Positions 1 through 64,000 of a stretch of DNA of 64,000 bases are shown here, piece after piece. The notes under the pieces are model-generated. The model was not told the DNA's origin, made no database searches, and worked only from the letters and a program-made list of their open reading frames with translations. The translations under genes were made by a program, and so were the position numbers. Within the stretch, counting starts at the first letter, position 1. Each line of letters opens with the position of its first letter. Source of the stretch: Dethiobacter alkaliphilus (GTDB lineage Bacteria > Bacillota > Dethiobacteria > DTU022 > UBA8154); assembly GCA_016841605.1 (NCBI GenBank), contig JAENYV010000001.1, forward strand, positions 293,540-357,539, read 5' to 3'.

Positions 1-2
1 AG

Positions 3-80
3 TTTTATAAGAAGTTTTATCATTATGATCTGACGGAAGAGGAAGCCCGGGAACTGCTGGTTCATTCACTGAGCAAATAA
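3..80 (+). CDS. C-terminal end of an unidentified protein (5' part outside window)
   Basis: An open frame runs from the window edge to TAA at 78-80 and encodes about 25 residues, including DLTEEEARELLVHSLSK. The end is charged and probably helical. Nothing in it identifies a family. It is taken as coding because the frame is open and is followed directly by a typical intergenic region containing an inverted repeat. It could also be chance. Confidence 0.45.
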   Translation, partial: FYKKFYHYDLTEEEARELLVHSLSK

Positions 81-136
81 CTGACAATTTGTAAAGTAAT
101 GAAATAAGTTGCTGTTTGTGCTGTTTAAAGGAGAGG

Positions 137-180
137 ATTGTGCACGGATTGGGGAAGTAATTTCTCAATCCGTGCACAAT
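137..180. promoter_or_regulatory. Perfect 15-bp inverted repeat upstream of the methyltransferase gene
   Basis: ATTGTGCACGGATTG at 137-151 is matched exactly by its reverse complement at 166-180, with a 14-base loop. The copies of GTTTAAA at 122-128 and 181-187 flank it as a direct repeat. No T-run follows, so an intrinsic terminator is less likely than an operator or an mRNA-stabilising stem. It lies about 80 bases before the gene at 259. Confidence 0.6.
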
Positions 181-258
181 GTTTAAATCTGCTAAGTCAA
201 AACAAGATAAAAAAGAGGAAAATGAACGTATTTAACCAAGAAAGAGGGGTGTAATGAC

Positions 259-876
259 ATGAAAATTGATGCAAAGGACTTTGAAAAAGTAACGAAAAAA
301 ATTTTGGCCCCTGTTTATCCGGTTATTGCTGAAAATATTATTAAAGAGACCGGAGTCGTCAGTGGTATATGTATCGATTTAGGTGCGGGCCCGGGGAATC
401 TGGGATTGGAACTTGCAAAACTTGCCTCCGGTTTTAAGGTTATCTTATTGGACATGTCGGAGGAAATGCTTAAAATAGCAGAAAAGAACTGTAGCGACAT
501 GTTGCTTGCAGATCGTGTATCCTCCTGGAAAGGTAATGTGGAACAATTACCTTTCCAGGAGGATACAGTAGATCTCGTTGTAAGCCGGGGTTCGATTTTT
601 TTCTGGGAAGATCAAGTAAAAGCCTTAAACGAGGTTTATAGGATACTAAAACCCGGTGGGTATGCATATCTAGGCGGAGGGTTCGGAAATGAAGAGTTGC
701 TGTCTCAGATCAGGGCGAAGATGAGGGAACAAAATCCCCAATGGGATAATGAGAGGAAAAAGAGAACCGGTAAAGTGGGATTTCTCCATTTTAGCGAACT
801 TATGAAGAAAACGGTAATACCCCGTTATAAAATTAGTAGAAAGCAGGCTGGACTATGGATAATATTCAAAAAATAA
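259..876 (+). CDS. Class I SAM-dependent methyltransferase
   Basis: A 205-residue protein with the Rossmann methyltransferase pattern. Motif I is IDLGAGPGNLGLELAK (about residues 38-53), the acidic end of strand 2 is ILLDMSEEML (about 62-71), VEQLPFQEDTVDLVVSR (about 94-110) is the motif II region, and ILKPGGYAYLGGG is the post-motif strand. It should transfer a methyl group from SAM to a small molecule or protein, but the substrate cannot be read. ATG 259 follows AAAGAGGGG. Its 3' end overlaps the start of the radical SAM gene by 22 bases, so the two are translationally coupled and probably act in the same pathway. Confidence 0.88.
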   Translation: MKIDAKDFEKVTKKILAPVYPVIAENIIKETGVVSGICIDLGAGPGNLGLELAKLASGFKVILLDMSEEMLKIAEKNCSDMLLADRVSSWKGNVEQLPFQEDTVDLVVSRGSIFFWEDQVKALNEVYRILKPGGYAYLGGGFGNEELLSQIRAKMREQNPQWDNERKKRTGKVGFLHFSELMKKTVIPRYKISRKQAGLWIIFKK

Positions 877-2678
877 AAAAATGTTATATATGTGCCAGGG
901 AGTGCAGTATTCAAGAAGGAGGGAGCGGGCAATGCCGTAAATACACTGTACGAAAGGGTCAATTGGTTGAAATTGCACCTGATCAATACCTTGTGGTATG
1001 CTGTATTTCTATTGAGACAATGCCTATGCTGCATTTTTACCCCAAAGGGAAGTTTCTGCAAATAACAACCACCGGTTGCAATTTTGATTGCCCGGGTTGC
1101 ATATCCACCGTTTTGGTAAAAGAGGTGGGGCTTAGCAACATTGCTCTTCAGCATAAGACTGCTGATCAGATAATTAAACAGGCAAAAGAAGAAGAGTGTT
1201 TGGGAATATCTTTTCTGATGAATGATCCGCTTGCCTCATATTTTACTTTTTTAAATGTTGCTAAAAAGGCAAAAAGAGCCAACCTGCTGGTTGGATGCTC
1301 AACCAATGGTGACTTTACATATGAATCTTCACGACTGCTTGCCCCTTATCTGGATTTCATCAATATAGGAATAAAAGGGTTTTCTGATGCTGAATATAAA
1401 AATTGCGGAGGAAATAGTGTTGAGAACGTTCTGGAAAGGATAAGGACCTTTGATAATCACGGCATTCATTTAGAGGTATCATATACTTATAAAAGGGGCA
1501 ATGAGGACGCTATCGAGAATTTTGCCTCATGGCTAAGGGAGTCGGGGTATAATATACCTTTGCAAATTATGCGCTATATACCTCTTGAAGGTGCAGCTCC
1601 CGAGCTTGAACCCACAATAAATGAAGCCGAACATCTGTGCCGGGCATTAAAACAAAAGCTGAACCATGTCTACTTGTTTAATAGCCCGGGAACAGAGTTT
1701 TTAGATACATATTGCCCGGAGTGCGGCAACATATTGATCGAGAGAGATTTTTACGGACCGATGGGGGCAAAGACAAAAAAAATTAATGTTAATAATGATA
1801 GGAAATGTCCAAAATGTAATCATTTAATTCCCATACCGGGCTTGAAAAAAAGAGACGGATATATGGAAAAGGCTTTTGAAGGGGGGTATCCGTTCACAAG
1901 AGCATTAGAAATGATCCAGGCTATCTTAATTGCTTGCGGAGTGAATAAGCTTTCTCATGTTGTCAAAGTGTGGGAGAAAGTTTTAACGGAAAATTATCTG
2001 GATAATCTGCACAATGATTTACAGTCAATAGATCAATATATATTGACAATAAAAAAATATGCCGGATATGTGGGGGCTGAAGAGAAAGCAACGGAATTGA
2101 TTTCGTACATGCAGGGGAAAGTTGCTGAAATTAGGGGGAAGCTTCGAGAAGTTACTAAAAGGCCCCGTGTTTATTATGCCATGGGAAAGCCTCTTTTCTG
2201 CCTTAAGGGTGAACGGTTTGAAAATCAACTTGTAACTGCCGCGGGCGGCATAAGTGTTAATAAAGAAATTATGGGTGATGGGCGGCCTGGAATGACGATA
2301 ACCGTCGAGGAGATGAATAAACTGAATCCTGAAGCGATCTTCATCTCATCGTTTTTATCCAATACCCCTGATGACTTCTATCGTGAATGCATAACGAAAG
2401 GAATAAAAGTTGATGCCGTAAGCTCAAAAAGGATATTTACTCATGCCTATCCAAATTGGGATTTTGGAAGTCCTAGGTGGATACTCGGTCTTATGAACAT
2501 GGCAAACATTCTTCATCCTGAGTTGTTTAAATTCGATCTATTTGAAGAAGCAAAATATTTTTACTTGAATTTTTACAATACAAAATTCGAGCCCGAGCTA
2601 ATCAATTTATCTTTCGCAAAGCCCGCGAACAACTGGAAATGGAACGTGGATAATTTAAACCAAGAAGTATCTAATTAA
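855..2678 (+). CDS. Radical SAM protein fused to a C-terminal periplasmic-binding-protein-like domain
   Basis: A 607-residue protein. The N-terminus has a cysteine cluster (CYICARECSIQEGGSGQC, residues about 10-27). The radical SAM cluster motif follows as TTGCNFDCPGC (CxxxCxxC, about residues 74-84), resembling pyruvate-formate-lyase-activase-type proteins. A zinc-ribbon-like pair (CPECG near 290, CPKC near 322) sits in the middle. The last 160 residues, from about PRVYYAMGKPLFC, look like a BtuF/FepB-type class III substrate-binding domain: NPEAIFISSFLSNTPDDFY, then VDAVSSKRIFTHAYPNWDFG. There is no signal peptide, so the binding domain would be cytoplasmic. Such domains in periplasm bind metal chelates, corrinoids or haem. 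The gene overlaps the methyltransferase upstream. Function inferred only as a radical modification of a bound cofactor. Confidence 0.85.
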   Translation: MDNIQKIKKCYICARECSIQEGGSGQCRKYTVRKGQLVEIAPDQYLVVCCISIETMPMLHFYPKGKFLQITTTGCNFDCPGCISTVLVKEVGLSNIALQHKTADQIIKQAKEEECLGISFLMNDPLASYFTFLNVAKKAKRANLLVGCSTNGDFTYESSRLLAPYLDFINIGIKGFSDAEYKNCGGNSVENVLERIRTFDNHGIHLEVSYTYKRGNEDAIENFASWLRESGYNIPLQIMRYIPLEGAAPELEPTINEAEHLCRALKQKLNHVYLFNSPGTEFLDTYCPECGNILIERDFYGPMGAKTKKINVNNDRKCPKCNHLIPIPGLKKRDGYMEKAFEGGYPFTRALEMIQAILIACGVNKLSHVVKVWEKVLTENYLDNLHNDLQSIDQYILTIKKYAGYVGAEEKATELISYMQGKVAEIRGKLREVTKRPRVYYAMGKPLFCLKGERFENQLVTAAGGISVNKEIMGDGRPGMTITVEEMNKLNPEAIFISSFLSNTPDDFYRECITKGIKVDAVSSKRIFTHAYPNWDFGSPRWILGLMNMANILHPELFKFDLFEEAKYFYLNFYNTKFEPELINLSFAKPANNWKWNVDNLNQEVSN

Positions 2679-2704
2679 TATCTCTTTTGAGGCTGGTGTA
2701 AAAT

Positions 2705-3448
2705 ATGTTGGCAGTAGCACTAAATTATATTGGAATGAGGAAAGAGAAAAATATAAGCTTATCGCTTCTGAAGGCCTTTGAGGATTTTAAAGTGGTTAAG
2801 CTTCTTCCCGACAGCGATTCGGGGGAAGGGCAGTTGCAATTATGTCAACCCCAGGGATATCAGGACCTTCTGGAAGATATAGAACAGTCCTGGAACCCGT
2901 CGGAGGCCTGGTTGGAACTCCGGGGAACGAAGGATAAATTGCTTAGAATGGTACGGCAAATGTTCTTTTTCGATGAGGAAAAAAAATATAATAAAGTTAT
3001 TTTAGAAGGGGACGATGGAATTAGCGATTTCCCCTGGGCTATCCAAATCGTCTTGGTTCAACTGCCTGTTGCAGAATGGATGGATAATCCTGAATGGCTG
3101 CGTCGGGCGGATCTGCTTATTCTCAGCCCTGAAGGGAAAGAAAACGAAGATTTTACCGCCGGGATAAAAAAGATACGCTCTGATCTTCCTCTGATAACAG
3201 AAAAGGTGCAAGAAGGTAAAGGTATATCGAAGGATCTGGAGGCGTCTCTCAAGGCTTTGTTTGTTAGTTATGTGGAAAAACGAGAAAGGATCAAAACAAT
3301 GTTGAAAGAGCAATATCCCGGAAAAACTTTAAGCTGTACTCAAGCACGGGAAATGGTAGAACAATTAGGAGTCAATTCGTTTTTGCTCGGGAGCGTCTGC
3401 GACGAAGTAGGTTATCGGATAACGAATTGTTGGCTGGGTTGTTTCTAA
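2705..3448 (+). CDS. Unidentified cytosolic protein ending in CWLGCF
   Basis: A 247-residue protein 26 bases after the radical SAM gene, so probably in the same operon. There is no signal peptide or membrane segment. The middle, with ADLLILSPEGKENEDFTAG (about 137-155), reads like a P-loop-GTPase-type strand region but no Walker motif is visible. The C-terminus (about 212-247) is a helical segment with TQAREMVEQLGVNSFLLGSV followed by CDEVGYRITNCWLGCF. From memory this tail resembles a short module ending in NCxLGCF found on molybdopterin-related proteins of clostridia. That link is weak and unverified. ATG 2705 is preceded by GAGGCTGG. Confidence 0.75.
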   Translation: MLAVALNYIGMRKEKNISLSLLKAFEDFKVVKLLPDSDSGEGQLQLCQPQGYQDLLEDIEQSWNPSEAWLELRGTKDKLLRMVRQMFFFDEEKKYNKVILEGDDGISDFPWAIQIVLVQLPVAEWMDNPEWLRRADLLILSPEGKENEDFTAGIKKIRSDLPLITEKVQEGKGISKDLEASLKALFVSYVEKRERIKTMLKEQYPGKTLSCTQAREMVEQLGVNSFLLGSVCDEVGYRITNCWLGCF

Positions 3449-3491
3449 TTTGCCATGTGAAAGCTTTTCTGTAAAAACAAGTTAAAAATAC

Positions 3492-3520
3492 TTGACAGCT
3501 GTGCTAATACATGATATATA
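3492..3520 (+). promoter_or_regulatory. Strong sigma-A-type promoter with no gene directly behind it
   Basis: TTGACA at 3492-3497 and TATATA at 3515-3520 are separated by exactly 17 bases. The next convincing gene starts 1.2 kb downstream at 4715, and the intervening DNA contains terminator-like hairpins, so the promoter may drive a non-coding transcript or be a relic of a lost gene. Confidence 0.55.
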
Positions 3521-3653
3521 TAATTATGCTAAATAAAACATAATGAAAAATGAAAATTGACTATATCTTAAAACAACGTTTAGTAGTTTAGTTAAACTGC
3601 CGATCCCTAAATTGCATTTTTTATCTTAAAAGGTGCAAAAAATTTTACCTGTA

Positions 3654-3695
3654 AATGCAGGAAAATATAACATAATGACATAATTTATTGCATTA
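3654..3695. repeat. Recurrent intergenic element, copy 1
   Basis: Contains GCAGGAAAATATAACATAAT followed by TTATTGCATTA. The same string recurs at 5569-5610, and related forms occur at 4588, 5721, 42024 and 53923. All lie between genes. Confidence 0.55.
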
Positions 3696-3810
3696 CAGAC
3701 GGTATTTTGGAGATGATTAAAGTGAAAAAACATATTTCTGCATGGGATATGGGCATAGGAAAATCCAGTCTTGTATAATAATAGATTGTACTCTGTTTTA
3801 AAGCTTCCAA

Positions 3811-3982
3811 ATTTGTGCAGGAGGCGGAGGGAGTAGACTCCTCTGCTCCACCGCCTCTTGCCTTTTGTTCTCCACACAATAAGAGTTATTAAGAATACTG
3901 ACACAAGCCAATATCCTGTCTCAACCTCCTTTTGGGCCGCAGTGAAAAGGCTGCGGCTCAAAAGTTTTTGGGCTGATTATCA
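3811..3982. repeat. Duplicated hairpin block, copy A
   Basis: Starts ATTTGTGCAGGAGGCGGAGG and contains two stems: GAGGCGG (3821-3827) with CCGCCTC (3851-3857), and GGGCCGCAG (3934-3942) with CTGCGGCTC (3951-3959), the latter followed by AAAAGTTTTT. The block ends with GCTGATTATCATTG. Copy B at 4177-4480 keeps the same order with insertions. Confidence 0.6.
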
Positions 3983-4068
3983 TTGCTGCTATTTTGACGA
4001 TGCGGACCATTATGAACCTGCCTTTTAGAAAAAACCTTGATGTCCGACACCCCTTTGATTAAATTGAA

Positions 4069-4168
4069 AATGGGATGGAATACATGGAAGGCCCTTTAAT
4101 TCTTGATCTTTTTGTTGGCAGGAGAACATTTGCGGGCCTGTCGGCAGCTCACTAAAAGGGCCTGCTAA
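4069..4168 (+). pseudogene. Broken internal fragment of the downstream RIO-like kinase gene
   Basis: About 100 bases match positions 4964-5062 of the intact kinase gene. The encoded MEYMEGPLILDLF parallels MEYLEGPLFIDFF in the intact gene. After that a one-base deletion in the T-run shifts the frame, and a stop codon follows. Bases such as TTGGCAGGAGAACA and CTGTCGGCAG are kept in order, which shows a nucleotide-level relic. It lies between the two hairpin blocks. Confidence 0.75.
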
Positions 4169-4176
4169 AGCTACCG

Positions 4177-4480
4177 GATTTGTGCAGGGGGCGGAGGTGT
4201 TAGACCCCTCTCCTCCACCGCCCCTTGCTTTTTTTATCTACAGCTCAGAGTTAATTAAGATGAAGTTCTCCCGGAAAGAACGGTAAAATTTTTCTCTTGG
4301 GTTATATTAATGATTTCCAATCCTTCCGGATAAACGGCTGAAATATTTGATAGGCAAGTTCCTTTATCTTCCTCGATCTGGGCGATGCCCAGGATAAAAC
4401 TGCGCAGTATTTTGTTCAACCTCCTAGGGGGGCCGCAGCGAAAAGGCTGTGGCCCTAAAATTTATGAGCTGATTATCATT
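4177..4480. repeat. Duplicated hairpin block, copy B
   Basis: Related to 3811-3982. Stem one is GGGGCGGAGG (4187-4196) against CCACCGCCCC (4215-4224), followed by TTGCTTTTTTT, so it would work as an intrinsic terminator on the + strand. Stem two is GGCCGCAG (4431-4438) with CTGTGGCC (4447-4454). It ends in the same GCTGATTATCATTG. About 130 extra bases separate the stems compared with copy A. Confidence 0.6.
4187..4236 (+). terminator. Intrinsic terminator-like hairpin with T-run
   Basis: A GC-rich stem with arms at 4187-4196 and 4215-4224 is followed by seven consecutive T. It could end a transcript starting at the promoter at 3492. Confidence 0.55.
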
Positions 4481-4587
4481 GTGGCTAAGCTCCGGTGACG
4501 CTCGAACCGTCCCCACGGCACCGCCAATTACTACTTTTCGCTGTAGTGTTATATTTGAAGAGCTTGCAAAGGAATTATTTTATTGAT

Positions 4588-4626
4588 AAGCAGGTAAAAT
4601 TTGCATTATGCTTGAATATATAACTA
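4588..4626. repeat. Recurrent intergenic element, copy 2
   Basis: AAGCAGGTAAAATTTGCATT followed by CTTGAATATATAAC. Shares the GCAGG-N-AAAAT head and GAATATATAAC tail with copies at 42024 and 53923. It lies 89 bases before the kinase start and could be part of its control region. Confidence 0.5.
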
Positions 4627-4714
4627 TAGAAAAAACGTAGGAAGTACAAATAATAGCTTTTGTTCGTTTGCCCATCGTTTTTTCTATTATTCCTTTCTTA
4701 AAGGAGTGGTTTTC

Positions 4715-5467
4715 ATGTTGGAGAATACACAAATTTTTTTAAAAAATTTATCCTGTTTTTCTGTGGAAAAGAAAATTGAGACTCGAAAGAATGACGTTTT
4801 CCTGCTGAAAACGAGTAAAACAGGCGAAAAAGAAAAATTTATAGTGTACAAGAAATATTCCCAGCTTGATAAAATGCCTCGTGAAATTGAAATGCTTTAT
4901 TTACTAAAGGGGAAAGGGGTCGCTGTTCCACAAATTTATGATACAGGGAAGAACTTCATTTTAATGGAATACCTGGAAGGTCCTTTATTTATAGATTTTT
5001 TTTGCTGGCAGGAGAACACTTGCGGACCTGTCGGCAGTTCCTTAAAAGGACCCGCTTATCAGGCCATATACAGCCTTTGCAGCTGGTTTTCAGCATTTTA
5101 TGCTGTGTCGCGGGAAGTTGCCGGCAGGCAACTAATTATGGGTGATGTTAATTTCAGAAATTTTATTATCAGGGAGAAAATTTACGGGATCAATTTGGAA
5201 GAATGCCGGGACGGAAAAATTGAGGAGGATATAGGCAGTCTTTGTGCTTTTGCCCTTACCTACTTACCATCCTATACATCGTGGAAAATTAGCATGGCCG
5301 GTGAAATGTTCCGTATTTTAAGCAGTGAGCTTGATCTCGATAAAGAATTACTCAAACAGGAAATACAAAAAGAACTTCTTGCTATCTCCGTAAGAAGAAA
5401 AACGATTCATGAAATGATGAAGTTTCAGGTGTTTGACTTGTTGGAAAAAAGTATATATTTTGCTTAA
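4715..5467 (+). CDS. RIO/lipopolysaccharide-kinase-like small protein kinase
   Basis: A 250-residue protein. A probable kinase lysine lies in KFIVYKKYSQLDKMPREIEM (about residues 39-60). MEYLEGPLF (about 84-92) is the hinge strand. GDVNFRNFII (about 145-154) is the catalytic-loop pattern GDxNxxN, and INLEECRDGKIEEDIGSLCA replaces the usual DFG segment, as in compact RIO/Kdo-kinase-like families. It may phosphorylate a protein or a small molecule, and no partner is visible. ATG 4715 is chosen because AAGGAG at 4701-4706 lies eight bases upstream. The GTG at 4706 overlaps that site. Low-GC flanks and a decayed copy of part of it (4069-4168) suggest local duplication. Confidence 0.8.
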   Translation: MLENTQIFLKNLSCFSVEKKIETRKNDVFLLKTSKTGEKEKFIVYKKYSQLDKMPREIEMLYLLKGKGVAVPQIYDTGKNFILMEYLEGPLFIDFFCWQENTCGPVGSSLKGPAYQAIYSLCSWFSAFYAVSREVAGRQLIMGDVNFRNFIIREKIYGINLEECRDGKIEEDIGSLCAFALTYLPSYTSWKISMAGEMFRILSSELDLDKELLKQEIQKELLAISVRRKTIHEMMKFQVFDLLEKSIYFA

Positions 5468-5568
5468 TATGCATTATTTATTTTACCTTCCACTATTATC
5501 CCCGCCTCGTTAAAATTGGGATGAGGTAATATTTTGCTATCTTTAGGGAAGGAAAAATTTTCTGATCC

Positions 5569-5610
5569 ATGCAGGAAAATATAACATAATGAAAGAAATT
5601 ATTGCATTAA
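5569..5610. repeat. Recurrent intergenic element, copy 3
   Basis: GCAGGAAAATATAACATAAT followed by ATTATTGCATTA, almost identical to the copy at 3654. A later TACGGTATT is also shared with ACGGTATT after the first copy. The two copies bracket the kinase unit. Confidence 0.6.
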
Positions 5611-5720
5611 CATTTAATTGCCAATACGGTATTAAGTATTTCCACAGCTTCAAGTTAGAGAGTATTGCTTTCGGGTTGCATTAAACCGGCTTTCCCAGAA
5701 AGAAATTTTTTTACCGTTAT

Positions 5721-5756
5721 GGCAAGTAAATTTGACAATATTCTTGGATATATAAC
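5721..5756. repeat. Recurrent intergenic element, copy 4 (diverged)
   Basis: GGCAAGTAAATTTGACAATA followed by TTCTTGGATATATAAC. It lines up with the copy at 4588 base for base over most of its length. Confidence 0.45.
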
Positions 5757-5841
5757 AGCGAACCATTGTGCCGGTATGGATTCAACAATATTGATAACCC
5801 GAAAACGAGTTTGACTTTCCCATTGGACAAGGAGGTGAAAG

Positions 5842-5931
5842 GTGTTTGGTATTATGCGTCAGCCGGGCTTGACCAATCTGTATAACACTGAGGATGCAAA
5901 ATTTGTTTCAAGGGAGGTGAGAAGTAAATAA
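5842..5931 (+). CDS. Possible 29-residue small protein or leader peptide
   Basis: A GTG start at 5842 is preceded by AAGGAGGTGAAAG, an almost ideal ribosome binding site five bases away. The frame encodes a polar 29-residue peptide (begins MFGIMRQPGLTN, ends SREVRSK) and stops at TAA 5929-5931. No family is recognised. It may be a leader peptide ahead of the surface-protein island, or the site may be a leftover. Codon statistics are too short to decide. Confidence 0.3.
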   Translation: MFGIMRQPGLTNLYNTEDAKFVSREVRSK

Positions 5932-6084
5932 TTTTTTGCATTGGAACTGGAAGGCGAGATTTTTATGTATTGATTATGAAAGAAAAAGAAAGAAATGGGT
6001 TTGTGGAGTAATTTTCACCCTTTGACCTTACCCGGCATTAGCCGTCAGGCAAATCTAAATTAAGATAGGAGTGAGTGAGCAACA

Positions 6085-6654
6085 ATGAAGCTCAGGATAG
6101 TAGTATGTCTCCAGATAGCCTTGCTGGTTTTGATGATTTGTTTTGCTGCTGTTGCTCTGGCAAACAGTTCATCTGAAATTAATTTATCGTTAAGTAAGAG
6201 TTCGGCATTAAATGGAGAAAGTGTTACAGCCTCAGGTACATCGACTGCAAACGCATGGGTTCCCCTTAAAATAGTCGACGATAAAGGAAGTATAGTAGTA
6301 TTTGATGCCAGGAAGGCAGAAGCAAACGGTAATTACAGTATTGATTTCATTGTTCCGGACAGCGATTCCGAAACATTAACAGTAGTTGTCGGGGAGGGCG
6401 ACAACGTAGCTGTGGAGGCCCTGACCGTTGAGGAACAGTCGTCCGATCTCCCGGGTGATGTCAACGGTAGCGAATCGGTGGATATTGATGATGCGCTGCT
6501 TATCGCTCAATATGATGCCCAGTTAATAACATTAACGGAACAACAATTAGCGGTAGCAGATGTCAACGGTAGCGGATCGGTGAATATCGATGATGCGCTG
6601 CTTATCGCTCAGTATGATGCCCAACTAATCAGTGATTTCCCGGTGAATCAGTAG
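6085..6654 (+). CDS. Secreted small dockerin protein
   Basis: A 189-residue protein. Residues 1-27 are a signal peptide ending in VALANS. Residues about 30-115 form a small beta domain of Ig or filamin type. Residues about 122-185 form a type I dockerin with two F-hand repeats: GDVNGSESVDIDDALLIAQY and a second ADVNGSGSVNIDDALLIAQY, each with the Asp/Asn/Ser calcium ligands in place. The dockerin should dock to a cohesin, possibly the double-cohesin protein encoded next. Start ATG 6085 follows AGGAGTGAGTG. As the smallest dockerin protein here it could be an adaptor carrying only an Ig-like domain. Confidence 0.88.
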   Translation: MKLRIVVCLQIALLVLMICFAAVALANSSSEINLSLSKSSALNGESVTASGTSTANAWVPLKIVDDKGSIVVFDARKAEANGNYSIDFIVPDSDSETLTVVVGEGDNVAVEALTVEEQSSDLPGDVNGSESVDIDDALLIAQYDAQLITLTEQQLAVADVNGSGSVNIDDALLIAQYDAQLISDFPVNQ

Positions 6655-6768
6655 TGGGAAATATTCCTACCTAAGATATGTAAAAGGCAAGGTATGGGAT
6701 TGCGCAAATTTTCTTGTAGCAATGTAAAAGCACATAACCTCAAAGTTAGTAAAAAGGAGTTAAGCCGT

Positions 6769-8112
6769 ATGAAAAGAAAAAAAGGAACTGGAAAAAAGAA
6801 GCTCTTTTTAGTCCTTTCTCTTATTATGCTGTTTTTATCGGTAAGTATTTTCTGCTTTTCTTCAGTTTCTGCCGAGGAAGCGGATATTACTTTTAGCGTA
6901 GGAACAGTAGAGGTTCCGTTTTCATCTGAGGCTACTACAGTGGAGGTACCTGTAAGCATCAGCACCCCTGCGGAGGCGGTGTGTGCACTCAAAATTGCGG
7001 TAGTATATGAACAGGCGGACGGTATTAAAGCCGTGCCCGTATCCATCACACCCGGCACAATGCTGTCGGGGGGTGCAGTCAATACGAATCTGGAGTATGT
7101 AGCGTCAGGGGAGTATGCCGGCCGGAAGGCGGTCTTTTTGAACTACTTCAGTACGACCGGCTTTACGGAAGGGGGCGAGTTGTTCAAGGCTACCTTTGAG
7201 ATACCGGCGGGTTCGGAGGCTCAAACCATTCAGTTGCCGATTTCCCCCAGCGATCAGAATACGAAAGTCGGGACACGTAGCCTGGCATTCAATGACGGCC
7301 GGATAATGATTGAGCCGTTAGGTCCATCGAGTGATGTTACTTTTAGCGTAGGAACATTAGAGGTTCCGTTTTCATCTGAGGCTACTACAGTGGAGGTACC
7401 TGTAAGCATCAGCACCCCTGCGGAGGCGGTGTGTGCACTCAAAATTGCGGTAGTATATGAACAGGCGGACGGTATTAAAGCCGTGCCCGTATCCATCACA
7501 CCCGGCACAATGCTGTCGGGGGGTGCAGTCAATACGAATCTGGAGTATGTAGCGTCAGGGGAGTATGCCGGCCGGAAGGCGGTCTTTTTGAACTACTTCA
7601 GTACGACCGGCTTTACGGAAGGGGGCGAGTTGTTCAAGGCTACCTTTGAGATACCGGCGGGTTCGGAGGCTCAAACCATTCAGTTGCCGATTTCCCCCAG
7701 CGATCAGAATACGAAAGTCGGGACACGTAGCCTGGCATTTAATGATGGAACGATTGTAATTACCGGAGAAGCGGATGAATGCTTCATCGCTACCGCGGCT
7801 TTCGGCTCCAAGATGATGCCGTCGGTGGCTGTGCTCAGGCAGTTCCGAGACAGGTATCTCCTGAGCAGCGAGAGCGGGAGAGCTTTTGTCCATTACTACT
7901 ACAATATCTCCCCGCCTATTGCTTCCTACATTAGCGGAAGTGAAACTTTAAAAGTCCTGGTGCGGATAGCCTTGGTCCCCTTGATAGCCTTGGCTGTCCT
8001 GTTCATGAATCCTGTTCAGGCAGCGGTTTTCATTGCTACCTTACTATTCTTTGCTTTTTACCTGGTGCGCAGAAGACAGGCCGGAATAATAGCTTTAAGA
8101 CGAAGAGATTAG
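6769..8112 (+). CDS. Secreted double cohesin-like protein with CFIATAAFGS C-terminal anchor
   Basis: A 447-residue protein. Residues 1-38 are a signal peptide (FCFSSVSAEEA). Two almost identical domains (about 41-180 and 191-330) have the cohesin outline: VEVPVSISTPAEAVCALKIA at the start, an LNYFSTTGF strand, and ALAFNDG-type last strands. From about residue 337 the tail begins with CFIATAAFGS, followed by LRQFRDRYLLSSESGRAFV, YYYNISPPIA and two hydrophobic spans. This is the widespread CFIATAAxGS C-terminal region, which probably anchors the protein in the membrane with the cysteine near its face. ATG 6769 is chosen because AAGGAG lies nine bases upstream. An earlier in-frame ATG at 6694 lacks a site. 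It may be the membrane-bound scaffold for the dockerin proteins. Confidence 0.85.
   Translation: MKRKKGTGKKKLFLVLSLIMLFLSVSIFCFSSVSAEEADITFSVGTVEVPFSSEATTVEVPVSISTPAEAVCALKIAVVYEQADGIKAVPVSITPGTMLSGGAVNTNLEYVASGEYAGRKAVFLNYFSTTGFTEGGELFKATFEIPAGSEAQTIQLPISPSDQNTKVGTRSLAFNDGRIMIEPLGPSSDVTFSVGTLEVPFSSEATTVEVPVSISTPAEAVCALKIAVVYEQADGIKAVPVSITPGTMLSGGAVNTNLEYVASGEYAGRKAVFLNYFSTTGFTEGGELFKATFEIPAGSEAQTIQLPISPSDQNTKVGTRSLAFNDGTIVITGEADECFIATAAFGSKMMPSVAVLRQFRDRYLLSSESGRAFVHYYYNISPPIASYISGSETLKVLVRIALVPLIALAVLFMNPVQAAVFIATLLFFAFYLVRRRQAGIIALRRRD
6889..7293. repeat. Near-identical tandem cohesin repeat, unit 1
   Basis: About 405 bases match 7339-7743 at an offset of 450 bases. I saw only a handful of differences (for example GTAGAGG versus TTAGAGG near 6909). 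Identity this high inside a gene implies a recent duplication or ongoing gene conversion. Confidence 0.9.
7339..7743. repeat. Near-identical tandem cohesin repeat, unit 2
   Basis: Second copy of the 405-base unit at 6889-7293. The 45 bases between the units encode a linker (RIMIEPLGPSSD) that the second copy lacks. Confidence 0.9.
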
Positions 8113-8187
8113 ATAATTCACATTTTTCTTTATTTTTACTGTGCATCATTATACTACTAAATTTATTCAGAAAGGAGAAAAGAGAAC

Positions 8188-10665
8188 TTGAAAGGGGATA
8201 AGAGAATTGTATTAATGCAATTAGGGCTTAAGTTCAAAAATAAAAAGTTTATCAGTTGCCTGGTTTTTCTGATCTTTATGTGCAGCTTCATTTTGATGGC
8301 CCGGACCGGCACTGCCCTCGCCGATCCGGGAAGTGCAAGTGATCCGGCAACATCGCTCACGATCAAAGTCGGTTATACCAGTTCTTCAAATCAAACCAGC
8401 ACATATACTACGGTGCGAACCTTCACGTACGAAGAAATGAATGCCATGGCCAATGTGCAGCAGGCTTATTCTTACATCGACAGCATGCCGGCTCCGGTAA
8501 TTGACGCGGCGAGAGGCGTCTTGATTTCCGACCTTCTGACCGCGGCAGGCATAGACACGGGCGCAAACATGAGCAATATCAATAAAATATATTTTTACTG
8601 CACCGACACAGCACCATACTGGTATACAAATTTGACCGGGGATTATCTGTATGGTACGCCTCGCTACTATTATCCAAACATCGTAAAGAGCTGGAATGCT
8701 GATGAACAAAAACCTACAAACTCCGGAGGATGGGGCAGTCCTACGGACGGCGCCGTCCAGGTCTACCCCATCCTGGCAATTGAGGACAACTGGGACCGTT
8801 TTCAGGATCCTCCCGATTTCAACAATATGATCGGCTCAAGCAGGTTCAGGTTGTTGAATGGCCAGACGGAAAGTGACTATACAAACGGTGTGTTTACTGC
8901 TATGAAGTCTGCCAGGTGGGTGTGCGAGATTGATGTGATGCTGAACCAGGCCATGCCGCCGGTCTTGACGGCCAATGCTGCCACCTTGGGCCAACCGGCG
9001 ACCTTAAGCTATACGGATGATGCCGACTGGCGTTCCGTCATCAGCGGCATCACCGTGGACGGCATCACCGTGGACAGCGGAAAATACAGCGTGGCCGAAG
9101 GTACGATCACCATCGATCAGAGCATCTTCACCAGTGCCGAAGACTATACAATCGTAGTGAGTGCCGCCGGCTACAGCGACGTTTCCGTTACGCAGACCAT
9201 GAATACAGCCTCCACAAACGTCTGGGACGGCTCGGTTGACGTTTCCTGGTACAATACCATCGACACGGTGTTCTATATCGACACCCCGGCAAAGCTGGCC
9301 GGCCTGGCGGCCATTGTCAACGGGATTTATAACGAGGGCGCCGGCGTTACCGGCAACCCGGATTATATTGTCGCCAATGTTGGCGGCGGAACCGTGGCCG
9401 GTTCAACCACCAGCACCTGGATTTACGGCAGCGACGACTTTGACGGCAAAACCGTCTACCTTACCGCGGATCTGGATATGGGCGGCATTTATAACAGCTC
9501 CGCCGGCACCTGGAGCGGCCCCAACTATATGCCCATCGGCGGCCAGTACTGCATGACGTACCAGGACGGTACGACATTTATTGGTGCCTCCTGGAACGGT
9601 ACCTTTGACGGGCAGGGGCATACCGTTAAAAATATTTATTGCAGCAGGCACGCCGGCTCCCTCGGCTATTCCTTCAGCCAGTCCGTCGGCCTCATCGGGC
9701 GCTTGGGCATTCATGACAATGATGTAGCAAATGGCTACAACACATTGGCCAATCCCTCGGTTAAAAATGTCGCGGTCAGCGGCTCTATTTATGCCAACCG
9801 TTCCGTGGGCGGCATTGTGGGCAAAAACGGCAAGAGCATCGCCTCTGTCATTGAGAACTGCATCAACTACGCTTCTGTCAGCAACACCGACTCCAAGGGT
9901 GTGGGCGGCATTGCCGGCGCCGGATGGAACAATCTGACCATTAAAAACTGCGCTAACTTCGGCTCAATCTATACATCCTATTCCAACGCCGGCGGCATCT
10001 CGGGCAGCTGCGAAGCCGATATATTTAATTGTTATAACGTCGGTTATGTCAATGCCAGTTCAGCCAATCAGGCCCAGTCCCTTGGCACCAATAACGGCGG
10101 CGCGGTCTGGACCAACTGCTACTGGCTGGACGGTTCCTCCGCCAGCAATGAGGCGGTATACGGCAATACAACCGGCAGTACTATTACCCAAATGCCGACA
10201 ACGGATTCCATGAAAACAACGGACTTCCTGGCCGCACTGAACGGCGAAGGACAGAATTGGTTAGAGGATACCAATAATATCAACAACGGCTACCCCGTCC
10301 CGAACTGGCAGGCAACCGGGGAAGACACTGCCAAGTATACGGTCACACCCGTAACTGATGAGGCTTACCGGAATGGGACAACGACGGAAGGATTAACGAT
10401 TATGACCGTCAAGCCCGAAGTAAGCGGACTCCACTATTTTGCAGTTGAAATAGCACCGGAGAGAGAGCATAGCGGGGAAGAAGCCGCAGTCTTTGTCCAT
10501 ATCCGTGACGGCTACCAGTTAAGCCTCAATGTTACCAAAGCGGATTTTGATGCTGTAAACAATGCCACGGCCGGCTTTAACGTCCGGCCCGGAGACAAGG
10601 TCAAAGTTTTCATCGTAGATGATTTGACCAACGATGAGGGCTTTAACCCGACAATTCTGCAGTAG
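8188..10665 (+). CDS. Secreted sulfite-oxidase-fold-like / HID / GLUG protein with FVH-NPTILQ C-terminal domain
   Basis: An 825-residue protein. The signal peptide ends near TGTALADPG (residue about 46). Residues about 50-250 form the DxMPAP domain (IDSMPAPV near 97, GVLISDLLTAAGI, YFYCTDT, TPRYYYPNI, SARWVCEIDVML). Residues about 253-340 form an HID domain (PPVLTANAATLG to SVTQTM). Residues about 345-710 start NVWDGSVDVSWYN and hold GLUG-type repeats (GGIVGKNG, GGIAGAGW). Residues about 714-825 are the shared C-terminal domain (AVFVHIRDG, KADFD, GFNVRPGD, FNPTILQ). TTG 8188 follows AAAGGAG by ten bases. ATG 8215 is an alternative. An exported, multi-domain binding protein of unknown ligand. 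Confidence 0.88.
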   Translation: MKGDKRIVLMQLGLKFKNKKFISCLVFLIFMCSFILMARTGTALADPGSASDPATSLTIKVGYTSSSNQTSTYTTVRTFTYEEMNAMANVQQAYSYIDSMPAPVIDAARGVLISDLLTAAGIDTGANMSNINKIYFYCTDTAPYWYTNLTGDYLYGTPRYYYPNIVKSWNADEQKPTNSGGWGSPTDGAVQVYPILAIEDNWDRFQDPPDFNNMIGSSRFRLLNGQTESDYTNGVFTAMKSARWVCEIDVMLNQAMPPVLTANAATLGQPATLSYTDDADWRSVISGITVDGITVDSGKYSVAEGTITIDQSIFTSAEDYTIVVSAAGYSDVSVTQTMNTASTNVWDGSVDVSWYNTIDTVFYIDTPAKLAGLAAIVNGIYNEGAGVTGNPDYIVANVGGGTVAGSTTSTWIYGSDDFDGKTVYLTADLDMGGIYNSSAGTWSGPNYMPIGGQYCMTYQDGTTFIGASWNGTFDGQGHTVKNIYCSRHAGSLGYSFSQSVGLIGRLGIHDNDVANGYNTLANPSVKNVAVSGSIYANRSVGGIVGKNGKSIASVIENCINYASVSNTDSKGVGGIAGAGWNNLTIKNCANFGSIYTSYSNAGGISGSCEADIFNCYNVGYVNASSANQAQSLGTNNGGAVWTNCYWLDGSSASNEAVYGNTTGSTITQMPTTDSMKTTDFLAALNGEGQNWLEDTNNINNGYPVPNWQATGEDTAKYTVTPVTDEAYRNGTTTEGLTIMTVKPEVSGLHYFAVEIAPEREHSGEEAAVFVHIRDGYQLSLNVTKADFDAVNNATAGFNVRPGDKVKVFIVDDLTNDEGFNPTILQ

Positions 10666-10669
10666 ATAT

Positions 10670-10706
10670 GGAAGGGGTCCGGAGGCGTTTTTTCCCGGAC
10701 CTTTCC
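10670..10706 (+). terminator. Hairpin after the 8188 gene
   Basis: GGAAGGGGTCCGG (10670-10682) pairs with CCGGACCTTTCC (10695-10706) with wobble pairs, around a T-rich loop. No long T-run follows, so it may act as a weak terminator or processing stem between the two genes. Confidence 0.5.
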
Positions 10707-10780
10707 TGTAGATCATGCTCAACATTTCGGCACAAAACACAATTTTCTGAATATGAAAAAATATACTAGGAGGGTAAGTA

Positions 10781-13700
10781 ATGAAAAGAAGGAAATACAG
10801 CCGCCTGCTGGCGTCTCTGATGGTTTTCGCCATGCTGGCGACGTTCTTCCCCGGCACTGTCTTGGCGGAGGGAGGAGAGACCGGCGTCTACAGCGTCAGT
10901 GTGGACAGCAGCATTACCGGCGGCACGATTGAAACAACTCCGACAAGCGGTACGAAGGGCGACGGGGTTACGGTAACCGTCACCCCGGATGAAGGCAAAC
11001 AGCTGATTGAAGGCAGCCTGAAGTATACGGCGGACGGAGGCAGCTCCTATACGGATATTACAGCCACCGAAGGCGTGTACAGTTTTGCAATTCCGGAAGC
11101 GGATGTGATTGTGACTGCCGGGTTTGAGGATGTTCCGGCTGCGGGTGAAAGCACGTCTTATGTGGTAGATTTCAGCGTAACCGGAGAATATGGAACTGTC
11201 GCAGCGGCAGTCTACAGCGTTGCCATCAGCTCCGGCGATGCGGTGGCGGCCGGCCGAACCGTGATCTTTACTGCCTCACCGGACGAAGGCTACCAGGTGA
11301 AAGAGTGGACCGTAAACGACCAGCCCATAGCGGATAACCAGACCAATACTTTAAGCATAGAAAACCTGGCCGCGGACCAAACCGTAACCGTGGAATTCGA
11401 AGCGGTATCCGGCGGCGAGCCTGAGCCGGCGACTTATACTGTGGCGGTGGATAGCGCTATCACCGGAGGTACCGTAGTAGTGGATCCGGAAAGCGCAGCA
11501 GAAGGGGATACCGTCACCGTCACAGTCACCCCGGATGAAGGCAAACAACTGATTGAAGGCAGCCTGAAGTATACGACGGACGGAGGCAGCTCCTATACAG
11601 CCATCAGTGAAACCGGCGGCGTGTACAGCTTTGTGCTGCCGGCTGCGGATGTCACCGTGGCCGCCGCTTTCGAGGACCTTCCTCCAGGATCGAATGTCTG
11701 GGACGGCAGCTTGGACACCTCTTGGTACACAGCCAATCCGGAGTTGCCTGTCTACACCATCAGCACGCCGGCCCAGTTGGCGGGCCTTGCCTACCTGGTC
11801 AACGCCAGTGAAGCTGAGTGGCTGGCTCTGGGCCTCAGCCTGGATAACCCGGACTACGGTATGTACATCCGTTTTGCGGGCAAAACCATCACTTTGGCCA
11901 ACGATATCTGGCTCAATGCCACCGCCAGCGCCGCCAAGGGCGATACCGGCCAGCGGCAGTGGATCCCCATCGGCGGCGGCGGCATCTTCCAAGGGCCCGA
12001 GGATTACACCTTCGGCGGCATCTTCGACGGGGCGGGTCATACCGTTTACAACGTCTATATCGACAAGGGCGGTACCACTACCTGGATCGCGAATTGTGGC
12101 TTCATTGGGCAGCTTTCTGCAGAAGCTACTATCAAAAACTTGACCGTGACCGGCTTTGTGGACGCAGACCGTTCGGTAGGCGGCATTGTAGGCAAGAACT
12201 GGGGCACCGTGGAGAATTGTGTCAACTACGCCACAGTGAAAGGCTACCAGAGCAAGGGCGTGGGCGGCATCACCGGTGCCAACTGGTACGCTAACCCCAC
12301 TACCTCACCTGCGCCGGTCATTCGGGGCTGCGTTAACTATGGAGCAGTGGAGACTGCCTTTGGCACAGGCCTTTGCGGCGGCATCGCCGGCGACAACGAG
12401 GGCCTCATTGAAAATTGCGCCAACTATGGTGCTATCAGCGCAGCTAATGCCGGCAGCGCCAGCATCGGCGGCATTGCCGGCAACCTGAAGATCATCGGTG
12501 GTGACAGTATCGCAACCGTGAGAAACTGCTTCAACGCCGGCGCCATCATCCAGGGCCAGTGGACGGCCGGTATCGCAGCCCAGGTGGAGAACGGCGTTGC
12601 CGACATCCTTAATTGCTATAACATTGGCAGCGTGAACGGCGGTCTTTGCGGCGGTATCCTGGGCAACCATAACGGTGGTTACGTTGCCATCAGCAACTGC
12701 TACAACACCGGCGCCATCACCGGCGCCAGCGGCGGGGCCATCGCCGGCAAACTCAATGCCAACGGCAGCACCGATAACCTCTATTATTTGCATGGTTCGG
12801 CGGCCTTGCCCTTTGCCATTGCCCCGGCCACTGCCGCCGCAATGGCCAGGACTGAGGCGGAGATGAAGGCCGATGCGCTGGTCGCCCGGCTGAACGGGTT
12901 AAACGGCCATATCTTCGTGCCGGACATGGACGATAACAACAACGGCTATCCCATCCTGGCCTGGCAGACGGCGCACTCCATTCCGCCCGTGCTTGCGGCG
13001 GATACTACCAACAATCAGATTGGTGAGCCTGTGGAGATCACCTTCACCGACGACGGGAATTGGAGCGGAGTTGTCAGCGGCATCACGGTCAATGGAGCCA
13101 TGGTATCAGGCTATACCCTGGCATCGGGTACAGTGACCATCCCGGCCGGCGCCTTTGCTGAAGCCGGAGACTACATTGTTGCGGTCACCGCCCCGGGCTA
13201 TACCAATGCAATTATATTGCAGGCCATGCAGCAGACAGGTACAACCTACGGCACGGTCACCTTTATGAGCGACGGTGCCGTCTATACCACCGTCGACACC
13301 CCTCTCGGCTCTGCCACGGAGGCGCCGGCCGATCCGGTCAAAGACGGTTACACCTTCAGCGGATGGTGGACGGACGAGAATTATTCCAGCGCAATCGTAT
13401 TCCCGTACACCGTGACGGAAAACGTGACCGTATACGCCAAGTGGACGGAGATTCCCGCCGGGCCGTTGCCGGCGCCGGTACTTAAGGCGGATAACACAGA
13501 CAACAACACCGGCCAGCCGGTGACTATTACCTTTACGGACGACGCAGCCTGGAGAAGCGCTATTACCGGAGTCACAATTAATAGCTTGTATTACTTCGGA
13601 CACCTGACCGCTGACCAGTACACAGTCAGCCCGGGCAAAATCAGCATAGCGGCGGAAATAGCGGCAGAAGCATTCACGCAAGCCGGAGAATACATTATTA

Positions 13701-16700
13701 TAGTGCGGGCAACCGACTACAAAAACGCCATGGTCAATCAAAAAATAAACGAAGGCTTTGCGTTTACCTATTCCATTGACACCGGCCAAGCCGTCATCAC
13801 CGGCTATACCGGCAGCGGCGGGGAGATCGCCGTTCCTGGCAGCATTGTGCAGGGCGGAACAGCCTATCCGACGATCGCCATTGGTATGAGTGCGTTTCTG
13901 AACTGTACAGCGTTAACCTCAGTTGAGTTGCCGGACAGCATGACCAGCATCGGTGATAATGCCTTTAACGGCTGCACCGGATTGACTGCGGTCACGCTGC
14001 CGACAAACTTAAGCAGCATTGGCAACCAAGCGTTCAGGGGTTGCTCAAACCTGGACACCGCCTACTTCCTGGGGGATCTGCCGACCCTAGGTGCGGATGT
14101 TTTCCAGGATACACCCTCTGATTTCGTTCTCTGCTACCATGCCGGCAAGGCCGCAAGTTGGTCCGGCTTTACGGACTATACGGCAAAATCTTTTTGCACC
14201 CTGACTTTGGACCTGCAGGATGGCAGTGCGCCAGTCGGCAGCTATACGACAGTTGACAGCAGCGAGGGCCATATCGCGGCCCCTGCCGACCCTGTCTGCC
14301 CAGGCCTCACCTTCGGCGGCTGGTACAAGGAAGCGGCCTGCGTCAACGCCTTTGATTTCGGCAGCGAGACGGTGACCGGCGACATAACCTTGTACGCCAA
14401 ATGGATAGGTGGAACTCAGACCTACACCGTCACCACGGACAGTGCCATCACCGGCGGCACAGTTGCGGTTGATCCGGCCGTCGGCAGCGCTGGTGACATC
14501 ATCACCGTCACTGTCACTCCGGCTGAGGGCAAACAGCTTGTGGCCGGCAGCCTGCAGTACACCGCAGACGGCGGGATGAACTATGCCGCGATCCCTTCCA
14601 GCGAAGACGCGTACAGATTCTCTCTCCCGGCGGCCAACGTCGTTGTCACCGCTCAGTTTGAGAATGCTTCCATTGACTTCACCTATACTATTAGCACCGG
14701 CCAAGCCGTCATCACCGGCTATACCGGCAGCAGTGCGGAGATTGTCGTCCCTGGCAGCATTGTGCAGGGCGAGACAGCCTATCCGACTGCTATCGGTAAT
14801 AATGCATTTAATAATCGAACGGAATTGACCTCTGTCATGCTGTCGGACGGCCTGACAAGCATCGGTGACAGTGCCTTTTTGGGTTGCACGGGATTGACCA
14901 CAATCACGCTGCCGGACAGCCTGACCAGCATCGGCACCAGTTCATTCCAATGCTGCACCGGCCTCACCTCTGTCACGCTGCCGGCAAGCGTAAACAGCAT
15001 TGGCGACCGGGCGTTCCGGGGTTGCCTGAACTTGGGTGCCGCCTACTTCCTGGGAGACCTGCCGGCGACTTTCAGTGGAAACGTTTTCCAGGGTGCCAAA
15101 TCCGGTTTTGTCCTTTACTACCATGTGGACAAAGCGGCCAGCTGGTCTGGCTATGCGAACTATCCGAACCAGGCTTTCTGCGTCCTAACTTTAGACCTGC
15201 AGAACGGCAGCACGCCTGAGAGTAGCTACGCAGTTCTCACCGACGGCCGGCCGGCCGCTCCCGCCGATCCCACCCGCGACAACTACACCTTCGGCGGCTG
15301 GTACAAGGAAGCGGCCTGCGTCAACTCCTTTGACTTCGGCAGCGAAACGGTGACCGGCGACGTTGCAGTGTACGCCAAGTGGAATGCTTCCATTGACTTC
15401 ACCTATACTATTAGCACCGGCCAAGCCGTCATCACCGGCTATACCGGCAGCAGTGCGGAGATCGCCGTTCCTGGCAGCATTGTGCAAGGCGGGACAGCCT
15501 ATCCGACTGCTATCGGTGAAAATGCATTTAAAAACCGGACGGAATTGACCTCTGTCACGCTGTCGGACGGCCTGACCAGCATTGGTAACAGCGCTTTTAA
15601 CGGCTGCACCGGATTGACCACAATTATGTTGCCGGACAGTCTAACCAGCATTGATACCATCGCTTTTTCTGGTTGCACCGGATTAACCTCTGTCACGCTG
15701 CCGGACGGCCTGACCAGCATCGGTAACAGTACCTTTAGCGGCTGCACCGGACTGACCACAATCACGTTGCCGGCCAGCGTAAGCAGCATCGGCATGATGG
15801 CGTTCCGAAAATGCTCAAACCTGGGTGCCGCCTACTTTCTGGGAGATCTGCCGGCAACTTTCAGCTTGAAGGTTTTCAAGGATACGAAATCCGGTTTTGT
15901 CCTTTACTACCATGTGAACAAAGCCGCCAGCTGGTCGAGTTTCACGAGTTATACAACAGGGGTATTCTGCATCCTGACATTAGATCTGCAGGATGGCAAT
16001 GCGCCGGAGAGCAGCTTTGCGGTTATTGACAGTAACGGCTATATTGACGCTCCCACCGATCCCGCCCGTGGAGGTTACACTTTTGGCGGTTGGTATAAGG
16101 AAGCGGCCTGCGTCAACGTCTTTGACTTCGAAAGCGAGACAGTGACCGGCGACGTTACCGTGTACGCCAAGTGGATTGGTGAGGCTGAGACCTACAGCGT
16201 CACCGTGGACAGCAGCATTACCGGCGGCAGCGTAACAGTAGATCCGGCCAGCGCAGCCGCGGGGGGCACCATCACCGTGACCGTGACGCCGGATGAAAGC
16301 AAGCAACTGGTAGCAGGGAGCCTCAATTACAACGACGGTACTGCCGATATCGAAATTACCGCCACCGAGGACATGTACAGCTTTACGATGCCCGCGGCAG
16401 ACGTGGTTGTGACGGCCGGATTTGAGGACATTCCGGCAGCGGGTGAGGCGGGCAGCCTGAAAATCGCTTTCGTTATGCCGGGCTATACGAGCGGAACTGT
16501 GGCAATCACCCTGGACCATCCGGCGGGAGCAGGATATTCGTTTGTTTACGCCTTCAGTTACGGTCCGGTCAGCGGGCTGACGATCGAAGATACGATACAA
16601 GACGGCTCGTCTTTTACCGACGGCGCTGAAATAGAGGCATCGGCCGGGCAGTATATTACGATCTATGAGATCAATTCAACTTATCATATTCTCAACTATG

Positions 16701-19700
16701 TCAGCCGTCAGATCACGGAGAGCGATCTGGGCATAACGGCAGGCGACTATGTATTCGTCATTACCGACGCTGACGCCCATACGGTTGCTATAGTTCGCTA
16801 TAACGGCGCCGGCGGTGCGGTGACAATTCCCGCTACGGTTAACATCGGCGGGACGGATTATACCGTGACGGCTATTGCCGACGGCATGGATATGTCTCAC
16901 GGCGCTTTTAACGGCGCTAAGACAACTTTAACCTCGGTGACACTCCCGGACAGCCTGACGGCTATCGGGGCGTACGCCTTCAGTTCTTGCAGCGCGCTTA
17001 CCGCGGCAACGCTGGGAAGCGGTTTGAAAACCATGGGAGCACATGCTTTTGAACGATGCGATAATGCGGCCTTTACCTCCGTGATTATCCCGGACGGAGT
17101 GACGCGCATCGACGGCTATACCTTCTTGTCTTGTTCAGCGCTGAAAACAGTGACGCTGGGAAGCAGTGTGACCAGCGTGGGGGATTTTGCCTTTGGCAAT
17201 TGTACTTCCCTGGCCGCGGTCTATTTTAAGAGCAGCAAACCGCCGGCCTTTGGCACGAAGTATTTCAATAACACAGCTTCCAATTTTGCGCTTTATTACC
17301 ATGCCGCCAATGCCGGCGGCAGTGCGGATCCGACCAGTTGGGCTTATTTTGCCGACCATATGGCCACTTATACCGTCAATGCCTTTTGCGTGTTGACCCT
17401 TAATTCGAATTACAGCGGCGGCGCTGCGACCAGCGGAAAGGCAGCCGTCAGCAGCGGCGGTCTTCTGGCCTATCCTGCCGCCATACCATCCCGCGAAGGT
17501 TATGTTTTCAACGGCTGGTATAAAAATGCGGCCTGCACGGACGACTGGGATTTTGGGAGCGACCCGGCCGACGGCGATCTGACCCTTTACGCCGGCTGGA
17601 CTCAGGGCGCGGCGCCCGGCAGTCTGACTATTACATCTGTCCAGGCGACGGGCACAATCGGCGGGAGAACGCTCATTACGCTCGCCAGCTCTGCCGGGAC
17701 GGGCAACTCCTTTGTTTATAAGGTCAGCAACATGCCGGTCAGTGGTCTGACCACAGCCGGCACGGTCACGGACGGCGCGGCGTTTACCAGCGGCAGTACG
17801 GTCATTGCCGTAGCGGCCGGCCAGTATGTGACCATCTATGAAATCACGGCGGAGCAAACAATTGTCAACTATGTCTGCCGTCAGATTGCCGCCGGCGAGA
17901 TTACGGCGGGCGTCAATATCGGCGATTTCAATTATATCCTGAAGAATACGTCTTCCGGCCATACGGCGGCGGTCAAAAGCTATACCGGTTCCGGCGGCGC
18001 GGTTGTTATTCCGGGAACGGTCGAATACAATGGGACGACTTATAACGTTACGGCGCTGGCCGGCAGTACGTTTTATACCAACGGCGTCTTCAGCGGCAAT
18101 ACGGCGATTACCTCCGTAACCCTCCCGGACAGCCTGCAAACCATAGGCGATTATGCCTTTTACGGCTGCACGGGTCTAACCTCGGCGAACCTGGGAAGCG
18201 GCTTGACGACCATAGGCTGGGAGGCCTTTAATAGGTGCTCTCAGCTTGCAGCGATCACGCTCCCCAACGGCGTGACCAGTATTGGGGATTACGCTTTCGC
18301 CGATTGCAGAGGGCTTACGGCAGTCAAGCTTCCGGATGGGCTGACACAAATTGGACCCTCTATCTTTAACAGCTGCTCCAATCTGGCCTCTGTAACAATC
18401 GGCAGCGGGGTGACCAGCATTGGCGAAAGAGCCTTTATCGGGTGTTCCAAGCTAACCTCCATCACGCTTCCGGACGGCGTGACCGGCATCGGGGCCAGCG
18501 CTTTCCAGAACTGCGCCATGCTTACGAGCGTAACAGTTCCGGACAGCGTCACAAGTATTGGCGATTGGGCTTTCCAGGGCTGCGCGAAGATGAAAAGGGC
18601 TGTCATCGGAAGCGGCGCGGCAAGTATCGGCAAGGAAGTCTTCAACTACAGCAGCGTACTGGAGGCCGTCTTTTTCCAGAGCGCCAAACCTCCGTTTTTC
18701 GACTTGAGACCTTTCAACGAAACAGCGTCTAATCTCGTTTTGTATTATAATTACCGGAATCCCGGCGATCCCGGCGACCCGACCAGTTGGGTTTATTTTG
18801 GCGCCAATGCGGGATATACGGTAAAGACATGTAGCATGCTGACGCTCGATCCCAATTACAGCGGCAGCACTCCGGCAAGCTATCCGGTGCCGTCCGGCGA
18901 GTTGCTTGGCTATCCGGAGAATGTTCCCAACCGGTCGGACTATACCTTCAACGGCTGGTATAAGGATACGGCGTGCACGGATGACTGGGATTTTGCGGCC
19001 GAAACGGTCAGCGGCGATCTGACGCTTTACGCCGGCTGGGCCCAGGGTGCGGCGCCCGGAAACTTAAGCGTCATTTCGGCAGTACCCAGTCCCCTTATTA
19101 ATGGATCGACGATTATCACACTCGGCAGCTTAGCCGGGGATGGGAACTCCCTTGTCTATAAAGTCGGCGATGTACCGGTCTCCGGACTGACAACCGACAG
19201 CACGGTCACAGACGGCGCGGCTTTCAGCAGCGGCAGTACCGTAATCAGCGTGATACCAGGCCAGTATGTGACGATTTATGAAATAACCGATCCGGAACAG
19301 AAAGTGGTGAACTATGTCAGCCGTCAAGTTGCCGCATCGGAAATTAAAGCGGGTGCCAATACAGCAGACTTGAACATTGAGTTCTCCGGCACGACGGCGA
19401 CCGTCACCGGCTATACCGGTTCCGGCGGCGCGGTTGTTATACCCGACACGATTACCTGGGGCGGGACGGACTATACCGTGACTGCTATTGCCGACAGAGT
19501 ATATGTCAATGGCTATTATATAGGCGCATTCGCCAACGGCAAAACGACCATAACTTCCGTCACTATTCCCGACAGCGTTACGACAATTGGGAGTGACGCC
19601 TTCAAGGACTGCACAGTCCTGAAAGGGGTGACAACAGGCAACGGCGTGACGAGTATCGGGGGCTCTGCTTTCCAAGGCTGCACTAGTCTTGCCGAGCTGA

Positions 19701-22700
19701 CCCTGGGAAGCAGTGTGACGACCATCGGGAGTTGGGCTTTCCGCTACTGTTCGGGACTGACCAAAGTCACAATCCCGGACAGCGTGACCAGCGTCGACGT
19801 TAATGCTTTCCGCGACTGTACGGGGCTTACTGAGGTCACGGTGGGCAGCGGTGTGACCAGTTTCTTGAATTCTGCTTTCCGGGATTGCAGCAACCTGGAG
19901 GCGGCTTACTTTAAGGGCGTCAAGCCGCTGGATTTCATTACGGATTCTTTCGCCAACGCTAGATCCGGCTTTACGCTGTATTACCTTTCAGCCAATGCCG
20001 GCAGCAGCGAGGAGACAAACAGCTGGGCTTATTTTGCCGCCAATACGCCACCCTTTGCAGTGAGCGCGGCCTCCCTGTTATGTACGGTGGACTTTGATCC
20101 GGATTACAGCGGCGGCGTCGTTAAGACCAAGACGATCGTTTCCCTGGAAAGCAGCAGTGCGCTGCTCACCCCCCCTTCCTCCGCCCCCGGCCGGGAAGGA
20201 TATACCTTCAACGGCTGGTATAAAGATGCGGCCTGTACGGACGACTGGAATTTTGCCACGGACACCATAAGCGGTAATCTGACGCTTTATGCCGGTTGGA
20301 CTGACGGCATGGTGGCGGGAAGCCTGAGTATCACTTCGGTGACGCCGGGCGACGTTAAGAATGGCTCGACAAAAATCACGCTCGGCAGCACTGCCGGGGA
20401 GGGAAACTCCTTTGTTTACAAGATTAGCGACAGTGCGGTCAGTGGGTTGGAGCCCAACAGCACAGTCTCGGATGGCACGGCTTTCATCAGCGGTGTTACG
20501 GAAATTCCGGTATTAGCCGGCCAATATGTAACCATCTATGAAAAAACCGCTTCGCTGCACTATGTGGTAAACTATGTCAGCCGGCAGATCGATGCCGCCG
20601 AGATCAAACCGGGCGTTAACACCGCGGACTTTAACTTTGACCTCTCCGGCACAACGGCGACTGTTATCAAATACACCGGTTCCGGCGGAGCCGCCGTGGT
20701 CATACCCGCTACGATCAACTTCGGCGGGACGACCTATACCGTAACCGCGCTGGCCGACGCCGAGGCAAGAGAAACCGGTGTATTCTACGACAGCAGGTCC
20801 GCGATCACTTCCGTCACCATCCCGGACAGTGTGACCTCCCTGGGAGCATACTCTTTCTACTACTGTCAAAATATGACCGCACTAACGATTCCCAACAGCG
20901 TCACCCGCATAGGTGATAATGCCTTCTATGGTACAGGACTTACGGCGCTAACGATTCCCGAAAGTGTGACAAGCATCGGGGAAATGGCCTTCGCCTTCAG
21001 CCGAGGGATTTCAGAGTTAACGATCCCTCACAGCATAACAAGCATCGGGTACGGTCTCTTCTGGGGCTGCAACGGATTGAGAACGGTAACAATTCCGGAC
21101 AGCGTAACGAGCATCGGAGAAAAAGCCTTCTTCAATGCAGGGCTGACTGCGGTAACGATTCCGGACAGCGTAACGAGCATCGGAAAAGAAGCCTTTTATG
21201 ACTGCCGTTCGCTTACTGCGGTAACCATTTCGGACAGTGTGACAAGCATTGGGGACAGCGCCTTTGGCAGATGCCTTGTGCTTCCTTCAATAACGATTCC
21301 CGACAGTGTGACAAGTCTCGGGGTTAACGCTTTTGATAAAAACCGTGAACTTATTACGGTAACGCTACCCAACAGTATCACAAGCCTTGGAAGCAGGACC
21401 TTCAGCGACTGCAGCAAGCTTGCCTCGGTGACGATTCCGGACAGCGTGACAAGCATTGGAGATAACGCCTTTTACAATTGCTCCAGCCTTACGGCGCTGA
21501 CGATTCCCGCTAATGTAACAAATATTGAGGGCGCCGCTTTCTCCGGCAGTTCCAAACTGGCGGAGATCTACTTCAAAAGCGCTAAGCCGCCGATGATATC
21601 TGCGAATGCTTTCACTGGCACGCCGGCTAATCTTGTCCTCTATTATCTTTCCCAAAATGCCGGAGATCCCGCTGATACGAGCAGTTGGACCTATTATGCC
21701 GCTCATTCGACCTATACGGTCAAATCGTATTGCCTGCTGACGCTCGATCCTAATTACAGCGGCGGAATTGCCGAGTCCATCCCTGCATCCCCGGACAGCA
21801 GCGGACTGATCGGCTATCCGGTCCTAGTGCCTGCCCGGGAAGGTTATGCCTTCAACGGCTGGTATAAAGACGCAGCCTGTACGGACGATTGGGATTTCGG
21901 AAGCGACACGGTAAGCGGCGGCGAACTTACGCTGTATGCCGGCTGGATTGCGGGCACAGCGCCGGGGAACCTGACCGTGGTTTCAGCGGAAAGTACCGAC
22001 GTAAATTGGCAAACGGTCATTACACTCGGCAGTTCGGCAGGAACGGGGAATTCCTTTGTTTACAAGATCAGCGATACTCCGGCCTACGGGTTGACAACTG
22101 CCGGCACGGTCACGGACGGCACGGCCTTCACCAGCGGCGGCGTTGTGGATGCAGTGATGCCCGGCCAGTACGTGACGATCTATGAAATCAATGCGGAAAA
22201 TAAGGTAGTAAACTATGTTTGCCGGCAAATGGCAGACGGTGAGATTAAAGCGGGTATCGACACCGCAGACATGAGCTTCGGCGTTTCCGGCTCAACGGCA
22301 ACCGTTACCGGCTATACCGGCTCCGGCGGAGAATTTGCCATACCAGGCACAGTCTCCTACGGCGGGAGGACCTATACTGTGACGGAGATTGCCGACGGCA
22401 CATCCGCTGTCCCAACATTCGGAAGCGGCAGCACAACGATTACTTCCGTCACCATTCCGGACAGTGTGACGACGATTGGGGCCTATGCCTTCTACGGCTG
22501 CACGGCGTTGACCTCGGTTACACTGGGAAGCGGCGTAACCGGCATAGGGAACTATGCTTTCCGGGACTGCACGGGACTGACCGCTGTAGCGATTCCGGAC
22601 AGTGTAACAACCATCGGCAGTCATGCTTTCCGCGGCTGTACGGGACTGACCGCGGTAACCATTTCGGCCAATGTGACGACCATTAGCTCATCATCCTTCC

Positions 22701-23419
22701 GCGACTGCAGCCTATTGACTGCAGCCTATTTCCTGGCAGGTACGCCGCCAAGTATGAGCTCTACAGTCTTCAGAGACACGGCTTCCGAGTTTAAAGTCTA
22801 TTACCATATCAGCCAGGCCGACGGTTGGTCGGAATTCACGACTTATACAAAAGCCGCCTTCTGCCGGCTGACCCTTGACCTCAATTACACAGGCTCAACG
22901 CCTGAAAGCAGTTTCGTGACGGTTGACGGCGAAGGACATATCGCTGTCCCGGCCGATCCCAGCCGCGAAAACTATACTTTCGGCGGCTGGTATAAAGAAG
23001 CGGACTGCAGCAATACCTTTGACTTTGGCGGCGAGACGGTCAGCAGCGACGTTACGGTGTATGCCAAGTGGACGGCCGACCACCCCGTCTATGCCGTAAC
23101 CCCGGTTCAAGATCCGGCATATACCATCGGGGCCACGCCTGACGACATCAAGACCATGACTGTTAACGAAAACATGGGCGGGTTCAGGTACTTCACTACC
23201 GGCATCAGCCCGGTCACGGCTCACGACGGCATGGAAACCGCTCTCTTCGTCCATTTGCGGGACGGACTTATGCTGGACACCAATGCCGCCAAGGCTGATT
23301 TTGATCAGGTGGACACGGCGGCAGCCGGCTTCAATGTCCTGGCCGGCGATGTAGTCAAAGTTTATATCGTCGATGATCTGACCAACGCTTCGGACTTTAA
23401 CCCGACGATTTTCCAGTAA
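10781..23419 (+). CDS. Giant secreted repeat protein (4212 residues): GLUG, HID, BspA-type LRR, InlB B-repeats
   Basis: The signal peptide ends near TVLAEGG (about 30). Order with rough residues: three divergent InlB-like repeats (33-302), GLUG region starting NVWDGSLDTSWY (304-735), HID (735-815), InlB B-repeat with TFSGWWTDENY (822-895), HID (898-990), then eight BspA-type LRR_5 blocks (starting about 990, 1296, 1536, 2003, 2400, 2873, 3293, 3840) built on SVTIPDSVTSIGDNAF-like units. Most blocks close with an InlB B-repeat (FNGWYKDAACTDDWDF). Five blocks are preceded by an unrecognised 100-residue unit with GQYVTIYEI. The last 110 residues are the FVH domain ending FNPTIFQ. ATG 10781 follows AGGAGGG. 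Expected to be a long extracellular adhesion or capture fibre. Nothing suggests an enzyme. Confidence 0.92.
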   Translation: MKRRKYSRLLASLMVFAMLATFFPGTVLAEGGETGVYSVSVDSSITGGTIETTPTSGTKGDGVTVTVTPDEGKQLIEGSLKYTADGGSSYTDITATEGVYSFAIPEADVIVTAGFEDVPAAGESTSYVVDFSVTGEYGTVAAAVYSVAISSGDAVAAGRTVIFTASPDEGYQVKEWTVNDQPIADNQTNTLSIENLAADQTVTVEFEAVSGGEPEPATYTVAVDSAITGGTVVVDPESAAEGDTVTVTVTPDEGKQLIEGSLKYTTDGGSSYTAISETGGVYSFVLPAADVTVAAAFEDLPPGSNVWDGSLDTSWYTANPELPVYTISTPAQLAGLAYLVNASEAEWLALGLSLDNPDYGMYIRFAGKTITLANDIWLNATASAAKGDTGQRQWIPIGGGGIFQGPEDYTFGGIFDGAGHTVYNVYIDKGGTTTWIANCGFIGQLSAEATIKNLTVTGFVDADRSVGGIVGKNWGTVENCVNYATVKGYQSKGVGGITGANWYANPTTSPAPVIRGCVNYGAVETAFGTGLCGGIAGDNEGLIENCANYGAISAANAGSASIGGIAGNLKIIGGDSIATVRNCFNAGAIIQGQWTAGIAAQVENGVADILNCYNIGSVNGGLCGGILGNHNGGYVAISNCYNTGAITGASGGAIAGKLNANGSTDNLYYLHGSAALPFAIAPATAAAMARTEAEMKADALVARLNGLNGHIFVPDMDDNNNGYPILAWQTAHSIPPVLAADTTNNQIGEPVEITFTDDGNWSGVVSGITVNGAMVSGYTLASGTVTIPAGAFAEAGDYIVAVTAPGYTNAIILQAMQQTGTTYGTVTFMSDGAVYTTVDTPLGSATEAPADPVKDGYTFSGWWTDENYSSAIVFPYTVTENVTVYAKWTEIPAGPLPAPVLKADNTDNNTGQPVTITFTDDAAWRSAITGVTINSLYYFGHLTADQYTVSPGKISIAAEIAAEAFTQAGEYIIIVRATDYKNAMVNQKINEGFAFTYSIDTGQAVITGYTGSGGEIAVPGSIVQGGTAYPTIAIGMSAFLNCTALTSVELPDSMTSIGDNAFNGCTGLTAVTLPTNLSSIGNQAFRGCSNLDTAYFLGDLPTLGADVFQDTPSDFVLCYHAGKAASWSGFTDYTAKSFCTLTLDLQDGSAPVGSYTTVDSSEGHIAAPADPVCPGLTFGGWYKEAACVNAFDFGSETVTGDITLYAKWIGGTQTYTVTTDSAITGGTVAVDPAVGSAGDIITVTVTPAEGKQLVAGSLQYTADGGMNYAAIPSSEDAYRFSLPAANVVVTAQFENASIDFTYTISTGQAVITGYTGSSAEIVVPGSIVQGETAYPTAIGNNAFNNRTELTSVMLSDGLTSIGDSAFLGCTGLTTITLPDSLTSIGTSSFQCCTGLTSVTLPASVNSIGDRAFRGCLNLGAAYFLGDLPATFSGNVFQGAKSGFVLYYHVDKAASWSGYANYPNQAFCVLTLDLQNGSTPESSYAVLTDGRPAAPADPTRDNYTFGGWYKEAACVNSFDFGSETVTGDVAVYAKWNASIDFTYTISTGQAVITGYTGSSAEIAVPGSIVQGGTAYPTAIGENAFKNRTELTSVTLSDGLTSIGNSAFNGCTGLTTIMLPDSLTSIDTIAFSGCTGLTSVTLPDGLTSIGNSTFSGCTGLTTITLPASVSSIGMMAFRKCSNLGAAYFLGDLPATFSLKVFKDTKSGFVLYYHVNKAASWSSFTSYTTGVFCILTLDLQDGNAPESSFAVIDSNGYIDAPTDPARGGYTFGGWYKEAACVNVFDFESETVTGDVTVYAKWIGEAETYSVTVDSSITGGSVTVDPASAAAGGTITVTVTPDESKQLVAGSLNYNDGTADIEITATEDMYSFTMPAADVVVTAGFEDIPAAGEAGSLKIAFVMPGYTSGTVAITLDHPAGAGYSFVYAFSYGPVSGLTIEDTIQDGSSFTDGAEIEASAGQYITIYEINSTYHILNYVSRQITESDLGITAGDYVFVITDADAHTVAIVRYNGAGGAVTIPATVNIGGTDYTVTAIADGMDMSHGAFNGAKTTLTSVTLPDSLTAIGAYAFSSCSALTAATLGSGLKTMGAHAFERCDNAAFTSVIIPDGVTRIDGYTFLSCSALKTVTLGSSVTSVGDFAFGNCTSLAAVYFKSSKPPAFGTKYFNNTASNFALYYHAANAGGSADPTSWAYFADHMATYTVNAFCVLTLNSNYSGGAATSGKAAVSSGGLLAYPAAIPSREGYVFNGWYKNAACTDDWDFGSDPADGDLTLYAGWTQGAAPGSLTITSVQATGTIGGRTLITLASSAGTGNSFVYKVSNMPVSGLTTAGTVTDGAAFTSGSTVIAVAAGQYVTIYEITAEQTIVNYVCRQIAAGEITAGVNIGDFNYILKNTSSGHTAAVKSYTGSGGAVVIPGTVEYNGTTYNVTALAGSTFYTNGVFSGNTAITSVTLPDSLQTIGDYAFYGCTGLTSANLGSGLTTIGWEAFNRCSQLAAITLPNGVTSIGDYAFADCRGLTAVKLPDGLTQIGPSIFNSCSNLASVTIGSGVTSIGERAFIGCSKLTSITLPDGVTGIGASAFQNCAMLTSVTVPDSVTSIGDWAFQGCAKMKRAVIGSGAASIGKEVFNYSSVLEAVFFQSAKPPFFDLRPFNETASNLVLYYNYRNPGDPGDPTSWVYFGANAGYTVKTCSMLTLDPNYSGSTPASYPVPSGELLGYPENVPNRSDYTFNGWYKDTACTDDWDFAAETVSGDLTLYAGWAQGAAPGNLSVISAVPSPLINGSTIITLGSLAGDGNSLVYKVGDVPVSGLTTDSTVTDGAAFSSGSTVISVIPGQYVTIYEITDPEQKVVNYVSRQVAASEIKAGANTADLNIEFSGTTATVTGYTGSGGAVVIPDTITWGGTDYTVTAIADRVYVNGYYIGAFANGKTTITSVTIPDSVTTIGSDAFKDCTVLKGVTTGNGVTSIGGSAFQGCTSLAELTLGSSVTTIGSWAFRYCSGLTKVTIPDSVTSVDVNAFRDCTGLTEVTVGSGVTSFLNSAFRDCSNLEAAYFKGVKPLDFITDSFANARSGFTLYYLSANAGSSEETNSWAYFAANTPPFAVSAASLLCTVDFDPDYSGGVVKTKTIVSLESSSALLTPPSSAPGREGYTFNGWYKDAACTDDWNFATDTISGNLTLYAGWTDGMVAGSLSITSVTPGDVKNGSTKITLGSTAGEGNSFVYKISDSAVSGLEPNSTVSDGTAFISGVTEIPVLAGQYVTIYEKTASLHYVVNYVSRQIDAAEIKPGVNTADFNFDLSGTTATVIKYTGSGGAAVVIPATINFGGTTYTVTALADAEARETGVFYDSRSAITSVTIPDSVTSLGAYSFYYCQNMTALTIPNSVTRIGDNAFYGTGLTALTIPESVTSIGEMAFAFSRGISELTIPHSITSIGYGLFWGCNGLRTVTIPDSVTSIGEKAFFNAGLTAVTIPDSVTSIGKEAFYDCRSLTAVTISDSVTSIGDSAFGRCLVLPSITIPDSVTSLGVNAFDKNRELITVTLPNSITSLGSRTFSDCSKLASVTIPDSVTSIGDNAFYNCSSLTALTIPANVTNIEGAAFSGSSKLAEIYFKSAKPPMISANAFTGTPANLVLYYLSQNAGDPADTSSWTYYAAHSTYTVKSYCLLTLDPNYSGGIAESIPASPDSSGLIGYPVLVPAREGYAFNGWYKDAACTDDWDFGSDTVSGGELTLYAGWIAGTAPGNLTVVSAESTDVNWQTVITLGSSAGTGNSFVYKISDTPAYGLTTAGTVTDGTAFTSGGVVDAVMPGQYVTIYEINAENKVVNYVCRQMADGEIKAGIDTADMSFGVSGSTATVTGYTGSGGEFAIPGTVSYGGRTYTVTEIADGTSAVPTFGSGSTTITSVTIPDSVTTIGAYAFYGCTALTSVTLGSGVTGIGNYAFRDCTGLTAVAIPDSVTTIGSHAFRGCTGLTAVTISANVTTISSSSFRDCSLLTAAYFLAGTPPSMSSTVFRDTASEFKVYYHISQADGWSEFTTYTKAAFCRLTLDLNYTGSTPESSFVTVDGEGHIAVPADPSRENYTFGGWYKEADCSNTFDFGGETVSSDVTVYAKWTADHPVYAVTPVQDPAYTIGATPDDIKTMTVNENMGGFRYFTTGISPVTAHDGMETALFVHLRDGLMLDTNAAKADFDQVDTAAAGFNVLAGDVVKVYIVDDLTNASDFNPTIFQ
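14663..15382. repeat. 720-base internal duplication in the giant gene
   Basis: The stretch beginning GAATGCTTCCATTGACTTCA at 14663 recurs at 15383 with a 720-base offset. About 80 bases at the start are identical, with patchy similarity further on. It encodes a 240-residue LRR plus B-repeat module, so the protein has grown by module duplication in frame. Confidence 0.8.
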
Positions 23420-23450
23420 AAGCATAGTCGATATCCAAAACCCTAACCGA

Positions 23451-23480
23451 TATAAGTGGAGGGGATCCCCTCCACTTATA
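23451..23480. terminator. Perfect 30-base palindrome between two surface-protein genes
   Basis: TATAAGTGGAGGGGA is followed at once by its exact reverse complement, so all 30 bases are self-complementary with GGATCC at the centre. It sits 32 bases after the stop of the giant gene. There is no T-run. It may end or stabilise transcripts, and could also be a protein-binding site. Confidence 0.55.
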
Positions 23481-23523
23481 ATCCAATAATCCAATCGGCG
23501 ATTCCCGATAGGAGGGATAGAAA

Positions 23524-26500
23524 ATGCCAACCAAAAGGAACTTCTCTCAAGGTAGGAAAATTCTTGCCATTCTTCTCACTTTGTTTCTGGCGACAGGCCT
23601 GCTTTGTCTGAACAGCCCCGCCGTTCAGGCCAAAGGCAGTCTGAGTCCGGGCGACTGCGTCAAAAATGTGCTCGTTTATGCCCAAAACAGCGCGGGAGAC
23701 GAAATCTTAATATCCCGGCTCAAAGTCAGCGATATGCTGGACTACCTGAACGATCACTTTGAAACCTACGGCCAGGTACATAATTACTCCATATTGGACA
23801 ATTATGTTACCGCCGTCCACCAGGAAGCCCAGGGCTTCACAGTCAATGAGTTTTTGGAATATGCCAAGTCAAAATCGACCCTGCCCAATATCAATGATCT
23901 GGGACTGACGTTTCAGGGGGACGATTCCGTAGCCTTCTGGGAAATCGACGGCGGCGCTTTTGACGCGGCGGATACCTATACCTACAACAGCCTCTATAAT
24001 ATTACAAGGTATAATTTCCCCGCCCTGTATGCCAACTGGAACTACAACGAACCGGGTTACACCAATACAAGCGCCATCTGGGCCAGCCGGCAGGAAGAGC
24101 AGGTCCTGCTCTCCATTACGGCCTATTCCCAGCGCTATATGATCTCGCCCTTATACGGCACCGGCAATTACAACATGGAAAACTATTTTGACGGCCAGGG
24201 ACTGCTGGACACGGCCAAAACCGTGCGCCTGATGCTGCCGATGACGCAAAGTGAGTTTGATAACCGGACGCCGACAGCCATGAACAGCCGCTACGGCAAC
24301 TGCTATATCCTGTTTGACCCGGTCAATAATCCCGACTTCAGTCTGGGCGAGGTGGCCAAACCCACCTACGGCGTGATCGACGGAGATGTGGATGAAACCG
24401 ACGTATATGAGGCCGGCTACTGGTACTTTACTTTTTCTTGCGACACGGAAGGTGCACATATTTATTATAACGACAATTCTCAAAGCAGCTACATGCCGAC
24501 GGCGCTTTACACGGGAGAGCCTGTTAAAATGGCCAAGAACGGCATCAGTCCCGTATCGTTTAAAATCCGGGCGGTCAAGGAAGGCTGCAGCGACGCGGGC
24601 GTACAAATTGTCAGCAGCGACATGCCGGAAGAAGATACGGAAGAGATCCCGGACGGCGCCGATATCTGGGACGGCACGACTGTGGATACTTCCTGGTATG
24701 TGGGACACGAAAACGATGACACTTACACCATATCCACCGGCGCAGCCCTGGCCGGGCTGGCTGACTTGGTCAATGCCGGGGAGATAGTAACGGATGGCGA
24801 AGGCACAGTGGTAGCCTTAAACCAGGACAATGACTTTGCGGGTAAAACAATCAATCTTGGCAACAACATCCATTTAAACGGCAAGGCCTGGACGCCGATC
24901 GGCCTCTATGCGGGCGTCCGCAATCCCAAGTCCGGGACTATGGAGTGCGGCTGGAGCTACTCATTCAACGGAGCATTCAACGGCCATGGCTATATGGTCA
25001 GCGGCTTGGATTCCAACATGGGAGAAGCGGGTTATAACGGCTTGTTTGGGAAAGTGGAAAACGCAAGTTTCAGCAATCTAACGGTCAGCGGTTCGGTGAC
25101 TTCCAACATGTCCCCCGGTAGTGCCGGGATCGCCGGCTTCGCTCAAAATACCGCTTTTGTCAATTGTGTGAACAAAGCGAAGATAACGGATAGCAATAAC
25201 GGTCATCAAGCCGGCGGTATCGTCGGCGGTATTAACGGCGGCTCAATAACAGGCTGCGTCAACTACGGTAAAATCAGCGGCGCTTCTACTGCTGTCGGCG
25301 GGATCGCCGGCAGTACGAATGTCACGATCAATAACTGTGTCAATTACGGGAAAGTAACCGGAACAACGAGTAGCATTGGTGGTATAGCCGGCGCCGGAGG
25401 CACCGGCGGCAGTGCTTCAGTCATTGCCGATTGTAAAAACTACGGCGAGATAACCGGCACAAACGATGTCGGCGGCATCCTCGGAAACATCGGCTACCGG
25501 TACAGCATTGAGAACTGTATGAATGCCGGTCGAGTCAATGCTATTAATGATTCGGTCGGGGGCATATTGGGCTACAGCGGATACGGCAGCAATGTCGCAA
25601 TCAGTAACTCTCTGAACCTTGGAGCGGTCAGCAGCTTTGGTGAAAACAGCAGTCACCGGGGTACCGGCGGAATCGCCGGATTTTTCAGCGGTGAGATGAC
25701 CGCCTGCGTTAATTACGCCGCCGTACAGGCGGAAAACTATGCCGGGGGCCTGGCAGGACTGGCATCTTACGGGCTCGAGATGAAGATAACAAGTTCCTAC
25801 AACAGAGGGGATGTGACGATCACCGGCAGTCCCGGGACTGCCTACTCCTACTGCGGCAGCCTGGCGGGATTTGCCGGGAGTACAACTCCTAATAGCTTCA
25901 ATAATAATAAGGTTATGATCAGCCGCTGCTACGATGTAAGTGGAGGCGCGGTGTTCGGCGGCCTTTCCCCCTATACCACCTTCAACATCAGCAAAGTGTA
26001 CTATTTAACCGGTGGTATTGAGATCGGCAGCGATCCCGCCGCTGACTGCGCGGGCGTCGATCCCAGAACAACAGCCCAAATGAAGGTCCCGTCTTTCGCC
26101 ACCTCCACCCTGGGCGGCTTCTTTGTCGATAGTGCCGGCGGCTACCCGGCCCTGTACTGGCAGGCTACTGCCGTCAGCTTTGATCTGACTCCGGCTGCTG
26201 CCGCAGCCACGGTCAAAGACAGCGCCAACAATATGATCGCGGCCAACCCGGACGCCGGCTATACCCTGAACCTGGGTGAAACCTATACTTATGAAGTAAC
26301 AGCCGCAGGCTACCTCAGCAAAACCGGCAGCTTCACCGTCAAAGGTCCACAAGATATAGCGATGGCCTTAAACAAAGACCAGATCGCAACGGAAGGACCC
26401 AACCAGGTCATCCTGTCCTGGAGCGGGGATCCGACGAATGGGCAGACCGTGGTCTGGAATGATGACAGCGGCGCCGGTCTTGAAGTTGTCCAATATGTGG

Positions 26501-27753
26501 CGGCAGACAGCTATATGGATGAGAGCTCCTTTAGCTCCGGCAGCTCCGGCCAGGTCAACGCCGCCTCCAAAAGCGTGGGCTATGGGGAAAACGCCAAAAC
26601 CTACTACGAAGCCGCCATGAGCGGTCTTGCCCCGGAAACAACTTATTACTACCGGGCGGGCAGCGAAGACAACTGGAGCGAAGTCAAAACCTTCACCACA
26701 GCGCCGGCTTCCGCCTCACCCTCCGGCCAAAGCTTTTCCTTCATGTACCTGGGTGACGTCCAGCACAATACCACCGCGGCCGCGGAATACCCGGTCTGGG
26801 GTTCGCTCCTTGCCGGCGCCTATGCCTCCAACCCCGATATCGCCTTCGGGCTTATGGGCGGCGACATGGTGCAAAGCGGCTCGGACATGAACGACTGGAA
26901 ATACTTCCTGTCTTATGGCAGTGATGTCTTCTCCAAGATTCCCATGATGCCGACCATCGGCAACCACGAAAGCAACTTTATCGGCGGCAAAGCCCAGTTT
27001 TATCTGGACATCCTGGCCCTACCGGTTAACGGCCCGGACGGATTTGAAGAAGAATTTTACTCCTTTGACTACGGTACGGTTCATATCACCGTCCTAAACA
27101 GCTGGGCCTTGTCCAGTGAACAGAACCTGGACGAAACCCGGAAAGCGGCCGTCGCCGACTGGATCACCACCGACCTGGCTTCAGCCCAGGATGCCAAATT
27201 CCGCATCGTCCTCCTGCACCACACCGCCTATGCCTTAGCCAACGATGCAGTCTGCGACGCCGTCCTGGCCGAGTGGGCGCCGCTCTTGGAAGCAGGCGGG
27301 GCGGACCTGGTATTGTGCGGCCACCAGCATGTCTATAGCCGGTCTTACCCCATGAGCAGCGGCCGGATCGACTATGAAAACGGCATTACTTACGTCATGG
27401 GCAATTCCGGCCTCAAATTCTACGACACAGCCGACACCACCCACCAGGAAAAAACCATTTATAACACCAGCACCTACCAGATATTCAACGTTAACGGCGA
27501 TACCCTGTCCCTCTCCACCTATGACAGCAGCGGCAGCCTCCTGGATTCCTGGTCGGCCTCCGCCCAAACCGGCCAATTGAGCGGCGACGTGGACGGCGAC
27601 AGCGATGTGGACCTGGATGACGTCGACATCGTCTACCAGGCGGTGCTCGACTGTGAAGATTTTAACAGCGTTATGGACATCAATGCCGATGGTATCATCG
27701 ATATGCGCGACGCCCAGCTGGTGCTGAAAATTTACCTCAGCGAGGCAGCATAA
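23524..27753 (+). CDS. Secreted GLUG / purple-acid-phosphatase protein with dockerin
   Basis: A 1409-residue protein. The signal peptide ends near AVQAKGS (about 38). Residues about 40-270 are a diverged relative of the DxMPAP domain (type II, shared with the 27781 and 32936 proteins). About 275-368 is a chitobiase-C-like Fn3-associated domain (IYYNDNSQSSYM). About 379-885 starts IWDGTTVDTSWYVG and holds GLUG repeats. About 952-1345 is a purple-acid-phosphatase unit: Fn3-like N-part (YYYRAGSEDNWSEV), then GDVQ, GGDMVQ, GNHE, LLHH and GHQH metal-ligand motifs, all present. About 1352-1409 is a dockerin (VDGDSDVDLDDV, INADGIIDMRDA). ATG 23524 follows AGGAGGG. Probable extracellular phosphoesterase held by a cohesin. 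Confidence 0.9.
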   Translation: MPTKRNFSQGRKILAILLTLFLATGLLCLNSPAVQAKGSLSPGDCVKNVLVYAQNSAGDEILISRLKVSDMLDYLNDHFETYGQVHNYSILDNYVTAVHQEAQGFTVNEFLEYAKSKSTLPNINDLGLTFQGDDSVAFWEIDGGAFDAADTYTYNSLYNITRYNFPALYANWNYNEPGYTNTSAIWASRQEEQVLLSITAYSQRYMISPLYGTGNYNMENYFDGQGLLDTAKTVRLMLPMTQSEFDNRTPTAMNSRYGNCYILFDPVNNPDFSLGEVAKPTYGVIDGDVDETDVYEAGYWYFTFSCDTEGAHIYYNDNSQSSYMPTALYTGEPVKMAKNGISPVSFKIRAVKEGCSDAGVQIVSSDMPEEDTEEIPDGADIWDGTTVDTSWYVGHENDDTYTISTGAALAGLADLVNAGEIVTDGEGTVVALNQDNDFAGKTINLGNNIHLNGKAWTPIGLYAGVRNPKSGTMECGWSYSFNGAFNGHGYMVSGLDSNMGEAGYNGLFGKVENASFSNLTVSGSVTSNMSPGSAGIAGFAQNTAFVNCVNKAKITDSNNGHQAGGIVGGINGGSITGCVNYGKISGASTAVGGIAGSTNVTINNCVNYGKVTGTTSSIGGIAGAGGTGGSASVIADCKNYGEITGTNDVGGILGNIGYRYSIENCMNAGRVNAINDSVGGILGYSGYGSNVAISNSLNLGAVSSFGENSSHRGTGGIAGFFSGEMTACVNYAAVQAENYAGGLAGLASYGLEMKITSSYNRGDVTITGSPGTAYSYCGSLAGFAGSTTPNSFNNNKVMISRCYDVSGGAVFGGLSPYTTFNISKVYYLTGGIEIGSDPAADCAGVDPRTTAQMKVPSFATSTLGGFFVDSAGGYPALYWQATAVSFDLTPAAAAATVKDSANNMIAANPDAGYTLNLGETYTYEVTAAGYLSKTGSFTVKGPQDIAMALNKDQIATEGPNQVILSWSGDPTNGQTVVWNDDSGAGLEVVQYVAADSYMDESSFSSGSSGQVNAASKSVGYGENAKTYYEAAMSGLAPETTYYYRAGSEDNWSEVKTFTTAPASASPSGQSFSFMYLGDVQHNTTAAAEYPVWGSLLAGAYASNPDIAFGLMGGDMVQSGSDMNDWKYFLSYGSDVFSKIPMMPTIGNHESNFIGGKAQFYLDILALPVNGPDGFEEEFYSFDYGTVHITVLNSWALSSEQNLDETRKAAVADWITTDLASAQDAKFRIVLLHHTAYALANDAVCDAVLAEWAPLLEAGGADLVLCGHQHVYSRSYPMSSGRIDYENGITYVMGNSGLKFYDTADTTHQEKTIYNTSTYQIFNVNGDTLSLSTYDSSGSLLDSWSASAQTGQLSGDVDGDSDVDLDDVDIVYQAVLDCEDFNSVMDINADGIIDMRDAQLVLKIYLSEAA

Positions 27754-27780
27754 AGACTAGAGAGGAAAGGATGATATCTT

Positions 27781-30465
27781 ATGCTGATAAAAAAACCCGG
27801 AGCATTTCATTTAAAACCTATACTTTCTATACTCCTGGTGCTCATCATGGCCCTGGGCGGCATCTTCCTGGGGACGGTCCCCACAGCTGAGGCCAAAACA
27901 ACAGACTCGGCCCGGGCGGAAAATATCTTTTTCTATGTCACCGGCAGCGAGGGCAAGAACGTCCTGCTGGATGTCATGAGCTATGATGAATTAAACGCCA
28001 TATCCCACGGCCAACTATCCGAGGGGCTGAGCGGCACGGATACCGGCACCAACTACTACTACTCCTGTACGGACAACCTGCCGACCACAGTCTATGCCGA
28101 GGCCCGGGGTTTGACACTGCCGGATCTGGTCGCCTATGTGCGGAACCATTCCGCAGTCGCCGGGGCAGAGGCCATCGCCTATACGGGCAGCGACAAGCTG
28201 TACTTCATGGCCACGGACAGTTACGGCATCTACAACAAAAACTGGAGCTACGACCAACTGTACGGCCAAACCGTATACTATTTTCCCGGCCTTTTTAACG
28301 CCTGGACCGACGGTTGGGAAATATCGGACAGCACGTACAGTCCGACTGATTCCAGTCCCATTCCGTTGGAAATCTATAACGCTTCCTATCAAGCAAGCGA
28401 TCCCTATTACCAGAATAAAAGGGACGTATTCAGCGGCGGCCGGCCGGCCGTCACCATCCTGGCCACCCAATTGGAGATAGACCGGGCCTTTAACCTCAGT
28501 TCGGAAATTGCGGCCAACGGCGGCAACATCACCGGCTGCCTGCATAATGCGCTAACGTCGGAACGGGCGCTGCAGCTCTGCATCCCCCAGTCCGAAGCGG
28601 TCCTCATGTCGGGCAACCGCACCGCCTATCACTACTTTGCCTGGGTTTACAATCTGAAACTGGCCATGGCCGGCGCTCCGGTCATAGCATCTTTGGGTAC
28701 GGTGGCCGCGCCGACAGCCGAGGTAACCCAAAACGGCGACACCCTGTCCACCAGCATGGACTGTGCCACCGAAGGGGCTAAGATCTACTATTCCCTGACG
28801 GACGCTGCCCCGCAAACCCTCTATACGGGTGAACCGGTAACCTGCGACGTCAGCGGCAGAGACCTGGCGACAAACCCCGTTACCTTCTATATGACCGCGG
28901 TCAAAGAAGGCTATGACGACGCGGGAATCATTTCCGCAACCTATCCGCAACGCGCGCCGGCCTTAACAGACATTTATACGGCAACCGTGGGGGATGATCT
29001 AACCTTTGCGGCAACCTCCGCCGTAAGCGCCGAGGCCTGGACGGATTGGAGCGGTAGCCTGACGAGTGTCGGTCTCAGATATCCCGGTGCTTCCGGCTAT
29101 ACGCCGCTTGAAGAAGGGCAATATACGACGGACAACAGTAGTAAAACCATTACCTTCGACAAAGCGCTGTTTTCCACTTACGGCACGCACAGTTTCCAGG
29201 TTTGTGCCGACGGCTATGCCAATAAAACCATGTCCGTAACCATGAAGAAACCTGCGCCTGATGTTATCAGCACGGACTACTATATGGACTCGGATATCCT
29301 CTTATCCTTTGCCGACGCAAACTACCAGGCGGGAATGTCGGTAAGCATAGAGGGAATGGGAACAGGCTCCTCTCCAATTGGCAGCAGTTATCTGATCCGA
29401 AGCATACCCGGCAAGCTGACCATTAAAAATACCTATTTCAGTGCTCCCAATTGTGCCATCACAGTCCCCGGAACGTATACGCTGACTTTGACCAACAGCA
29501 ACTACGCACCGGGCAGTCAAACGGTAGAGATCACCGTCAAAGACGCTTCGCAAAAACCATCGGAAGATACCTTTGCCTATACCCTGACGCCCGGCGCGGC
29601 AAACGGCAAGGTTGGGGATCCCCTCACCGTGAATGTAGCCTTGACTTCCAGTGCGGACAATTACAATTTCTATGCCGGTGAATACCGCCTTGTCCTGGAT
29701 AACACCTCTCTGACCCTGGGGACGGTCAAGCCGGGAGGCAACTGGCAAAGCGGTACAAAAACAGCCGACGGCCGGACCACGTTGACCTTTGCCGCCCTGG
29801 ATCTGAGCGGCCAGGGAACAGCCGGCGGCAGCAGTACGGAAATCGGCAGTTTCCGTGTAGAACCGCTACAGGAGGGAATAGCCTCAATCCTTTGCAGCCG
29901 GGCCCTGCTCACCGATGAAAACGCCGGGGCGTTAAGTGAGGTCAGCGGCAGCGGCCTGGAGATTACAATTACGGAGACAGATTTGCTTACCCCGCCGGAA
30001 CTGACGGCTGACGGCGATAACAATGTGCTTGGCCGGGATATAACCGTAAGCTTCACGGATGATGAAGTCTGGCGCAGCGCGCTTACCGGCGTCAGCGTGG
30101 ACGGCATGGCGCTGGACAGCGGCAAGTATACTGTCACTGCCGGAACAACCATAGAACCCGGGACCATTACCATCAACCAAAGCGTATTCATGGAAGCCAA
30201 AAATTATACTGTTACCGTATCAGCGGAAGGCTACCAGGATGCTGAGGTTATCCAGCCGGTCCAGGCCCATAACCCGGCTGAAGGGGACGGGGATATCAAC
30301 GGGGACGGCAGTGTAGGCATCCAGGATGTGCAGCTGGGCATCGATTACATGATGGGCAAGACCACGCCGGACGGGGGTGAGCTGAGCAGCGCCGACCTGA
30401 ACGGGGACGGCAGCGTGGGTATTCAGGACGTGCTGGGCATTATCGATATGATGATGGGGAAATAA
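27781..30465 (+). CDS. Secreted multidomain protein carrying both a cohesin and a dockerin
   Basis: An 894-residue protein. The signal peptide ends near TAEAKTT (about 39). Residues about 40-305 are the type II domain (VTGSEGKNVLLDVMSYDEL, YYYSCTDNLPTTVYAEARGL). About 305-395 is an Fn3-associated domain (KIYYSLTDAAPQTLYTGEPV). About 395-595 is two HID-like domains. About 595-735 is a cohesin (VNVALTSSADNYNFYAGEYR, IGSFRVEPLQEG). About 736-829 is an HID. About 835-894 is a dockerin with two repeats (NGDGSVGIQDV twice, with MMGKTTPDG between). Having both modules it could chain: its dockerin binds one scaffold and its cohesin takes another dockerin. 28 bases after the phosphatase gene, so one operon is likely. 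Confidence 0.9.
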   Translation: MLIKKPGAFHLKPILSILLVLIMALGGIFLGTVPTAEAKTTDSARAENIFFYVTGSEGKNVLLDVMSYDELNAISHGQLSEGLSGTDTGTNYYYSCTDNLPTTVYAEARGLTLPDLVAYVRNHSAVAGAEAIAYTGSDKLYFMATDSYGIYNKNWSYDQLYGQTVYYFPGLFNAWTDGWEISDSTYSPTDSSPIPLEIYNASYQASDPYYQNKRDVFSGGRPAVTILATQLEIDRAFNLSSEIAANGGNITGCLHNALTSERALQLCIPQSEAVLMSGNRTAYHYFAWVYNLKLAMAGAPVIASLGTVAAPTAEVTQNGDTLSTSMDCATEGAKIYYSLTDAAPQTLYTGEPVTCDVSGRDLATNPVTFYMTAVKEGYDDAGIISATYPQRAPALTDIYTATVGDDLTFAATSAVSAEAWTDWSGSLTSVGLRYPGASGYTPLEEGQYTTDNSSKTITFDKALFSTYGTHSFQVCADGYANKTMSVTMKKPAPDVISTDYYMDSDILLSFADANYQAGMSVSIEGMGTGSSPIGSSYLIRSIPGKLTIKNTYFSAPNCAITVPGTYTLTLTNSNYAPGSQTVEITVKDASQKPSEDTFAYTLTPGAANGKVGDPLTVNVALTSSADNYNFYAGEYRLVLDNTSLTLGTVKPGGNWQSGTKTADGRTTLTFAALDLSGQGTAGGSSTEIGSFRVEPLQEGIASILCSRALLTDENAGALSEVSGSGLEITITETDLLTPPELTADGDNNVLGRDITVSFTDDEVWRSALTGVSVDGMALDSGKYTVTAGTTIEPGTITINQSVFMEAKNYTVTVSAEGYQDAEVIQPVQAHNPAEGDGDINGDGSVGIQDVQLGIDYMMGKTTPDGGELSSADLNGDGSVGIQDVLGIIDMMMGK

Positions 30466-30512
30466 GGTTGGTGCAATGTCAAAATTTAAATTTTTAAGGG
30501 AGTGATAAAGAA

Positions 30513-32795
30513 ATGTCAAGAAAAAGAACAAAAGAAAGGTGCATGAAGAAACTATCCTGTTTTCTGGTCCTGACCCTGGTCTTAAGCCTGGCGGCGGTCG
30601 CCAACCCCTTGATGACCTCATCGGTAGCCGCGACGGGGGAGAATCCGATTTTAAGCGTGGCCGGCGCCAGTGCCGGCCCGGGAGAGACGGTTACGATCCC
30701 GGTGTCCCTGACCAGCGACGGCCAGGTGTCAGCGCTGCAATTCGACCTCAATTACGACCAGGACCTGTTGACTTATGACGGCAGGAGCTACGGGAACCTG
30801 ACCGACGCCCGCAATGATGATGACGACAGAATCTATACCATTAATGTCAATGATGAGGTTCACGACTCGGGTACCCTGCTGGAAGATACCCTGCGGGTGG
30901 GCATCTATTCCGTGAGCAGCGGCTCGGACGCCCTGATTGAGGCGGGAAGCGGCACCCTTGTGGAACTGCGGTTCCAGGTCAATGCCGCAGCTCAGCCGGG
31001 ACAGAGCTGCAACCTGGTCCTGAGCAACGTTCAACTGACTGACAGCGACAACAATCTGATCACGACGACCTTAAGCGGCGGCCGGTTCACCGTTCCCGGC
31101 GGCTCGACGGAACCTGAGGTCATCGTCACCCCCGGCAATATTTCCACGGTGGCGGGCTGTGGGACGTTTGGTGACGAGGGAGACGGCGGGCCGGCTCTGG
31201 CAGCCAAGTTTAACTATATTTATGGCATTACTTTTGATGCCGGCGGCAATCTCTATATCGCTGACAGAAATAGCCACAAGGTCCGTAAAGTTAATGCGAG
31301 CGGCACCATCAGCACCGTAGCCGGGAACGGAAACACGTATGGCGGGGGTGAGTGGATAGACGGTGTCCCTGCTACAGATGCCCAGGTGGGAGCCCCGTAT
31401 AATGTGGCGGTCGACAGTGCCTGCAACCTTTATATCACCAATAGTATGGACCACCGTATCCGCAAAGTCGATACTACCGGGATTATCACCACCATAGCCG
31501 GCACAGGAACAAGCCTAACGGGCGGCGGCTACTCCGGGGACAACGGTCCCGCAGTGGAAGCCCAACTGAAAGCACCCAAAGGTCTGGTGACAGATCAAGC
31601 CGGTAATATCTATATCTGCGACGCTTCCAACTACCGGCTGCGGAAAATCGATACCCAGGGGAACATTACCACTATAGCCGGCAACGGCACAAATGGTGTT
31701 CCGGCTGAGAATGTGCCGGCCACTGAGACCAATCTGGCACCTACTGCTGTAACACTTGATGATGAAGGCAACATCTATGTTGTCGCCAGGTATAATGTCT
31801 ATAAAATAGATCAGCAAGGAATTATCAGAAACGTAGCCGGCAGCAACACAGGCGGTTTTGCCGGGGACGGCGGTCCGGCTACTGAGGCCCAGTTGAAAAA
31901 TCCCCTGTCAGTAGCAGTGGATGACGACGGTTATCTTTATATTGCGGATTATAGCAACAAGCGGGTCCGGATGGTGGACAGCGCGGGGATTATCACGACC
32001 ATTGCAGGGGACGGGACACAGGCCAGCACAGGGGACGGCGGACCGGCGGCTGACGCTCAGCTGTTAAATCCCACTTGCGTGGCGCTCGGCGGGGACGGCA
32101 ACCTTTATGTCGGCTGCCAACCTGAAGTTCGCAAGATCGAGCTGACCCGCACCCAGTCACAGCTTGAGACGCCGCCGGTCTTGAGCGCGGACGGTATGGG
32201 CAATACCTTAGGCCAGGATATTACTCTAAGCTTCACGGATGATGAAACCTGGCGTGACAAGATTAGCAGCGTTAAAGTGGACGATGACATTCTGGAGAGC
32301 GGCGAGTACACCATCACTGCCGGAACCACCATCGATCCGGGGACCATTACCATCGACCGAAGCGTATTCACGGAAGCCGCTGATTACACCATCGTCGTCA
32401 GTGCGGACGGCTACGCGGACGCCACGGTCAGCCAGACCATTACCACAAGTGAGGCCGGAGAGGGGCTTTATACCGTGACGCCGCAGGAAGATGCAGATTA
32501 TACCTGCACGGAGATAGAAGGGATTGATACGTTAACCGTCAACAGCGGGGTTAACGCCTTAAAATATTTTACGGTTAATATCACTCCGCTGCAGGAGCAC
32601 AACGGCAAAGAAACCGTTGTCTTTGTTCATTATCGAAACAGCGTGGTGAAGGAAATCAATGCCACCAGAGCGGACTTTGACGTGGTCAGCGGCGCGGCGG
32701 CCGGCTTTAATGTTCTGGAGGGCGATATGGTCAAAGCCTATATCGTCGACGAACTGACCAATGCCCTGGACAGTAACCCGAATATTCTGCAGTAA
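30513..32795 (+). CDS. Secreted cohesin / NHL-repeat / HID protein with FVH-NPNILQ C-terminal domain
   Basis: A 760-residue protein with a signal peptide (LVLSLAAVANPLM). Residues about 44-199 are a cohesin of classical type (VTIPVSLTSDGQVSALQFDL, LVELRFQVNA). Residues about 204-545 carry NHL repeats, each with ISTVAGxG, a GDGGPAxxAQL-like segment, and LYIADxxxxRVRKV, which form a beta propeller. About 550-644 is an HID (PPVLSADGMGNTLG). About 650-760 is the shared C-terminal domain (VVFVHYRNS, ADFDVV, GFNVLEGD, SNPNILQ). ATG 30513 follows GGGAGTGAT. ATG 30543 is an alternative with GAAAGG. It could present a cohesin on a propeller stalk for the dockerin-bearing neighbours. Confidence 0.9.
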   Translation: MSRKRTKERCMKKLSCFLVLTLVLSLAAVANPLMTSSVAATGENPILSVAGASAGPGETVTIPVSLTSDGQVSALQFDLNYDQDLLTYDGRSYGNLTDARNDDDDRIYTINVNDEVHDSGTLLEDTLRVGIYSVSSGSDALIEAGSGTLVELRFQVNAAAQPGQSCNLVLSNVQLTDSDNNLITTTLSGGRFTVPGGSTEPEVIVTPGNISTVAGCGTFGDEGDGGPALAAKFNYIYGITFDAGGNLYIADRNSHKVRKVNASGTISTVAGNGNTYGGGEWIDGVPATDAQVGAPYNVAVDSACNLYITNSMDHRIRKVDTTGIITTIAGTGTSLTGGGYSGDNGPAVEAQLKAPKGLVTDQAGNIYICDASNYRLRKIDTQGNITTIAGNGTNGVPAENVPATETNLAPTAVTLDDEGNIYVVARYNVYKIDQQGIIRNVAGSNTGGFAGDGGPATEAQLKNPLSVAVDDDGYLYIADYSNKRVRMVDSAGIITTIAGDGTQASTGDGGPAADAQLLNPTCVALGGDGNLYVGCQPEVRKIELTRTQSQLETPPVLSADGMGNTLGQDITLSFTDDETWRDKISSVKVDDDILESGEYTITAGTTIDPGTITIDRSVFTEAADYTIVVSADGYADATVSQTITTSEAGEGLYTVTPQEDADYTCTEIEGIDTLTVNSGVNALKYFTVNITPLQEHNGKETVVFVHYRNSVVKEINATRADFDVVSGAAAGFNVLEGDMVKAYIVDELTNALDSNPNILQ

Positions 32796-32821
32796 ATGTG
32801 TTTGCTTATTGAAAATTGGAA

Positions 32822-32852
32822 CTCCGGGGAGGGGGATCCCCCCCCCGGAGAG
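32822..32852 (+). terminator. GC-rich hairpin after the 30513 gene
   Basis: CTCCGGGG and CCCCGGAG arms surround a G-run and C-run centred on GGATCC. The design resembles the palindrome at 23451 (GGATCC centre, same place relative to a stop codon). No T-run follows directly. Confidence 0.5.
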
Positions 32853-32935
32853 ATCAAATTAAAATTCTCTATTGAAAAATAGGGGCCCTTTCTCATTGAT
32901 CATTCCGTATGATAACAATATAGAGGAGGAGAGAG

Positions 32936-34579
32936 ATGTTATATCCAAAAACATTTGTAAGGATGCGCAGGGGCTTATTGTTCAGCCTGCTGCTTATACC
33001 GTTATTTTTAGCCCTGCCTGCCGGGCCGGCCTTTGCCAAGACCTTATGGTGCAACGGGATGGAGGACCTGCGGGTCTATATCCGGAATGCGGAGGGGGAA
33101 GATGTGTATATCAAGTATTACTCCAAAGAAGATGTGATAAACGACCTCCTTGCCGGCGATGATCAGATCGTTTATTATAGCTCGGTTGACGCCGCGGGAA
33201 TGGCTATTTTGGGGGCCGCCCAGGGGATCAGCGTAAAAGATTTTATTTCAAGGGTAAAAGCCGACCTGGCGGAAGACTACCCCGATACGGATTTCCATCT
33301 TGACGCGGACAGCACCGTGCTGGGAATTAAGGCTGTGGACGGCATGAGCAAGATCGCAACCCCGTATTCCGCAAGGATAGGGTGCGAAACTGAAACGCCG
33401 TCAGCCCGCTACTATTATCCCTATATGTTTGAGAACTTCCAGAATAGATTTGAATTTGAGGAGAATCCGGAATATTTGAGCCTCGCCACAGCTGACAAAG
33501 TGGAGGTTCCCAATACGCTGGCGATCTGTAACTACCAGGAAAGAGTGGGGGACGGGAGAGATTACCTTCCCGATATGATTACCAACCAGGAAGAGCTGGA
33601 GGCTGCTAAGGCCATCGTGGCCGAACACCTGAATTATGACAACTCTATCCGCTATGTCTTCGGCATAACTCCGGAGGATCTCATCGAAGATCTTTCTCCA
33701 GCGAGCGACAGCACCAAATGGATCAATCGGATATACCTTATTCCGGAGACCCCCGTCGATTATGCCTCCCTGGGAAAATGCGCTGATCCGGAAGTTATTG
33801 ATAGAGGCTACGGTCCCGGAAGATATGAGCGGAGTTTCAACCTGACGTCGGCGACCCCGAATGCCCAGATCCATTATTCGGTTGATCAGCTTCCTCAAAT
33901 ACCTGCGGGCCTCGTACTTGGTCCAACCAGATTATATGAAGGAGGGACAGTAGCGGTTGATTTACTTAACAATTCTTTTGGTACCATTATTAGATCACCA
34001 TATGATGTGACACCAACTAACTGGTGCCGTATAAAAGCACAAACATCAAAAATCGGCTACACAGACAGTGATTTGTTGCGTGATGATAGTTTCCGAGAGC
34101 AAATCCCCCCCATCTTAACCGCGGATACCACAGACAATACCGTCGGCCGGTCAATCGAAATCACCTTTGAGGAAGACGCTGACTGGCGGGCAGCAATCCT
34201 CGGTATTGTCGTGGACGGAAGCATCGTCGATCCAAGCCTGTACAGTGTAACTGAAGGAAAAATTACACTGGATGCCGCCGCATTTCCCCAGGTGAAAAAT
34301 TATACCTTGACAGTCAAGACAACCAGTATTAACGGGAATGGTGCTTACCTGGACACTACAGTCACCCAGCCGATCCTGGCCGACGCGGGGACGGCCGGCG
34401 TCGGGGATATCAACGGGGACGGCAGCGTGGGCATCCAGGACGTGCTGCTGAGCATCGACTATATGATGGGTAAAACCACGCCGGACGGGGATCAGCTGAG
34501 CAGCGCCGACCTGAACGGGGACGGCGGCGTTGGTATTCAGGACGTATTGGAAATTATCGACAAAATGATGGGCGAATAA
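32936..34579 (+). CDS. Secreted type II domain / HID protein with dockerin
   Basis: A 547-residue protein. The signal peptide ends near GPAFAKT (about 32). Residues about 35-275 are the type II domain (VYIRNAEGEDVYIKYYSKED, VYYSSVDAAGMAILGAAQGI, SARYYYPYMFENF). About 278-384 is an Fn3-associated-like segment (AQIHYSVDQLPQIP). About 390-481 is an HID (PPILTADTTDNTVG to TTVTQPI). About 488-547 is a dockerin almost identical to that of the 27781 protein. ATG 32936 follows GAGGAGGAGAG. A decayed copy of its last 200 codons lies at 37991-38569. Confidence 0.9.
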   Translation: MLYPKTFVRMRRGLLFSLLLIPLFLALPAGPAFAKTLWCNGMEDLRVYIRNAEGEDVYIKYYSKEDVINDLLAGDDQIVYYSSVDAAGMAILGAAQGISVKDFISRVKADLAEDYPDTDFHLDADSTVLGIKAVDGMSKIATPYSARIGCETETPSARYYYPYMFENFQNRFEFEENPEYLSLATADKVEVPNTLAICNYQERVGDGRDYLPDMITNQEELEAAKAIVAEHLNYDNSIRYVFGITPEDLIEDLSPASDSTKWINRIYLIPETPVDYASLGKCADPEVIDRGYGPGRYERSFNLTSATPNAQIHYSVDQLPQIPAGLVLGPTRLYEGGTVAVDLLNNSFGTIIRSPYDVTPTNWCRIKAQTSKIGYTDSDLLRDDSFREQIPPILTADTTDNTVGRSIEITFEEDADWRAAILGIVVDGSIVDPSLYSVTEGKITLDAAAFPQVKNYTLTVKTTSINGNGAYLDTTVTQPILADAGTAGVGDINGDGSVGIQDVLLSIDYMMGKTTPDGDQLSSADLNGDGGVGIQDVLEIIDKMMGE

Positions 34580-34653
34580 AAGGAAAAGGGAGAAATAGTA
34601 ATAAAAACGAAATAATTGCTGGTTAAATTAACATAAATGTTAATATTTCCAGC

Positions 34654-34682
34654 TTGACAGTTAAAATATTCTATATTAGGAT
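34654..34682 (+). promoter_or_regulatory. Promoter for the riboswitch-led NHL gene
   Basis: TTGACA at 34654-34659 and TAGGAT at 34677-34682 with a 17-base spacer, about 50 bases before the structured leader. The -10 box matches four of six consensus bases. Confidence 0.6.
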
Positions 34683-34738
34683 AAAAATGTCTACAAAAAG
34701 ACGGAGTTGGCTTTGGTTCCAATATTTCTTAGAATAAT

Positions 34739-34847
34739 CTCCGAGCCGGACGGCCTAAAGCAGATCCCGGACTGCCATGGCTCTCAGGCCAGGGCGAAAG
34801 CCCCAGAGTGTACCCGGAAACAGGTGCGCTTTCCATTTGAGAAGGAG
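34739..34847 (+). ncRNA. Putative Moco/tungsten-cofactor-type riboswitch aptamer
   Basis: The leader contains CTCCGAGCCGGACGGCCT (34739-34756), GACTGCCATGGCTCTC near 34770-34785 and AGGCCAGGGCGAAAGCCC (34786-34803). It ends AAACAGGTGCGCTTTCC then GGAG. Visible pairs are CTCC/GGAG (34739-34742 with 34844-34847) closing the element, GGCCT/AGGCC (34752-34756 with 34786-34790), GCAG/CTGC (34760-34763 with 34772-34775) and GGGC-GAAA-GCCC, a tetraloop hairpin (34792-34803). I recognise this layout and several invariant strings from the Moco RNA motif (Rfam MOCO_RNA_motif), from memory. It is followed by an intrinsic terminator, as a riboswitch expression platform would be. Downstream is a secreted NHL-repeat gene, not a biosynthesis gene. 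Confidence 0.6.
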
Positions 34848-34873
34848 GTGGACAAGAAATTAACGCTGATGAA

Positions 34874-34905
34874 AAGAGTTCCACTTGCTTTGGGGCTCTT
34901 TTTTT
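34874..34905 (+). terminator. Intrinsic terminator of the riboswitch leader
   Basis: AAGAGTTCC (34874-34882) pairs with GGGGCTCTT (34892-34900) through nine pairs including two G-U, with a nine-base loop, followed by a T-run. It lies between the aptamer and the gene at 34997, so it can act as an on/off switch. Confidence 0.75.
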
Positions 34906-34996
34906 ACCCCTACCCTTTGAGCCGTTTTTTCAAAGTCCGGGACAGCCGGCTCCCTACAGAAGGATGGAAATATAAGAGTAAAGGAGAATAAAAAAA

Positions 34997-36238
34997 ATGA
35001 TCAAACTCAAGAGCCAAGCAAATCTTAAATTACATCTTTGTTGCTTTGTAGTCCTGGTGCTGCTGCTCGGCCTGGCCGCGCCGGTTGCGCCAGTTGCCGG
35101 CGGGGTGGCAATGGCCGCCGAGAAGCTTTCAGAAAGCGCGGCTTCTCTGCTCCGGCCGGGGTATATTACAACAGTGGCAGGCAACGGTGAAATAGGGTAT
35201 ACCGGGGACGGCGGGCCGGCCACGGAAGCCGGCTTAAACTACATTTACGGGACAGCGTCGGATCTAGTGGGCAATCTTTATATCGCGGACCGGAACAGCA
35301 ACGTCATCCGCAAGGTAAACCGCCAGGGCATCATCAGCACAGTGGCCGGCAGCGGCCAGGCCGGTTATAACGGGGACAATATGGTGGCTACTGAGTCCCA
35401 GCTTTTTGCCCCTTACGGCGTGGTGGCCGATCTCTTCGGCAATATTTATTTTGCCGACAGTGGCAACCACCGGGTCCGCAAAGTTGACGGCAACGGTGTT
35501 ATCACGACTGTGGCCGGCACCGGTACCTTTGCCACGGGCGGCGGTTTTTCCGGGGACGGCGGAGCGGCTGTTGAAGCTCAACTGAAAAATCCGAGAGGGA
35601 TCGCCCTTGATCTGGACGGCAATATTTATTTTTGTGATACCGGCAATTACCGGGTCCGGAAAATTGACTGCAACGGTGTAATCACCACCGTAGCCGGGAA
35701 CGGGACACCCGGTTCAGCTGCGGCGATTCCCGACCAGACGCCGGCGCTCAATGCCAATCTTACACCTAACGGTTTAGCTGTCGGTATTGACGGAAGTATC
35801 TATCTGACGTCCTACCACCGTGTCTTAAAAGTCAACCCGGCCGGGCAGATCAGCACCGTGGCCGGAACCGGCGTAGGTGGCTATAGCGGGGACGGGGCGG
35901 CCGCCGTCAGCGCCCAGCTGAAAAATCCGCTGGATGTGGCAGTTGATCTCCTCGGCAACCTCTATATCGCCGACTACTCCAACCAGCGGGTCCGCAAGGT
36001 TAACAGCGGCGGCATTATCTCGACAGTGGCCGGGGACGGAACAATGGCCAACACCGGGGACGGCGGCCCGGCGGTCAATGCGCAGCTGCTGAACCCCACC
36101 AATGTCTCCATGAACCTGCTGGGCAACCTCTATATCGGCACCCAGACCCAGGTTCGCAAAGTGGGGTTTTACATTCCCGCCATTCCGCAGTCGTCGGGTG
36201 AGGAGCAGCAGTCCGCGGAAGCACTGCTGGTACAGTAA
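34997..36238 (+). CDS. Secreted NHL-repeat beta-propeller protein
   Basis: A 413-residue protein. The signal peptide (LVLLLGLAAPVAPVAGGVAM) ends near residue 40. Residues about 50-395 are six NHL-type repeats: ITTVAGNGEIGYTGDGGPAT, then LYIADRNSNVIRKV, and so on, making one closed propeller. It lacks the cohesin, HID and C-terminal modules of its relative encoded at 30513. Such propellers bind proteins or small ligands. ATG 34997 follows AAAGGAG. Expression is probably set by the riboswitch and terminator in its 5' leader, which makes it the only gene of the island with a visible cofactor-type switch. Confidence 0.88.
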   Translation: MIKLKSQANLKLHLCCFVVLVLLLGLAAPVAPVAGGVAMAAEKLSESAASLLRPGYITTVAGNGEIGYTGDGGPATEAGLNYIYGTASDLVGNLYIADRNSNVIRKVNRQGIISTVAGSGQAGYNGDNMVATESQLFAPYGVVADLFGNIYFADSGNHRVRKVDGNGVITTVAGTGTFATGGGFSGDGGAAVEAQLKNPRGIALDLDGNIYFCDTGNYRVRKIDCNGVITTVAGNGTPGSAAAIPDQTPALNANLTPNGLAVGIDGSIYLTSYHRVLKVNPAGQISTVAGTGVGGYSGDGAAAVSAQLKNPLDVAVDLLGNLYIADYSNQRVRKVNSGGIISTVAGDGTMANTGDGGPAVNAQLLNPTNVSMNLLGNLYIGTQTQVRKVGFYIPAIPQSSGEEQQSAEALLVQ

Positions 36239-36321
36239 TCCAAGGACAAAGGCAGGACGGATAGATTTTGTTTAATTAGGGCTTCACAGCGACGGTTGGC
36301 GGGAAGGTCCCTTGTTCAAAC

Positions 36322-36335
36322 TTCCGCTAGCGGAA
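36322..36335. promoter_or_regulatory. Palindrome in the leader of the 36434 gene
   Basis: TTCCGCTAGCGGAA is a perfect 14-base palindrome inside a 195-base GC-rich leader with further short stems (GGGAAGGTCCC just upstream, CTTCTCAGAGGAAG downstream). The leader may be structured, but I cannot match it to a known riboswitch. Confidence 0.4.
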
Positions 36336-36433
36336 AAGGGGGTGGGGGACAAAGCAGCAGGGAAGGCCTTGACAACAGTGCATCTTCTCAGAGGAAGCGG
36401 ATTCTATTTTTAGAAAAAGGAAGGAGAATAGCG

Positions 36434-37753
36434 ATGAATCTAGGCAAAAGAAAACTGAACGGACCCTTCAGGAAAATCATCATGGGACTGGCCTTTGCGG
36501 TCATGATCCTGAATTTCACCCTGGTCTTCGGCGTTTCCACGGCTATGGCCGAGGACGAAGTCTACCCCAGCAGTTTCGGGCTGACAGTCAATGTAGTCTA
36601 TGACGGTGACACCACCAATGTGGCCAATTACGGGTTTGACGATCTAACGGCTTCGGCCGACACCGCGGCTTTTTCCGGGATTGACAGAATGCCGGCCCCT
36701 GTCATGTCTTCCGCCTACGGGGTAACCCTGGACAGTATCCTGGACGATGCGATCGGCTCTGGCAATAAGCAGTATATTGACACTATCACATTCAAAGGGA
36801 CGGATGGATATCCACGGGAAATCGATTATTCCGATCTGATTGAGACCCGTTACTATTACGGCAACTTGGCTTCCGAGTGGGATTATGTTAACAATTGCCC
36901 CGGCGTCGGGACGACGGCAACCTGCGAGGTTGAGCCGATGCTGGCTGTCGATTCTTTTGTGACCCGGTGGCCGACCTGCAGTCTGCTTTCTATGCAAGAC
37001 AGATTTTCAACTGTCCGCTTGCTCTACGGCCAGACGGCCAGTGACATTTCTTCCTGCCAGTTTACTACCAGGAATTGGGTCCATTCCTTAAACCAGATTG
37101 ATCTTAACATGACAAGTGACATAAGCCCTTCGACAGCTGCTGTCCTTGCCCCGCCAACCTTGAACGGGGCGGTGGCGGACGGCCGCTACTGCTGCCCGAC
37201 GACTTACGGCACGGCCCCGGTTCTCACCTTCACCGATGACGCCAGTTGGCGCAGTGCCGTGACCAGTAACGGAACGGTCTATCTGGACGGAAATCCCACC
37301 GCCAACTATACCCTGGCTTCCGGCAGCCTGACCTTGAACACGACCACGCTTACAGTCGGAGCCCATGGCGTGAAGATTAGTGTCCCGGGCTATAAGGACA
37401 ATTACGCCAAGGTGTATATTGGCCTCCTTCCTCCTGGACTGGACGGGACGGATCTTGTAACCTCCGGCATTATCGATCCGGGTGACGACTGCGTGATCTC
37501 TTATGATGACTCCGTTACGCCGGATTGGGAATTATATACCCTGACCGTCAAAGTCAACGGTCAGAGTGTCGCCTTTAACCTGGACGATATTGAGAACACT
37601 ATTACCATCCCTGCCAACCAAGGCGGGTGGACGACTTCCGGCGGCTACTACTATATCACGATCAGCGCCGACAACTATGTGGATGGCATCCCACTGACCG
37701 TAAGCGGTAACTATAGCACCTATGGCCAGGTTGTATCTCCGGCTAGCATCTAA
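36434..37753 (+). CDS. Secreted DxMPAP-domain protein with HID-like domains
   Basis: A 439-residue protein. The signal peptide ends near VSTAMAEDE (about 38). Residues about 45-235 are the DxMPAP domain: IDRMPAPV near 82, GVTLDSILDDAI, ETRYYYGNLASEWDY, VEPMLAVDSF, VRLLYGQTASDI, WVHSLNQIDLNM. Residues about 236-325 are HID-like (APVLTFTDDASWRSAVTSNG). The rest (about 330-439) is a second HID-like beta domain (DDCVISYDDSVTP). It has no dockerin, cohesin or anchor, so it may be released or bound by another protein. ATG 36434 is chosen for AAGGAG seven bases upstream. The frame is open back to 36296 without a better site. Confidence 0.86.
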   Translation: MNLGKRKLNGPFRKIIMGLAFAVMILNFTLVFGVSTAMAEDEVYPSSFGLTVNVVYDGDTTNVANYGFDDLTASADTAAFSGIDRMPAPVMSSAYGVTLDSILDDAIGSGNKQYIDTITFKGTDGYPREIDYSDLIETRYYYGNLASEWDYVNNCPGVGTTATCEVEPMLAVDSFVTRWPTCSLLSMQDRFSTVRLLYGQTASDISSCQFTTRNWVHSLNQIDLNMTSDISPSTAAVLAPPTLNGAVADGRYCCPTTYGTAPVLTFTDDASWRSAVTSNGTVYLDGNPTANYTLASGSLTLNTTTLTVGAHGVKISVPGYKDNYAKVYIGLLPPGLDGTDLVTSGIIDPGDDCVISYDDSVTPDWELYTLTVKVNGQSVAFNLDDIENTITIPANQGGWTTSGGYYYITISADNYVDGIPLTVSGNYSTYGQVVSPASI

Positions 37754-37789
37754 GCAGTTCCGATAACCGGCGCGCCGGTAAAACAAACT

Positions 37790-37833
37790 GCTCTGGAAGC
37801 GTGCCCTTGGGAAAAGGGACACGCTTCCAGAGC
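37790..37833 (+). terminator. Long hairpin after the 36434 gene
   Basis: GCTCTGGAAGCGTG (37790-37803) is matched by CACGCTTCCAGAGC (37820-37833), with CCTT/AAGG extending the stem after one mismatch. TTTCC follows. Probable terminator or mRNA 3' stem. Confidence 0.7.
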
Positions 37834-37990
37834 TTTCCGCATGTCCTTACGGTTTTCCGGCTGAGGGAGCGTAAACCCAAAAGATAAGATAATCCATAAT
37901 TTGCAGATTATGGTTGACTATTTATATAGAGCAAAAGATATCATTAATGTTTCATTATAAGCCTAAAGCATGGAAGCGGAATTTTTGTAG

Positions 37991-38569
37991 GAGCAGCCAG
38001 ATTATATGAAGGAGGGGCTGTAATGCTTGATTTGTTTAATAATTCTTACGACCATATTCGAACACCCTATGATGTGATGCCAACCACCTTGTGCTGTATT
38101 GAAGCACAAGTATCGAAAATCGGCTATACAGACAGTGATTATATAGATGGTTATTTACATGAGTCAAATATCTGTTATTATTTCATGGAGCAAATTCCGC
38201 CCGTCTTAACCGCGGAGTACCACGGGTAATACCGTCGGCCGGTCAATCGAAATCACCTTTGAAGACGATGCGGACTGGCGGGCGGCGATTCTTGGCATCG
38301 TTGTGGACGGCAGTATCGTCAATCCAAGCCGATACACCATCACCGGGGGAAAAATCACCCTGGACGCCGCCGTATTCCCCCAAGTGAAGAATTATACCGT
38401 GACAGTCAAGACAACCAGTATTAACGGGAATGGTCCTTACCTCGACACCACAGTTACCCAGCCCATTCTGTCCGACGCGGGGACAGTTGGTGGCGGGGAT
38501 ATCAACGGGGATGGCAGTGTGGGTATTCAGGACGTGCTGGAAATTATCGACAAAATGATGGGCCAATAA
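37991..38569 (+). pseudogene. Truncated and frameshifted copy of the 32936 gene
   Basis: From about 37991 the sequence follows 33915-34579: shared bases such as CCAGATTATATGAAGGAGGG, then NNS-Y-IRTPYDVMPT against NNSFGTIIRSPYDVTPT, then IGYTDSD, then QIPPVLTA. Near 38212-38228 the reading frame shifts (GCGGAGTACCACGGG against GCGGATACCACAGAC) and a stop follows. The HID and dockerin continue in another frame to TAA 38569. The first 325 codons are absent. The dockerin has only one F-hand: the first half of repeat one is joined to the second half of repeat two, as expected from a deletion between the two repeats. A pseudogene from a partial duplication. Confidence 0.85.
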
Positions 38570-38622
38570 AAATAGTAGAACAACGATTCAGACTTTGGCT
38601 AAGAACAGGGGGAGAAAAGAAA

Positions 38623-41600
38623 ATGTCTCAGGCGAAAGCACTTTTAGAGCAAATGAGAAAAGTAACGCTGAACGTTTTGGTATGGATTATGGTACTTGGG
38701 TTTGTGCTGGGGAGCAGCGCGCTGCCGGCCCAGGCCAAGACAGCCGACAGCGTGCCGTCGACCGGAGGACTGCAGGTCAATGTGGTGGACAGCGACTCGG
38801 GCACGGTCTATCAGGCGGCCAACTTCGGTCTCAATATGCTGCAAAGCCGGCCTCAGCATGAACAGCGTTATTCATCGATTGACTCCATGCCCGCGCCGGT
38901 GGGCACCCTGGCTTCCGGAGTCTATCTCAGCGAGGTGCTGCAGGCTTCCGGAATCAGTCAGGACGATGTCAACAAAATCAGACTCTATGCCACCGATAGC
39001 TGGAGCAAGAACTATGAGGCGGATTATCTTTGGGGAAGCGCGGATGACCGCCGTTATTTTTACCCCAACCTGATCCCCTGCTGGGACAGTGAGAACCAGC
39101 AGCCGGGCAGCGGGGCGGAAGCCGATGACGGTGCGGTGGAAGTCGAGCCCATGTTCGCCCTCGTTTCCTATCAGGACCGGTACCTTGACCTGAAAAATCA
39201 GGCTGTGGCCGATACGGTCAGAGAGCGGATGGACGGCCTTTCCACCCTGCGTTTCTGCTTCGGGCAAAAAGCCGCGGATATTCAGGGAAGCGGCGTCATT
39301 ACCACCAATGCCTATGGAAAATGGGTTTATCGGATGGATGTTACCCTGAAGGCGGGAGTCACCCCGCCGCCGGCTAACCCTGCGCCGCTCCCCTCCCCGG
39401 TACTGTCCGCTTCCTATACGGAGGATGGTATTGAGAAAGTGACGCTGGGGCAATCCGAGCCGGTACGGATTACCTTTGCGGACGATGCAGGCTGGCGGGC
39501 CGCCATCAGCAGTATAGACGTCGGCAACACCACGCTGGGCTGTGAGCAGTTTGAGGTTGAAGCGGGGCTGATTACGATTGATCCCGGCGTGTTCACGGAG
39601 CCGGGGGTCTATTCTGCTGTCGTGCACGCTACCGGCTATACCGACGACTGTGCCACGGAGCTGGTGACAGGACCCTTAGCCAAGCCGCAGGCCGCGTTAA
39701 GCGAGGGAGTCTTAAGCTGGAGCATTGTGGAACATGCCGCGGGCTATCTGATCAGCGTTATCCCCGGTTCAGGCCCTATGGTGACCCATTATGTAACGGG
39801 GACCACCCTGGATTTGTACAGCCTGGGTTTGCCTGTGGGCAGTTACTTTGTCACGGTCGCCGCGCAGCCTGCCGCGGGCAGTGAATGCTACACGGGTTCC
39901 GCAGCGTCCAACACCGTGATCTTTACGGCCCAGTTCCAACTGCCGGCGGCTCCCGAGTTAATAGCGGACAGCTCCGGCAACCTGGATGGGCAAAGTATCA
40001 CCCTTACTTTCAGCGAAGACACAGCCTGGCGCTCGGCGATCCATGCCGTGACCGTGGACGGGCAGGCAGCGGAAAGCGATCAATATGACAAGAGCGTCTC
40101 CGGGCAACTGACCCTTGACGGCAGCCTGTTCCCCCAGGCCGGGGATTATGAAATCGTGGTCCTGTCGGCCGGGTACCGGGAGACGACCGTAACCCAGCAT
40201 GTATTTACCTCCGTACTGGCCCCGGCGGCATTGAACCTTAGCGGCAGTCCGGAACTGATCTATAATGCCGAGCCTTTATATTACAACCTCAGTGAGCTTG
40301 TGCTCGTAGCTACCGACCAGTACGGGGAAGACTTCAGCTTGACAGGGCAGGAGGTGACCTGGGCTATTGCGGCCGGACAGACCACCGCTCCTGCCGAAAT
40401 TCTAGGCGGCATGCTGACCGTCAACGGGACAGGGACGGTGACGGTGACGGCCGCTGTGGGCAGCATTATAAGCAACCCGCTGGCCTTAACCGTGAGCAGC
40501 CCGTCCGGTGATCCCGGGACAGACTATCCGGAGGAGATCATCCTGACCTGGTCGGAAGATCCCCAAACAACCCAGACGGTTTCCTGGAGAATAAACGCGG
40601 ACAGCGCCGGTGATCAGGCGGTCCAGTACCTGCCGTTCTCCCAGGGGGAGTACAGCGGTGATTTCAGCGGCGCCCCGGCGGTGACCGCAGCGAAGAGCGA
40701 ATTGTACGGTGATTATGACCATGCCGAAGCAATCCTGGAGGGCCTTGCGCCGGCTACTCGCTACGCTTACCGGGTGGGCAGGGCAGGCGCCTGGAGCCAC
40801 GTTTCCTATTTTACCACCGCCGGGGCTGCCGATCAGTTTTCCTTCGTTTATATGGGGGATGTCCAGGAAGGGTATGATGCCTGGGGAACGATGTTGCAGC
40901 AGGTTTACGCACAGAATCCGCAGCTGAAATTCGGGCTTCTGGGCGGGGACCTGATTAATACGGCCAACAGTACCACGCAATGGGAGCAGTTCATGAACAA
41001 TGCCTCTCCGGTTTTTGACGAAATTCCGCTGATGCCCACAGCCGGCAACCATGACGAGCCCCAGGCCGGCAACCTGGAAGACTATCCTTATTACTGGCGT
41101 TATTTTGCCCTTCCGGAGAACGGGCCGCCAGGATACGCGGAACAATTCTATTCTTTTGATTACGTCAATTGCCATATCGCGGTTTTGGACAGTAATATTA
41201 TGGGAACGACGACCCCAGCCGGCGCCGACTACCGGAAAATCAGCACCTGGATCGAAAATGATCTGAACGGCAGCTCCAAGGAGTGGAAATTCCTAGTTTT
41301 TCACCACCCTGCTTACCCTGTGGTTTCGGATGCCTACAGCGCCAAGATCCGGCAATACTGGGCGCCCCTGTTCGAACAATGCGGCGTGGATATGGCCTTT
41401 GTGGGACATCAGCACGTTTATATGCGGACAAAGCCGCTGGCCGTCGGCCAGGTGCAAAGCGATCCGTCACAGGGGACTATCTATGTGATGGGCAATGCCG
41501 GGAGCAAGTTCTACCCGGCCGGGACGGATGAGGAGTTCCAGTATTATATCGCAAAACAGATCGATTATCAATCCAACTATGCCCTGATTGATATTAACGG

Positions 41601-42003
41601 CGCTACCCTGACCATAACGGTCAAAAACGACCAGGGGGATGTTATCGACCAGTACGCGCGGGAAAAGACCGAGCCGGCATACATTGTTACACCTGAGGAC
41701 AATGAAGAGGTTTACCGTTTTGAAGAGAACCCCGGCGACAATATTCCTGCCATGACGGTGAAGGACGGTTTTTCCGGTTTTGCCTATTTCAAAGTGGAAA
41801 TCGAACCGGTCGTCGCGCATGAAGGGACGGAAGCCGTCATTTTTGTTCATACCAGGAACGGGACGCAGCTCAGCATTAATGCGACCAAGGCAGATTTTGA
41901 CCAGGTCGGGGAGGCGGCCGCGGGTTTTAATGTGGAAAGCGGCGATGTGGTCAAAGTCTATATTGCGGATGATTTGACCAACGGTCAAAATCTTGGAGCA
42001 TGA
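38623..42003 (+). CDS. Secreted DxMPAP / HID / purple-acid-phosphatase protein with FVH C-terminal domain
   Basis: A 1126-residue protein. The signal peptide ends near LPAQAKTA (about 40). Residues about 45-245 are the DxMPAP domain (IDSMPAPVG near 86, ASGVYLSEVLQASGI, DRRYFYPNLIPCWDS, LRFCFGQKAADI). About 257-344 and 439-527 are HID domains. About 349-437 is Fn3-like. About 530-626 is Ig-like. About 632-1005 is a purple-acid-phosphatase unit with GDVQ, GGDLIN, GNHDEP, FHHPAYPV and GHQHVY, so metal ligands are kept. About 1014-1126 is the shared C-terminal domain (VIFVHTRNG, KADFD, GFNVESGD, DDLTNGQ). The protein parallels the 23524 protein, but with the FVH domain in place of the dockerin. 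ATG 38623 follows GGGGGAG. Confidence 0.9.
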   Translation: MSQAKALLEQMRKVTLNVLVWIMVLGFVLGSSALPAQAKTADSVPSTGGLQVNVVDSDSGTVYQAANFGLNMLQSRPQHEQRYSSIDSMPAPVGTLASGVYLSEVLQASGISQDDVNKIRLYATDSWSKNYEADYLWGSADDRRYFYPNLIPCWDSENQQPGSGAEADDGAVEVEPMFALVSYQDRYLDLKNQAVADTVRERMDGLSTLRFCFGQKAADIQGSGVITTNAYGKWVYRMDVTLKAGVTPPPANPAPLPSPVLSASYTEDGIEKVTLGQSEPVRITFADDAGWRAAISSIDVGNTTLGCEQFEVEAGLITIDPGVFTEPGVYSAVVHATGYTDDCATELVTGPLAKPQAALSEGVLSWSIVEHAAGYLISVIPGSGPMVTHYVTGTTLDLYSLGLPVGSYFVTVAAQPAAGSECYTGSAASNTVIFTAQFQLPAAPELIADSSGNLDGQSITLTFSEDTAWRSAIHAVTVDGQAAESDQYDKSVSGQLTLDGSLFPQAGDYEIVVLSAGYRETTVTQHVFTSVLAPAALNLSGSPELIYNAEPLYYNLSELVLVATDQYGEDFSLTGQEVTWAIAAGQTTAPAEILGGMLTVNGTGTVTVTAAVGSIISNPLALTVSSPSGDPGTDYPEEIILTWSEDPQTTQTVSWRINADSAGDQAVQYLPFSQGEYSGDFSGAPAVTAAKSELYGDYDHAEAILEGLAPATRYAYRVGRAGAWSHVSYFTTAGAADQFSFVYMGDVQEGYDAWGTMLQQVYAQNPQLKFGLLGGDLINTANSTTQWEQFMNNASPVFDEIPLMPTAGNHDEPQAGNLEDYPYYWRYFALPENGPPGYAEQFYSFDYVNCHIAVLDSNIMGTTTPAGADYRKISTWIENDLNGSSKEWKFLVFHHPAYPVVSDAYSAKIRQYWAPLFEQCGVDMAFVGHQHVYMRTKPLAVGQVQSDPSQGTIYVMGNAGSKFYPAGTDEEFQYYIAKQIDYQSNYALIDINGATLTITVKNDQGDVIDQYAREKTEPAYIVTPEDNEEVYRFEENPGDNIPAMTVKDGFSGFAYFKVEIEPVVAHEGTEAVIFVHTRNGTQLSINATKADFDQVGEAAAGFNVESGDVVKVYIADDLTNGQNLGA

Positions 42004-42023
42004 GGAAAATTTTTCACCATCTT

Positions 42024-42058
42024 AGCAGGAAAAAACAACTTTATGCCCGAATATATTA
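42024..42058. repeat. Recurrent intergenic element, copy 5
   Basis: TAGCAGGAAAAAACAACTTT followed by GCCCGAATATATTA. It lies in the gap between the secreted-protein island and the envelope operon. The tail CGAATATATT matches the copy at 53923. Confidence 0.5.
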
Positions 42059-42181
42059 CAAAACAAAAGAACAAAAGTGCCTCCAAAGTTAGCTTGGCAA
42101 TAACAATATTTCTGGGTCATACAATGCGCATGTAAAAAGAAGAGATATTTACGATGAAACAATTTAAACGGAGCGTATGCA

Positions 42182-44425
42182 ATGCGAAAAAAGAGTTTAT
42201 TTATCCATTTTCTTCCTCATGATCTAAAAAACTTTCTTCTCTTATTCTGCATGGTGCTTTTATTTTTGTTTCCTGCGGAGCATGTTGCGCGCGTTTCTGC
42301 TGCGGAGGCAAGCGGCTTAACAGTCAAAGTAAAGATGCAGGACGAGGTGATCCCGGCTGCCGAACTTAATAGCAGTGCTCTGGAGTCTATGGGGCAGACC
42401 CGGCAGGCCTATTCATCCCTTGACCCGATGCCTGCGCCGAGTTTTACGCTGGCTGAGGGGATTATGTTGCAGGATCTGCTGAAAAAAATAAATATTGATA
42501 TTGATCATGTCAGGAGCATAAAGCTCTTTTCTTCAGATGGATGGTCCCATACATATACGAGAGAATTCTTGCTGGAATCAGATCGCTACAGCTTTCCGGA
42601 TATTGTTACGGGATGGGACAGCGCTTCGGCAAAACCTCCGGAGTTTTTGCCCGGCACAGAGGATAAAAAGACATCCGTTATGCCCATGTTGGCGCTGAAA
42701 TCTTATTACGAGCGTTTTAATACGGATCCCCAGTGGGACAAAATTACAAATAGCGAGGGCATCAGGTTTTGTTTCGGGCAGGAAAACATTGAAGAACAAG
42801 CCATGCTTTCTTACGGAAAATATATTAACGAAATAGAAGTTGTCATAGATGAGGAGAGCACCTTTATCTCCCTTGATCCCTCCGTAAACGGACAGTATTT
42901 TCAGCCCGGCTCTGCCGTATCTCTAAGGGGAGGTATCCGTGGCCTGGAGCCGGAGTCGGTTTTCATTAGCGTTACAGACCCGCAGGGGACTGCTTTTCTG
43001 GCGGAAAAACCCGTTGCGGTAGTGAATGGTGCCTACTTATGCAGTTTTCAGCTTGATGCATCTGCCCTGGAGGGAAGATACAAAGTTATTGTTTCTCCGG
43101 AAGAAAATGAAAGTGGATACAGGGCTGAGTTTGCCGTATTCGTTTCAAAGGAGGATACGGCAAGCGATAAAAGTTCCGAAGAGGTTGATGAACCATCCGC
43201 AGACGATACCCAACCCGGCAGAGCCGGCGGTTCGGCGACGGGAGTGCAGGGTGTCCCGGCAGACACGCTGACAATAATGGTGGGATACTTTGGGGGGCCT
43301 TACATGACGAAAAAAGTCTTTACTCTGGAGGAGCTGCAGGAATTGCCTAATATGAGGCAGGCGTATACCTTAATCGACAGCATGCCTGCCGTTGTAATCG
43401 ACAGTGCGATCGGGGTGAGGCTGACCGATATACTGGGGAACGCGGGGATCGATGTGAACTCGGTAGAAGCTTTTTATTTTTATTGTTCGGATGTGACTGC
43501 CTCCTGGTATGAGACCCTGACCAAATCCTATCTGCTGGATACAAAACGTTATTATTATCCAAATTTACCGGCCCATTGGGACAGTGACACACAAACCGCC
43601 AGGCCTGGCGCAAAAGCTGATGCGGCCGAGGTCGATACAATTATTGCCTGGGAGGACAACTGGCAACGTTTCGGCACAAAACCCGATTTTTTTAATATGG
43701 AAACAGATACAAGGTTTAGGCTCCTGTTCGGGCAAGCGGATATTGCTACCCGCACGGCATCGCGCTCCGCCAAATGGATCCATGCTATTGAGGTCATGCT
43801 GGGGGGGACGCCTCCATCGGGAATAACACTGGATAAAGCGGCGCTCAGTCTGGAAGTGGGGAGTATATTTCAACTGGTTCCGAACATCGGCATTGTTGAT
43901 CAGACGACGGATAAAAGAGTGGAATGGAGCTCAAGTGATCCAAGCATAGTCGAGGTAGACAGCAGCGGTAGAATTAGAGTCCTTGCGGAGGGTGCGGCCA
44001 CCATAACGGCGACGACGGTTGTCGGGAATCAGACGGCCGTCTGCGTAGTAAACGGACCACAACAAAAGGAGAATGAAGAAGAATTCCTTTCAGAGCCGGT
44101 GTCAGATGTTTCCGATGTTGATGAGGGTTCGGATGATTTGCCCGGGGAGAATGCGGAGACCGGAACGGAAGTTGTCCAGGATGTAAACAGGCAATATTTG
44201 GAGCAGGTACAAGAGGGGGGTGAAAGCGAAAGGGTAGGCCTGTCGGAAAAGGAGCCGGAGGCAGGGTTCCAGCCCTGGCGTGTGTATGAGATGTCGCCGG
44301 GCGCTGTGGCGCTTCCCGACATCCGGGAGAAGAATCCGCTTAATCCTTTTGCGGGAACCGGAGTGGTCATCCTGTTCTTCATTGGTGCTATTAGACGTAT
44401 AAAAAAATATCAAAGCGAGGTCTAG
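42182..44425 (+). CDS. Membrane-anchored receptor with two DxMPAP domains
   Basis: A 747-residue protein. The signal peptide ends near ARVSAAEAS (about 40). Residues about 45-225 are DxMPAP domain one (LDPMPAPS near 80, GIMLQDLLKKINI, FSSDGWSHTYTREF). About 228-325 is an Ig-like domain. About 363-540 is DxMPAP domain two (IDSMPAVV near 397, DTKRYYYPNL, RLLFGQADIATRT, SAKWIHAIEVML). About 545-622 is a BIG2 domain (VEWSSSDPSIVEVDSSGRI). About 625-715 is an acidic linker. About 722-738 is a single membrane helix (GTGVVILFFIGAIRRIKK) with a basic cytoplasmic end. The ExbB-type gene starts two bases after the stop, so the helix may contact that motor. ATG 42182. Confidence 0.88.
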   Translation: MRKKSLFIHFLPHDLKNFLLLFCMVLLFLFPAEHVARVSAAEASGLTVKVKMQDEVIPAAELNSSALESMGQTRQAYSSLDPMPAPSFTLAEGIMLQDLLKKINIDIDHVRSIKLFSSDGWSHTYTREFLLESDRYSFPDIVTGWDSASAKPPEFLPGTEDKKTSVMPMLALKSYYERFNTDPQWDKITNSEGIRFCFGQENIEEQAMLSYGKYINEIEVVIDEESTFISLDPSVNGQYFQPGSAVSLRGGIRGLEPESVFISVTDPQGTAFLAEKPVAVVNGAYLCSFQLDASALEGRYKVIVSPEENESGYRAEFAVFVSKEDTASDKSSEEVDEPSADDTQPGRAGGSATGVQGVPADTLTIMVGYFGGPYMTKKVFTLEELQELPNMRQAYTLIDSMPAVVIDSAIGVRLTDILGNAGIDVNSVEAFYFYCSDVTASWYETLTKSYLLDTKRYYYPNLPAHWDSDTQTARPGAKADAAEVDTIIAWEDNWQRFGTKPDFFNMETDTRFRLLFGQADIATRTASRSAKWIHAIEVMLGGTPPSGITLDKAALSLEVGSIFQLVPNIGIVDQTTDKRVEWSSSDPSIVEVDSSGRIRVLAEGAATITATTVVGNQTAVCVVNGPQQKENEEEFLSEPVSDVSDVDEGSDDLPGENAETGTEVVQDVNRQYLEQVQEGGESERVGLSEKEPEAGFQPWRVYEMSPGAVALPDIREKNPLNPFAGTGVVILFFIGAIRRIKKYQSEV

Positions 44426-44427
44426 AA

Positions 44428-45105
44428 ATGCTGTCGGCTACGATGATAAAAGATACGTTACATACCATATGTGTTTATTTACAGACCCCGACGATTATCG
44501 GTTTACTGTTTTTTATGATAGTAGCTATTTTAGTTTCGGGAAGCTTCTTTGTGGAATTATTTACTGAACGGCGCAGATTGAAAGGCAGTTTTCCTCAACT
44601 TGTTGGTAAGCTCAAGGGGAAAAGTTTTCCGGAGATTAAAAACGAAATCCAGTCCAGCGGGCTGCTTCAACGACAAAAGGCGTTGCTTAACGAGTTGCTT
44701 GAGCAGAGCTCCCTGCCGGCCACGGCTTTGGAGGCAGAGGCGCGCCGTTTGCTTTCCAGTGAGGAATTATACTATGAAAGAAGCACGATGAAAACCGACT
44801 TGATCGCCCGTCTCGGGCCCATGCTCGGACTGATGGGGACTTTGATTCCCCTGGGGCCGGGGCTTATTGCTCTGGGACGTGGAGATACGAAAACCCTCGC
44901 GGATTCTTTGCTGATCGCTTTTGATACTACCATCGCCGGTCTGGCCAGCGCATCCGTTTGTTTTGCCATATCGCGCCTGCGCAAGCACTGGTATGAGGAT
45001 TATTTGACGGCACTGGAAGCTGTCATGACATCTATTTTGGAGGTGCCGAAGCCTGGTGGCTACAAACTTGAGAAAGAGCCGGCTAAGAAAGAGCGAAGGG
45101 CGTAA
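44428..45105 (+). CDS. MotA/TolQ/ExbB-family proton-channel protein
   Basis: A 225-residue protein. Hydrophobic spans lie at about 18-36 (IIGLLFFMIVAILVSGSFFV), 126-146 and 165-180, with a cytoplasmic helical stretch between the first two. The conserved part is LIARLGPMLGLMGTLIPLGPGLIALGRGDTKTLADSLLIAFDTTIAGLASA (here described, about 120-170), which has the GPMLGLxGT and TTxxGL patterns of ExbB/TolQ. The family forms pentameric channels that couple proton flow to force on a partner. It overlaps the DUF2149 gene by 50 bases and follows the receptor gene by two bases, so the three are one unit. ATG 44428 follows GCGAGG. Confidence 0.85.
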   Translation: MLSATMIKDTLHTICVYLQTPTIIGLLFFMIVAILVSGSFFVELFTERRRLKGSFPQLVGKLKGKSFPEIKNEIQSSGLLQRQKALLNELLEQSSLPATALEAEARRLLSSEELYYERSTMKTDLIARLGPMLGLMGTLIPLGPGLIALGRGDTKTLADSLLIAFDTTIAGLASASVCFAISRLRKHWYEDYLTALEAVMTSILEVPKPGGYKLEKEPAKKERRA

Positions 45106-45379
45106 GGATTTCAACCCCATGGAAGGAGCATTAAATATTGTCGATGTGATGCTGGTGTTTGCTTGCGGCCTGATGCTCTCTCTCATTATCAACTGGAATG
45201 TGGATGTGGGGGGGCAAGACGGCATGGTTGAAATGACCCGGAGACAGGAAATTTCGCAAGTTCAAGAGGCCAAGGAAAATTTGCTTGAAAACAAGGATGA
45301 TCCGGACTTTTACGAAAAAATGGGGACCGTTTATAAGGACTCTAAAACAGGCAGGCTTTTCATGCTGACCGATAAGTAG
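45056..45379 (+). CDS. DUF2149 protein, ExbD-like partner of the proton channel
   Basis: A 107-residue protein. NPMEGALNIVDVMLVFACGL and the following MLSLIINW form one membrane helix near the N-terminus (about 21-48), followed by a short extracytoplasmic tail with YEKMGTVYKDSKTGRLFML. This is the DUF2149 pattern, a family usually encoded beside MotA/TolQ/ExbB genes in methanogens and clostridia. A single helix plus outer tail is also the plan of ExbD/TolR. The GTG start at 45056 follows GGAGG and gives the usual basic N-terminus. ATG 45119 is an alternative that would leave only a short head. It overlaps the upstream gene by 50 bases. Confidence 0.82.
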   Translation: MATNLRKSRLRKSEGRKDFNPMEGALNIVDVMLVFACGLMLSLIINWNVDVGGQDGMVEMTRRQEISQVQEAKENLLENKDDPDFYEKMGTVYKDSKTGRLFMLTDK

Positions 45380-45424
45380 TTTTCGGAACAATGAGATTAC
45401 AGAGAAAGGTTGAAGAGGGAAAAA

Positions 45425-47764
45425 ATGAAAAAAGAAGGGCGAATAGTTTACTCGAAAAGAATCACCGGCGTTATCGCTATTTTTGTATTGGTACTGACCT
45501 TGATAATGTTTTTTAAACCCGGCGGTGCTATGGCCAAGACTGATTACAGTGACTCCGCGACCTCGCTGGAAGTTACCCTTGTCACGACAAATCCTCAGAC
45601 ATCCGCAACCGTTACCAGGACCGTGTACAACTATACATTTGATGATATGGAAAATCTGGCCTCCGGCCCTGTCGGGTATTCATCCATTGATGCCATGCCT
45701 GCTTGTGTTTATACGGTCGGCTATGGAGTTTTTCTAAATGATCTGATCAATGATGCGGCAAGCCACAACCCCGCAGTAAGTTTTGGTCCGGGCGGAATGA
45801 TTAAACTCTATGCTACGGATAACTGGACGCATACCTATACGTATGAGGACCTGCTCGGCACCGGCCGCTATTACTATCCCAATCTGTTTGCAGCGTGGGA
45901 TAGGGAGACGCAAACACTTGCTTCCTTTGCCGAAGACGGGGCTGTTTCGGTAGAACCGATGCTGGCAATTGAATCTTACCAGACCAGAATATGGGATGGT
46001 TCGGAGCCCAGTTGCACAGCTTTTGCCGGTATGATGAACAGGGAAGAGTCGTTCCGCTTTTGTCTGGGGATGGCGAGTGACGAGCTTGATCCGAGCGTAT
46101 CAACAACCGCAAAATACGGCAGGTGGGTATACAGGATGGACATTATCCTGCCGGGATCAATAGATGATGATGATTTTTACAATTCCGTCACCGGTCTGTC
46201 GCTGGATAAGGAATCGGTGGAAATTGAGAAAGGCAAGACAATACAGCTTACGGCGAAAATAATGCCGGATGATGCCACTGACCAGGGAGTAATATGGTCC
46301 TCCAATAAATCCCAGATAGCCAAGGTGGATAATGAAGGGCTGGTAACCGGTCTCTCCGTGGGTACTGCTGAGATTACCGCAACAGCCGCGGGCGATACGG
46401 ATCTGAAAAAAACCTGTACTGTAACGGTGAAGGAAAGTAATATCGCGGTGACGGGAATATCCCTTGATAAATCGTCGATCACAATTACGCGCGGCAAGAC
46501 AAAGCAGCTTACGGCGCTGGTTCTGCCTTCCGATGCGGCAAACAAAAACATTGCATGGAGCAGTAGCGATACAGGTATAGCAACGGTGGATAATAACGGG
46601 CTTGTAACCGCGAAAGCCACAGGGACTGTCACCATTACGGCAACGACGGAAGACGGGTCATTCAAAGCTGCCTGTGCCGTATCCGTTGTAAGCAAATCCA
46701 TTTCTGCTTCATCGCTAGAATTAAGTGAGAAGGCCTTTACTCTGAAAGTTCAGGGAAGCAGGCAACTCGTAGCGACGATAACTCCCTCAAATGCGACAGA
46801 AACAGATCTTTTATGGAGTTCGGATAAACCTTCGGTGGCGACAGTGGGCCCAGACGGACTTGTAACGGCAAAGGGCGAGGGGACTGCCACCATTACGGCA
46901 ACAACGGAAGACAGGCTGATGGAGGCTACCTGTACTGTAACTGTCGTCAATGTGGATATCCCTCTGACAAGTGTGACTCTAAATAAAAAGGCCATTAAGC
47001 TTGGCATAAACGGAACAAAACAGCTAAAAGTCATCTTTGTTCCCTCCAATGCGACGAACAGGGATGTTGCATGGGATTCCGATGATCCCGGTGTGGCGAC
47101 GGTGGATGCCCATGGGTTTGTGTCCGCAATAGGCGCAGGCAGCGCTGTAATTACAGTAACTGCGCAGGACGGTTTACTGAAGGGCACTTGTGCCGTAACG
47201 GTAACAGAGACAAATCTGCCGACTGTTTTTACGGATATTTCAGGCATATGGGCGGCGGATGATATTATGGAAATGGTGGAATTCGGCATTCTCAGCGGAT
47301 ATGAAGATGGCAGCTTCCGGCCTGACGGGGCGGTTACTAGAGCGGAATTTGTGGCAATGGTAGTCCACACGCTGGAAAAGTTGGGGCAGCTTACTGTCAA
47401 TGCCGGAGAAAGCTTTGCGGATACACGATCCCACTGGGCCGAGGAGTATATTTCCACAGCTGTCTCCTGTGGTTTTGTTGCCGGCTATGACGAAGATACT
47501 TTCGGCCCGAATGAGAATATTACCCGGGAACAGATGGCGGTGATAATCGCCAGAGCATTCGACCTCTCTTCAGCTTCCGGCCAAACGGCGTTTTCCGATA
47601 CAGCGACAATTTCCGCCTGGGCTTATGAATCGGTGGCCGCTGTTGTAGAAAGCGGAATTATGACAGGCATGGACGGAAATTTATTCGCCCCGCAGGAAAA
47701 AGCGACCAGAGCGCAAGCGGCTACAGTGATTCAACGTATACTCCGCCTAAAGGGCTATATGTAA
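45425..47764 (+). CDS. SLH-anchored surface protein with DxMPAP domain and four BIG2 domains
   Basis: A 779-residue protein. The signal peptide ends near GGAMAKTD (about 39). Residues about 42-241 are the DxMPAP domain (IDAMPACV near 86, GTGRYYYPNLFAAWD, FRFCLGMASDEL, WVYRMDIILP). About 252-595 are four BIG2 (bacterial Ig-like) domains, each with a GL-(V/T)-T/S-G-GTA-ITATT pattern. About 597-779 are three SLH motifs (FTDISGIWAADDI, FADTRSHWAEEYI, FSDTATISAWAYE). SLH motifs bind secondary cell-wall polymer, so the domain is held in the wall above the membrane receptor. ATG 45425 is chosen because AGAGGG lies six bases upstream. The TTG at 45410 lacks a spaced site. Confidence 0.9.
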   Translation: MKKEGRIVYSKRITGVIAIFVLVLTLIMFFKPGGAMAKTDYSDSATSLEVTLVTTNPQTSATVTRTVYNYTFDDMENLASGPVGYSSIDAMPACVYTVGYGVFLNDLINDAASHNPAVSFGPGGMIKLYATDNWTHTYTYEDLLGTGRYYYPNLFAAWDRETQTLASFAEDGAVSVEPMLAIESYQTRIWDGSEPSCTAFAGMMNREESFRFCLGMASDELDPSVSTTAKYGRWVYRMDIILPGSIDDDDFYNSVTGLSLDKESVEIEKGKTIQLTAKIMPDDATDQGVIWSSNKSQIAKVDNEGLVTGLSVGTAEITATAAGDTDLKKTCTVTVKESNIAVTGISLDKSSITITRGKTKQLTALVLPSDAANKNIAWSSSDTGIATVDNNGLVTAKATGTVTITATTEDGSFKAACAVSVVSKSISASSLELSEKAFTLKVQGSRQLVATITPSNATETDLLWSSDKPSVATVGPDGLVTAKGEGTATITATTEDRLMEATCTVTVVNVDIPLTSVTLNKKAIKLGINGTKQLKVIFVPSNATNRDVAWDSDDPGVATVDAHGFVSAIGAGSAVITVTAQDGLLKGTCAVTVTETNLPTVFTDISGIWAADDIMEMVEFGILSGYEDGSFRPDGAVTRAEFVAMVVHTLEKLGQLTVNAGESFADTRSHWAEEYISTAVSCGFVAGYDEDTFGPNENITREQMAVIIARAFDLSSASGQTAFSDTATISAWAYESVAAVVESGIMTGMDGNLFAPQEKATRAQAATVIQRILRLKGYM

Positions 47765-47789
47765 AATAAATTTTTGTGAGGTTTTACTA

Positions 47790-48899
47790 ATGAAAGCGTG
47801 CCTAAAAATAATTTTCCTGCTTATAACAGCTTTACTGCTGACCGGCTGCAGTGATCCGGTGCGGCAACAGACCGAATTAAGGGCGGAACTTGAGAGCTAT
47901 GCGGATGAAAAGATCGTTATTTCAGGGCTTCAGGATAAAGACTTTGAGATAAGCGTAGCGGAGCTTATGGAGTTTGATACCGTAACAAAAAGTGCCGCTT
48001 CGAACACAGCAGACGGGCAGCAAGTTAAAGTGAAAATTACCGGTCCGCTTTTGAATACATTTTTACAAAAATACGGCAAATCCCAAAGGGATTTTTCCGT
48101 GGTACGTTTTTCGGCCAGGGATAAGTATTCTATTGCCGTTGTGTCGGATATTCTTGCCAACCGGGATATCATTCTGGGTTTTATGGATAAAGGTAAGGCC
48201 CTGATTGGGGAAGACCGCCCCGTAAGGGTGGTTATCCCGGAAGAGCGGGCCATGTATTGGGTCAGGATGCTCAACCGTATTGACTTTGAAACAGGGGAAA
48301 GCGCCAGGCTGGCCGAAAAAATCATTTTTTTGGAAACAGCTTCCGAGTATCTTCCCCAGGAGGACTATGAATATTACGAAAGACCGGATAAGGTGATCAA
48401 AACAAGAGATTTGATCGGGAAATATGCAGATATTAACGATACCGCGATAAAAAACGTCTTTATGGTTGCCGCGGACGGATTGAAGAAAAACGAGACAAGG
48501 GCAAATTTTTTAGACGGCTATCTTAAAATTACGGGCAGTGATATCCCTAAATTTTTATCGCCCGATTTGCCGCAGGGCATGCATGTGCGGGATCTGCTGA
48601 GCATAAGCTACGGAACTACGGCCTTTTTCTCCGCCGCACAGGCGCTGAATGTTTTCCCCTTGCTCTCCGTCGGTGAAGAGATGGGCTTTGCTTTTACGGA
48701 TCTGCTCAAGCAAATCGGGACGACCAAGGCCGTAAGTTACAGGTTTACTCCAACCGATGGGCAAAGCGTGCTGTTATCCATCAGCGAAACGGCAAATGCC
48801 GGTATCTGTATGGGTAGTGACGGAGCGGTCAGCTTTGTTTCCGGTTCTCCGGCAAATAAAACCGTCAATAAATTGCTTTCTATTGAAGTGATCGAGTAA
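47790..48899 (+). CDS. Lipoprotein with two sulfite-oxidase-fold-like domains
   Basis: A 369-residue protein. The lipoprotein signal LITALLLTGCSDPV places Cys at about 20. Residues about 35-185 read like the pterin-oxidoreductase fold: VAELMEFDTVTKS, then ITGPLLNTFLQKYG, YSIAVVSDIL, RPVRVVIPEERAMYWVRMLNRIDFE. Residues about 205-365 look like a second, more diverged copy (VIKTRDLIGKYADI, VRDLLSISYGTTAFF). The molybdenum-ligating cysteine is not seen. It sits on the outer face of the membrane, next to the SLH receptor and the ECF genes, where a substrate-handover role is plausible. ATG 47790 follows GTGAGG. Confidence 0.78.
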   Translation: MKACLKIIFLLITALLLTGCSDPVRQQTELRAELESYADEKIVISGLQDKDFEISVAELMEFDTVTKSAASNTADGQQVKVKITGPLLNTFLQKYGKSQRDFSVVRFSARDKYSIAVVSDILANRDIILGFMDKGKALIGEDRPVRVVIPEERAMYWVRMLNRIDFETGESARLAEKIIFLETASEYLPQEDYEYYERPDKVIKTRDLIGKYADINDTAIKNVFMVAADGLKKNETRANFLDGYLKITGSDIPKFLSPDLPQGMHVRDLLSISYGTTAFFSAAQALNVFPLLSVGEEMGFAFTDLLKQIGTTKAVSYRFTPTDGQSVLLSISETANAGICMGSDGAVSFVSGSPANKTVNKLLSIEVIE

Positions 48900-48949
48900 A
48901 GGCAGGGCAAACAGCAGATTAAAACTATGGTGTACCAAAGGAGAAAGGG

Positions 48950-50425
48950 ATGGATAAAAGAAAAAATCTTATTACAGTATTGGCTTTTCTTGCCGGTTTT
49001 GCGCTGGGACCGGCAATTTTGTACGATATGGATTTAGAAACCTTTGTTCCGCCACTGACAGTGATCGGTGATGTAGGAGAGTTCGTAACGGTGAGAAGCC
49101 TTGCTGAAATAGGCGAGGTGGAAGAGATAAGACTCAATGAAACCGGCCACAAAGCTGTCAAACTGACGGAATTAATCAATAAAGCCAAGCCTGCGGCCGC
49201 GGTAGAAAAGATTTATATCACGGCAAGCGACGGTTTTACTGCGGCCATTGCGGCAGAGAGCCTGGAGCAGAGTTATATTTTATTCTCTCCGCTTAACGGA
49301 TGGGAGGTCTCAAACCCCCAGCACCCTCAAAGCACAAATGTAAAAATGATCCGGGAGATCGTTGTTGCTTCCGACGGCAGCGCTCAAAACGGCTTTTCCG
49401 TTATTAACGGCAAAGACATCTTAAACTTGACGTTAGGTCAGCTCTATACCGGCCCGCTTACCTCATATCCTTATTTTGAGGGGCGGTCGACAATAGAGCA
49501 TGGCAATATCCCTTATGAAGCGGACGTGTATACAAGAAGGCGGGGTTTTCAACTCAGGGACCTGGTCTCCTTGGATAGCGAAGCGAAGACGCTGCTCCTG
49601 GGAGAAAACGGCGCATCTATGCTGGTGGATAACAGCGGATTCTATGAGCTTGCCGGGAACCAGATCAACTACATGCAACGTGAAGGGCGCGAAAAGATGG
49701 AAAAGGTCCGCTGTGCGGTTGTGAATCCTCCTTTGTCAACTATTACGGATATATACTATGACTCGCAGCATTATCTTGAATGCGGGGAGAATGTGTTGTT
49801 CGTAATGCTGGACGGACTTTCTTACGACCGGTACGAATATGCCGTTGAGCATGAAAAGACGCCGTTTTTGCAGAAAAATACCGCCGTTAAATCAGTGGGC
49901 CTCTACCCGTTAAAGGCCGATGTCTGGCAGTCGGCGATGTTTACAGGAATAGCTCCTTATGAAAGCGGCCTTTGGGAGAGAGAGGGCGCAGAGTCGGAAG
50001 CAGAGGCCAAAGAGGAGACGCTTTTTACTTTGGCCGAAGGGCTGGGTAAGAAGGCGCTTCTTTTGGAAAGAAACGGTCTCCTCAATCCGGTAGAGTGGGA
50101 AACGGTTGCAGATGCTAACGGGAGTGGCAGCGCGGATGACGAAATATACCGGCGTCTCCTTGAAAATATGAACGGCGAATATAGTTTTATGGCCGTGCGG
50201 TTCGGCTCTATTGCAGAAAACGAAGAGCGTTTTGGTGAACAATCCGCTCAAACGCAGGCTTCCATTGAGCAAATAGACGCTTATTTAAGTACAATTGCGG
50301 ACGGGTGGCAGGGGAAGATCTTTGTAGCAGGTCTTCCTCGCTACACCGGGAACGCTCCGCTGTCTTTCCCGGGAGAAGATCTGTTTGTTCCTTATCTTTT
50401 AATATCAGGTAAGAATCAGGAATAG
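48950..50425 (+). CDS. Membrane-anchored sulfite-oxidase-fold-like and alkaline-phosphatase-superfamily-like protein
   Basis: A 491-residue protein with an N-terminal signal anchor (NLITVLAFLAGFALGPAILY, about 6-25). Residues about 35-265 contain two fold-related stretches: VRSLAEIGEVEEIRLNETGH, IYITASDGFTAAIAAESLEQ, and later YEADVYTRRRGFQLRDLVSL. Residues about 280-490 begin ENVLFVMLDGLSYDRYEYAV and continue AVKSVGLYPLKADVWQSAMF, TGIAPYESGLW. This resembles nucleotide-pyrophosphatase/phosphodiesterase (alkaline phosphatase superfamily) with a metal-binding D in LDGLSYD. The end VPYLLIS is typical too. The nucleophile may be Ser/Thr and I cannot confirm all metal ligands, so activity is uncertain. 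ATG 48950 follows AAAGGAG. Confidence 0.75.
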   Translation: MDKRKNLITVLAFLAGFALGPAILYDMDLETFVPPLTVIGDVGEFVTVRSLAEIGEVEEIRLNETGHKAVKLTELINKAKPAAAVEKIYITASDGFTAAIAAESLEQSYILFSPLNGWEVSNPQHPQSTNVKMIREIVVASDGSAQNGFSVINGKDILNLTLGQLYTGPLTSYPYFEGRSTIEHGNIPYEADVYTRRRGFQLRDLVSLDSEAKTLLLGENGASMLVDNSGFYELAGNQINYMQREGREKMEKVRCAVVNPPLSTITDIYYDSQHYLECGENVLFVMLDGLSYDRYEYAVEHEKTPFLQKNTAVKSVGLYPLKADVWQSAMFTGIAPYESGLWEREGAESEAEAKEETLFTLAEGLGKKALLLERNGLLNPVEWETVADANGSGSADDEIYRRLLENMNGEYSFMAVRFGSIAENEERFGEQSAQTQASIEQIDAYLSTIADGWQGKIFVAGLPRYTGNAPLSFPGEDLFVPYLLISGKNQE

Positions 50426-50462
50426 AAGGACCAGGGAATATGAATGTTAGAGGCCGGAAGGG

Positions 50463-51131
50463 ATGGTTTATATGGTTTCCCGCAAAAGCTTTTTTGGCAG
50501 ATTCAGTATTTATGATCTGATGATCATTGCTGTGACGGCGGCGATGGGCATCGTTTTAAAGCCTTTTATTGCCCCGCTTGCCCACCTGGTGGCGGGGCCG
50601 CTTCTGATACCGAGCGGCGCTCTGGCCGGCGGATTGTACATGCTGTGGCTCGTGGTGGGCATGGGGCTGACCGGCAAATACGGTACCGGCACATTGATCG
50701 GGCTTGTACAGGCACTCGTGGTCCTGTTTACGGGTACCGTCGGTTCTCACGGGATTATGACCCTGGTAAGCTATACTCTGCCGGGTATCGTCATGGATCT
50801 GGGCCTGTTTTTGCTCGGACACCGGGTCTGCTGCATGGGATGCGCATTTTGGGCAGGGCTTTTGGCCAATATGACGGGTACGTTTACGGTAAATTTTATT
50901 TTTTTCCGTCTGCCCGCACTTTTCCTGCTGCTGGTTTTGGCTCTGGCCGCTTTATCGGGAGGTATGGGAGGAATTTTATCCTGGGAGCTTTTAAGATTGC
51001 TGAAAAAATATCATCTTGCCGTTTCCCCCGGGAAAGCGGCAATGGAGCCGGAAGAAGATAACTATGAGCCTTATCCTGCCAAAGAAGAGGCGGGGAAGGT
51101 TTTAGCATTTCCCGAGAAGGAGGAGCGCTGA
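50463..51131 (+). CDS. ECF transporter substrate-binding (S) component
   Basis: A 222-residue membrane protein with about six spans: IYDLMIIAVTAAMGIVLKPF, APLAHLVAGPLLIPSGALAG, YMLWLVVGMGL, LIGLVQALVVLFTGTVG, a Cys-rich loop HRVCCMGCAFWAG, and LPALFLLLVLALAALSGGMG. The first helix DLMIIAVTAAMG is the small-residue pattern by which S components contact the T component. The C-terminal tail is acidic and cytoplasmic. The substrate cannot be read from the sequence. Genes for two ATPases and a T component follow, with a membrane-anchored pterin-fold protein in between. ATG 50463 or 50472. Confidence 0.85.
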   Translation: MVYMVSRKSFFGRFSIYDLMIIAVTAAMGIVLKPFIAPLAHLVAGPLLIPSGALAGGLYMLWLVVGMGLTGKYGTGTLIGLVQALVVLFTGTVGSHGIMTLVSYTLPGIVMDLGLFLLGHRVCCMGCAFWAGLLANMTGTFTVNFIFFRLPALFLLLVLALAALSGGMGGILSWELLRLLKKYHLAVSPGKAAMEPEEDNYEPYPAKEEAGKVLAFPEKEER

Positions 51132-51133
51132 TA

Positions 51134-51664
51134 TTGTCATCCAGACATAAGCCGTTACTGCTCAAGAAAAAAAATATTGTGCTCGGTATGCTGATTCTGG
51201 GGGTTGCAGTCGTTATTTTAGCTTTTTTAAATCGCCCTTCTGTGGGCGGTGAACCCGGGACGATCCGCGTTACACGGAACGGCACGGTTATAAAAACTTT
51301 TTCCATGGAGGATATTGAAGCCCTACCAGTTGTGGAGGCGGAGAAAAGTATCTCTTCAGGAAAAGGGGAGGATGAAGAGGGCGTTTTTACCGGGGTGTCC
51401 CTGCAGAATGTGCTCAATGCTGCGGACCCTACCTTGCTTGCAACTTGCAAGCAGGTGATTACCAGGGCTGATGACGGCTATGTTTCGATATTTACTCTTG
51501 GCGAGGTCTTAGAGGGTGATAACATTTTGGTGGTTTACGCGAAGGACGGAGAGGCTTTAAAAAACGCCGCAGCAGGCGGCGCGGGTCCTTTTCGCATCAT
51601 CGTGCAGGGTGATGCCTTCGGGACTCGCTGTACAAAATATCTTAATGTGCTGGAGGTCGAATAA
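51134..51664 (+). CDS. Membrane-anchored sulfite-oxidase-fold-like protein inside the ECF operon
   Basis: A 176-residue protein. One helix (NIVLGMLILGVAVVILAFLN, about 14-33) anchors it with the rest outside. Residues about 40-176 are a single pterin-oxidoreductase-like domain: IRVTRNGTVIKTFSMEDIEA, VFTGVSLQNVLNAADPTLL, VITRADDGYVSIFTLGEVLE, GPFRIIVQGDAFGTRCTKYL, NVLEVE. Where sulfite oxidases have the molybdenum-ligating cysteine this protein has SISSGKGE. It is the clearest and smallest example of the fold here. TTG 51134 is supported by AAGGAGGAG eight bases upstream. The stop overlaps the ATG of the first ATPase gene by one base, so it is an integral part of the transporter operon. Confidence 0.82.
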   Translation: MSSRHKPLLLKKKNIVLGMLILGVAVVILAFLNRPSVGGEPGTIRVTRNGTVIKTFSMEDIEALPVVEAEKSISSGKGEDEEGVFTGVSLQNVLNAADPTLLATCKQVITRADDGYVSIFTLGEVLEGDNILVVYAKDGEALKNAAAGGAGPFRIIVQGDAFGTRCTKYLNVLEVE

Positions 51665-52389
51665 TGGCGCTTCTTGCAGTGCAGGAATTGTGCTATGCCT
51701 ATGAAAAAGGCCGTTGCGTCCTTAAAAATATTAGTTTTGATGTCAAGGAAGGAGAGACGTTGGCCATTGTCGGTCTTTCCGGCTGCGGGAAAACGACGCT
51801 GTGCAACTGTCTGTGCGGACTAATCCCTCACGTTTTGGGAGGAAGCATGAAAGGGCGGGTTTTGCTGTACGGGAAATCGACTGCCGAGCTCTCGCTGCCC
51901 GAAATTGTCCGGCAGGTCGGATTGGTTTTCCAGGATCCCGACAATCAGCTGGTAGCCACGACAATAGAGGATGAGTTGGCTTTCGGACCGGAAAATCTTT
52001 GTCTTTCGCGCGCGCAAATAAAAGAGACGGTGGATGAACTGCTTCTTTTTTTGGGATTAAACAAGCAAAGGTTGATGGACCCGTCCCTGCTTTCAGGCGG
52101 ACAGAAGCAACTGGTCGCCATTGCTTCCGTATTGGCGATGCAGCCTAGAATACTTATTCTGGATGAACCCATGAGCCATCTGGATCGGCACGGCCGGCAG
52201 TTAGTGAAAGATATATTGCAACGGCTTAACAGCGAGGGGATCACGCTTATTATTGTGGAACACGATTTGAAGCGTATCGCGTTCGCCGACCGCTGGCTGG
52301 TGATCTCTGACGGCCGAATCGTAAGAAGCGACATCCCTCAAGCCATTTTAGAGGATTGCTCCTTTCTGGAACATTACAATTTGATTTGA
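51664..52389 (+). CDS. ecfA: ECF transporter ATPase, first copy
   Basis: A 241-residue ABC ATPase. Walker A GLSGCGKTT (about 37-45), Q-loop VGLVFQDPDNQLVATTIEDE (about 86-105, with the ECF-type QDPDNQ), signature LSGGQKQ (about 143-149), Walker B ILILDEP (about 163-169), and switch His in IVEHDLKR. It powers uptake by the ECF module together with the second ATPase encoded at 52413. It overlaps the preceding gene by one base. Confidence 0.93.
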   Translation: MALLAVQELCYAYEKGRCVLKNISFDVKEGETLAIVGLSGCGKTTLCNCLCGLIPHVLGGSMKGRVLLYGKSTAELSLPEIVRQVGLVFQDPDNQLVATTIEDELAFGPENLCLSRAQIKETVDELLLFLGLNKQRLMDPSLLSGGQKQLVAIASVLAMQPRILILDEPMSHLDRHGRQLVKDILQRLNSEGITLIIVEHDLKRIAFADRWLVISDGRIVRSDIPQAILEDCSFLEHYNLI

Positions 52390-52412
52390 TTTAGCGATAA
52401 AGTGGGGGAAAG

Positions 52413-53111
52413 ATGGATCTAATTCTTGAAAATCTGGTTTATTCCTATCCGGGGAGCAGGCAAGCTATCTTGCGGGGGCTGAGCGCAAAATTTTCCTGCG
52501 GCGCCATTACCGCATTGACCGGGCTCAACGGTTGCGGTAAGACGACGCTGGTGAAGAATATCGTCGGCATTTTAAGACCCAAATCCGGCAGAATTTTGCT
52601 GGGAGGCAGTGATCTCACATCCTTAAGTATTGCCCGGATCGGCAGGAAAATCGGCTGTCTGCTGCAAAATCCCTCCTGCCAGCTTTTCTCTCCCACTGTG
52701 GAAGAAGAGATAGCTTACGGCCTGAATAACCAGGGATTAAGCCGGGCTCTGGTTCGAAAAAAAACGGACTATTATCTTGATTATTTTCAACTTTCCCCTT
52801 ATCGCGGACGTTTCCCCTTTCATTTAAGCCGGGGGGAAAAGCAACGGCTTGTACTGGCAGCCGTCCTGGCTATGGAACCGGACTACGTGCTTCTGGATGA
52901 GCCGACTGCGTCACTGGATGCCTATTGGCGCAAAAATTTAGGGAAGTATTTGCGGAAAATACAAAAAGACGGCTGCGGGGTTATCCTGGTCAGCCACGAC
53001 AGCGATTTTGTTGAAGAATATGCCGGCGTCGAGCTCATCATGGAGCAGGGGGTTATATCTAAAGAAATAAATTTGGCGGACGGGAGGATAAAAAATGGAG
53101 CAGATGAATAA
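52413..53111 (+). CDS. ecfA: ECF transporter ATPase, second copy
   Basis: A 232-residue ABC ATPase. Walker A GLNGCGKTT (about 37-45), Q-loop IGCLLQNPSCQLFSPTVEEE (about 86-105), signature LSRGEKQRL (about 142-150, Arg in place of the usual Gly), Walker B YVLLDEPTASLD (about 160-171), and switch His in LVSHDSD. It pairs with the ATPase at 51664. Its end overlaps the T-component gene by 17 bases. Confidence 0.92.
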   Translation: MDLILENLVYSYPGSRQAILRGLSAKFSCGAITALTGLNGCGKTTLVKNIVGILRPKSGRILLGGSDLTSLSIARIGRKIGCLLQNPSCQLFSPTVEEEIAYGLNNQGLSRALVRKKTDYYLDYFQLSPYRGRFPFHLSRGEKQRLVLAAVLAMEPDYVLLDEPTASLDAYWRKNLGKYLRKIQKDGCGVILVSHDSDFVEEYAGVELIMEQGVISKEINLADGRIKNGADE

Positions 53112-53844
53112 AACGCCGCTCGAATGCCTCGATCCTCGCAGTAAGATGATGATGACGCTCTGTATCTCCACTCTTGCCATCGCCTTTTCCAGGCCTGTTG
53201 TGTTATTCGGAATCCTGCTATTTTGCCTGCTGATTTTGCTGGCCGGAAAAGCGCCTGTAAAGTTATTTTTGCAAAAAATAAGGGCGTTGCTTTATCTTAT
53301 CTTATTTCTTTTTATCATTCAGTGCGTTTTCGTTCGAGAGGGGGAACCATTGCTGCAAATTGATTCTTTGATCATTATTACGCGGTTAGGAATGGAGATA
53401 GCTCTCAGTGTTGTTTTACGACTCTTGATCCTGGTTTTTTCCGGCATGATTCTGGCTTCGGGTCAGGTCAGGGATTATCTTTTGGCCCTGGTACAGTGCA
53501 GGGTTCCCTATGAGCTTGCCTTTATGGTGATGATGGTCATTCGCTTTATCCCGTTATTGCGTCAAGATGCGCAGGATGTTTTTTATGCAGCGCAGATGCG
53601 CGGCACCGAACTAGAAAAAGTTCCCTTTCAGAAAAAACTTTCCATCCTGTTGAGGCTGCTTTTGCCTATTGCCGCGGGCGCACTGGAAAGGGTCCGGATA
53701 ATGTCTATTGCTATGGAGACGAGGATGTTTCGAGCTTATTCCGGCAGAACCTATCATAGAATACTGACTTTAAGTAACTTTGATAAAACCATTTTGCTCC
53801 TTTTCCCCGTTTGCACGCTCGCCGCGGGCCTGTTGCTAGGATAG
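53095..53844 (+). CDS. ecfT: ECF transporter transmembrane coupling (T) component
   Basis: A 249-residue protein. It starts LDPRSKMMMTLCISTLAIAF, the usual DPRxK beginning of EcfT, and has about five spans. A coupling-helix motif AAQMRGTELEKVPF (about 163-176) contains the A-R-G pattern, and AMETRMFRAY (about 204-213) is the second one. It joins the S component to the two ATPases. The stop ends the operon, and the next gene is transcribed from a new region after 150 bases. Confidence 0.92.
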   Translation: MEQMNKTPLECLDPRSKMMMTLCISTLAIAFSRPVVLFGILLFCLLILLAGKAPVKLFLQKIRALLYLILFLFIIQCVFVREGEPLLQIDSLIIITRLGMEIALSVVLRLLILVFSGMILASGQVRDYLLALVQCRVPYELAFMVMMVIRFIPLLRQDAQDVFYAAQMRGTELEKVPFQKKLSILLRLLLPIAAGALERVRIMSIAMETRMFRAYSGRTYHRILTLSNFDKTILLLFPVCTLAAGLLLG

Positions 53845-53922
53845 GGCCGTGGCCCGGAGCCCGCGGAGAAAAGCTGCTTCAAAACTCTGGGTAATAGCAA
53901 GTCTTAAATTTTTTTTATTGCT

Positions 53923-53968
53923 TAGCAGGGAAATATAACATTCTGCTCGAATATATTTTATTGCAAGT
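53923..53968. repeat. Recurrent intergenic element, copy 6
   Basis: TAGCAGGGAAATATAACATT followed by CTCGAATATATTTTATTGCA. It combines the GGAAATATAACATT string of copies 1 and 3 with the CGAATATATT tail of copies 2 and 5, which ties the variants into one family. Confidence 0.6.
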
Positions 53969-54051
53969 GCAAGTTATGGATATGAGGATGGGTTGTGAGG
54001 ATGGGAGGTGAGTTTTTCGAGGCTTTATCTGAAAGGGGGTTCTCTTTTACA

Positions 54052-55191
54052 ATGAAAAATTCCAAAGGGTCGGAAGTTATTCCGGAAAATTGTTTGCGTC
54101 AAATCCGTCAACAGGCGGGATTGTCGCAGGGAGAGCTGGCAGAGAGGGCCGGTGTGGCCCGTCAGACAGTGGGGGGTATTGAATCCGGACAATATGGTCC
54201 CTCCCTGGCGGTGGCCTTTCGTCTGGCTGGTGCCCTGGGCAAGAGAGTGGAGGAAATTTTTTGGGTGCCGGACAATGTCCCTGATGAGGTCCCGGCTGCC
54301 TGGTCCGGCATGGGACACTATCCGGAAGCCGGAGAAAAAATTCATCTGGTCCGCTTAACACAGGAGAGCGAATATACGGCTTTTCCTACAAATCGTGACA
54401 GTTTGCAGGCCGAAGCCAATGCTGTAGTTGGATGGAGCAACAGCGGCAAGGAGCGTCTGCTGGCCCGGGTACTTGAACCCAAAGGTCTGGGGTCAGATAC
54501 AATAATTCTTGCCGGTTGCAGTCCTGCTTTGGCCTTGCTCAAACAAAGGCTTGATAACCGTTACCGTGATTTCAGGCTCTATTGGGTCAACACCAACAGC
54601 ATGTCTTCCCTGAAAGCCCTGGAAAAAGGCCTTATCCACGGTGCCGGCGTCCATATCTATGACGAAGAGACGGGGGAGTATAACCTTCCGGTCGTTAAAA
54701 AAGTTTTGCAGGAAACCCCCTATGTAGTGGTAAATCTTTGTTACGGTGAGCAGGGCTTCGTTGTGGGCAGGGGCAACCCCAGGGGTATTGCCGACTTTGG
54801 TGACCTGTCACGGCCGGGCATTCGCATAGTCAACAGAGAACCGGGTGCGGAGACCAGGCGTCTTCTTGACACCGGGCTCAAGCAAGATAGTCTGCTCCCG
54901 AGCCAGGTGCCGGGTTACGGTTTCCAGGTTCAAACCCATCAGGAAGTAGTCCAGGCGGTGGCTCTCGGTGGGGCCGACTGCGGTATATCTCTGCGTCCCC
55001 TGGCCCGCCTGTATCATTTGGACTTTATTCCGCTGGCCAGAGAACGCTATGACCTCGTTTTTTTAAAGAAAGACTTAAAGCGCCCCGGTGTCCAGGCTGT
55101 TCTGGAGTGTCTGCAAAAAAGCAACTTTTTACTGAGTTTGGAAGCTTCAGGCTATGATCCCGACAATACAGGCCAGGTTTTGGTGAAATAA
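54052..55191 (+). CDS. XRE-family regulator with PBP-like sensor domain (molybdate/molybdopterin type)
   Basis: A 379-residue protein. Residues about 15-70 are a helix-turn-helix of XRE type (LRQIRQQAGLSQGELAERAG, RQTVGGIESGQYGPSLA). Residues about 110-370 are the periplasmic-binding-like domain found in Mo regulators and at the end of archaeal MoeA (PBP_like): IILAGCSPALALLKQRLDNR, GLIHGAGVHIYDEETGEYNL, LCYGEQGFVVGRGNPRGI, RPGIRIVNREPGAETRRLLD, VQAVALGGADCGISLRPLA. It has no signal peptide, so it senses a cytosolic ligand. It stands directly before modABC and probably controls it. The start is uncertain: ATG 54052 gives the usual short lead to the helix-turn-helix, but ATG 54001 and 53995 are in frame. 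Confidence 0.85.
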   Translation: MKNSKGSEVIPENCLRQIRQQAGLSQGELAERAGVARQTVGGIESGQYGPSLAVAFRLAGALGKRVEEIFWVPDNVPDEVPAAWSGMGHYPEAGEKIHLVRLTQESEYTAFPTNRDSLQAEANAVVGWSNSGKERLLARVLEPKGLGSDTIILAGCSPALALLKQRLDNRYRDFRLYWVNTNSMSSLKALEKGLIHGAGVHIYDEETGEYNLPVVKKVLQETPYVVVNLCYGEQGFVVGRGNPRGIADFGDLSRPGIRIVNREPGAETRRLLDTGLKQDSLLPSQVPGYGFQVQTHQEVVQAVALGGADCGISLRPLARLYHLDFIPLARERYDLVFLKKDLKRPGVQAVLECLQKSNFLLSLEASGYDPDNTGQVLVK

Positions 55192-55205
55192 AAATCAGCG
55201 CCCGT

Positions 55206-55242
55206 AAACCATCCCCAAGACACTATTTTTCACTGTAGTGTT
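55206..55242. promoter_or_regulatory. Inverted-repeat motif in the modA leader
   Basis: ACACTA (55220-55225) and TAGTGT (55236-55241) form an inverted repeat spaced by ten bases, 36 bases before modA. The string TTTTCACTGTAGTGTTA has a close copy, TTTTCGCTGTAGTGTTA, at 4534-4551 before the kinase gene, and AACCATCCCCA just upstream is similar to AACCGTCCCCA there. Candidate operator for the XRE-PBP regulator, or a dispersed repeat. Confidence 0.45.
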
Positions 55243-55277
55243 AGCAGGAATAATTCATTTAAAGGATGTGTCAAATT

Positions 55278-56126
55278 ATGACCAAAAAGACAAGTAAAAT
55301 CAGTGTCCTATTGACAGCGCTTCTTGTATTACTACTTTTCGCAGGCTGTGCGGGTGGCAATCAGCCCGCGGGCCAGGAACCGTCAGGGGAACAGGGTAAT
55401 GGTGAGCCTGCTGCTTCTCCGGTTGAAATGACTATTTCAGCAGCAGCCAGCCTGACGGATGTCATGGAAGAAATCAAAGGGCTCTATGAAGAAAAAAGCG
55501 GTAATACTCTGATGATGAATTATGCTTCTTCAGGAGCATTACAGCAACAAATAGAAGAAGGGGCGCCGGCGGATGTCTTTATCTCAGCAGCTCAGCGACA
55601 AATGGACATGTTACAGGAAAAGGAGCTAATTGATGAAGAGAGCAGGGTTGACTTGCTGGAAAATGGTGTTGTTTTAATTGTTCCCGCTGATGGCGAAAAT
55701 GAAGCTATTTCCGACTTTGACTCTTTGCTGACGGATTCTGTAAATCGTTTGGCCATTGGAGAGCCGGAAAGCGTGCCCGCGGGCCGTTATGCGAAGGAAG
55801 TTCTGGTCAGCTTGGAGCTATGGGATGCTTTGGAGGCAAAGGAAAAACTTATTTTGGGTAAAGACGTGCGCCAGGTCCTTACTTATGTGGAGACAGGAAA
55901 CGTAGATGCCGGGATAGTTTATATGACGGATGCCCTCTCATCCGATCAGGTCAAAGTTGTTACCTCTGCTCCTGTTGGTTCTCATACACCTGTCACCTAC
56001 CCTGCTGCCATCATAAAAGGTTGCGCCGAGCGGGAGGCTGCCGAAGACTTTATGTCCTTTTTACAGAGTGAGGAAGCCGCTGTTGTCTTCGATAAACATG
56101 GTTTTACCTTCATTGCCGGAAAGTAG
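55278..56126 (+). CDS. modA: Molybdate-binding lipoprotein of an ABC importer
   Basis: A 282-residue protein. The lipoprotein signal LLVLLLFAGCAGG places Cys at about 24. The mature part has the ModA pattern: ISAAASLTDVMEEIKGLYEE, NYASSGALQQQIEEGAPADV, FISAAQRQMDMLQEKELIDE, IGEPESVPAGRYAKEVL, and VDAGIVYMTDAL. It binds oxyanion (molybdate, perhaps tungstate) outside the membrane and hands it to ModB. ATG 55278 lies 11 bases after AAAGGA. The ATG at 55266 overlaps that site. Confidence 0.93.
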   Translation: MTKKTSKISVLLTALLVLLLFAGCAGGNQPAGQEPSGEQGNGEPAASPVEMTISAAASLTDVMEEIKGLYEEKSGNTLMMNYASSGALQQQIEEGAPADVFISAAQRQMDMLQEKELIDEESRVDLLENGVVLIVPADGENEAISDFDSLLTDSVNRLAIGEPESVPAGRYAKEVLVSLELWDALEAKEKLILGKDVRQVLTYVETGNVDAGIVYMTDALSSDQVKVVTSAPVGSHTPVTYPAAIIKGCAEREAAEDFMSFLQSEEAAVVFDKHGFTFIAGK

Positions 56127-56134
56127 GCTGACTA

Positions 56135-56815
56135 ATGAACATGTTGCCCCTTTGGATTTCTCTTAAAACAGCCGTATCAGCCACCTTTTTGGCTTTTATT
56201 CTGGGTGTAGCGGCCGCCAAACTAATGTCCGTCTACCAGGGCAGGTTTAAAAGCGTGTTGGATGGTGTTCTTATCCTGCCCCTGGTACTTCCCCCAACGG
56301 TAGTAGGATTTCTTTTGCTGGTATTATTCGGCAGACGCGGTCCCCTGGGACAGCTGTTAGCTTCTCTGGGGACAACGGTTATTTTCAGTTGGAGTGCCAC
56401 TGTCATCGCCGCTACGGTGGTGGCTTTTCCGTTAATGTACCGGACAACCCTGGGTGCTTTTGAACAGGTCGACCGCGACTTGCTGGACGCGGCCCGGACC
56501 ATGGGGGTTCCGGAAGGAAGCATTTTTACCAGGATAATTATACCTCTTGCCTGGCCCGGTATCGCAGCCGGAACGATTCTGGCCTTTGCCCGGGCTTTGG
56601 GAGAGTTTGGAGCTACACTAATGTTGGCCGGCAACATTCCCGGTAAGACACAGACCATTCCTTTAACTATTTTTTTTCTGGTAGAGTCGGGAGAGCGGAC
56701 AAATGCAGCCATTTGGGTCCTGATAATCATCATTATTTCCCTGGCAACTGTAACAGGCCTGCGCTATTGGACAAATCGGCAAGTCCTGTCGAACCGGCCG
56801 GGTAAAGGGAGGTAA
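56135..56815 (+). CDS. modB: Molybdate ABC transporter permease
   Basis: A 226-residue protein with five to six spans and the permease EAA loop: LLDAARTMGVPEGSIFTRII, then PLAWPGIAAGTILAFARALG, EFGATLMLAGNIPGKTQTIP. The FGRRGPLG segment (about 65-72) is common in ModB. It forms the channel for molybdate taken from ModA. It starts eight bases after modA and ends three bases before modC. Confidence 0.94.
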   Translation: MNMLPLWISLKTAVSATFLAFILGVAAAKLMSVYQGRFKSVLDGVLILPLVLPPTVVGFLLLVLFGRRGPLGQLLASLGTTVIFSWSATVIAATVVAFPLMYRTTLGAFEQVDRDLLDAARTMGVPEGSIFTRIIIPLAWPGIAAGTILAFARALGEFGATLMLAGNIPGKTQTIPLTIFFLVESGERTNAAIWVLIIIIISLATVTGLRYWTNRQVLSNRPGKGR

Positions 56816-56818
56816 ACC

Positions 56819-57892
56819 ATGACTTTGGCAGTAGACATTGAAAGAAATTTACCCGGCTTCCGCTTGCGGGTCTCCTTCGCCTGCCGGAGGGAGACTTTGG
56901 GCTTGCTGGGCAGTTCCGGATCGGGCAAAAGTATGACTTTGCGTTGTATCGCCGGCCTGGACAGGCCGACAAGAGGGCGCATTACTTTGGGACAACAGGT
57001 TTGGTTTGATTCTGAAGAAGGTATAAATTTGCCCCCTCAGCAGCGCAAAGTCGGCTTTCTTTTTCAGAACTATGCCCTTTTCCCCCATCTGACAATAGCC
57101 GGAAATATTGCCATAGGCTTGCGGGGAATGGAGAAAAAAAGGAAACAAATAATAATAAAAGAGATGATAGCAAAAGTAAAACTGGACGGTCTGGAAGAAA
57201 GGTATCCCCACCAGCTTTCCGGCGGACAGCAACAGCGGGCCGCCCTGGCCCGGGCTTTGGCCCTTCAACCACAAGTGCTCTTGCTGGATGAACCTTTTTC
57301 CGCTTTGGACAATCACCTGCGGAGTGAAATGGAGCAGGAATTGGCCGTATTATTGAGTACATTCGGCGGTTCATCGGTCTATGTCACGCATAACCTGGAA
57401 GAGGCTTACCGACTTTGCCCGGATTTGTTGATACTGGATGACGGTAAAGTAATTGCCGAAGGACCCAGGGAAGATATTTTCAACAGACCTCCGAATCCTG
57501 CGGCCGCTAGAATAACGGGTTGTCACAACTTGTCCAGAGTCAAAGTTCTGCCGGATAACACGGTGGAAGCCCTGGACTGGGGTTGTTTTTTGCAGGTAAT
57601 GGCCGAGAATATGCTGGAAAAGGCCTGTCATGTCGGCATTTCCAGCCATCATATCCGTCCGGCCGGGAAAGATGATTTGATCAATACAGTGCCTTGTCGG
57701 GTTATAAATATTATGGAATCGCCCCATCAGGTAACTGTTGATGTCAAATTAGTAAACCATGAGAGAAATAATAAAACTTGTCTCAAGCTATCTCTCTCAA
57801 AGGAAAAATGGCTGCAAATTTCTTCCCCGGGTTCCGTTCCTGAAGTGTTGAAATTATATTTCCCTCCGGAGAGAGTTTTTTTAACTTTTTAA
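56819..57892 (+). CDS. modC: Molybdate ABC transporter ATPase
   Basis: A 357-residue protein. Walker A LLGSSGSGKSMTL (about 28-40), Q-loop VGFLFQNYALFPHL (about 78-91), signature LSGGQQQRAALARAL (about 132-146), Walker B VLLLDEPFSALD (about 153-164), and switch His in VYVTHNLEEA. The last 120 residues are a regulatory extension of TOBE type (VHISSHHIRPAG-like segment CHVGISSHHIRPAG at about 276). It drives molybdate import. Last gene of the modABC set. Confidence 0.93.
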   Translation: MTLAVDIERNLPGFRLRVSFACRRETLGLLGSSGSGKSMTLRCIAGLDRPTRGRITLGQQVWFDSEEGINLPPQQRKVGFLFQNYALFPHLTIAGNIAIGLRGMEKKRKQIIIKEMIAKVKLDGLEERYPHQLSGGQQQRAALARALALQPQVLLLDEPFSALDNHLRSEMEQELAVLLSTFGGSSVYVTHNLEEAYRLCPDLLILDDGKVIAEGPREDIFNRPPNPAAARITGCHNLSRVKVLPDNTVEALDWGCFLQVMAENMLEKACHVGISSHHIRPAGKDDLINTVPCRVINIMESPHQVTVDVKLVNHERNNKTCLKLSLSKEKWLQISSPGSVPEVLKLYFPPERVFLTF

Positions 57893-57984
57893 TTTTTACT
57901 TTTTGAATTATGGAAGAAGGATTTTATTCATATTTGAAGAATTATTAAAAACTGTAGTTGGGGTTGGACTATTTTTTTTGTCTT

Positions 57985-58008
57985 CGTTATGTTGTCAAGG
58001 ACATAACG
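57985..58008. promoter_or_regulatory. ModE-type operator palindrome
   Basis: CGTTATGT (57985-57992) and ACATAACG (58001-58008) are exact inverted repeats 8 bases apart, 24 bases in all, inside a longer 13-bp arm pair (57980-57992 and 58001-58013). CGTTAT...ATAACG with this spacing is the layout of the classical ModE box. It lies about 80 bases before the molybdopterin-binding-protein gene, and a modE gene is present at 61143. It could also act as a stem in RNA. Confidence 0.65.
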
Positions 58009-58090
58009 AAGACATTAGTGGTGCAGATAGAATAGTTCAAGTGACCCGGACATACTTTTAATGAGGAAAATGAAAAAGAGGGGTTGTTAT

Positions 58091-59116
58091 ATGAAAGCCA
58101 TACCTGTGGAAAAAGCGGTGGGGCAAGTTCTAGGGCAGGATTTGACACAAATTATTCCCGGTAAGTTTAAAGGTACAGCTTTTCATAAAGGCCGTATTAT
58201 TCAGCAGGAAGATATTCCCCAGTTGTTGCAAATGGGCAAAAATAATGTCTATGTATATGAGTTGGATGCAGAAGGGCTTCACGAAAACGATGCGTCCATG
58301 ACTCTTGCCCGCGAAATAACGGGTGAGGGTGTGGTCTGCGGAACAGCAAAAGAAGGCAGGGTCAATATTCTTGCTGAAAGGGACGGATTGTTAAAAATAA
58401 ATGTTAACGGCTTATTCGGTGTCAACGGCTTACCGGAAATAGCTGTTGCTACCATCCACAATAACAGCGTTGTTGCCGAAAAAGATCTTGTGGCCGCAGC
58501 CAAAATCATCCCCCTTGTTGTTAAAAAAGCAACGATAGACGATATTAAAGCTCAGGTGGAAAAAAACGGGCCGATTATTTCGGTTAAAGCGTTTACGCGT
58601 CCGGCAACAGCCGTAATTGTCACGGGAAGCGAAGTGTATCTCGGCAGGATACGCGACGGATTTACGCCGGTAATTGAGGCTAAAATGCAACGATTCGGCT
58701 GTGAAATTATCAGCCGGGATTATCTGCCGGATGATGTGCAAATGATCGCAGATGCCATATTGAAAGCCAGGGACGCGGGGGCCCAACTCATCTTGGTGAC
58801 CGGCGGGATGGCTGTTGATCCTGACGATGTGACTCCATCTTCCATTTTGCATGCAGGCGGTCGGCTTGTTACCTATGGCGCACCGTTAATGCCCGGGGCT
58901 ATGTTTATGCTGGCCTACCTGGACGACTTGCCGATTATGGGATTACCCGGGTGCGTCATGTATCATAAAAGCACCGTCTTCGACCTGGTTCTGCCCAGAC
59001 TGCTGGCCGGTGAACAGGTGCAGGCTGAGGATATTATCGCACTGAGCCATGGTGGACTATGCTATACGTGTCCCGAATGTACTTACCCGAAATGCCACTT
59101 TGGAAAAAGTATCTAA
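58091..59116 (+). CDS. Molybdopterin-binding protein (MoeA/MogA-like) with cysteine-rich C-terminus
   Basis: A 341-residue protein. Residues about 1-100 are a SAF/MoeA-N-like lead (IPVEKAVGQVLGQDLTQIIP, ILAERDGLLKINVNGL follows). Residues about 175-310 are a MoCF-biosynthesis domain: TAVIVTGSEVYLGRIRDGF, GCEIISRDYLPDDVQMIADA, LILVTGGMAVDPDDVTPSSI, GAPLMPGAMFMLAYL, IMGLPGCVMYH. The tail CYTCPECTYPKCHFGKSI has a CxxCxxCxxxxC arrangement that may hold a metal or Fe-S cluster. It probably binds molybdopterin or an adenylated form during metal insertion. ATG 58091 follows GAGGGG. The in-frame ATG at 58061 lacks a site. A ModE-type box lies upstream. Confidence 0.85.
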   Translation: MKAIPVEKAVGQVLGQDLTQIIPGKFKGTAFHKGRIIQQEDIPQLLQMGKNNVYVYELDAEGLHENDASMTLAREITGEGVVCGTAKEGRVNILAERDGLLKINVNGLFGVNGLPEIAVATIHNNSVVAEKDLVAAAKIIPLVVKKATIDDIKAQVEKNGPIISVKAFTRPATAVIVTGSEVYLGRIRDGFTPVIEAKMQRFGCEIISRDYLPDDVQMIADAILKARDAGAQLILVTGGMAVDPDDVTPSSILHAGGRLVTYGAPLMPGAMFMLAYLDDLPIMGLPGCVMYHKSTVFDLVLPRLLAGEQVQAEDIIALSHGGLCYTCPECTYPKCHFGKSI

Positions 59117-59154
59117 ACTCTTAAATGTAGCCGGGAGTAATCGGAGGGATGCGC

Positions 59155-59799
59155 TTGAAGACAAAGGACATGTCAGCAGTGATTCTGGCCGGGGGCGGCA
59201 GCACCCGTATGGGCGAGAATAAAATGCTCTTACCCCTGGGAGAAATGAATATCGCGGAAACGTTAGTAAATGTCTTAACCGGATTGTTTGCCGAATGTAT
59301 TTTAGTAACCGACCGGCCCGGAGATTACCGCGGTCTTCCTGTGCGGTTTGCCCGGGATTTATTCGAAGGTGTTCCAAAAAGTTCTCTTAGAGGTATCCAC
59401 GGCGGACTGAGCGCTTCACGCCATCCTTATAGTTTCGTTATAGCAGGCGATATGCCGTTTATATCTCCGGCACTTATTCGCCATCTTTGCTCATCAGCCG
59501 ATGGGTATGACCTGGTTCTACCCTGGGAACATCCCCACTTTCACCCTCTTGCTGCGGTATACAGCCGGAGCATTTTGCCGCTGCTTGCTGAAATGTTGGG
59601 CAGTGGTAATTACAAGCTTGGTTTCCTGCGTGAGCGTGTCCGCTCACTCTATGTTGATGTGGATGATTTACGGGTCTACGATCAACAGCTGTGGTCGCTT
59701 TTTAACATTAATACGCCGGATGATTATACCAAGGCTTTGGCACATTATGAAAGCTCCTTAAAGAGGGAAAGAAAAACCGTACGGTATGAGGAGGAATAA
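59155..59799 (+). CDS. mobA: Molybdenum cofactor guanylyltransferase-like nucleotidyltransferase
   Basis: A 214-residue protein. It begins VILAGGGSTRMGENKMLLPL (about 7-26), the MobA/IspD nucleotide-binding signature, and has VIAGDMPFISPALIRHL (about 100-116), with the Asp that binds magnesium. It should attach GMP to molybdopterin (or CMP, in MocA-type enzymes). The start is taken as TTG 59155, seven bases from GGAGG. The ATG at 59149 touches that site. It follows the molybdopterin-binding protein by 38 bases and precedes moeA by three bases. Confidence 0.88.
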   Translation: MKTKDMSAVILAGGGSTRMGENKMLLPLGEMNIAETLVNVLTGLFAECILVTDRPGDYRGLPVRFARDLFEGVPKSSLRGIHGGLSASRHPYSFVIAGDMPFISPALIRHLCSSADGYDLVLPWEHPHFHPLAAVYSRSILPLLAEMLGSGNYKLGFLRERVRSLYVDVDDLRVYDQQLWSLFNINTPDDYTKALAHYESSLKRERKTVRYEEE

Positions 59800-59801
59800 A
59801 A

Positions 59802-61037
59802 TTGCTTTCATTAGAAAATGCCAGGGAGATCCTGTTTAAATATTTAAATGAATTTTTGATATCTCATAAAAAGGCGGAAACAGTACCCTTATGGGAGGCG
59901 GGAGGAAGGGTAATGGCTGTAGATATTGCAGCCGATGAGGATATACCCGCGTTTAACCGTTCTCATGTGGACGGCTATGCCCTGTTATCCGGCGATACCT
60001 GTAACGGCGCGGCAGATCATCCTATTACCCTGAAAATCATTGATACAATAGCAGCAGGTTCATACTCCACCAAAAAACTACTTCCGGGAACAGCTATGAA
60101 AATTTTTACCGGAGCACCTCCGCCCCGGGAAGCCGATTGTATCATCAAAAAGGAAGAAACCGTAGAAATAAACCGGGATTCAGGTCCTGCCGTTATCATT
60201 AAAAGGTTTGTTTCCGCAGGTGAAAACATATCACTGAAAGGGGAAGATATACGCGACGGTGATTTTCTTTTTTCCAGAGGGACTATCCTTTCTTTCCCCC
60301 AAATAGAAACCCTGGCAATTTTGGGAATTGACCCTGTTTCAGTCTTTGCAAAACCGCGGATCGGAATATTTTCAACAGGCAATGAACTGGTCGATCTTCA
60401 TGACCACTTGCAGTACGGTCAATTAAGGGCGTCTAATCTTTATACTCTTGCTGAAATTATTCGTCAAGCCGGGGGTAATCCTGTTAATTTAGGTGTAGTC
60501 CGGGATCGGATTGAGGATGTCTTGCAAGTATATGAAAAAGCAAAGCAGTTAAATTTGCCGATTGTCATTTCAACCGGTGGGACTGCTTCAGGTGATCTTG
60601 ATTTTATTAAAGATGCCATGGAACAAACATTATCTACCAGATTATTTAACAAAGTTGCTATTCGCCCCGGTGCTCCTTTTGTCGCTTCCGTCAAGGAAAA
60701 TCAGCTCTTAATCGGTTTGTCCGGTAATCCGGGAGGAGCAATTGTTGCTTTGTTATTTCTGTTATTTCCAATGATTTCTCAGCTTGAGGGGACAAAAAGA
60801 GAATTGTCGCCCGGTCAGGGAAGATTAACAGCCCCAATCACCCGCAAAGGTGGCTTACGGGGTTTTTTCTGGGGGTGTTATGATGAACTGGGCGGTCATA
60901 AGTATGTCACGCCCTTTGAAAATCAGTTTTGTGGCGCCATTAGAACCCATATTGCCGGCAACTGTTTAATAGAAATACCGGCAGGTAAAGTTAATCTTAC
61001 AGTAGATGATAATGTTGTCATTTGGAAATTACCCTGA
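59802..61037 (+). CDS. moeA: Molybdopterin molybdenumtransferase
   Basis: A 411-residue protein of usual MoeA length. Domain III start DIPAFNRSHVDGYALLSGDT (about 46-65) carries the conserved D-G-Y. MKIFTGAPPPREADCIIKKE (about 100-119) and FVSAGENISLKGEDI follow. The MoCF domain is IGIFSTGNELVD, YGQLRASNLYTL, VISTGGTASGDLDFIKDAM, and VRPGAPFVAS-like AIRPGAPFVAS with LIGLSGNPGGAIV. A MoeA-C domain ends it. It inserts molybdenum or tungsten into adenylylated molybdopterin. TTG 59802 is supported by GAGGAGG nine bases upstream. Confidence 0.94.
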   Translation: MLSLENAREILFKYLNEFLISHKKAETVPLWEAGGRVMAVDIAADEDIPAFNRSHVDGYALLSGDTCNGAADHPITLKIIDTIAAGSYSTKKLLPGTAMKIFTGAPPPREADCIIKKEETVEINRDSGPAVIIKRFVSAGENISLKGEDIRDGDFLFSRGTILSFPQIETLAILGIDPVSVFAKPRIGIFSTGNELVDLHDHLQYGQLRASNLYTLAEIIRQAGGNPVNLGVVRDRIEDVLQVYEKAKQLNLPIVISTGGTASGDLDFIKDAMEQTLSTRLFNKVAIRPGAPFVASVKENQLLIGLSGNPGGAIVALLFLLFPMISQLEGTKRELSPGQGRLTAPITRKGGLRGFFWGCYDELGGHKYVTPFENQFCGAIRTHIAGNCLIEIPAGKVNLTVDDNVVIWKLP

Positions 61038-61053
61038 ACTGAACCCCTAAACA

Positions 61054-61082
61054 TTGACACATTATAGAAACTTCGCTATACT
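61054..61082 (+). promoter_or_regulatory. Promoter of modE
   Basis: TTGACA (61054-61059) and TATACT (61077-61082) with a 17-base spacer, 60 bases before the modE start. TAAGATAGTTTACGATAGTTAAG just downstream is an imperfect repeat that may be an operator. Confidence 0.75.
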
Positions 61083-61142
61083 ATTAATTAAGATAGTTTA
61101 CGATAGTTAAGTTTCTAATGATAAGTGAACAGAGTGATCTAA

Positions 61143-61517
61143 ATGGCAACAGATGATAAAAAAAGTGCAACCTTACTTAGTAAGATCCAGCCAAAGATAA
61201 AATTATGGCTTGAGGTGGATGGAGAAGTAGTTTTTGGCAGTGGACGCGTAGCTCTCTTTGAAGCCATTGAAGAAACAGGCTCCATCAAACAAGCATCGGA
61301 AAAAATAAATATGTCCTATAGAGCGGCCTGGGGAAAGGTTAAGGCTACGGAAGAAAGGCTCGGCTTAAAACTGGTTCAGAGGCAGGCCGGAGGACGAAAT
61401 AGCGGCGCCGAATTGACTCCCAAGGGAAAGGAACTGTTGCAGATTTATCGAAAGTATAAGCAAAATGTAGCTGCTGTAATAGACGATTCCTTTCCTGATT
61501 TTTTTGAAGAATTCTAA
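61143..61517 (+). CDS. modE: Short ModE-type regulator (DNA-binding domain only)
   Basis: A 124-residue protein. It consists of the ModE N-terminal winged helix: PKIKLWLEVDGEVVFGSGRV, ALFEAIEETGSIKQASEKIN, MSYRAAWGKVKATEERLGLK, and LVQRQAGGRNSGAELTPKGK. The two Mop/TOBE molybdate-binding domains of E. coli ModE are absent, so metal sensing must be lost or supplied by another protein. Such short forms are common in clostridia and delta-proteobacteria. The nearby CGTTAT/ATAACG palindrome at 57985 is a likely target. ATG 61143. Confidence 0.9.
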   Translation: MATDDKKSATLLSKIQPKIKLWLEVDGEVVFGSGRVALFEAIEETGSIKQASEKINMSYRAAWGKVKATEERLGLKLVQRQAGGRNSGAELTPKGKELLQIYRKYKQNVAAVIDDSFPDFFEEF

Positions 61518-61597
61518 GCATTATTAAATTATCCTCTTTATTCCTTCACTTTTTAACTACACGGTAATTTTCATCGTTTTCTATTGTTAATAATGTC

Positions 61598-61626
61598 TTG
61601 ACATAAGTTCTTTTTTATATTATATT
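61598..61626 (+). promoter_or_regulatory. Promoter of a putative small RNA
   Basis: TTGACA (61598-61603), a 17-base spacer and TATATT (61621-61626). No coding frame follows before the terminator at 61790-61832. Confidence 0.7.
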
Positions 61627-61632
61627 CATTGT

Positions 61633-61832
61633 GTCAAACATGGCATAAATGACATCATAGACATACTTTTTAAAAAAGTATGGAGTGCATTAAAGGTAAA
61701 GCAGGAAAATGAATAATGGTTGCATAGTGGTAACTTAACTCTTTCAGTCTTTATTTAAGGATGTCACGGGTTAGGTTACCTCTTAATAGTCGCTTTTTCC
61801 ATGGGGGAACATGGGAAGAGCGATTTTTTTTA
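61633..61832 (+). ncRNA. Putative 200-nt structured non-coding RNA between modE and tupA
   Basis: It is bounded by its own promoter and by an intrinsic terminator. Inside, GGTAACTTAAC (about 61730-61740) pairs fully with GTTAGGTTACC (about 61770-61780) through 11 pairs including one G-U. ATACTTTTTAAAAAAGTAT (about 61662-61680) forms another stem. No open frame with a ribosome binding site is seen. Because a second promoter for tupA lies after the terminator, this is more likely a free small RNA than a leader. Read-through into tupA would make it a leader riboswitch. Confidence 0.5.
61790..61832 (+). terminator. Intrinsic terminator before tupA
   Basis: TCGCTTTTTCCATG (61790-61803) pairs with CATGGGAAGAGCGA (61810-61823), followed by eight T. 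One of the strongest terminators in the window. Confidence 0.85.
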
Positions 61833-61857
61833 AGTGCCGGCAGGGTGCTTTTTACTG

Positions 61858-61887
61858 TTGACAAGTTTGCTGTTGTTTGCGTATAAT
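61858..61887 (+). promoter_or_regulatory. Promoter of tupA
   Basis: TTGACA (61858-61863) and a perfect TATAAT (61882-61887) with an 18-base spacer. The 110-base leader has a small stem, CGCTGTG/CACAGCG (61940-61963). Confidence 0.75.
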
Positions 61888-62005
61888 TTTTGTAGCTTGA
61901 AGCAGGAAAATTTTTTGCTAAAGCCTATTTTTTTGCTACCGCTGTGTTTCTGTATGCACAGCGTTGAGATAAAAGAAATTTTATAAAGAGAAAGGGGTTA
62001 ACAAA

Positions 62006-62947
62006 ATGGCAAAGATGCAGGAGAAAAAAGAGAAAAAAAGCCTTTCCGGGCAACTTCTAGGCATTGCCCTGATTCTTATGCTGGTTTTTTCTCTTTTAAT
62101 TGGGGCCGGTTGTTCACAGGGGGCAGTAACGCCCCAAAACGATGACGAAGCAGGAGAAGAAGCAGCAGCAGGAGCGGAAGGAGATGAGCAGGTAGCAGAA
62201 GAAGGCGAATTTATTATTCTCTCTACTACCACCAGTACTTATGATTCAGGATTGCTGGATTTCATGCTTCCTGCTTTTACAGAGAAATACGGGATCGAAG
62301 TAAGAGTTGTTTCGCAGGGAACGGGACAAGCGCTGGAGACAGGGAAAAGAGGGGACGCAGATGCCCTTCTGGTTCATGATAGAGCCTCAGAATTACAGCT
62401 TGTGGAAGAAGGTTATTTTACGGATCGCCAAGATGTTATGTATAATGACTTTATTATCCTCGGACCCGCCGGAGATCCTGCCGCAATTAAGGGGATGGAA
62501 AGCGCGACGGAAGCTTTTACAAAGATTGCTGAAGAAGAAGAAATTTTTATTTCTCGCGGAGACGATTCGGGGACAAACCGTAGGGAGCTCTCCATTTGGG
62601 ATAAAACAGGAGTGAATGAACGCGGTGAGTGGTACAAGTCTGTCGGTCAGGGAATGGGCGATACTTTGCGTATGGCCGGTGAACTTCAGGGGTACACCAT
62701 GTCGGACAGGGGAACATATCTTTCTTTAAAGGATACACTTGATCTGGAAATTCTTGTTGAAGGGGATCCCAATCTTTTTAACCAGTATGGAATTATGGCC
62801 GTCAGCCCTGAGATGCATTCTCATGTTAAGTATGAACAGGCAATGAAACTGATTGATTTCTTTATGTCTCCTGAAGGACAGGATATGATAGCGAGCTTTA
62901 AAATCGGCGATGATACTCTCTTCTTCCCGGGAAAAGGCGTAGAATAA
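62006..62947 (+). CDS. tupA: Tungstate-binding lipoprotein of an ABC importer
   Basis: A 313-residue protein. The lipoprotein signal LMLVFSLLIGAGCSQ places Cys at about 35. After an acidic Ala/Glu-rich linker (about 48-68) comes LSTTTSTYDSGLLDFMLPAF (about 73-92), whose TTTS run is typical of TupA, then VVSQGTGQALETGKRGDADA and LLVHDRASE. Later come SRGDDSGTNRRELSIWD and YTMSDRGTYLSL. It binds tungstate with high selectivity in known relatives. ATG 62006 follows AAAGGGG. Confidence 0.93.
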   Translation: MAKMQEKKEKKSLSGQLLGIALILMLVFSLLIGAGCSQGAVTPQNDDEAGEEAAAGAEGDEQVAEEGEFIILSTTTSTYDSGLLDFMLPAFTEKYGIEVRVVSQGTGQALETGKRGDADALLVHDRASELQLVEEGYFTDRQDVMYNDFIILGPAGDPAAIKGMESATEAFTKIAEEEEIFISRGDDSGTNRRELSIWDKTGVNERGEWYKSVGQGMGDTLRMAGELQGYTMSDRGTYLSLKDTLDLEILVEGDPNLFNQYGIMAVSPEMHSHVKYEQAMKLIDFFMSPEGQDMIASFKIGDDTLFFPGKGVE

Positions 62948-62953
62948 AAACTT

Positions 62954-63050
62954 GGGGACATTCCTCTGAAAGAGGTGTGTCCCCATACATTAAAGAGATG
63001 ACATTCCTCTGAAAGAGGTGTGTCCCCTTACATTAAAAGGATGACATTCC
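62954..63050. repeat. 43-base tandem repeats forming REP-like hairpins
   Basis: The unit starting GACATTCCTCTGAAAGAGGT occurs at 62957 and 63000, and partly at 63043, at an exact 43-base spacing. GGGGACA and TGTCCCC with CCTCT/AGAGG inside fold each unit into a hairpin. Such GACATTCCTC...GAGGTGTGTC elements resemble REP sequences linked to RAYT/IS200-type transposases. None is seen here. It lies between tupA and tupB and may lower downstream expression. Confidence 0.75.
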
Positions 63051-63084
63051 TCCGGATAAAATTGAATAAGCGAGGAGGTATATA

Positions 63085-63795
63085 TTGCCCCGCTTAATAG
63101 AAGGAATAATTGAAGCTTTTACTCTTATTATTACGCTCGACCCGAATTTGATGAAAATTATCATGTTGTCCCTGCAGGTTTCAGGTGCGGCAGTGGCTCT
63201 CAGTATGCTGTGCGGAGTACCACTGGGAGCATTTCTGGGGTTAAAGCCGGCTGTGCGGACACGTTTCGTCAGCAAGATACTTTATACCCTGATGGGGTTG
63301 CCTCCAGTAGTGGCCGGACTGATAATTTATCTCCTTATTTCCCGTGCTGGTCCTCTGGGTGTCTTTGGTCTTCTCTATACCCCTACAGCCATGATCATTG
63401 CTCAGTTTACCCTGGCAATGCCTATTATTGCCGGTCTTACCATGGTGGGGATTCGCAGCAGAGGAAAAGAAATACAGGAAACGGCCCGCACCCTGGGAGC
63501 AAGCAGGTTATTAACGGCCTGGACGGTGATCAGGGAATCTCGTTTTGCCATCTTTGGTGCGATTGTTACAGGTTTTGGACGGGTTATCGCCGAAGTGGGG
63601 GCTGTGATGATCGTCGGGGGAAATATTGACGGGCATACCCGGGTTATGACCACGGCTATTGTGCTGGAAACCAGCAAAGGGCATTATGAGCTCGCAATTG
63701 GACTGGGGGTTGCCCTGCTGGTTATATCCTTCGTTATAAATTCCCTGCTCTATTATTTACAGGGAGGTGTGGGAAGCTATGACCGGCGGTTATGA
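63085..63795 (+). CDS. tupB: Tungstate ABC transporter permease
   Basis: A 236-residue protein with five spans. It starts [20 protein letters not shown], and has [55 protein letters not shown], and the EAA loop [20 protein letters not shown] followed by [18 protein letters not shown]. This is the TupB pattern. TTG 63085 follows GGAGG by nine bases. The last 17 bases overlap the tupC start. Confidence 0.93.
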
Positions 63796-64000
63796 GATCC
63801 TTAGCGTGGAAAAACTTACCAAGAAGTATGAGAAAGAGGTTTTGCATGTCGAAAAGCTTTCCTTTGAAAAAGGGAAAATTTACGGGCTGATCGGTCCGAG
63901 TGGAGCCGGGAAAAGCACGTTTCTGCGGCTGATCAATTTTCTTGAATCTCCTACGACGGGGCGTATTTTTTTTAGAGGGAAAGAGGTCTTTGGCAACGGG
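63779..64000 (+). CDS. tupC: Tungstate ABC transporter ATPase, N-terminal part (runs out of window)
   Basis: The first 74 residues of an ABC ATPase. Walker A is [20 protein letters not shown] (about residues 37-56), followed by [17 protein letters not shown] at the window edge. ATG 63779 follows GGGAGG. The overlap with tupB and the family order make TupC the natural call. Confidence 0.9.

Follow-up and report, generated by a model that had tools for sequence, protein, structure and literature searches.

The window (the whole 64,000-nucleotide stretch of Dethiobacter alkaliphilus DNA analysed here) contains a surface system that probably captures the finished molybdenum/tungsten-pterin cofactor (Moco/Tuco) outside the cell and imports it; we give this reading a probability of about 0.6. 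It is drawn from a Moco/Tuco riboswitch (RF01055) in the window and the enrichment of such riboswitches at related ExbB loci, from domains with the PruR/sulphite oxidase (SUOX) fold that lack the metal-ligating cysteine and a Tat signal, from the co-occurrence of these domains with loss of Moco synthesis, from fusions of an importer component to a SUOX domain, and from one locus in which the genes concerned are contiguous.

Every component named in the sequence-only reading (HID domains, cohesins and dockerins, an SLH anchor, a lipoprotein, an ExbB/DUF2149 pair and an ECF importer) was found at its place within 6085–53844, all on the + strand. Absent from that reading were the riboswitch at 34727–34863, genes for Mo/W transport and for the cofactor (53995–63795), and, some 72 kb further upstream in this genome, a second, paralogous cluster. 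Proteins are named below by their start positions.

6085..6654, +: dockerin protein (PF00404, E 3e-10); homologue in the second cluster
6694..8112, +: cohesin-like repeats (by eye only) and CFI-box C-terminal anchor (NF041770, 99.8 bits); homologue in the second cluster
8188..10665, +: surface protein, SUOX-fold domain and HID (domain searches)
10781..23419, +: 4212-aa surface protein, LRR_5, Flg_new and HID; no hit in the SUOX profile search
23524..27753, +: SUOX-fold, purple acid phosphatase/metallophosphoesterase and weak (sub-threshold) dockerin
27781..30465, +: SUOX-fold, HID, cohesin and dockerin
30513..32795, +: cohesin, NHL propeller and HID
32936..34579, +: SUOX-fold, HID and dockerin
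34727..34863, +: Moco/Tuco riboswitch aptamer RF01055, P3 stem included (Rfam 70.8 bits, gathering threshold 36, E 4.5e-15)
34871..34903, +: intrinsic terminator 3' of the aptamer, ahead of the following gene (13-bp hairpin, -14.7 kcal/mol, U-run)
34997..36238, +: NHL beta-propeller surface protein, first gene 3' of the riboswitch
36296..37753, +: SUOX-fold and two HID
38623..42003, +: SUOX-fold, two HID and purple acid phosphatase
42182..44425, +: putative motor partner with signal peptide, two SUOX-fold domains, linker, 'QPWRVYEMSPGAVALP' motif and C-terminal TM
44428..45105, +: ExbB-type proton channel (PF01618 above cut-off; orthologues 46-57% identical)
45065..45379, +: DUF2149, ExbD-like, single-TM (PF09919, 38.3 bits, cut-off 27.1)
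45410..47764, +: SUOX-fold, four Big_2 and wall anchor of three SLH
47790..48899, +: lipoprotein with SUOX-fold domain (PF00174, E 1e-8, above cut-off)
48950..50425, +: membrane-anchored protein, weak SUOX-like N-terminal and alkaline-phosphatase-like C-terminal domain (by eye); no Pfam hit
50463..51131, +: ECF S component (PF09819, 50.9 bits, cut-off 25.2)
51134..51664, +: membrane-anchored short SUOX-fold domain, between the S and A components (PF00174, E 1.7e-8)
51664..52389, +: ECF ATPase 1 (PF00005)
52413..53111, +: ECF ATPase 2 (PF00005)
53095..53844, +: ECF T component, CbiQ family (PF02361)
53995..55191, +: HTH and PBP_like (MoeA-type) regulator (PF01381, PF12727; NF011068 below cut-off)
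55266..57892, +: ModA, ModB and ModC, molybdate/tungstate ABC importer
58061..61037, +: MoCF-domain protein, MobA-like protein and MoeA (cofactor assembly)
61143..61517, +: ModE-like HTH (PF00126)
62006..63795, +: TupA/TupB tungstate importer (TupA NF041772, 213.6 bits, below the 400-bit cut-off; TupB PF00528)

The TupC gene lies just past the window end (L013, 307–1059). HID (PF07550) occurs in seven window proteins (8188, 10781, 27781, 30513, 32936, 36296 and 38623), cohesins in 27781 and 30513, dockerins in 6085, 27781 and 32936, and SLH in 45410; by Pfam, the S and T components and both ATPases of the ECF importer are present. In the C-terminal domain of 48950 the catalytic residues look lost by eye; there is no conservation where a nucleophile would be expected, and a phosphodiesterase or nucleotide-trimming role was therefore dropped.

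A search for loci by ExbB alone recovered 35 Moco/Tuco riboswitches in 1.19 Mb, distributed over 23 of 80 loci, where about one was expected (a subset of these calls was confirmed with Rfam's own model). Thirty-three of the 35 were on the ExbB strand. At other loci RF01055 scored 45–82 bits, and the genome background was mostly one to three riboswitches per genome. The first gene downstream encoded a SUOX protein for 19 of the 39 tabulated aptamers, about half. In the window, the terminator at 34871–34903 is likely the expression platform of the aptamer.

The sequence-only reading had proposed that the genes form one system, and had made conserved linkage its test, which did not refute the proposal: the gene set is kept in more than 60 Firmicutes loci. 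Among the 80 ExbB-selected loci, SUOX was present in at least 60, DUF2149 in 56, a FecCD/BtuC-type permease in 20, ECF in 6–7 and tungsten aldehyde oxidoreductase in six; since contig ends cut many loci short, the true numbers for SUOX, ECF and importer may be higher, and those given are minimum values. The motor (PF01618 with PF09919) is conserved as proposed, most loci having a gene for a 42182-type partner immediately ahead of ExbB, and at L142 the genes for the oxidoreductase, importer, SUOX, ExbB and DUF2149 are contiguous. The ECF importer is indeed linked to the system but is only one variant of it, the BtuCDF/FecBCD type being commoner and the two never sharing a locus. The other test named in the sequence-only reading was whether the S component clusters with an unrelated vitamin family. 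The window S component falls within PF09819, a family that includes YkoE, and resembles the YkoEDC importer of a thiamine precursor in this domain, in the two ATPase domains and in the CbiQ-family T component. It differs in that a SUOX gene stands between the components or is fused to them, and in that Moco riboswitches replace the thiamine context: at L037 two tandem Moco riboswitches directly precede an S homologue, and at L008 (9815–10897, a paralogue of 50463) and L027 the S component is fused to a SUOX domain.

Carriage of the system was compared with Moco synthesis in 198 genomes of one family. Among genomes with tungsten/molybdenum aldehyde oxidoreductases (AOR), SUOX heads were present in 10 of 10 without MoaC and in 13 of 40 with MoaC (Fisher p 1.1e-4, or 3.4e-5 when strong hits alone are counted). 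The test takes no account of relatedness: of the ten heads, two are 94% identical and the others below 50%. All ten genomes also lacked MoaA, which adjoins MoaC, so that the two losses are not independent observations. MoeA was absent from all three genomes tested (G119, G121, G136) and from two outside the sample (G110, G116). The carriers without MoaA and MoaC are mostly or all metagenome assemblies, from which these absences were read; in five of them (G116, G119, G136, G203, G304) a Moco riboswitch directly precedes the SUOX gene cluster. Some carrier bacteria thus seem, from their gene content, unable to make Moco/Tuco themselves. MoaC is present in the host genome and in 40 of the 50 carriers tested, therefore the system is not for auxotrophs only, and strict auxotrophy as its sole purpose was ruled out.

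These data bear on the strongest alternative, in which molybdate, tungstate or a Mo/W-metallophore is taken up in place of the pterin cofactor and the riboswitch only reports Mo/W sufficiency. ModABC and TupAB directly downstream fit plain Mo/W uptake equally well, TupA-like genes lie near other copies of the system, and molybdate/tungstate transporters exist among BtuCDF/FecBCD-type importers. A metal importer, however, would not be expected to track the loss of MoaA and MoaC in AOR carriers, MoeA, which inserts the metal, is missing as well from five of the genomes without MoaC, and the binding domain has a pterin-type fold. We consider uptake of the metal unlikely.

The SUOX-fold domains number 12 copies in 11 window proteins. 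The sequence-only reading, which saw them shared by at least ten surface and several membrane proteins, was right about the sharing; the number became eight large exported proteins (8188, 23524, 27781, 32936, 36296, 38623, 42182 with two copies, and 45410) and three anchored ones (47790, a lipoprotein; 51134, membrane-anchored; and 48950, a weak match). The profile was seeded from the window itself; independent of it, 47790 and 51134 exceed the PF00174 cut-off and two predicted structures adopt the SUOX fold. The model of 42182 (pLDDT 91.6) gave Z 12.4 to PruR and 12.1 to SoxC, and that of 51134 gave 17.7 and 17.2; the cofactor-domain fold of the SUOX family is thus matched (Z 12–17 to SUOX/SoxC), with PruR the best structural match. 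Run against the PDB, the short-domain profile retrieved SoxC, SUOX and PruR; sequence searches with the long-head profile or 51134 alone gave chance hits only.

With such a fold these proteins could instead be users and not importers of the cofactor: Moco/Tuco enzymes or redox proteins at the surface, with genes that respond to its supply. The riboswitch also stands upstream of Moco/Tuco enzyme operons (L072, L082), and Regulski et al. 2008 (PMC2408646) read two riboswitch-linked genes of S. wolfei as putative sulphite oxidases, flagged as unexplained exceptions. The RNA family of that regulon is identical to the one in the window; the SUOX genes are read here as a cysteine-less surface capture system and not as enzymes. 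No conserved metal-ligating cysteine was found at the metal-ligand site (alignments A4 and A6), and the cysteine loop of SoxC/SorA had no counterpart in the profile alignment. Pfam detected no SUOX dimerisation domain in the scanned window proteins. None of 254 SUOX proteins had a strict Tat twin-arginine motif, which argues that they are exported before any possible loading with Moco inside the cell. Some single proteins with ten or more SUOX domains, like the fusions to the ECF S component, look non-enzymatic, and the proteins occur in genomes seemingly unable to make Moco. An enzymatic role is accordingly quite improbable.

PruR (7KOS/7KOM), a periplasmic pterin-binding protein of SUOX fold, is extracytoplasmic and without metal-binding cysteine, as are the window domains, to which its sequence similarity is low. 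Its pterin-contacting Tyr104 aligns with a nearly invariant tyrosine in the DxY of the short domain (A6, via 7KOM; residue numbers derived from the chain offset); in the long heads an invariant Asp is mostly followed by Tyr/Trp. The domains might therefore bind free reduced pterins as PruR does, for sensing or adhesion, Moco control being incidental. PruR is, however, partnered with a c-di-GMP/kinase receptor, whereas Pfam found no DcpA-type or kinase receptor among the scanned window proteins; the window offers instead many domains per protein, wall anchors, a motor, an importer and a Moco riboswitch, and the riboswitch and AOR linkage indicate Moco/Tuco. We regard free-pterin binding as very improbable. 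The pocket of PruR is reported to be too small to take Moco (PMC13259868), which counts against the cofactor reading.

Of the two candidate ligands proposed from the sequence, the Mo/W-pterin cofactor agrees with the riboswitch and the genomic context, and haem or another tetrapyrrole was rejected: Shr-like HID domains on wall-associated proteins and a sister ExbB/DUF2149 system adjoining secreted CobN-type chelatases speak for it, but, unlike in streptococcal Shr, Pfam gave no NEAT hit in the scanned window proteins and no haem-uptake gene was found, the 80 ExbB loci held no CobN homologue by this search, regulatory and neighbouring genes are Mo/W throughout, and the supposed link of HID to haemoglobin is one of shared domain name only.

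We propose the following model for capture and import of the cofactor. The SUOX-fold domains would be exported by Sec while empty, be anchored to the wall through SLH and cohesin/dockerin links, and bind the pterin part of the cofactor at the surface. The motor partner has SUOX heads, a long linker and, at its C terminus, a membrane helix, and would act as a reversed-topology TonB; powered by ExbB, the proton channel, together with the ExbD-like DUF2149, it may pass the cofactor through the wall to the membrane-anchored SUOX domains. Import would then fall to the ECF system here and, in most relatives, to an ABC importer of BtuCDF-like type. When cofactor is sufficient, the riboswitch and terminator would lower expression of the surface genes. 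With TonB-ExbB-ExbD and BtuCDF or haem uptake the system has in common the ExbB channel, a partner that looks ExbD-like by eye, the proposed capture of a large cofactor at the surface and, in many loci, a BtuC-like permease. It differs in its Firmicutes hosts and in the partner protein, whose helix is C-terminal and ligand domains N-terminal; among the scanned window proteins Pfam gave no TonB or TonB-dependent receptor domain. DUF2149, a single TM with an Asp, resembles ExbD by eye but forms its own Pfam family.

To our knowledge, no bacterial system for picking up Moco/Tuco from outside is known. The open-access literature searched contained no importer gene for it, and on Moco import only nematode uptake and one T11SS speculation in Proteobacteria; nematodes fed on bacteria are a noted exception (PMC9793310). 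The wider proposal stands at roughly even odds: that a dedicated proton-driven surface system imports the intact cofactor, that some gut and syntrophic anaerobes are Moco/Tuco auxotrophs, that the motor couples to a reversed-topology TonB-like protein in the cell wall, and that tetrapyrrole metal cofactors are taken up likewise by sister ExbB/DUF2149 systems that have a secreted CobN. It raises the question of how a proton motor operates across the Firmicutes cell wall. If such a dedicated bacterial system exists, Moco/Tuco would be a shared good in anaerobic communities, and the survival of AOR-carrying gut bacteria without moa genes would be explained, as would the 'sulphite oxidase' exceptions of the original riboswitch paper; DUF2149 would gain a function, and so would a large protein class that now carries the annotation molybdopterin oxidoreductase.

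The segment 6085–53844 of the window contained 22 genes, every one on the + strand. Twelve copies of the sulfite-oxidase (SUOX) fold were spread over 11 proteins and HID domains were present in seven; cohesins, dockerins, an SLH anchor, a lipoprotein, ExbB, DUF2149 and a complete ECF importer were also found. The sequence-only reading had seen one capture-and-import apparatus here: every kind of component that it listed was recovered, its count of proteins with SUOX-fold domains was slightly too high, and it omitted the riboswitch for the molybdenum/tungsten-pterin cofactor (Moco/Tuco). The features associated with these metals were:

34727–34863: Moco/Tuco riboswitch (70.8 bits, gathering score 36)
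34871–34903: terminator hairpin (-14.7 kcal/mol), between the riboswitch and the surface gene 34997
Downstream of 53844: MoeA-type regulator, ModABC, MoCF protein, MobA, MoeA, ModE-like protein and TupAB

A candidate antiterminator, read by eye, overlapped the end of the aptamer. The entire region is concerned with molybdenum and tungsten. Within the cluster, a 4212-residue surface protein (10781–23419) combined leucine-rich (BspA-type) repeats with HID domains. At 48950–50425, a SUOX-like domain was fused to an alkaline-phosphatase-like domain with catalytic residues apparently lost, a fusion conserved in the fetched loci L038, L042 and L075. Speculatively, removal of phosphate or nucleotide from the cofactor may be the task of the phosphoesterase domains.

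DUF2149 was present in eight of the 98 genomes of the class, and SUOX genes surrounded ExbB–DUF2149 in the window's genome and five others. An ExbB alignment alone, searched against 84,980 genomes, identified at least 562 relatives; the best 80 of them were retrieved, and their co-directional neighbours were counted by family, with no preselection. The commonest families in these 80 loci were ExbB, SUOX proteins (at least 60 loci) and DUF2149 (56), followed by an ABC ATPase (34), a FecB/IsdE-like binding protein (25) and a BtuC-like permease (20); ECF S/T components (5–6) and the tungsten aldehyde:ferredoxin oxidoreductase (AOR; 6) were rarer. BtuCDF-like and ECF importers never shared one of the 80 loci and thus seem to be alternatives. 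The order in a Desulfoscipio locus (L032) was phosphoesterase protein, short SUOX, SUOX, motor partner (the protein encoded upstream of ExbB), ExbB, DUF2149, and ECF S, A and T.

Moco/Tuco riboswitches were present in 71 of the 98 genomes of the window's class, mostly one to three per genome, so that about one was expected in the 80 loci (1.19 Mb), which were picked by ExbB only. The model matched 35 times, in 23 of the 80 loci and with 33 matches on the ExbB strand; a subset was verified with Rfam's own model. A SUOX protein was the first gene downstream of 19 of the 39 tabulated aptamers. In L037, two tandem aptamers were followed first by the gene for the ECF S component, and in L072 and L082 the corresponding gene encoded an AOR-associated Fe-S protein; in genome G022, the motor-partner gene lay directly 3' of the riboswitch. 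In L083 (9749–14564), three riboswitch-like matches were seen, two of them weak, and two were located directly before large surface proteins in which no SUOX domain was detected. Two S. wolfei aptamers preceding "putative sulphite oxidase" genes were described as exceptions to the Moco/Tuco rule (Regulski 2008, PMC2408646), and are probably explained by this surface system. In the loci examined, the aptamer was mostly about 115–125 nt long and lacked P3, the form associated with Tuco, the P3 form being associated with Moco (PMC2408646); the window's aptamer has P3.

The AlphaFold models had a pLDDT of 91.6 for the SUOX head of the motor partner 42182 and 88.9 for 51134, which carries the short, membrane-anchored domain. 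The best structural matches of both were PruR (7KOM; Z of 12.4 and 17.7, respectively) and the SUOX/SoxC cofactor domain (Z to SoxC of 12.1 and 17.2). By sequence, the short-domain profile matched SoxC (3e-8), PruR (3e-7) and sulfite dehydrogenases. A metal-ligating cysteine is absent: the alignment contained no equivalent of the cysteine loop seen in the sulfite dehydrogenases, and neither domain alignment showed a conserved cysteine at the metal-ligand site. PruR provides a precedent for an exported, cysteine-less SUOX fold that binds a pterin; Moco is probably too large for its pocket (reviewed in PMC13259868). The pterin-contacting Tyr104 of PruR (a number derived from the chain offset) aligned with a Tyr that is almost invariant in the short domain. 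A strict twin-arginine motif was found in none of the 254 SUOX-domain proteins. Genuine SUOX-family enzymes receive Moco prior to Tat export, and Sec-exported proteins should therefore arrive empty, which fits a domain acquiring its ligand outside.

AOR enzymes require the Mo/W-pterin cofactor. A set of 198 genomes from the family that includes G121 comprised 80 with MoaC, 50 with AOR and 44 with SUOX heads. SUOX heads were present in all ten AOR-positive genomes devoid of MoaC, versus 13 of the 40 with MoaC (Fisher p = 1.1e-4, or 3.4e-5 on strong matches only, both uncorrected for relatedness and MAG completeness). Assembly gaps alone do not explain this pattern, as they would delete MoaC irrespective of the SUOX genes. 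MoaA was absent from the same ten genomes and found in 11 of 11 controls. The SUOX heads of the MoaC-less genomes shared less than 50% identity, one pair excepted. MoeA was sought in five genomes, three from the set of ten plus another two carriers that show the same pattern, and none had it; this points to uptake of a complete, metal-containing cofactor and not of a precursor. In five genomes lacking MoaA and MoaC (G119, G136, G203 and G304, among the ten, and G116, outside the sample), a riboswitch directly preceded the SUOX cluster, an arrangement that is sensible only if the sensed cofactor is external. Locus L142 contained, contiguously, AOR, a BtuC-like permease, an ATPase, a binding protein, the motor partner, ExbB and DUF2149; XdhC-type genes for AOR maturation lay nearby.

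The 4.07-Mb host genome, with the window at C30:293540–357539, has nine AOR matches, MoaC and three Moco/Tuco riboswitches. Besides the window's, one belonged to an operon of formate dehydrogenase/hydrogenase-like subunits (by eye) and another preceded a TupA-like protein with surface genes after it. A second copy of the system was located about 72 kb upstream of the window; there, the S component and a short SUOX domain form one fused protein (L008 9815–10897; PF09819 + PF00174), near Mod/Tup-like genes and a ModD-like protein. Loci L008–L012 (C30:206000–286000) covered this paralogous cluster; FecBCD-type transporters recurred between it and the window's cluster, accompanied by TrmO-, radical SAM- and SAM methyltransferase-like proteins, the whole forming an island of about 150 kb.

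In nearly all SUOX-type loci with a complete gene, the motor partner lay directly upstream of ExbB. It starts with a hydrophobic segment and one or two SUOX heads, followed by a low-complexity, charged or Pro-rich linker, a pre-membrane stretch (often QNWRVYEMS.DAVPL), a C-terminal membrane helix and a short basic tail, a reversed TonB layout; DUF2149 resembles ExbD by eye. In a Clostridium ljungdahlii locus (L098 3875–6275), ExbB was accompanied by a ModA-like binding protein and two copies of DUF2149; no SUOX domain was found in this variant, which comes from a cultured organism. We propose that the SUOX-fold domains would bind the cofactor, that the ExbB/DUF2149 motor would power its transfer across the wall, and that ECF or BtuCDF-like importers would carry it, the riboswitch presumably switching the genes off.

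Loci with ExbB/DUF2149 next to CobN-type (PF02514) chelatases were L023 9220–14910, L024 3425–8803 and L025 5283–10718, two of the three being near Nik/Opp-like ABC transporters. The pairing of ExbB/DUF2149 with secreted CobN-type chelatases in G089 and G075, a sister arrangement perhaps serving tetrapyrrole metals, suggests that one type of motor is common to several surface cofactor systems. Most carriers, the window's host included, are able to make the cofactor, and import would be a supplement there.
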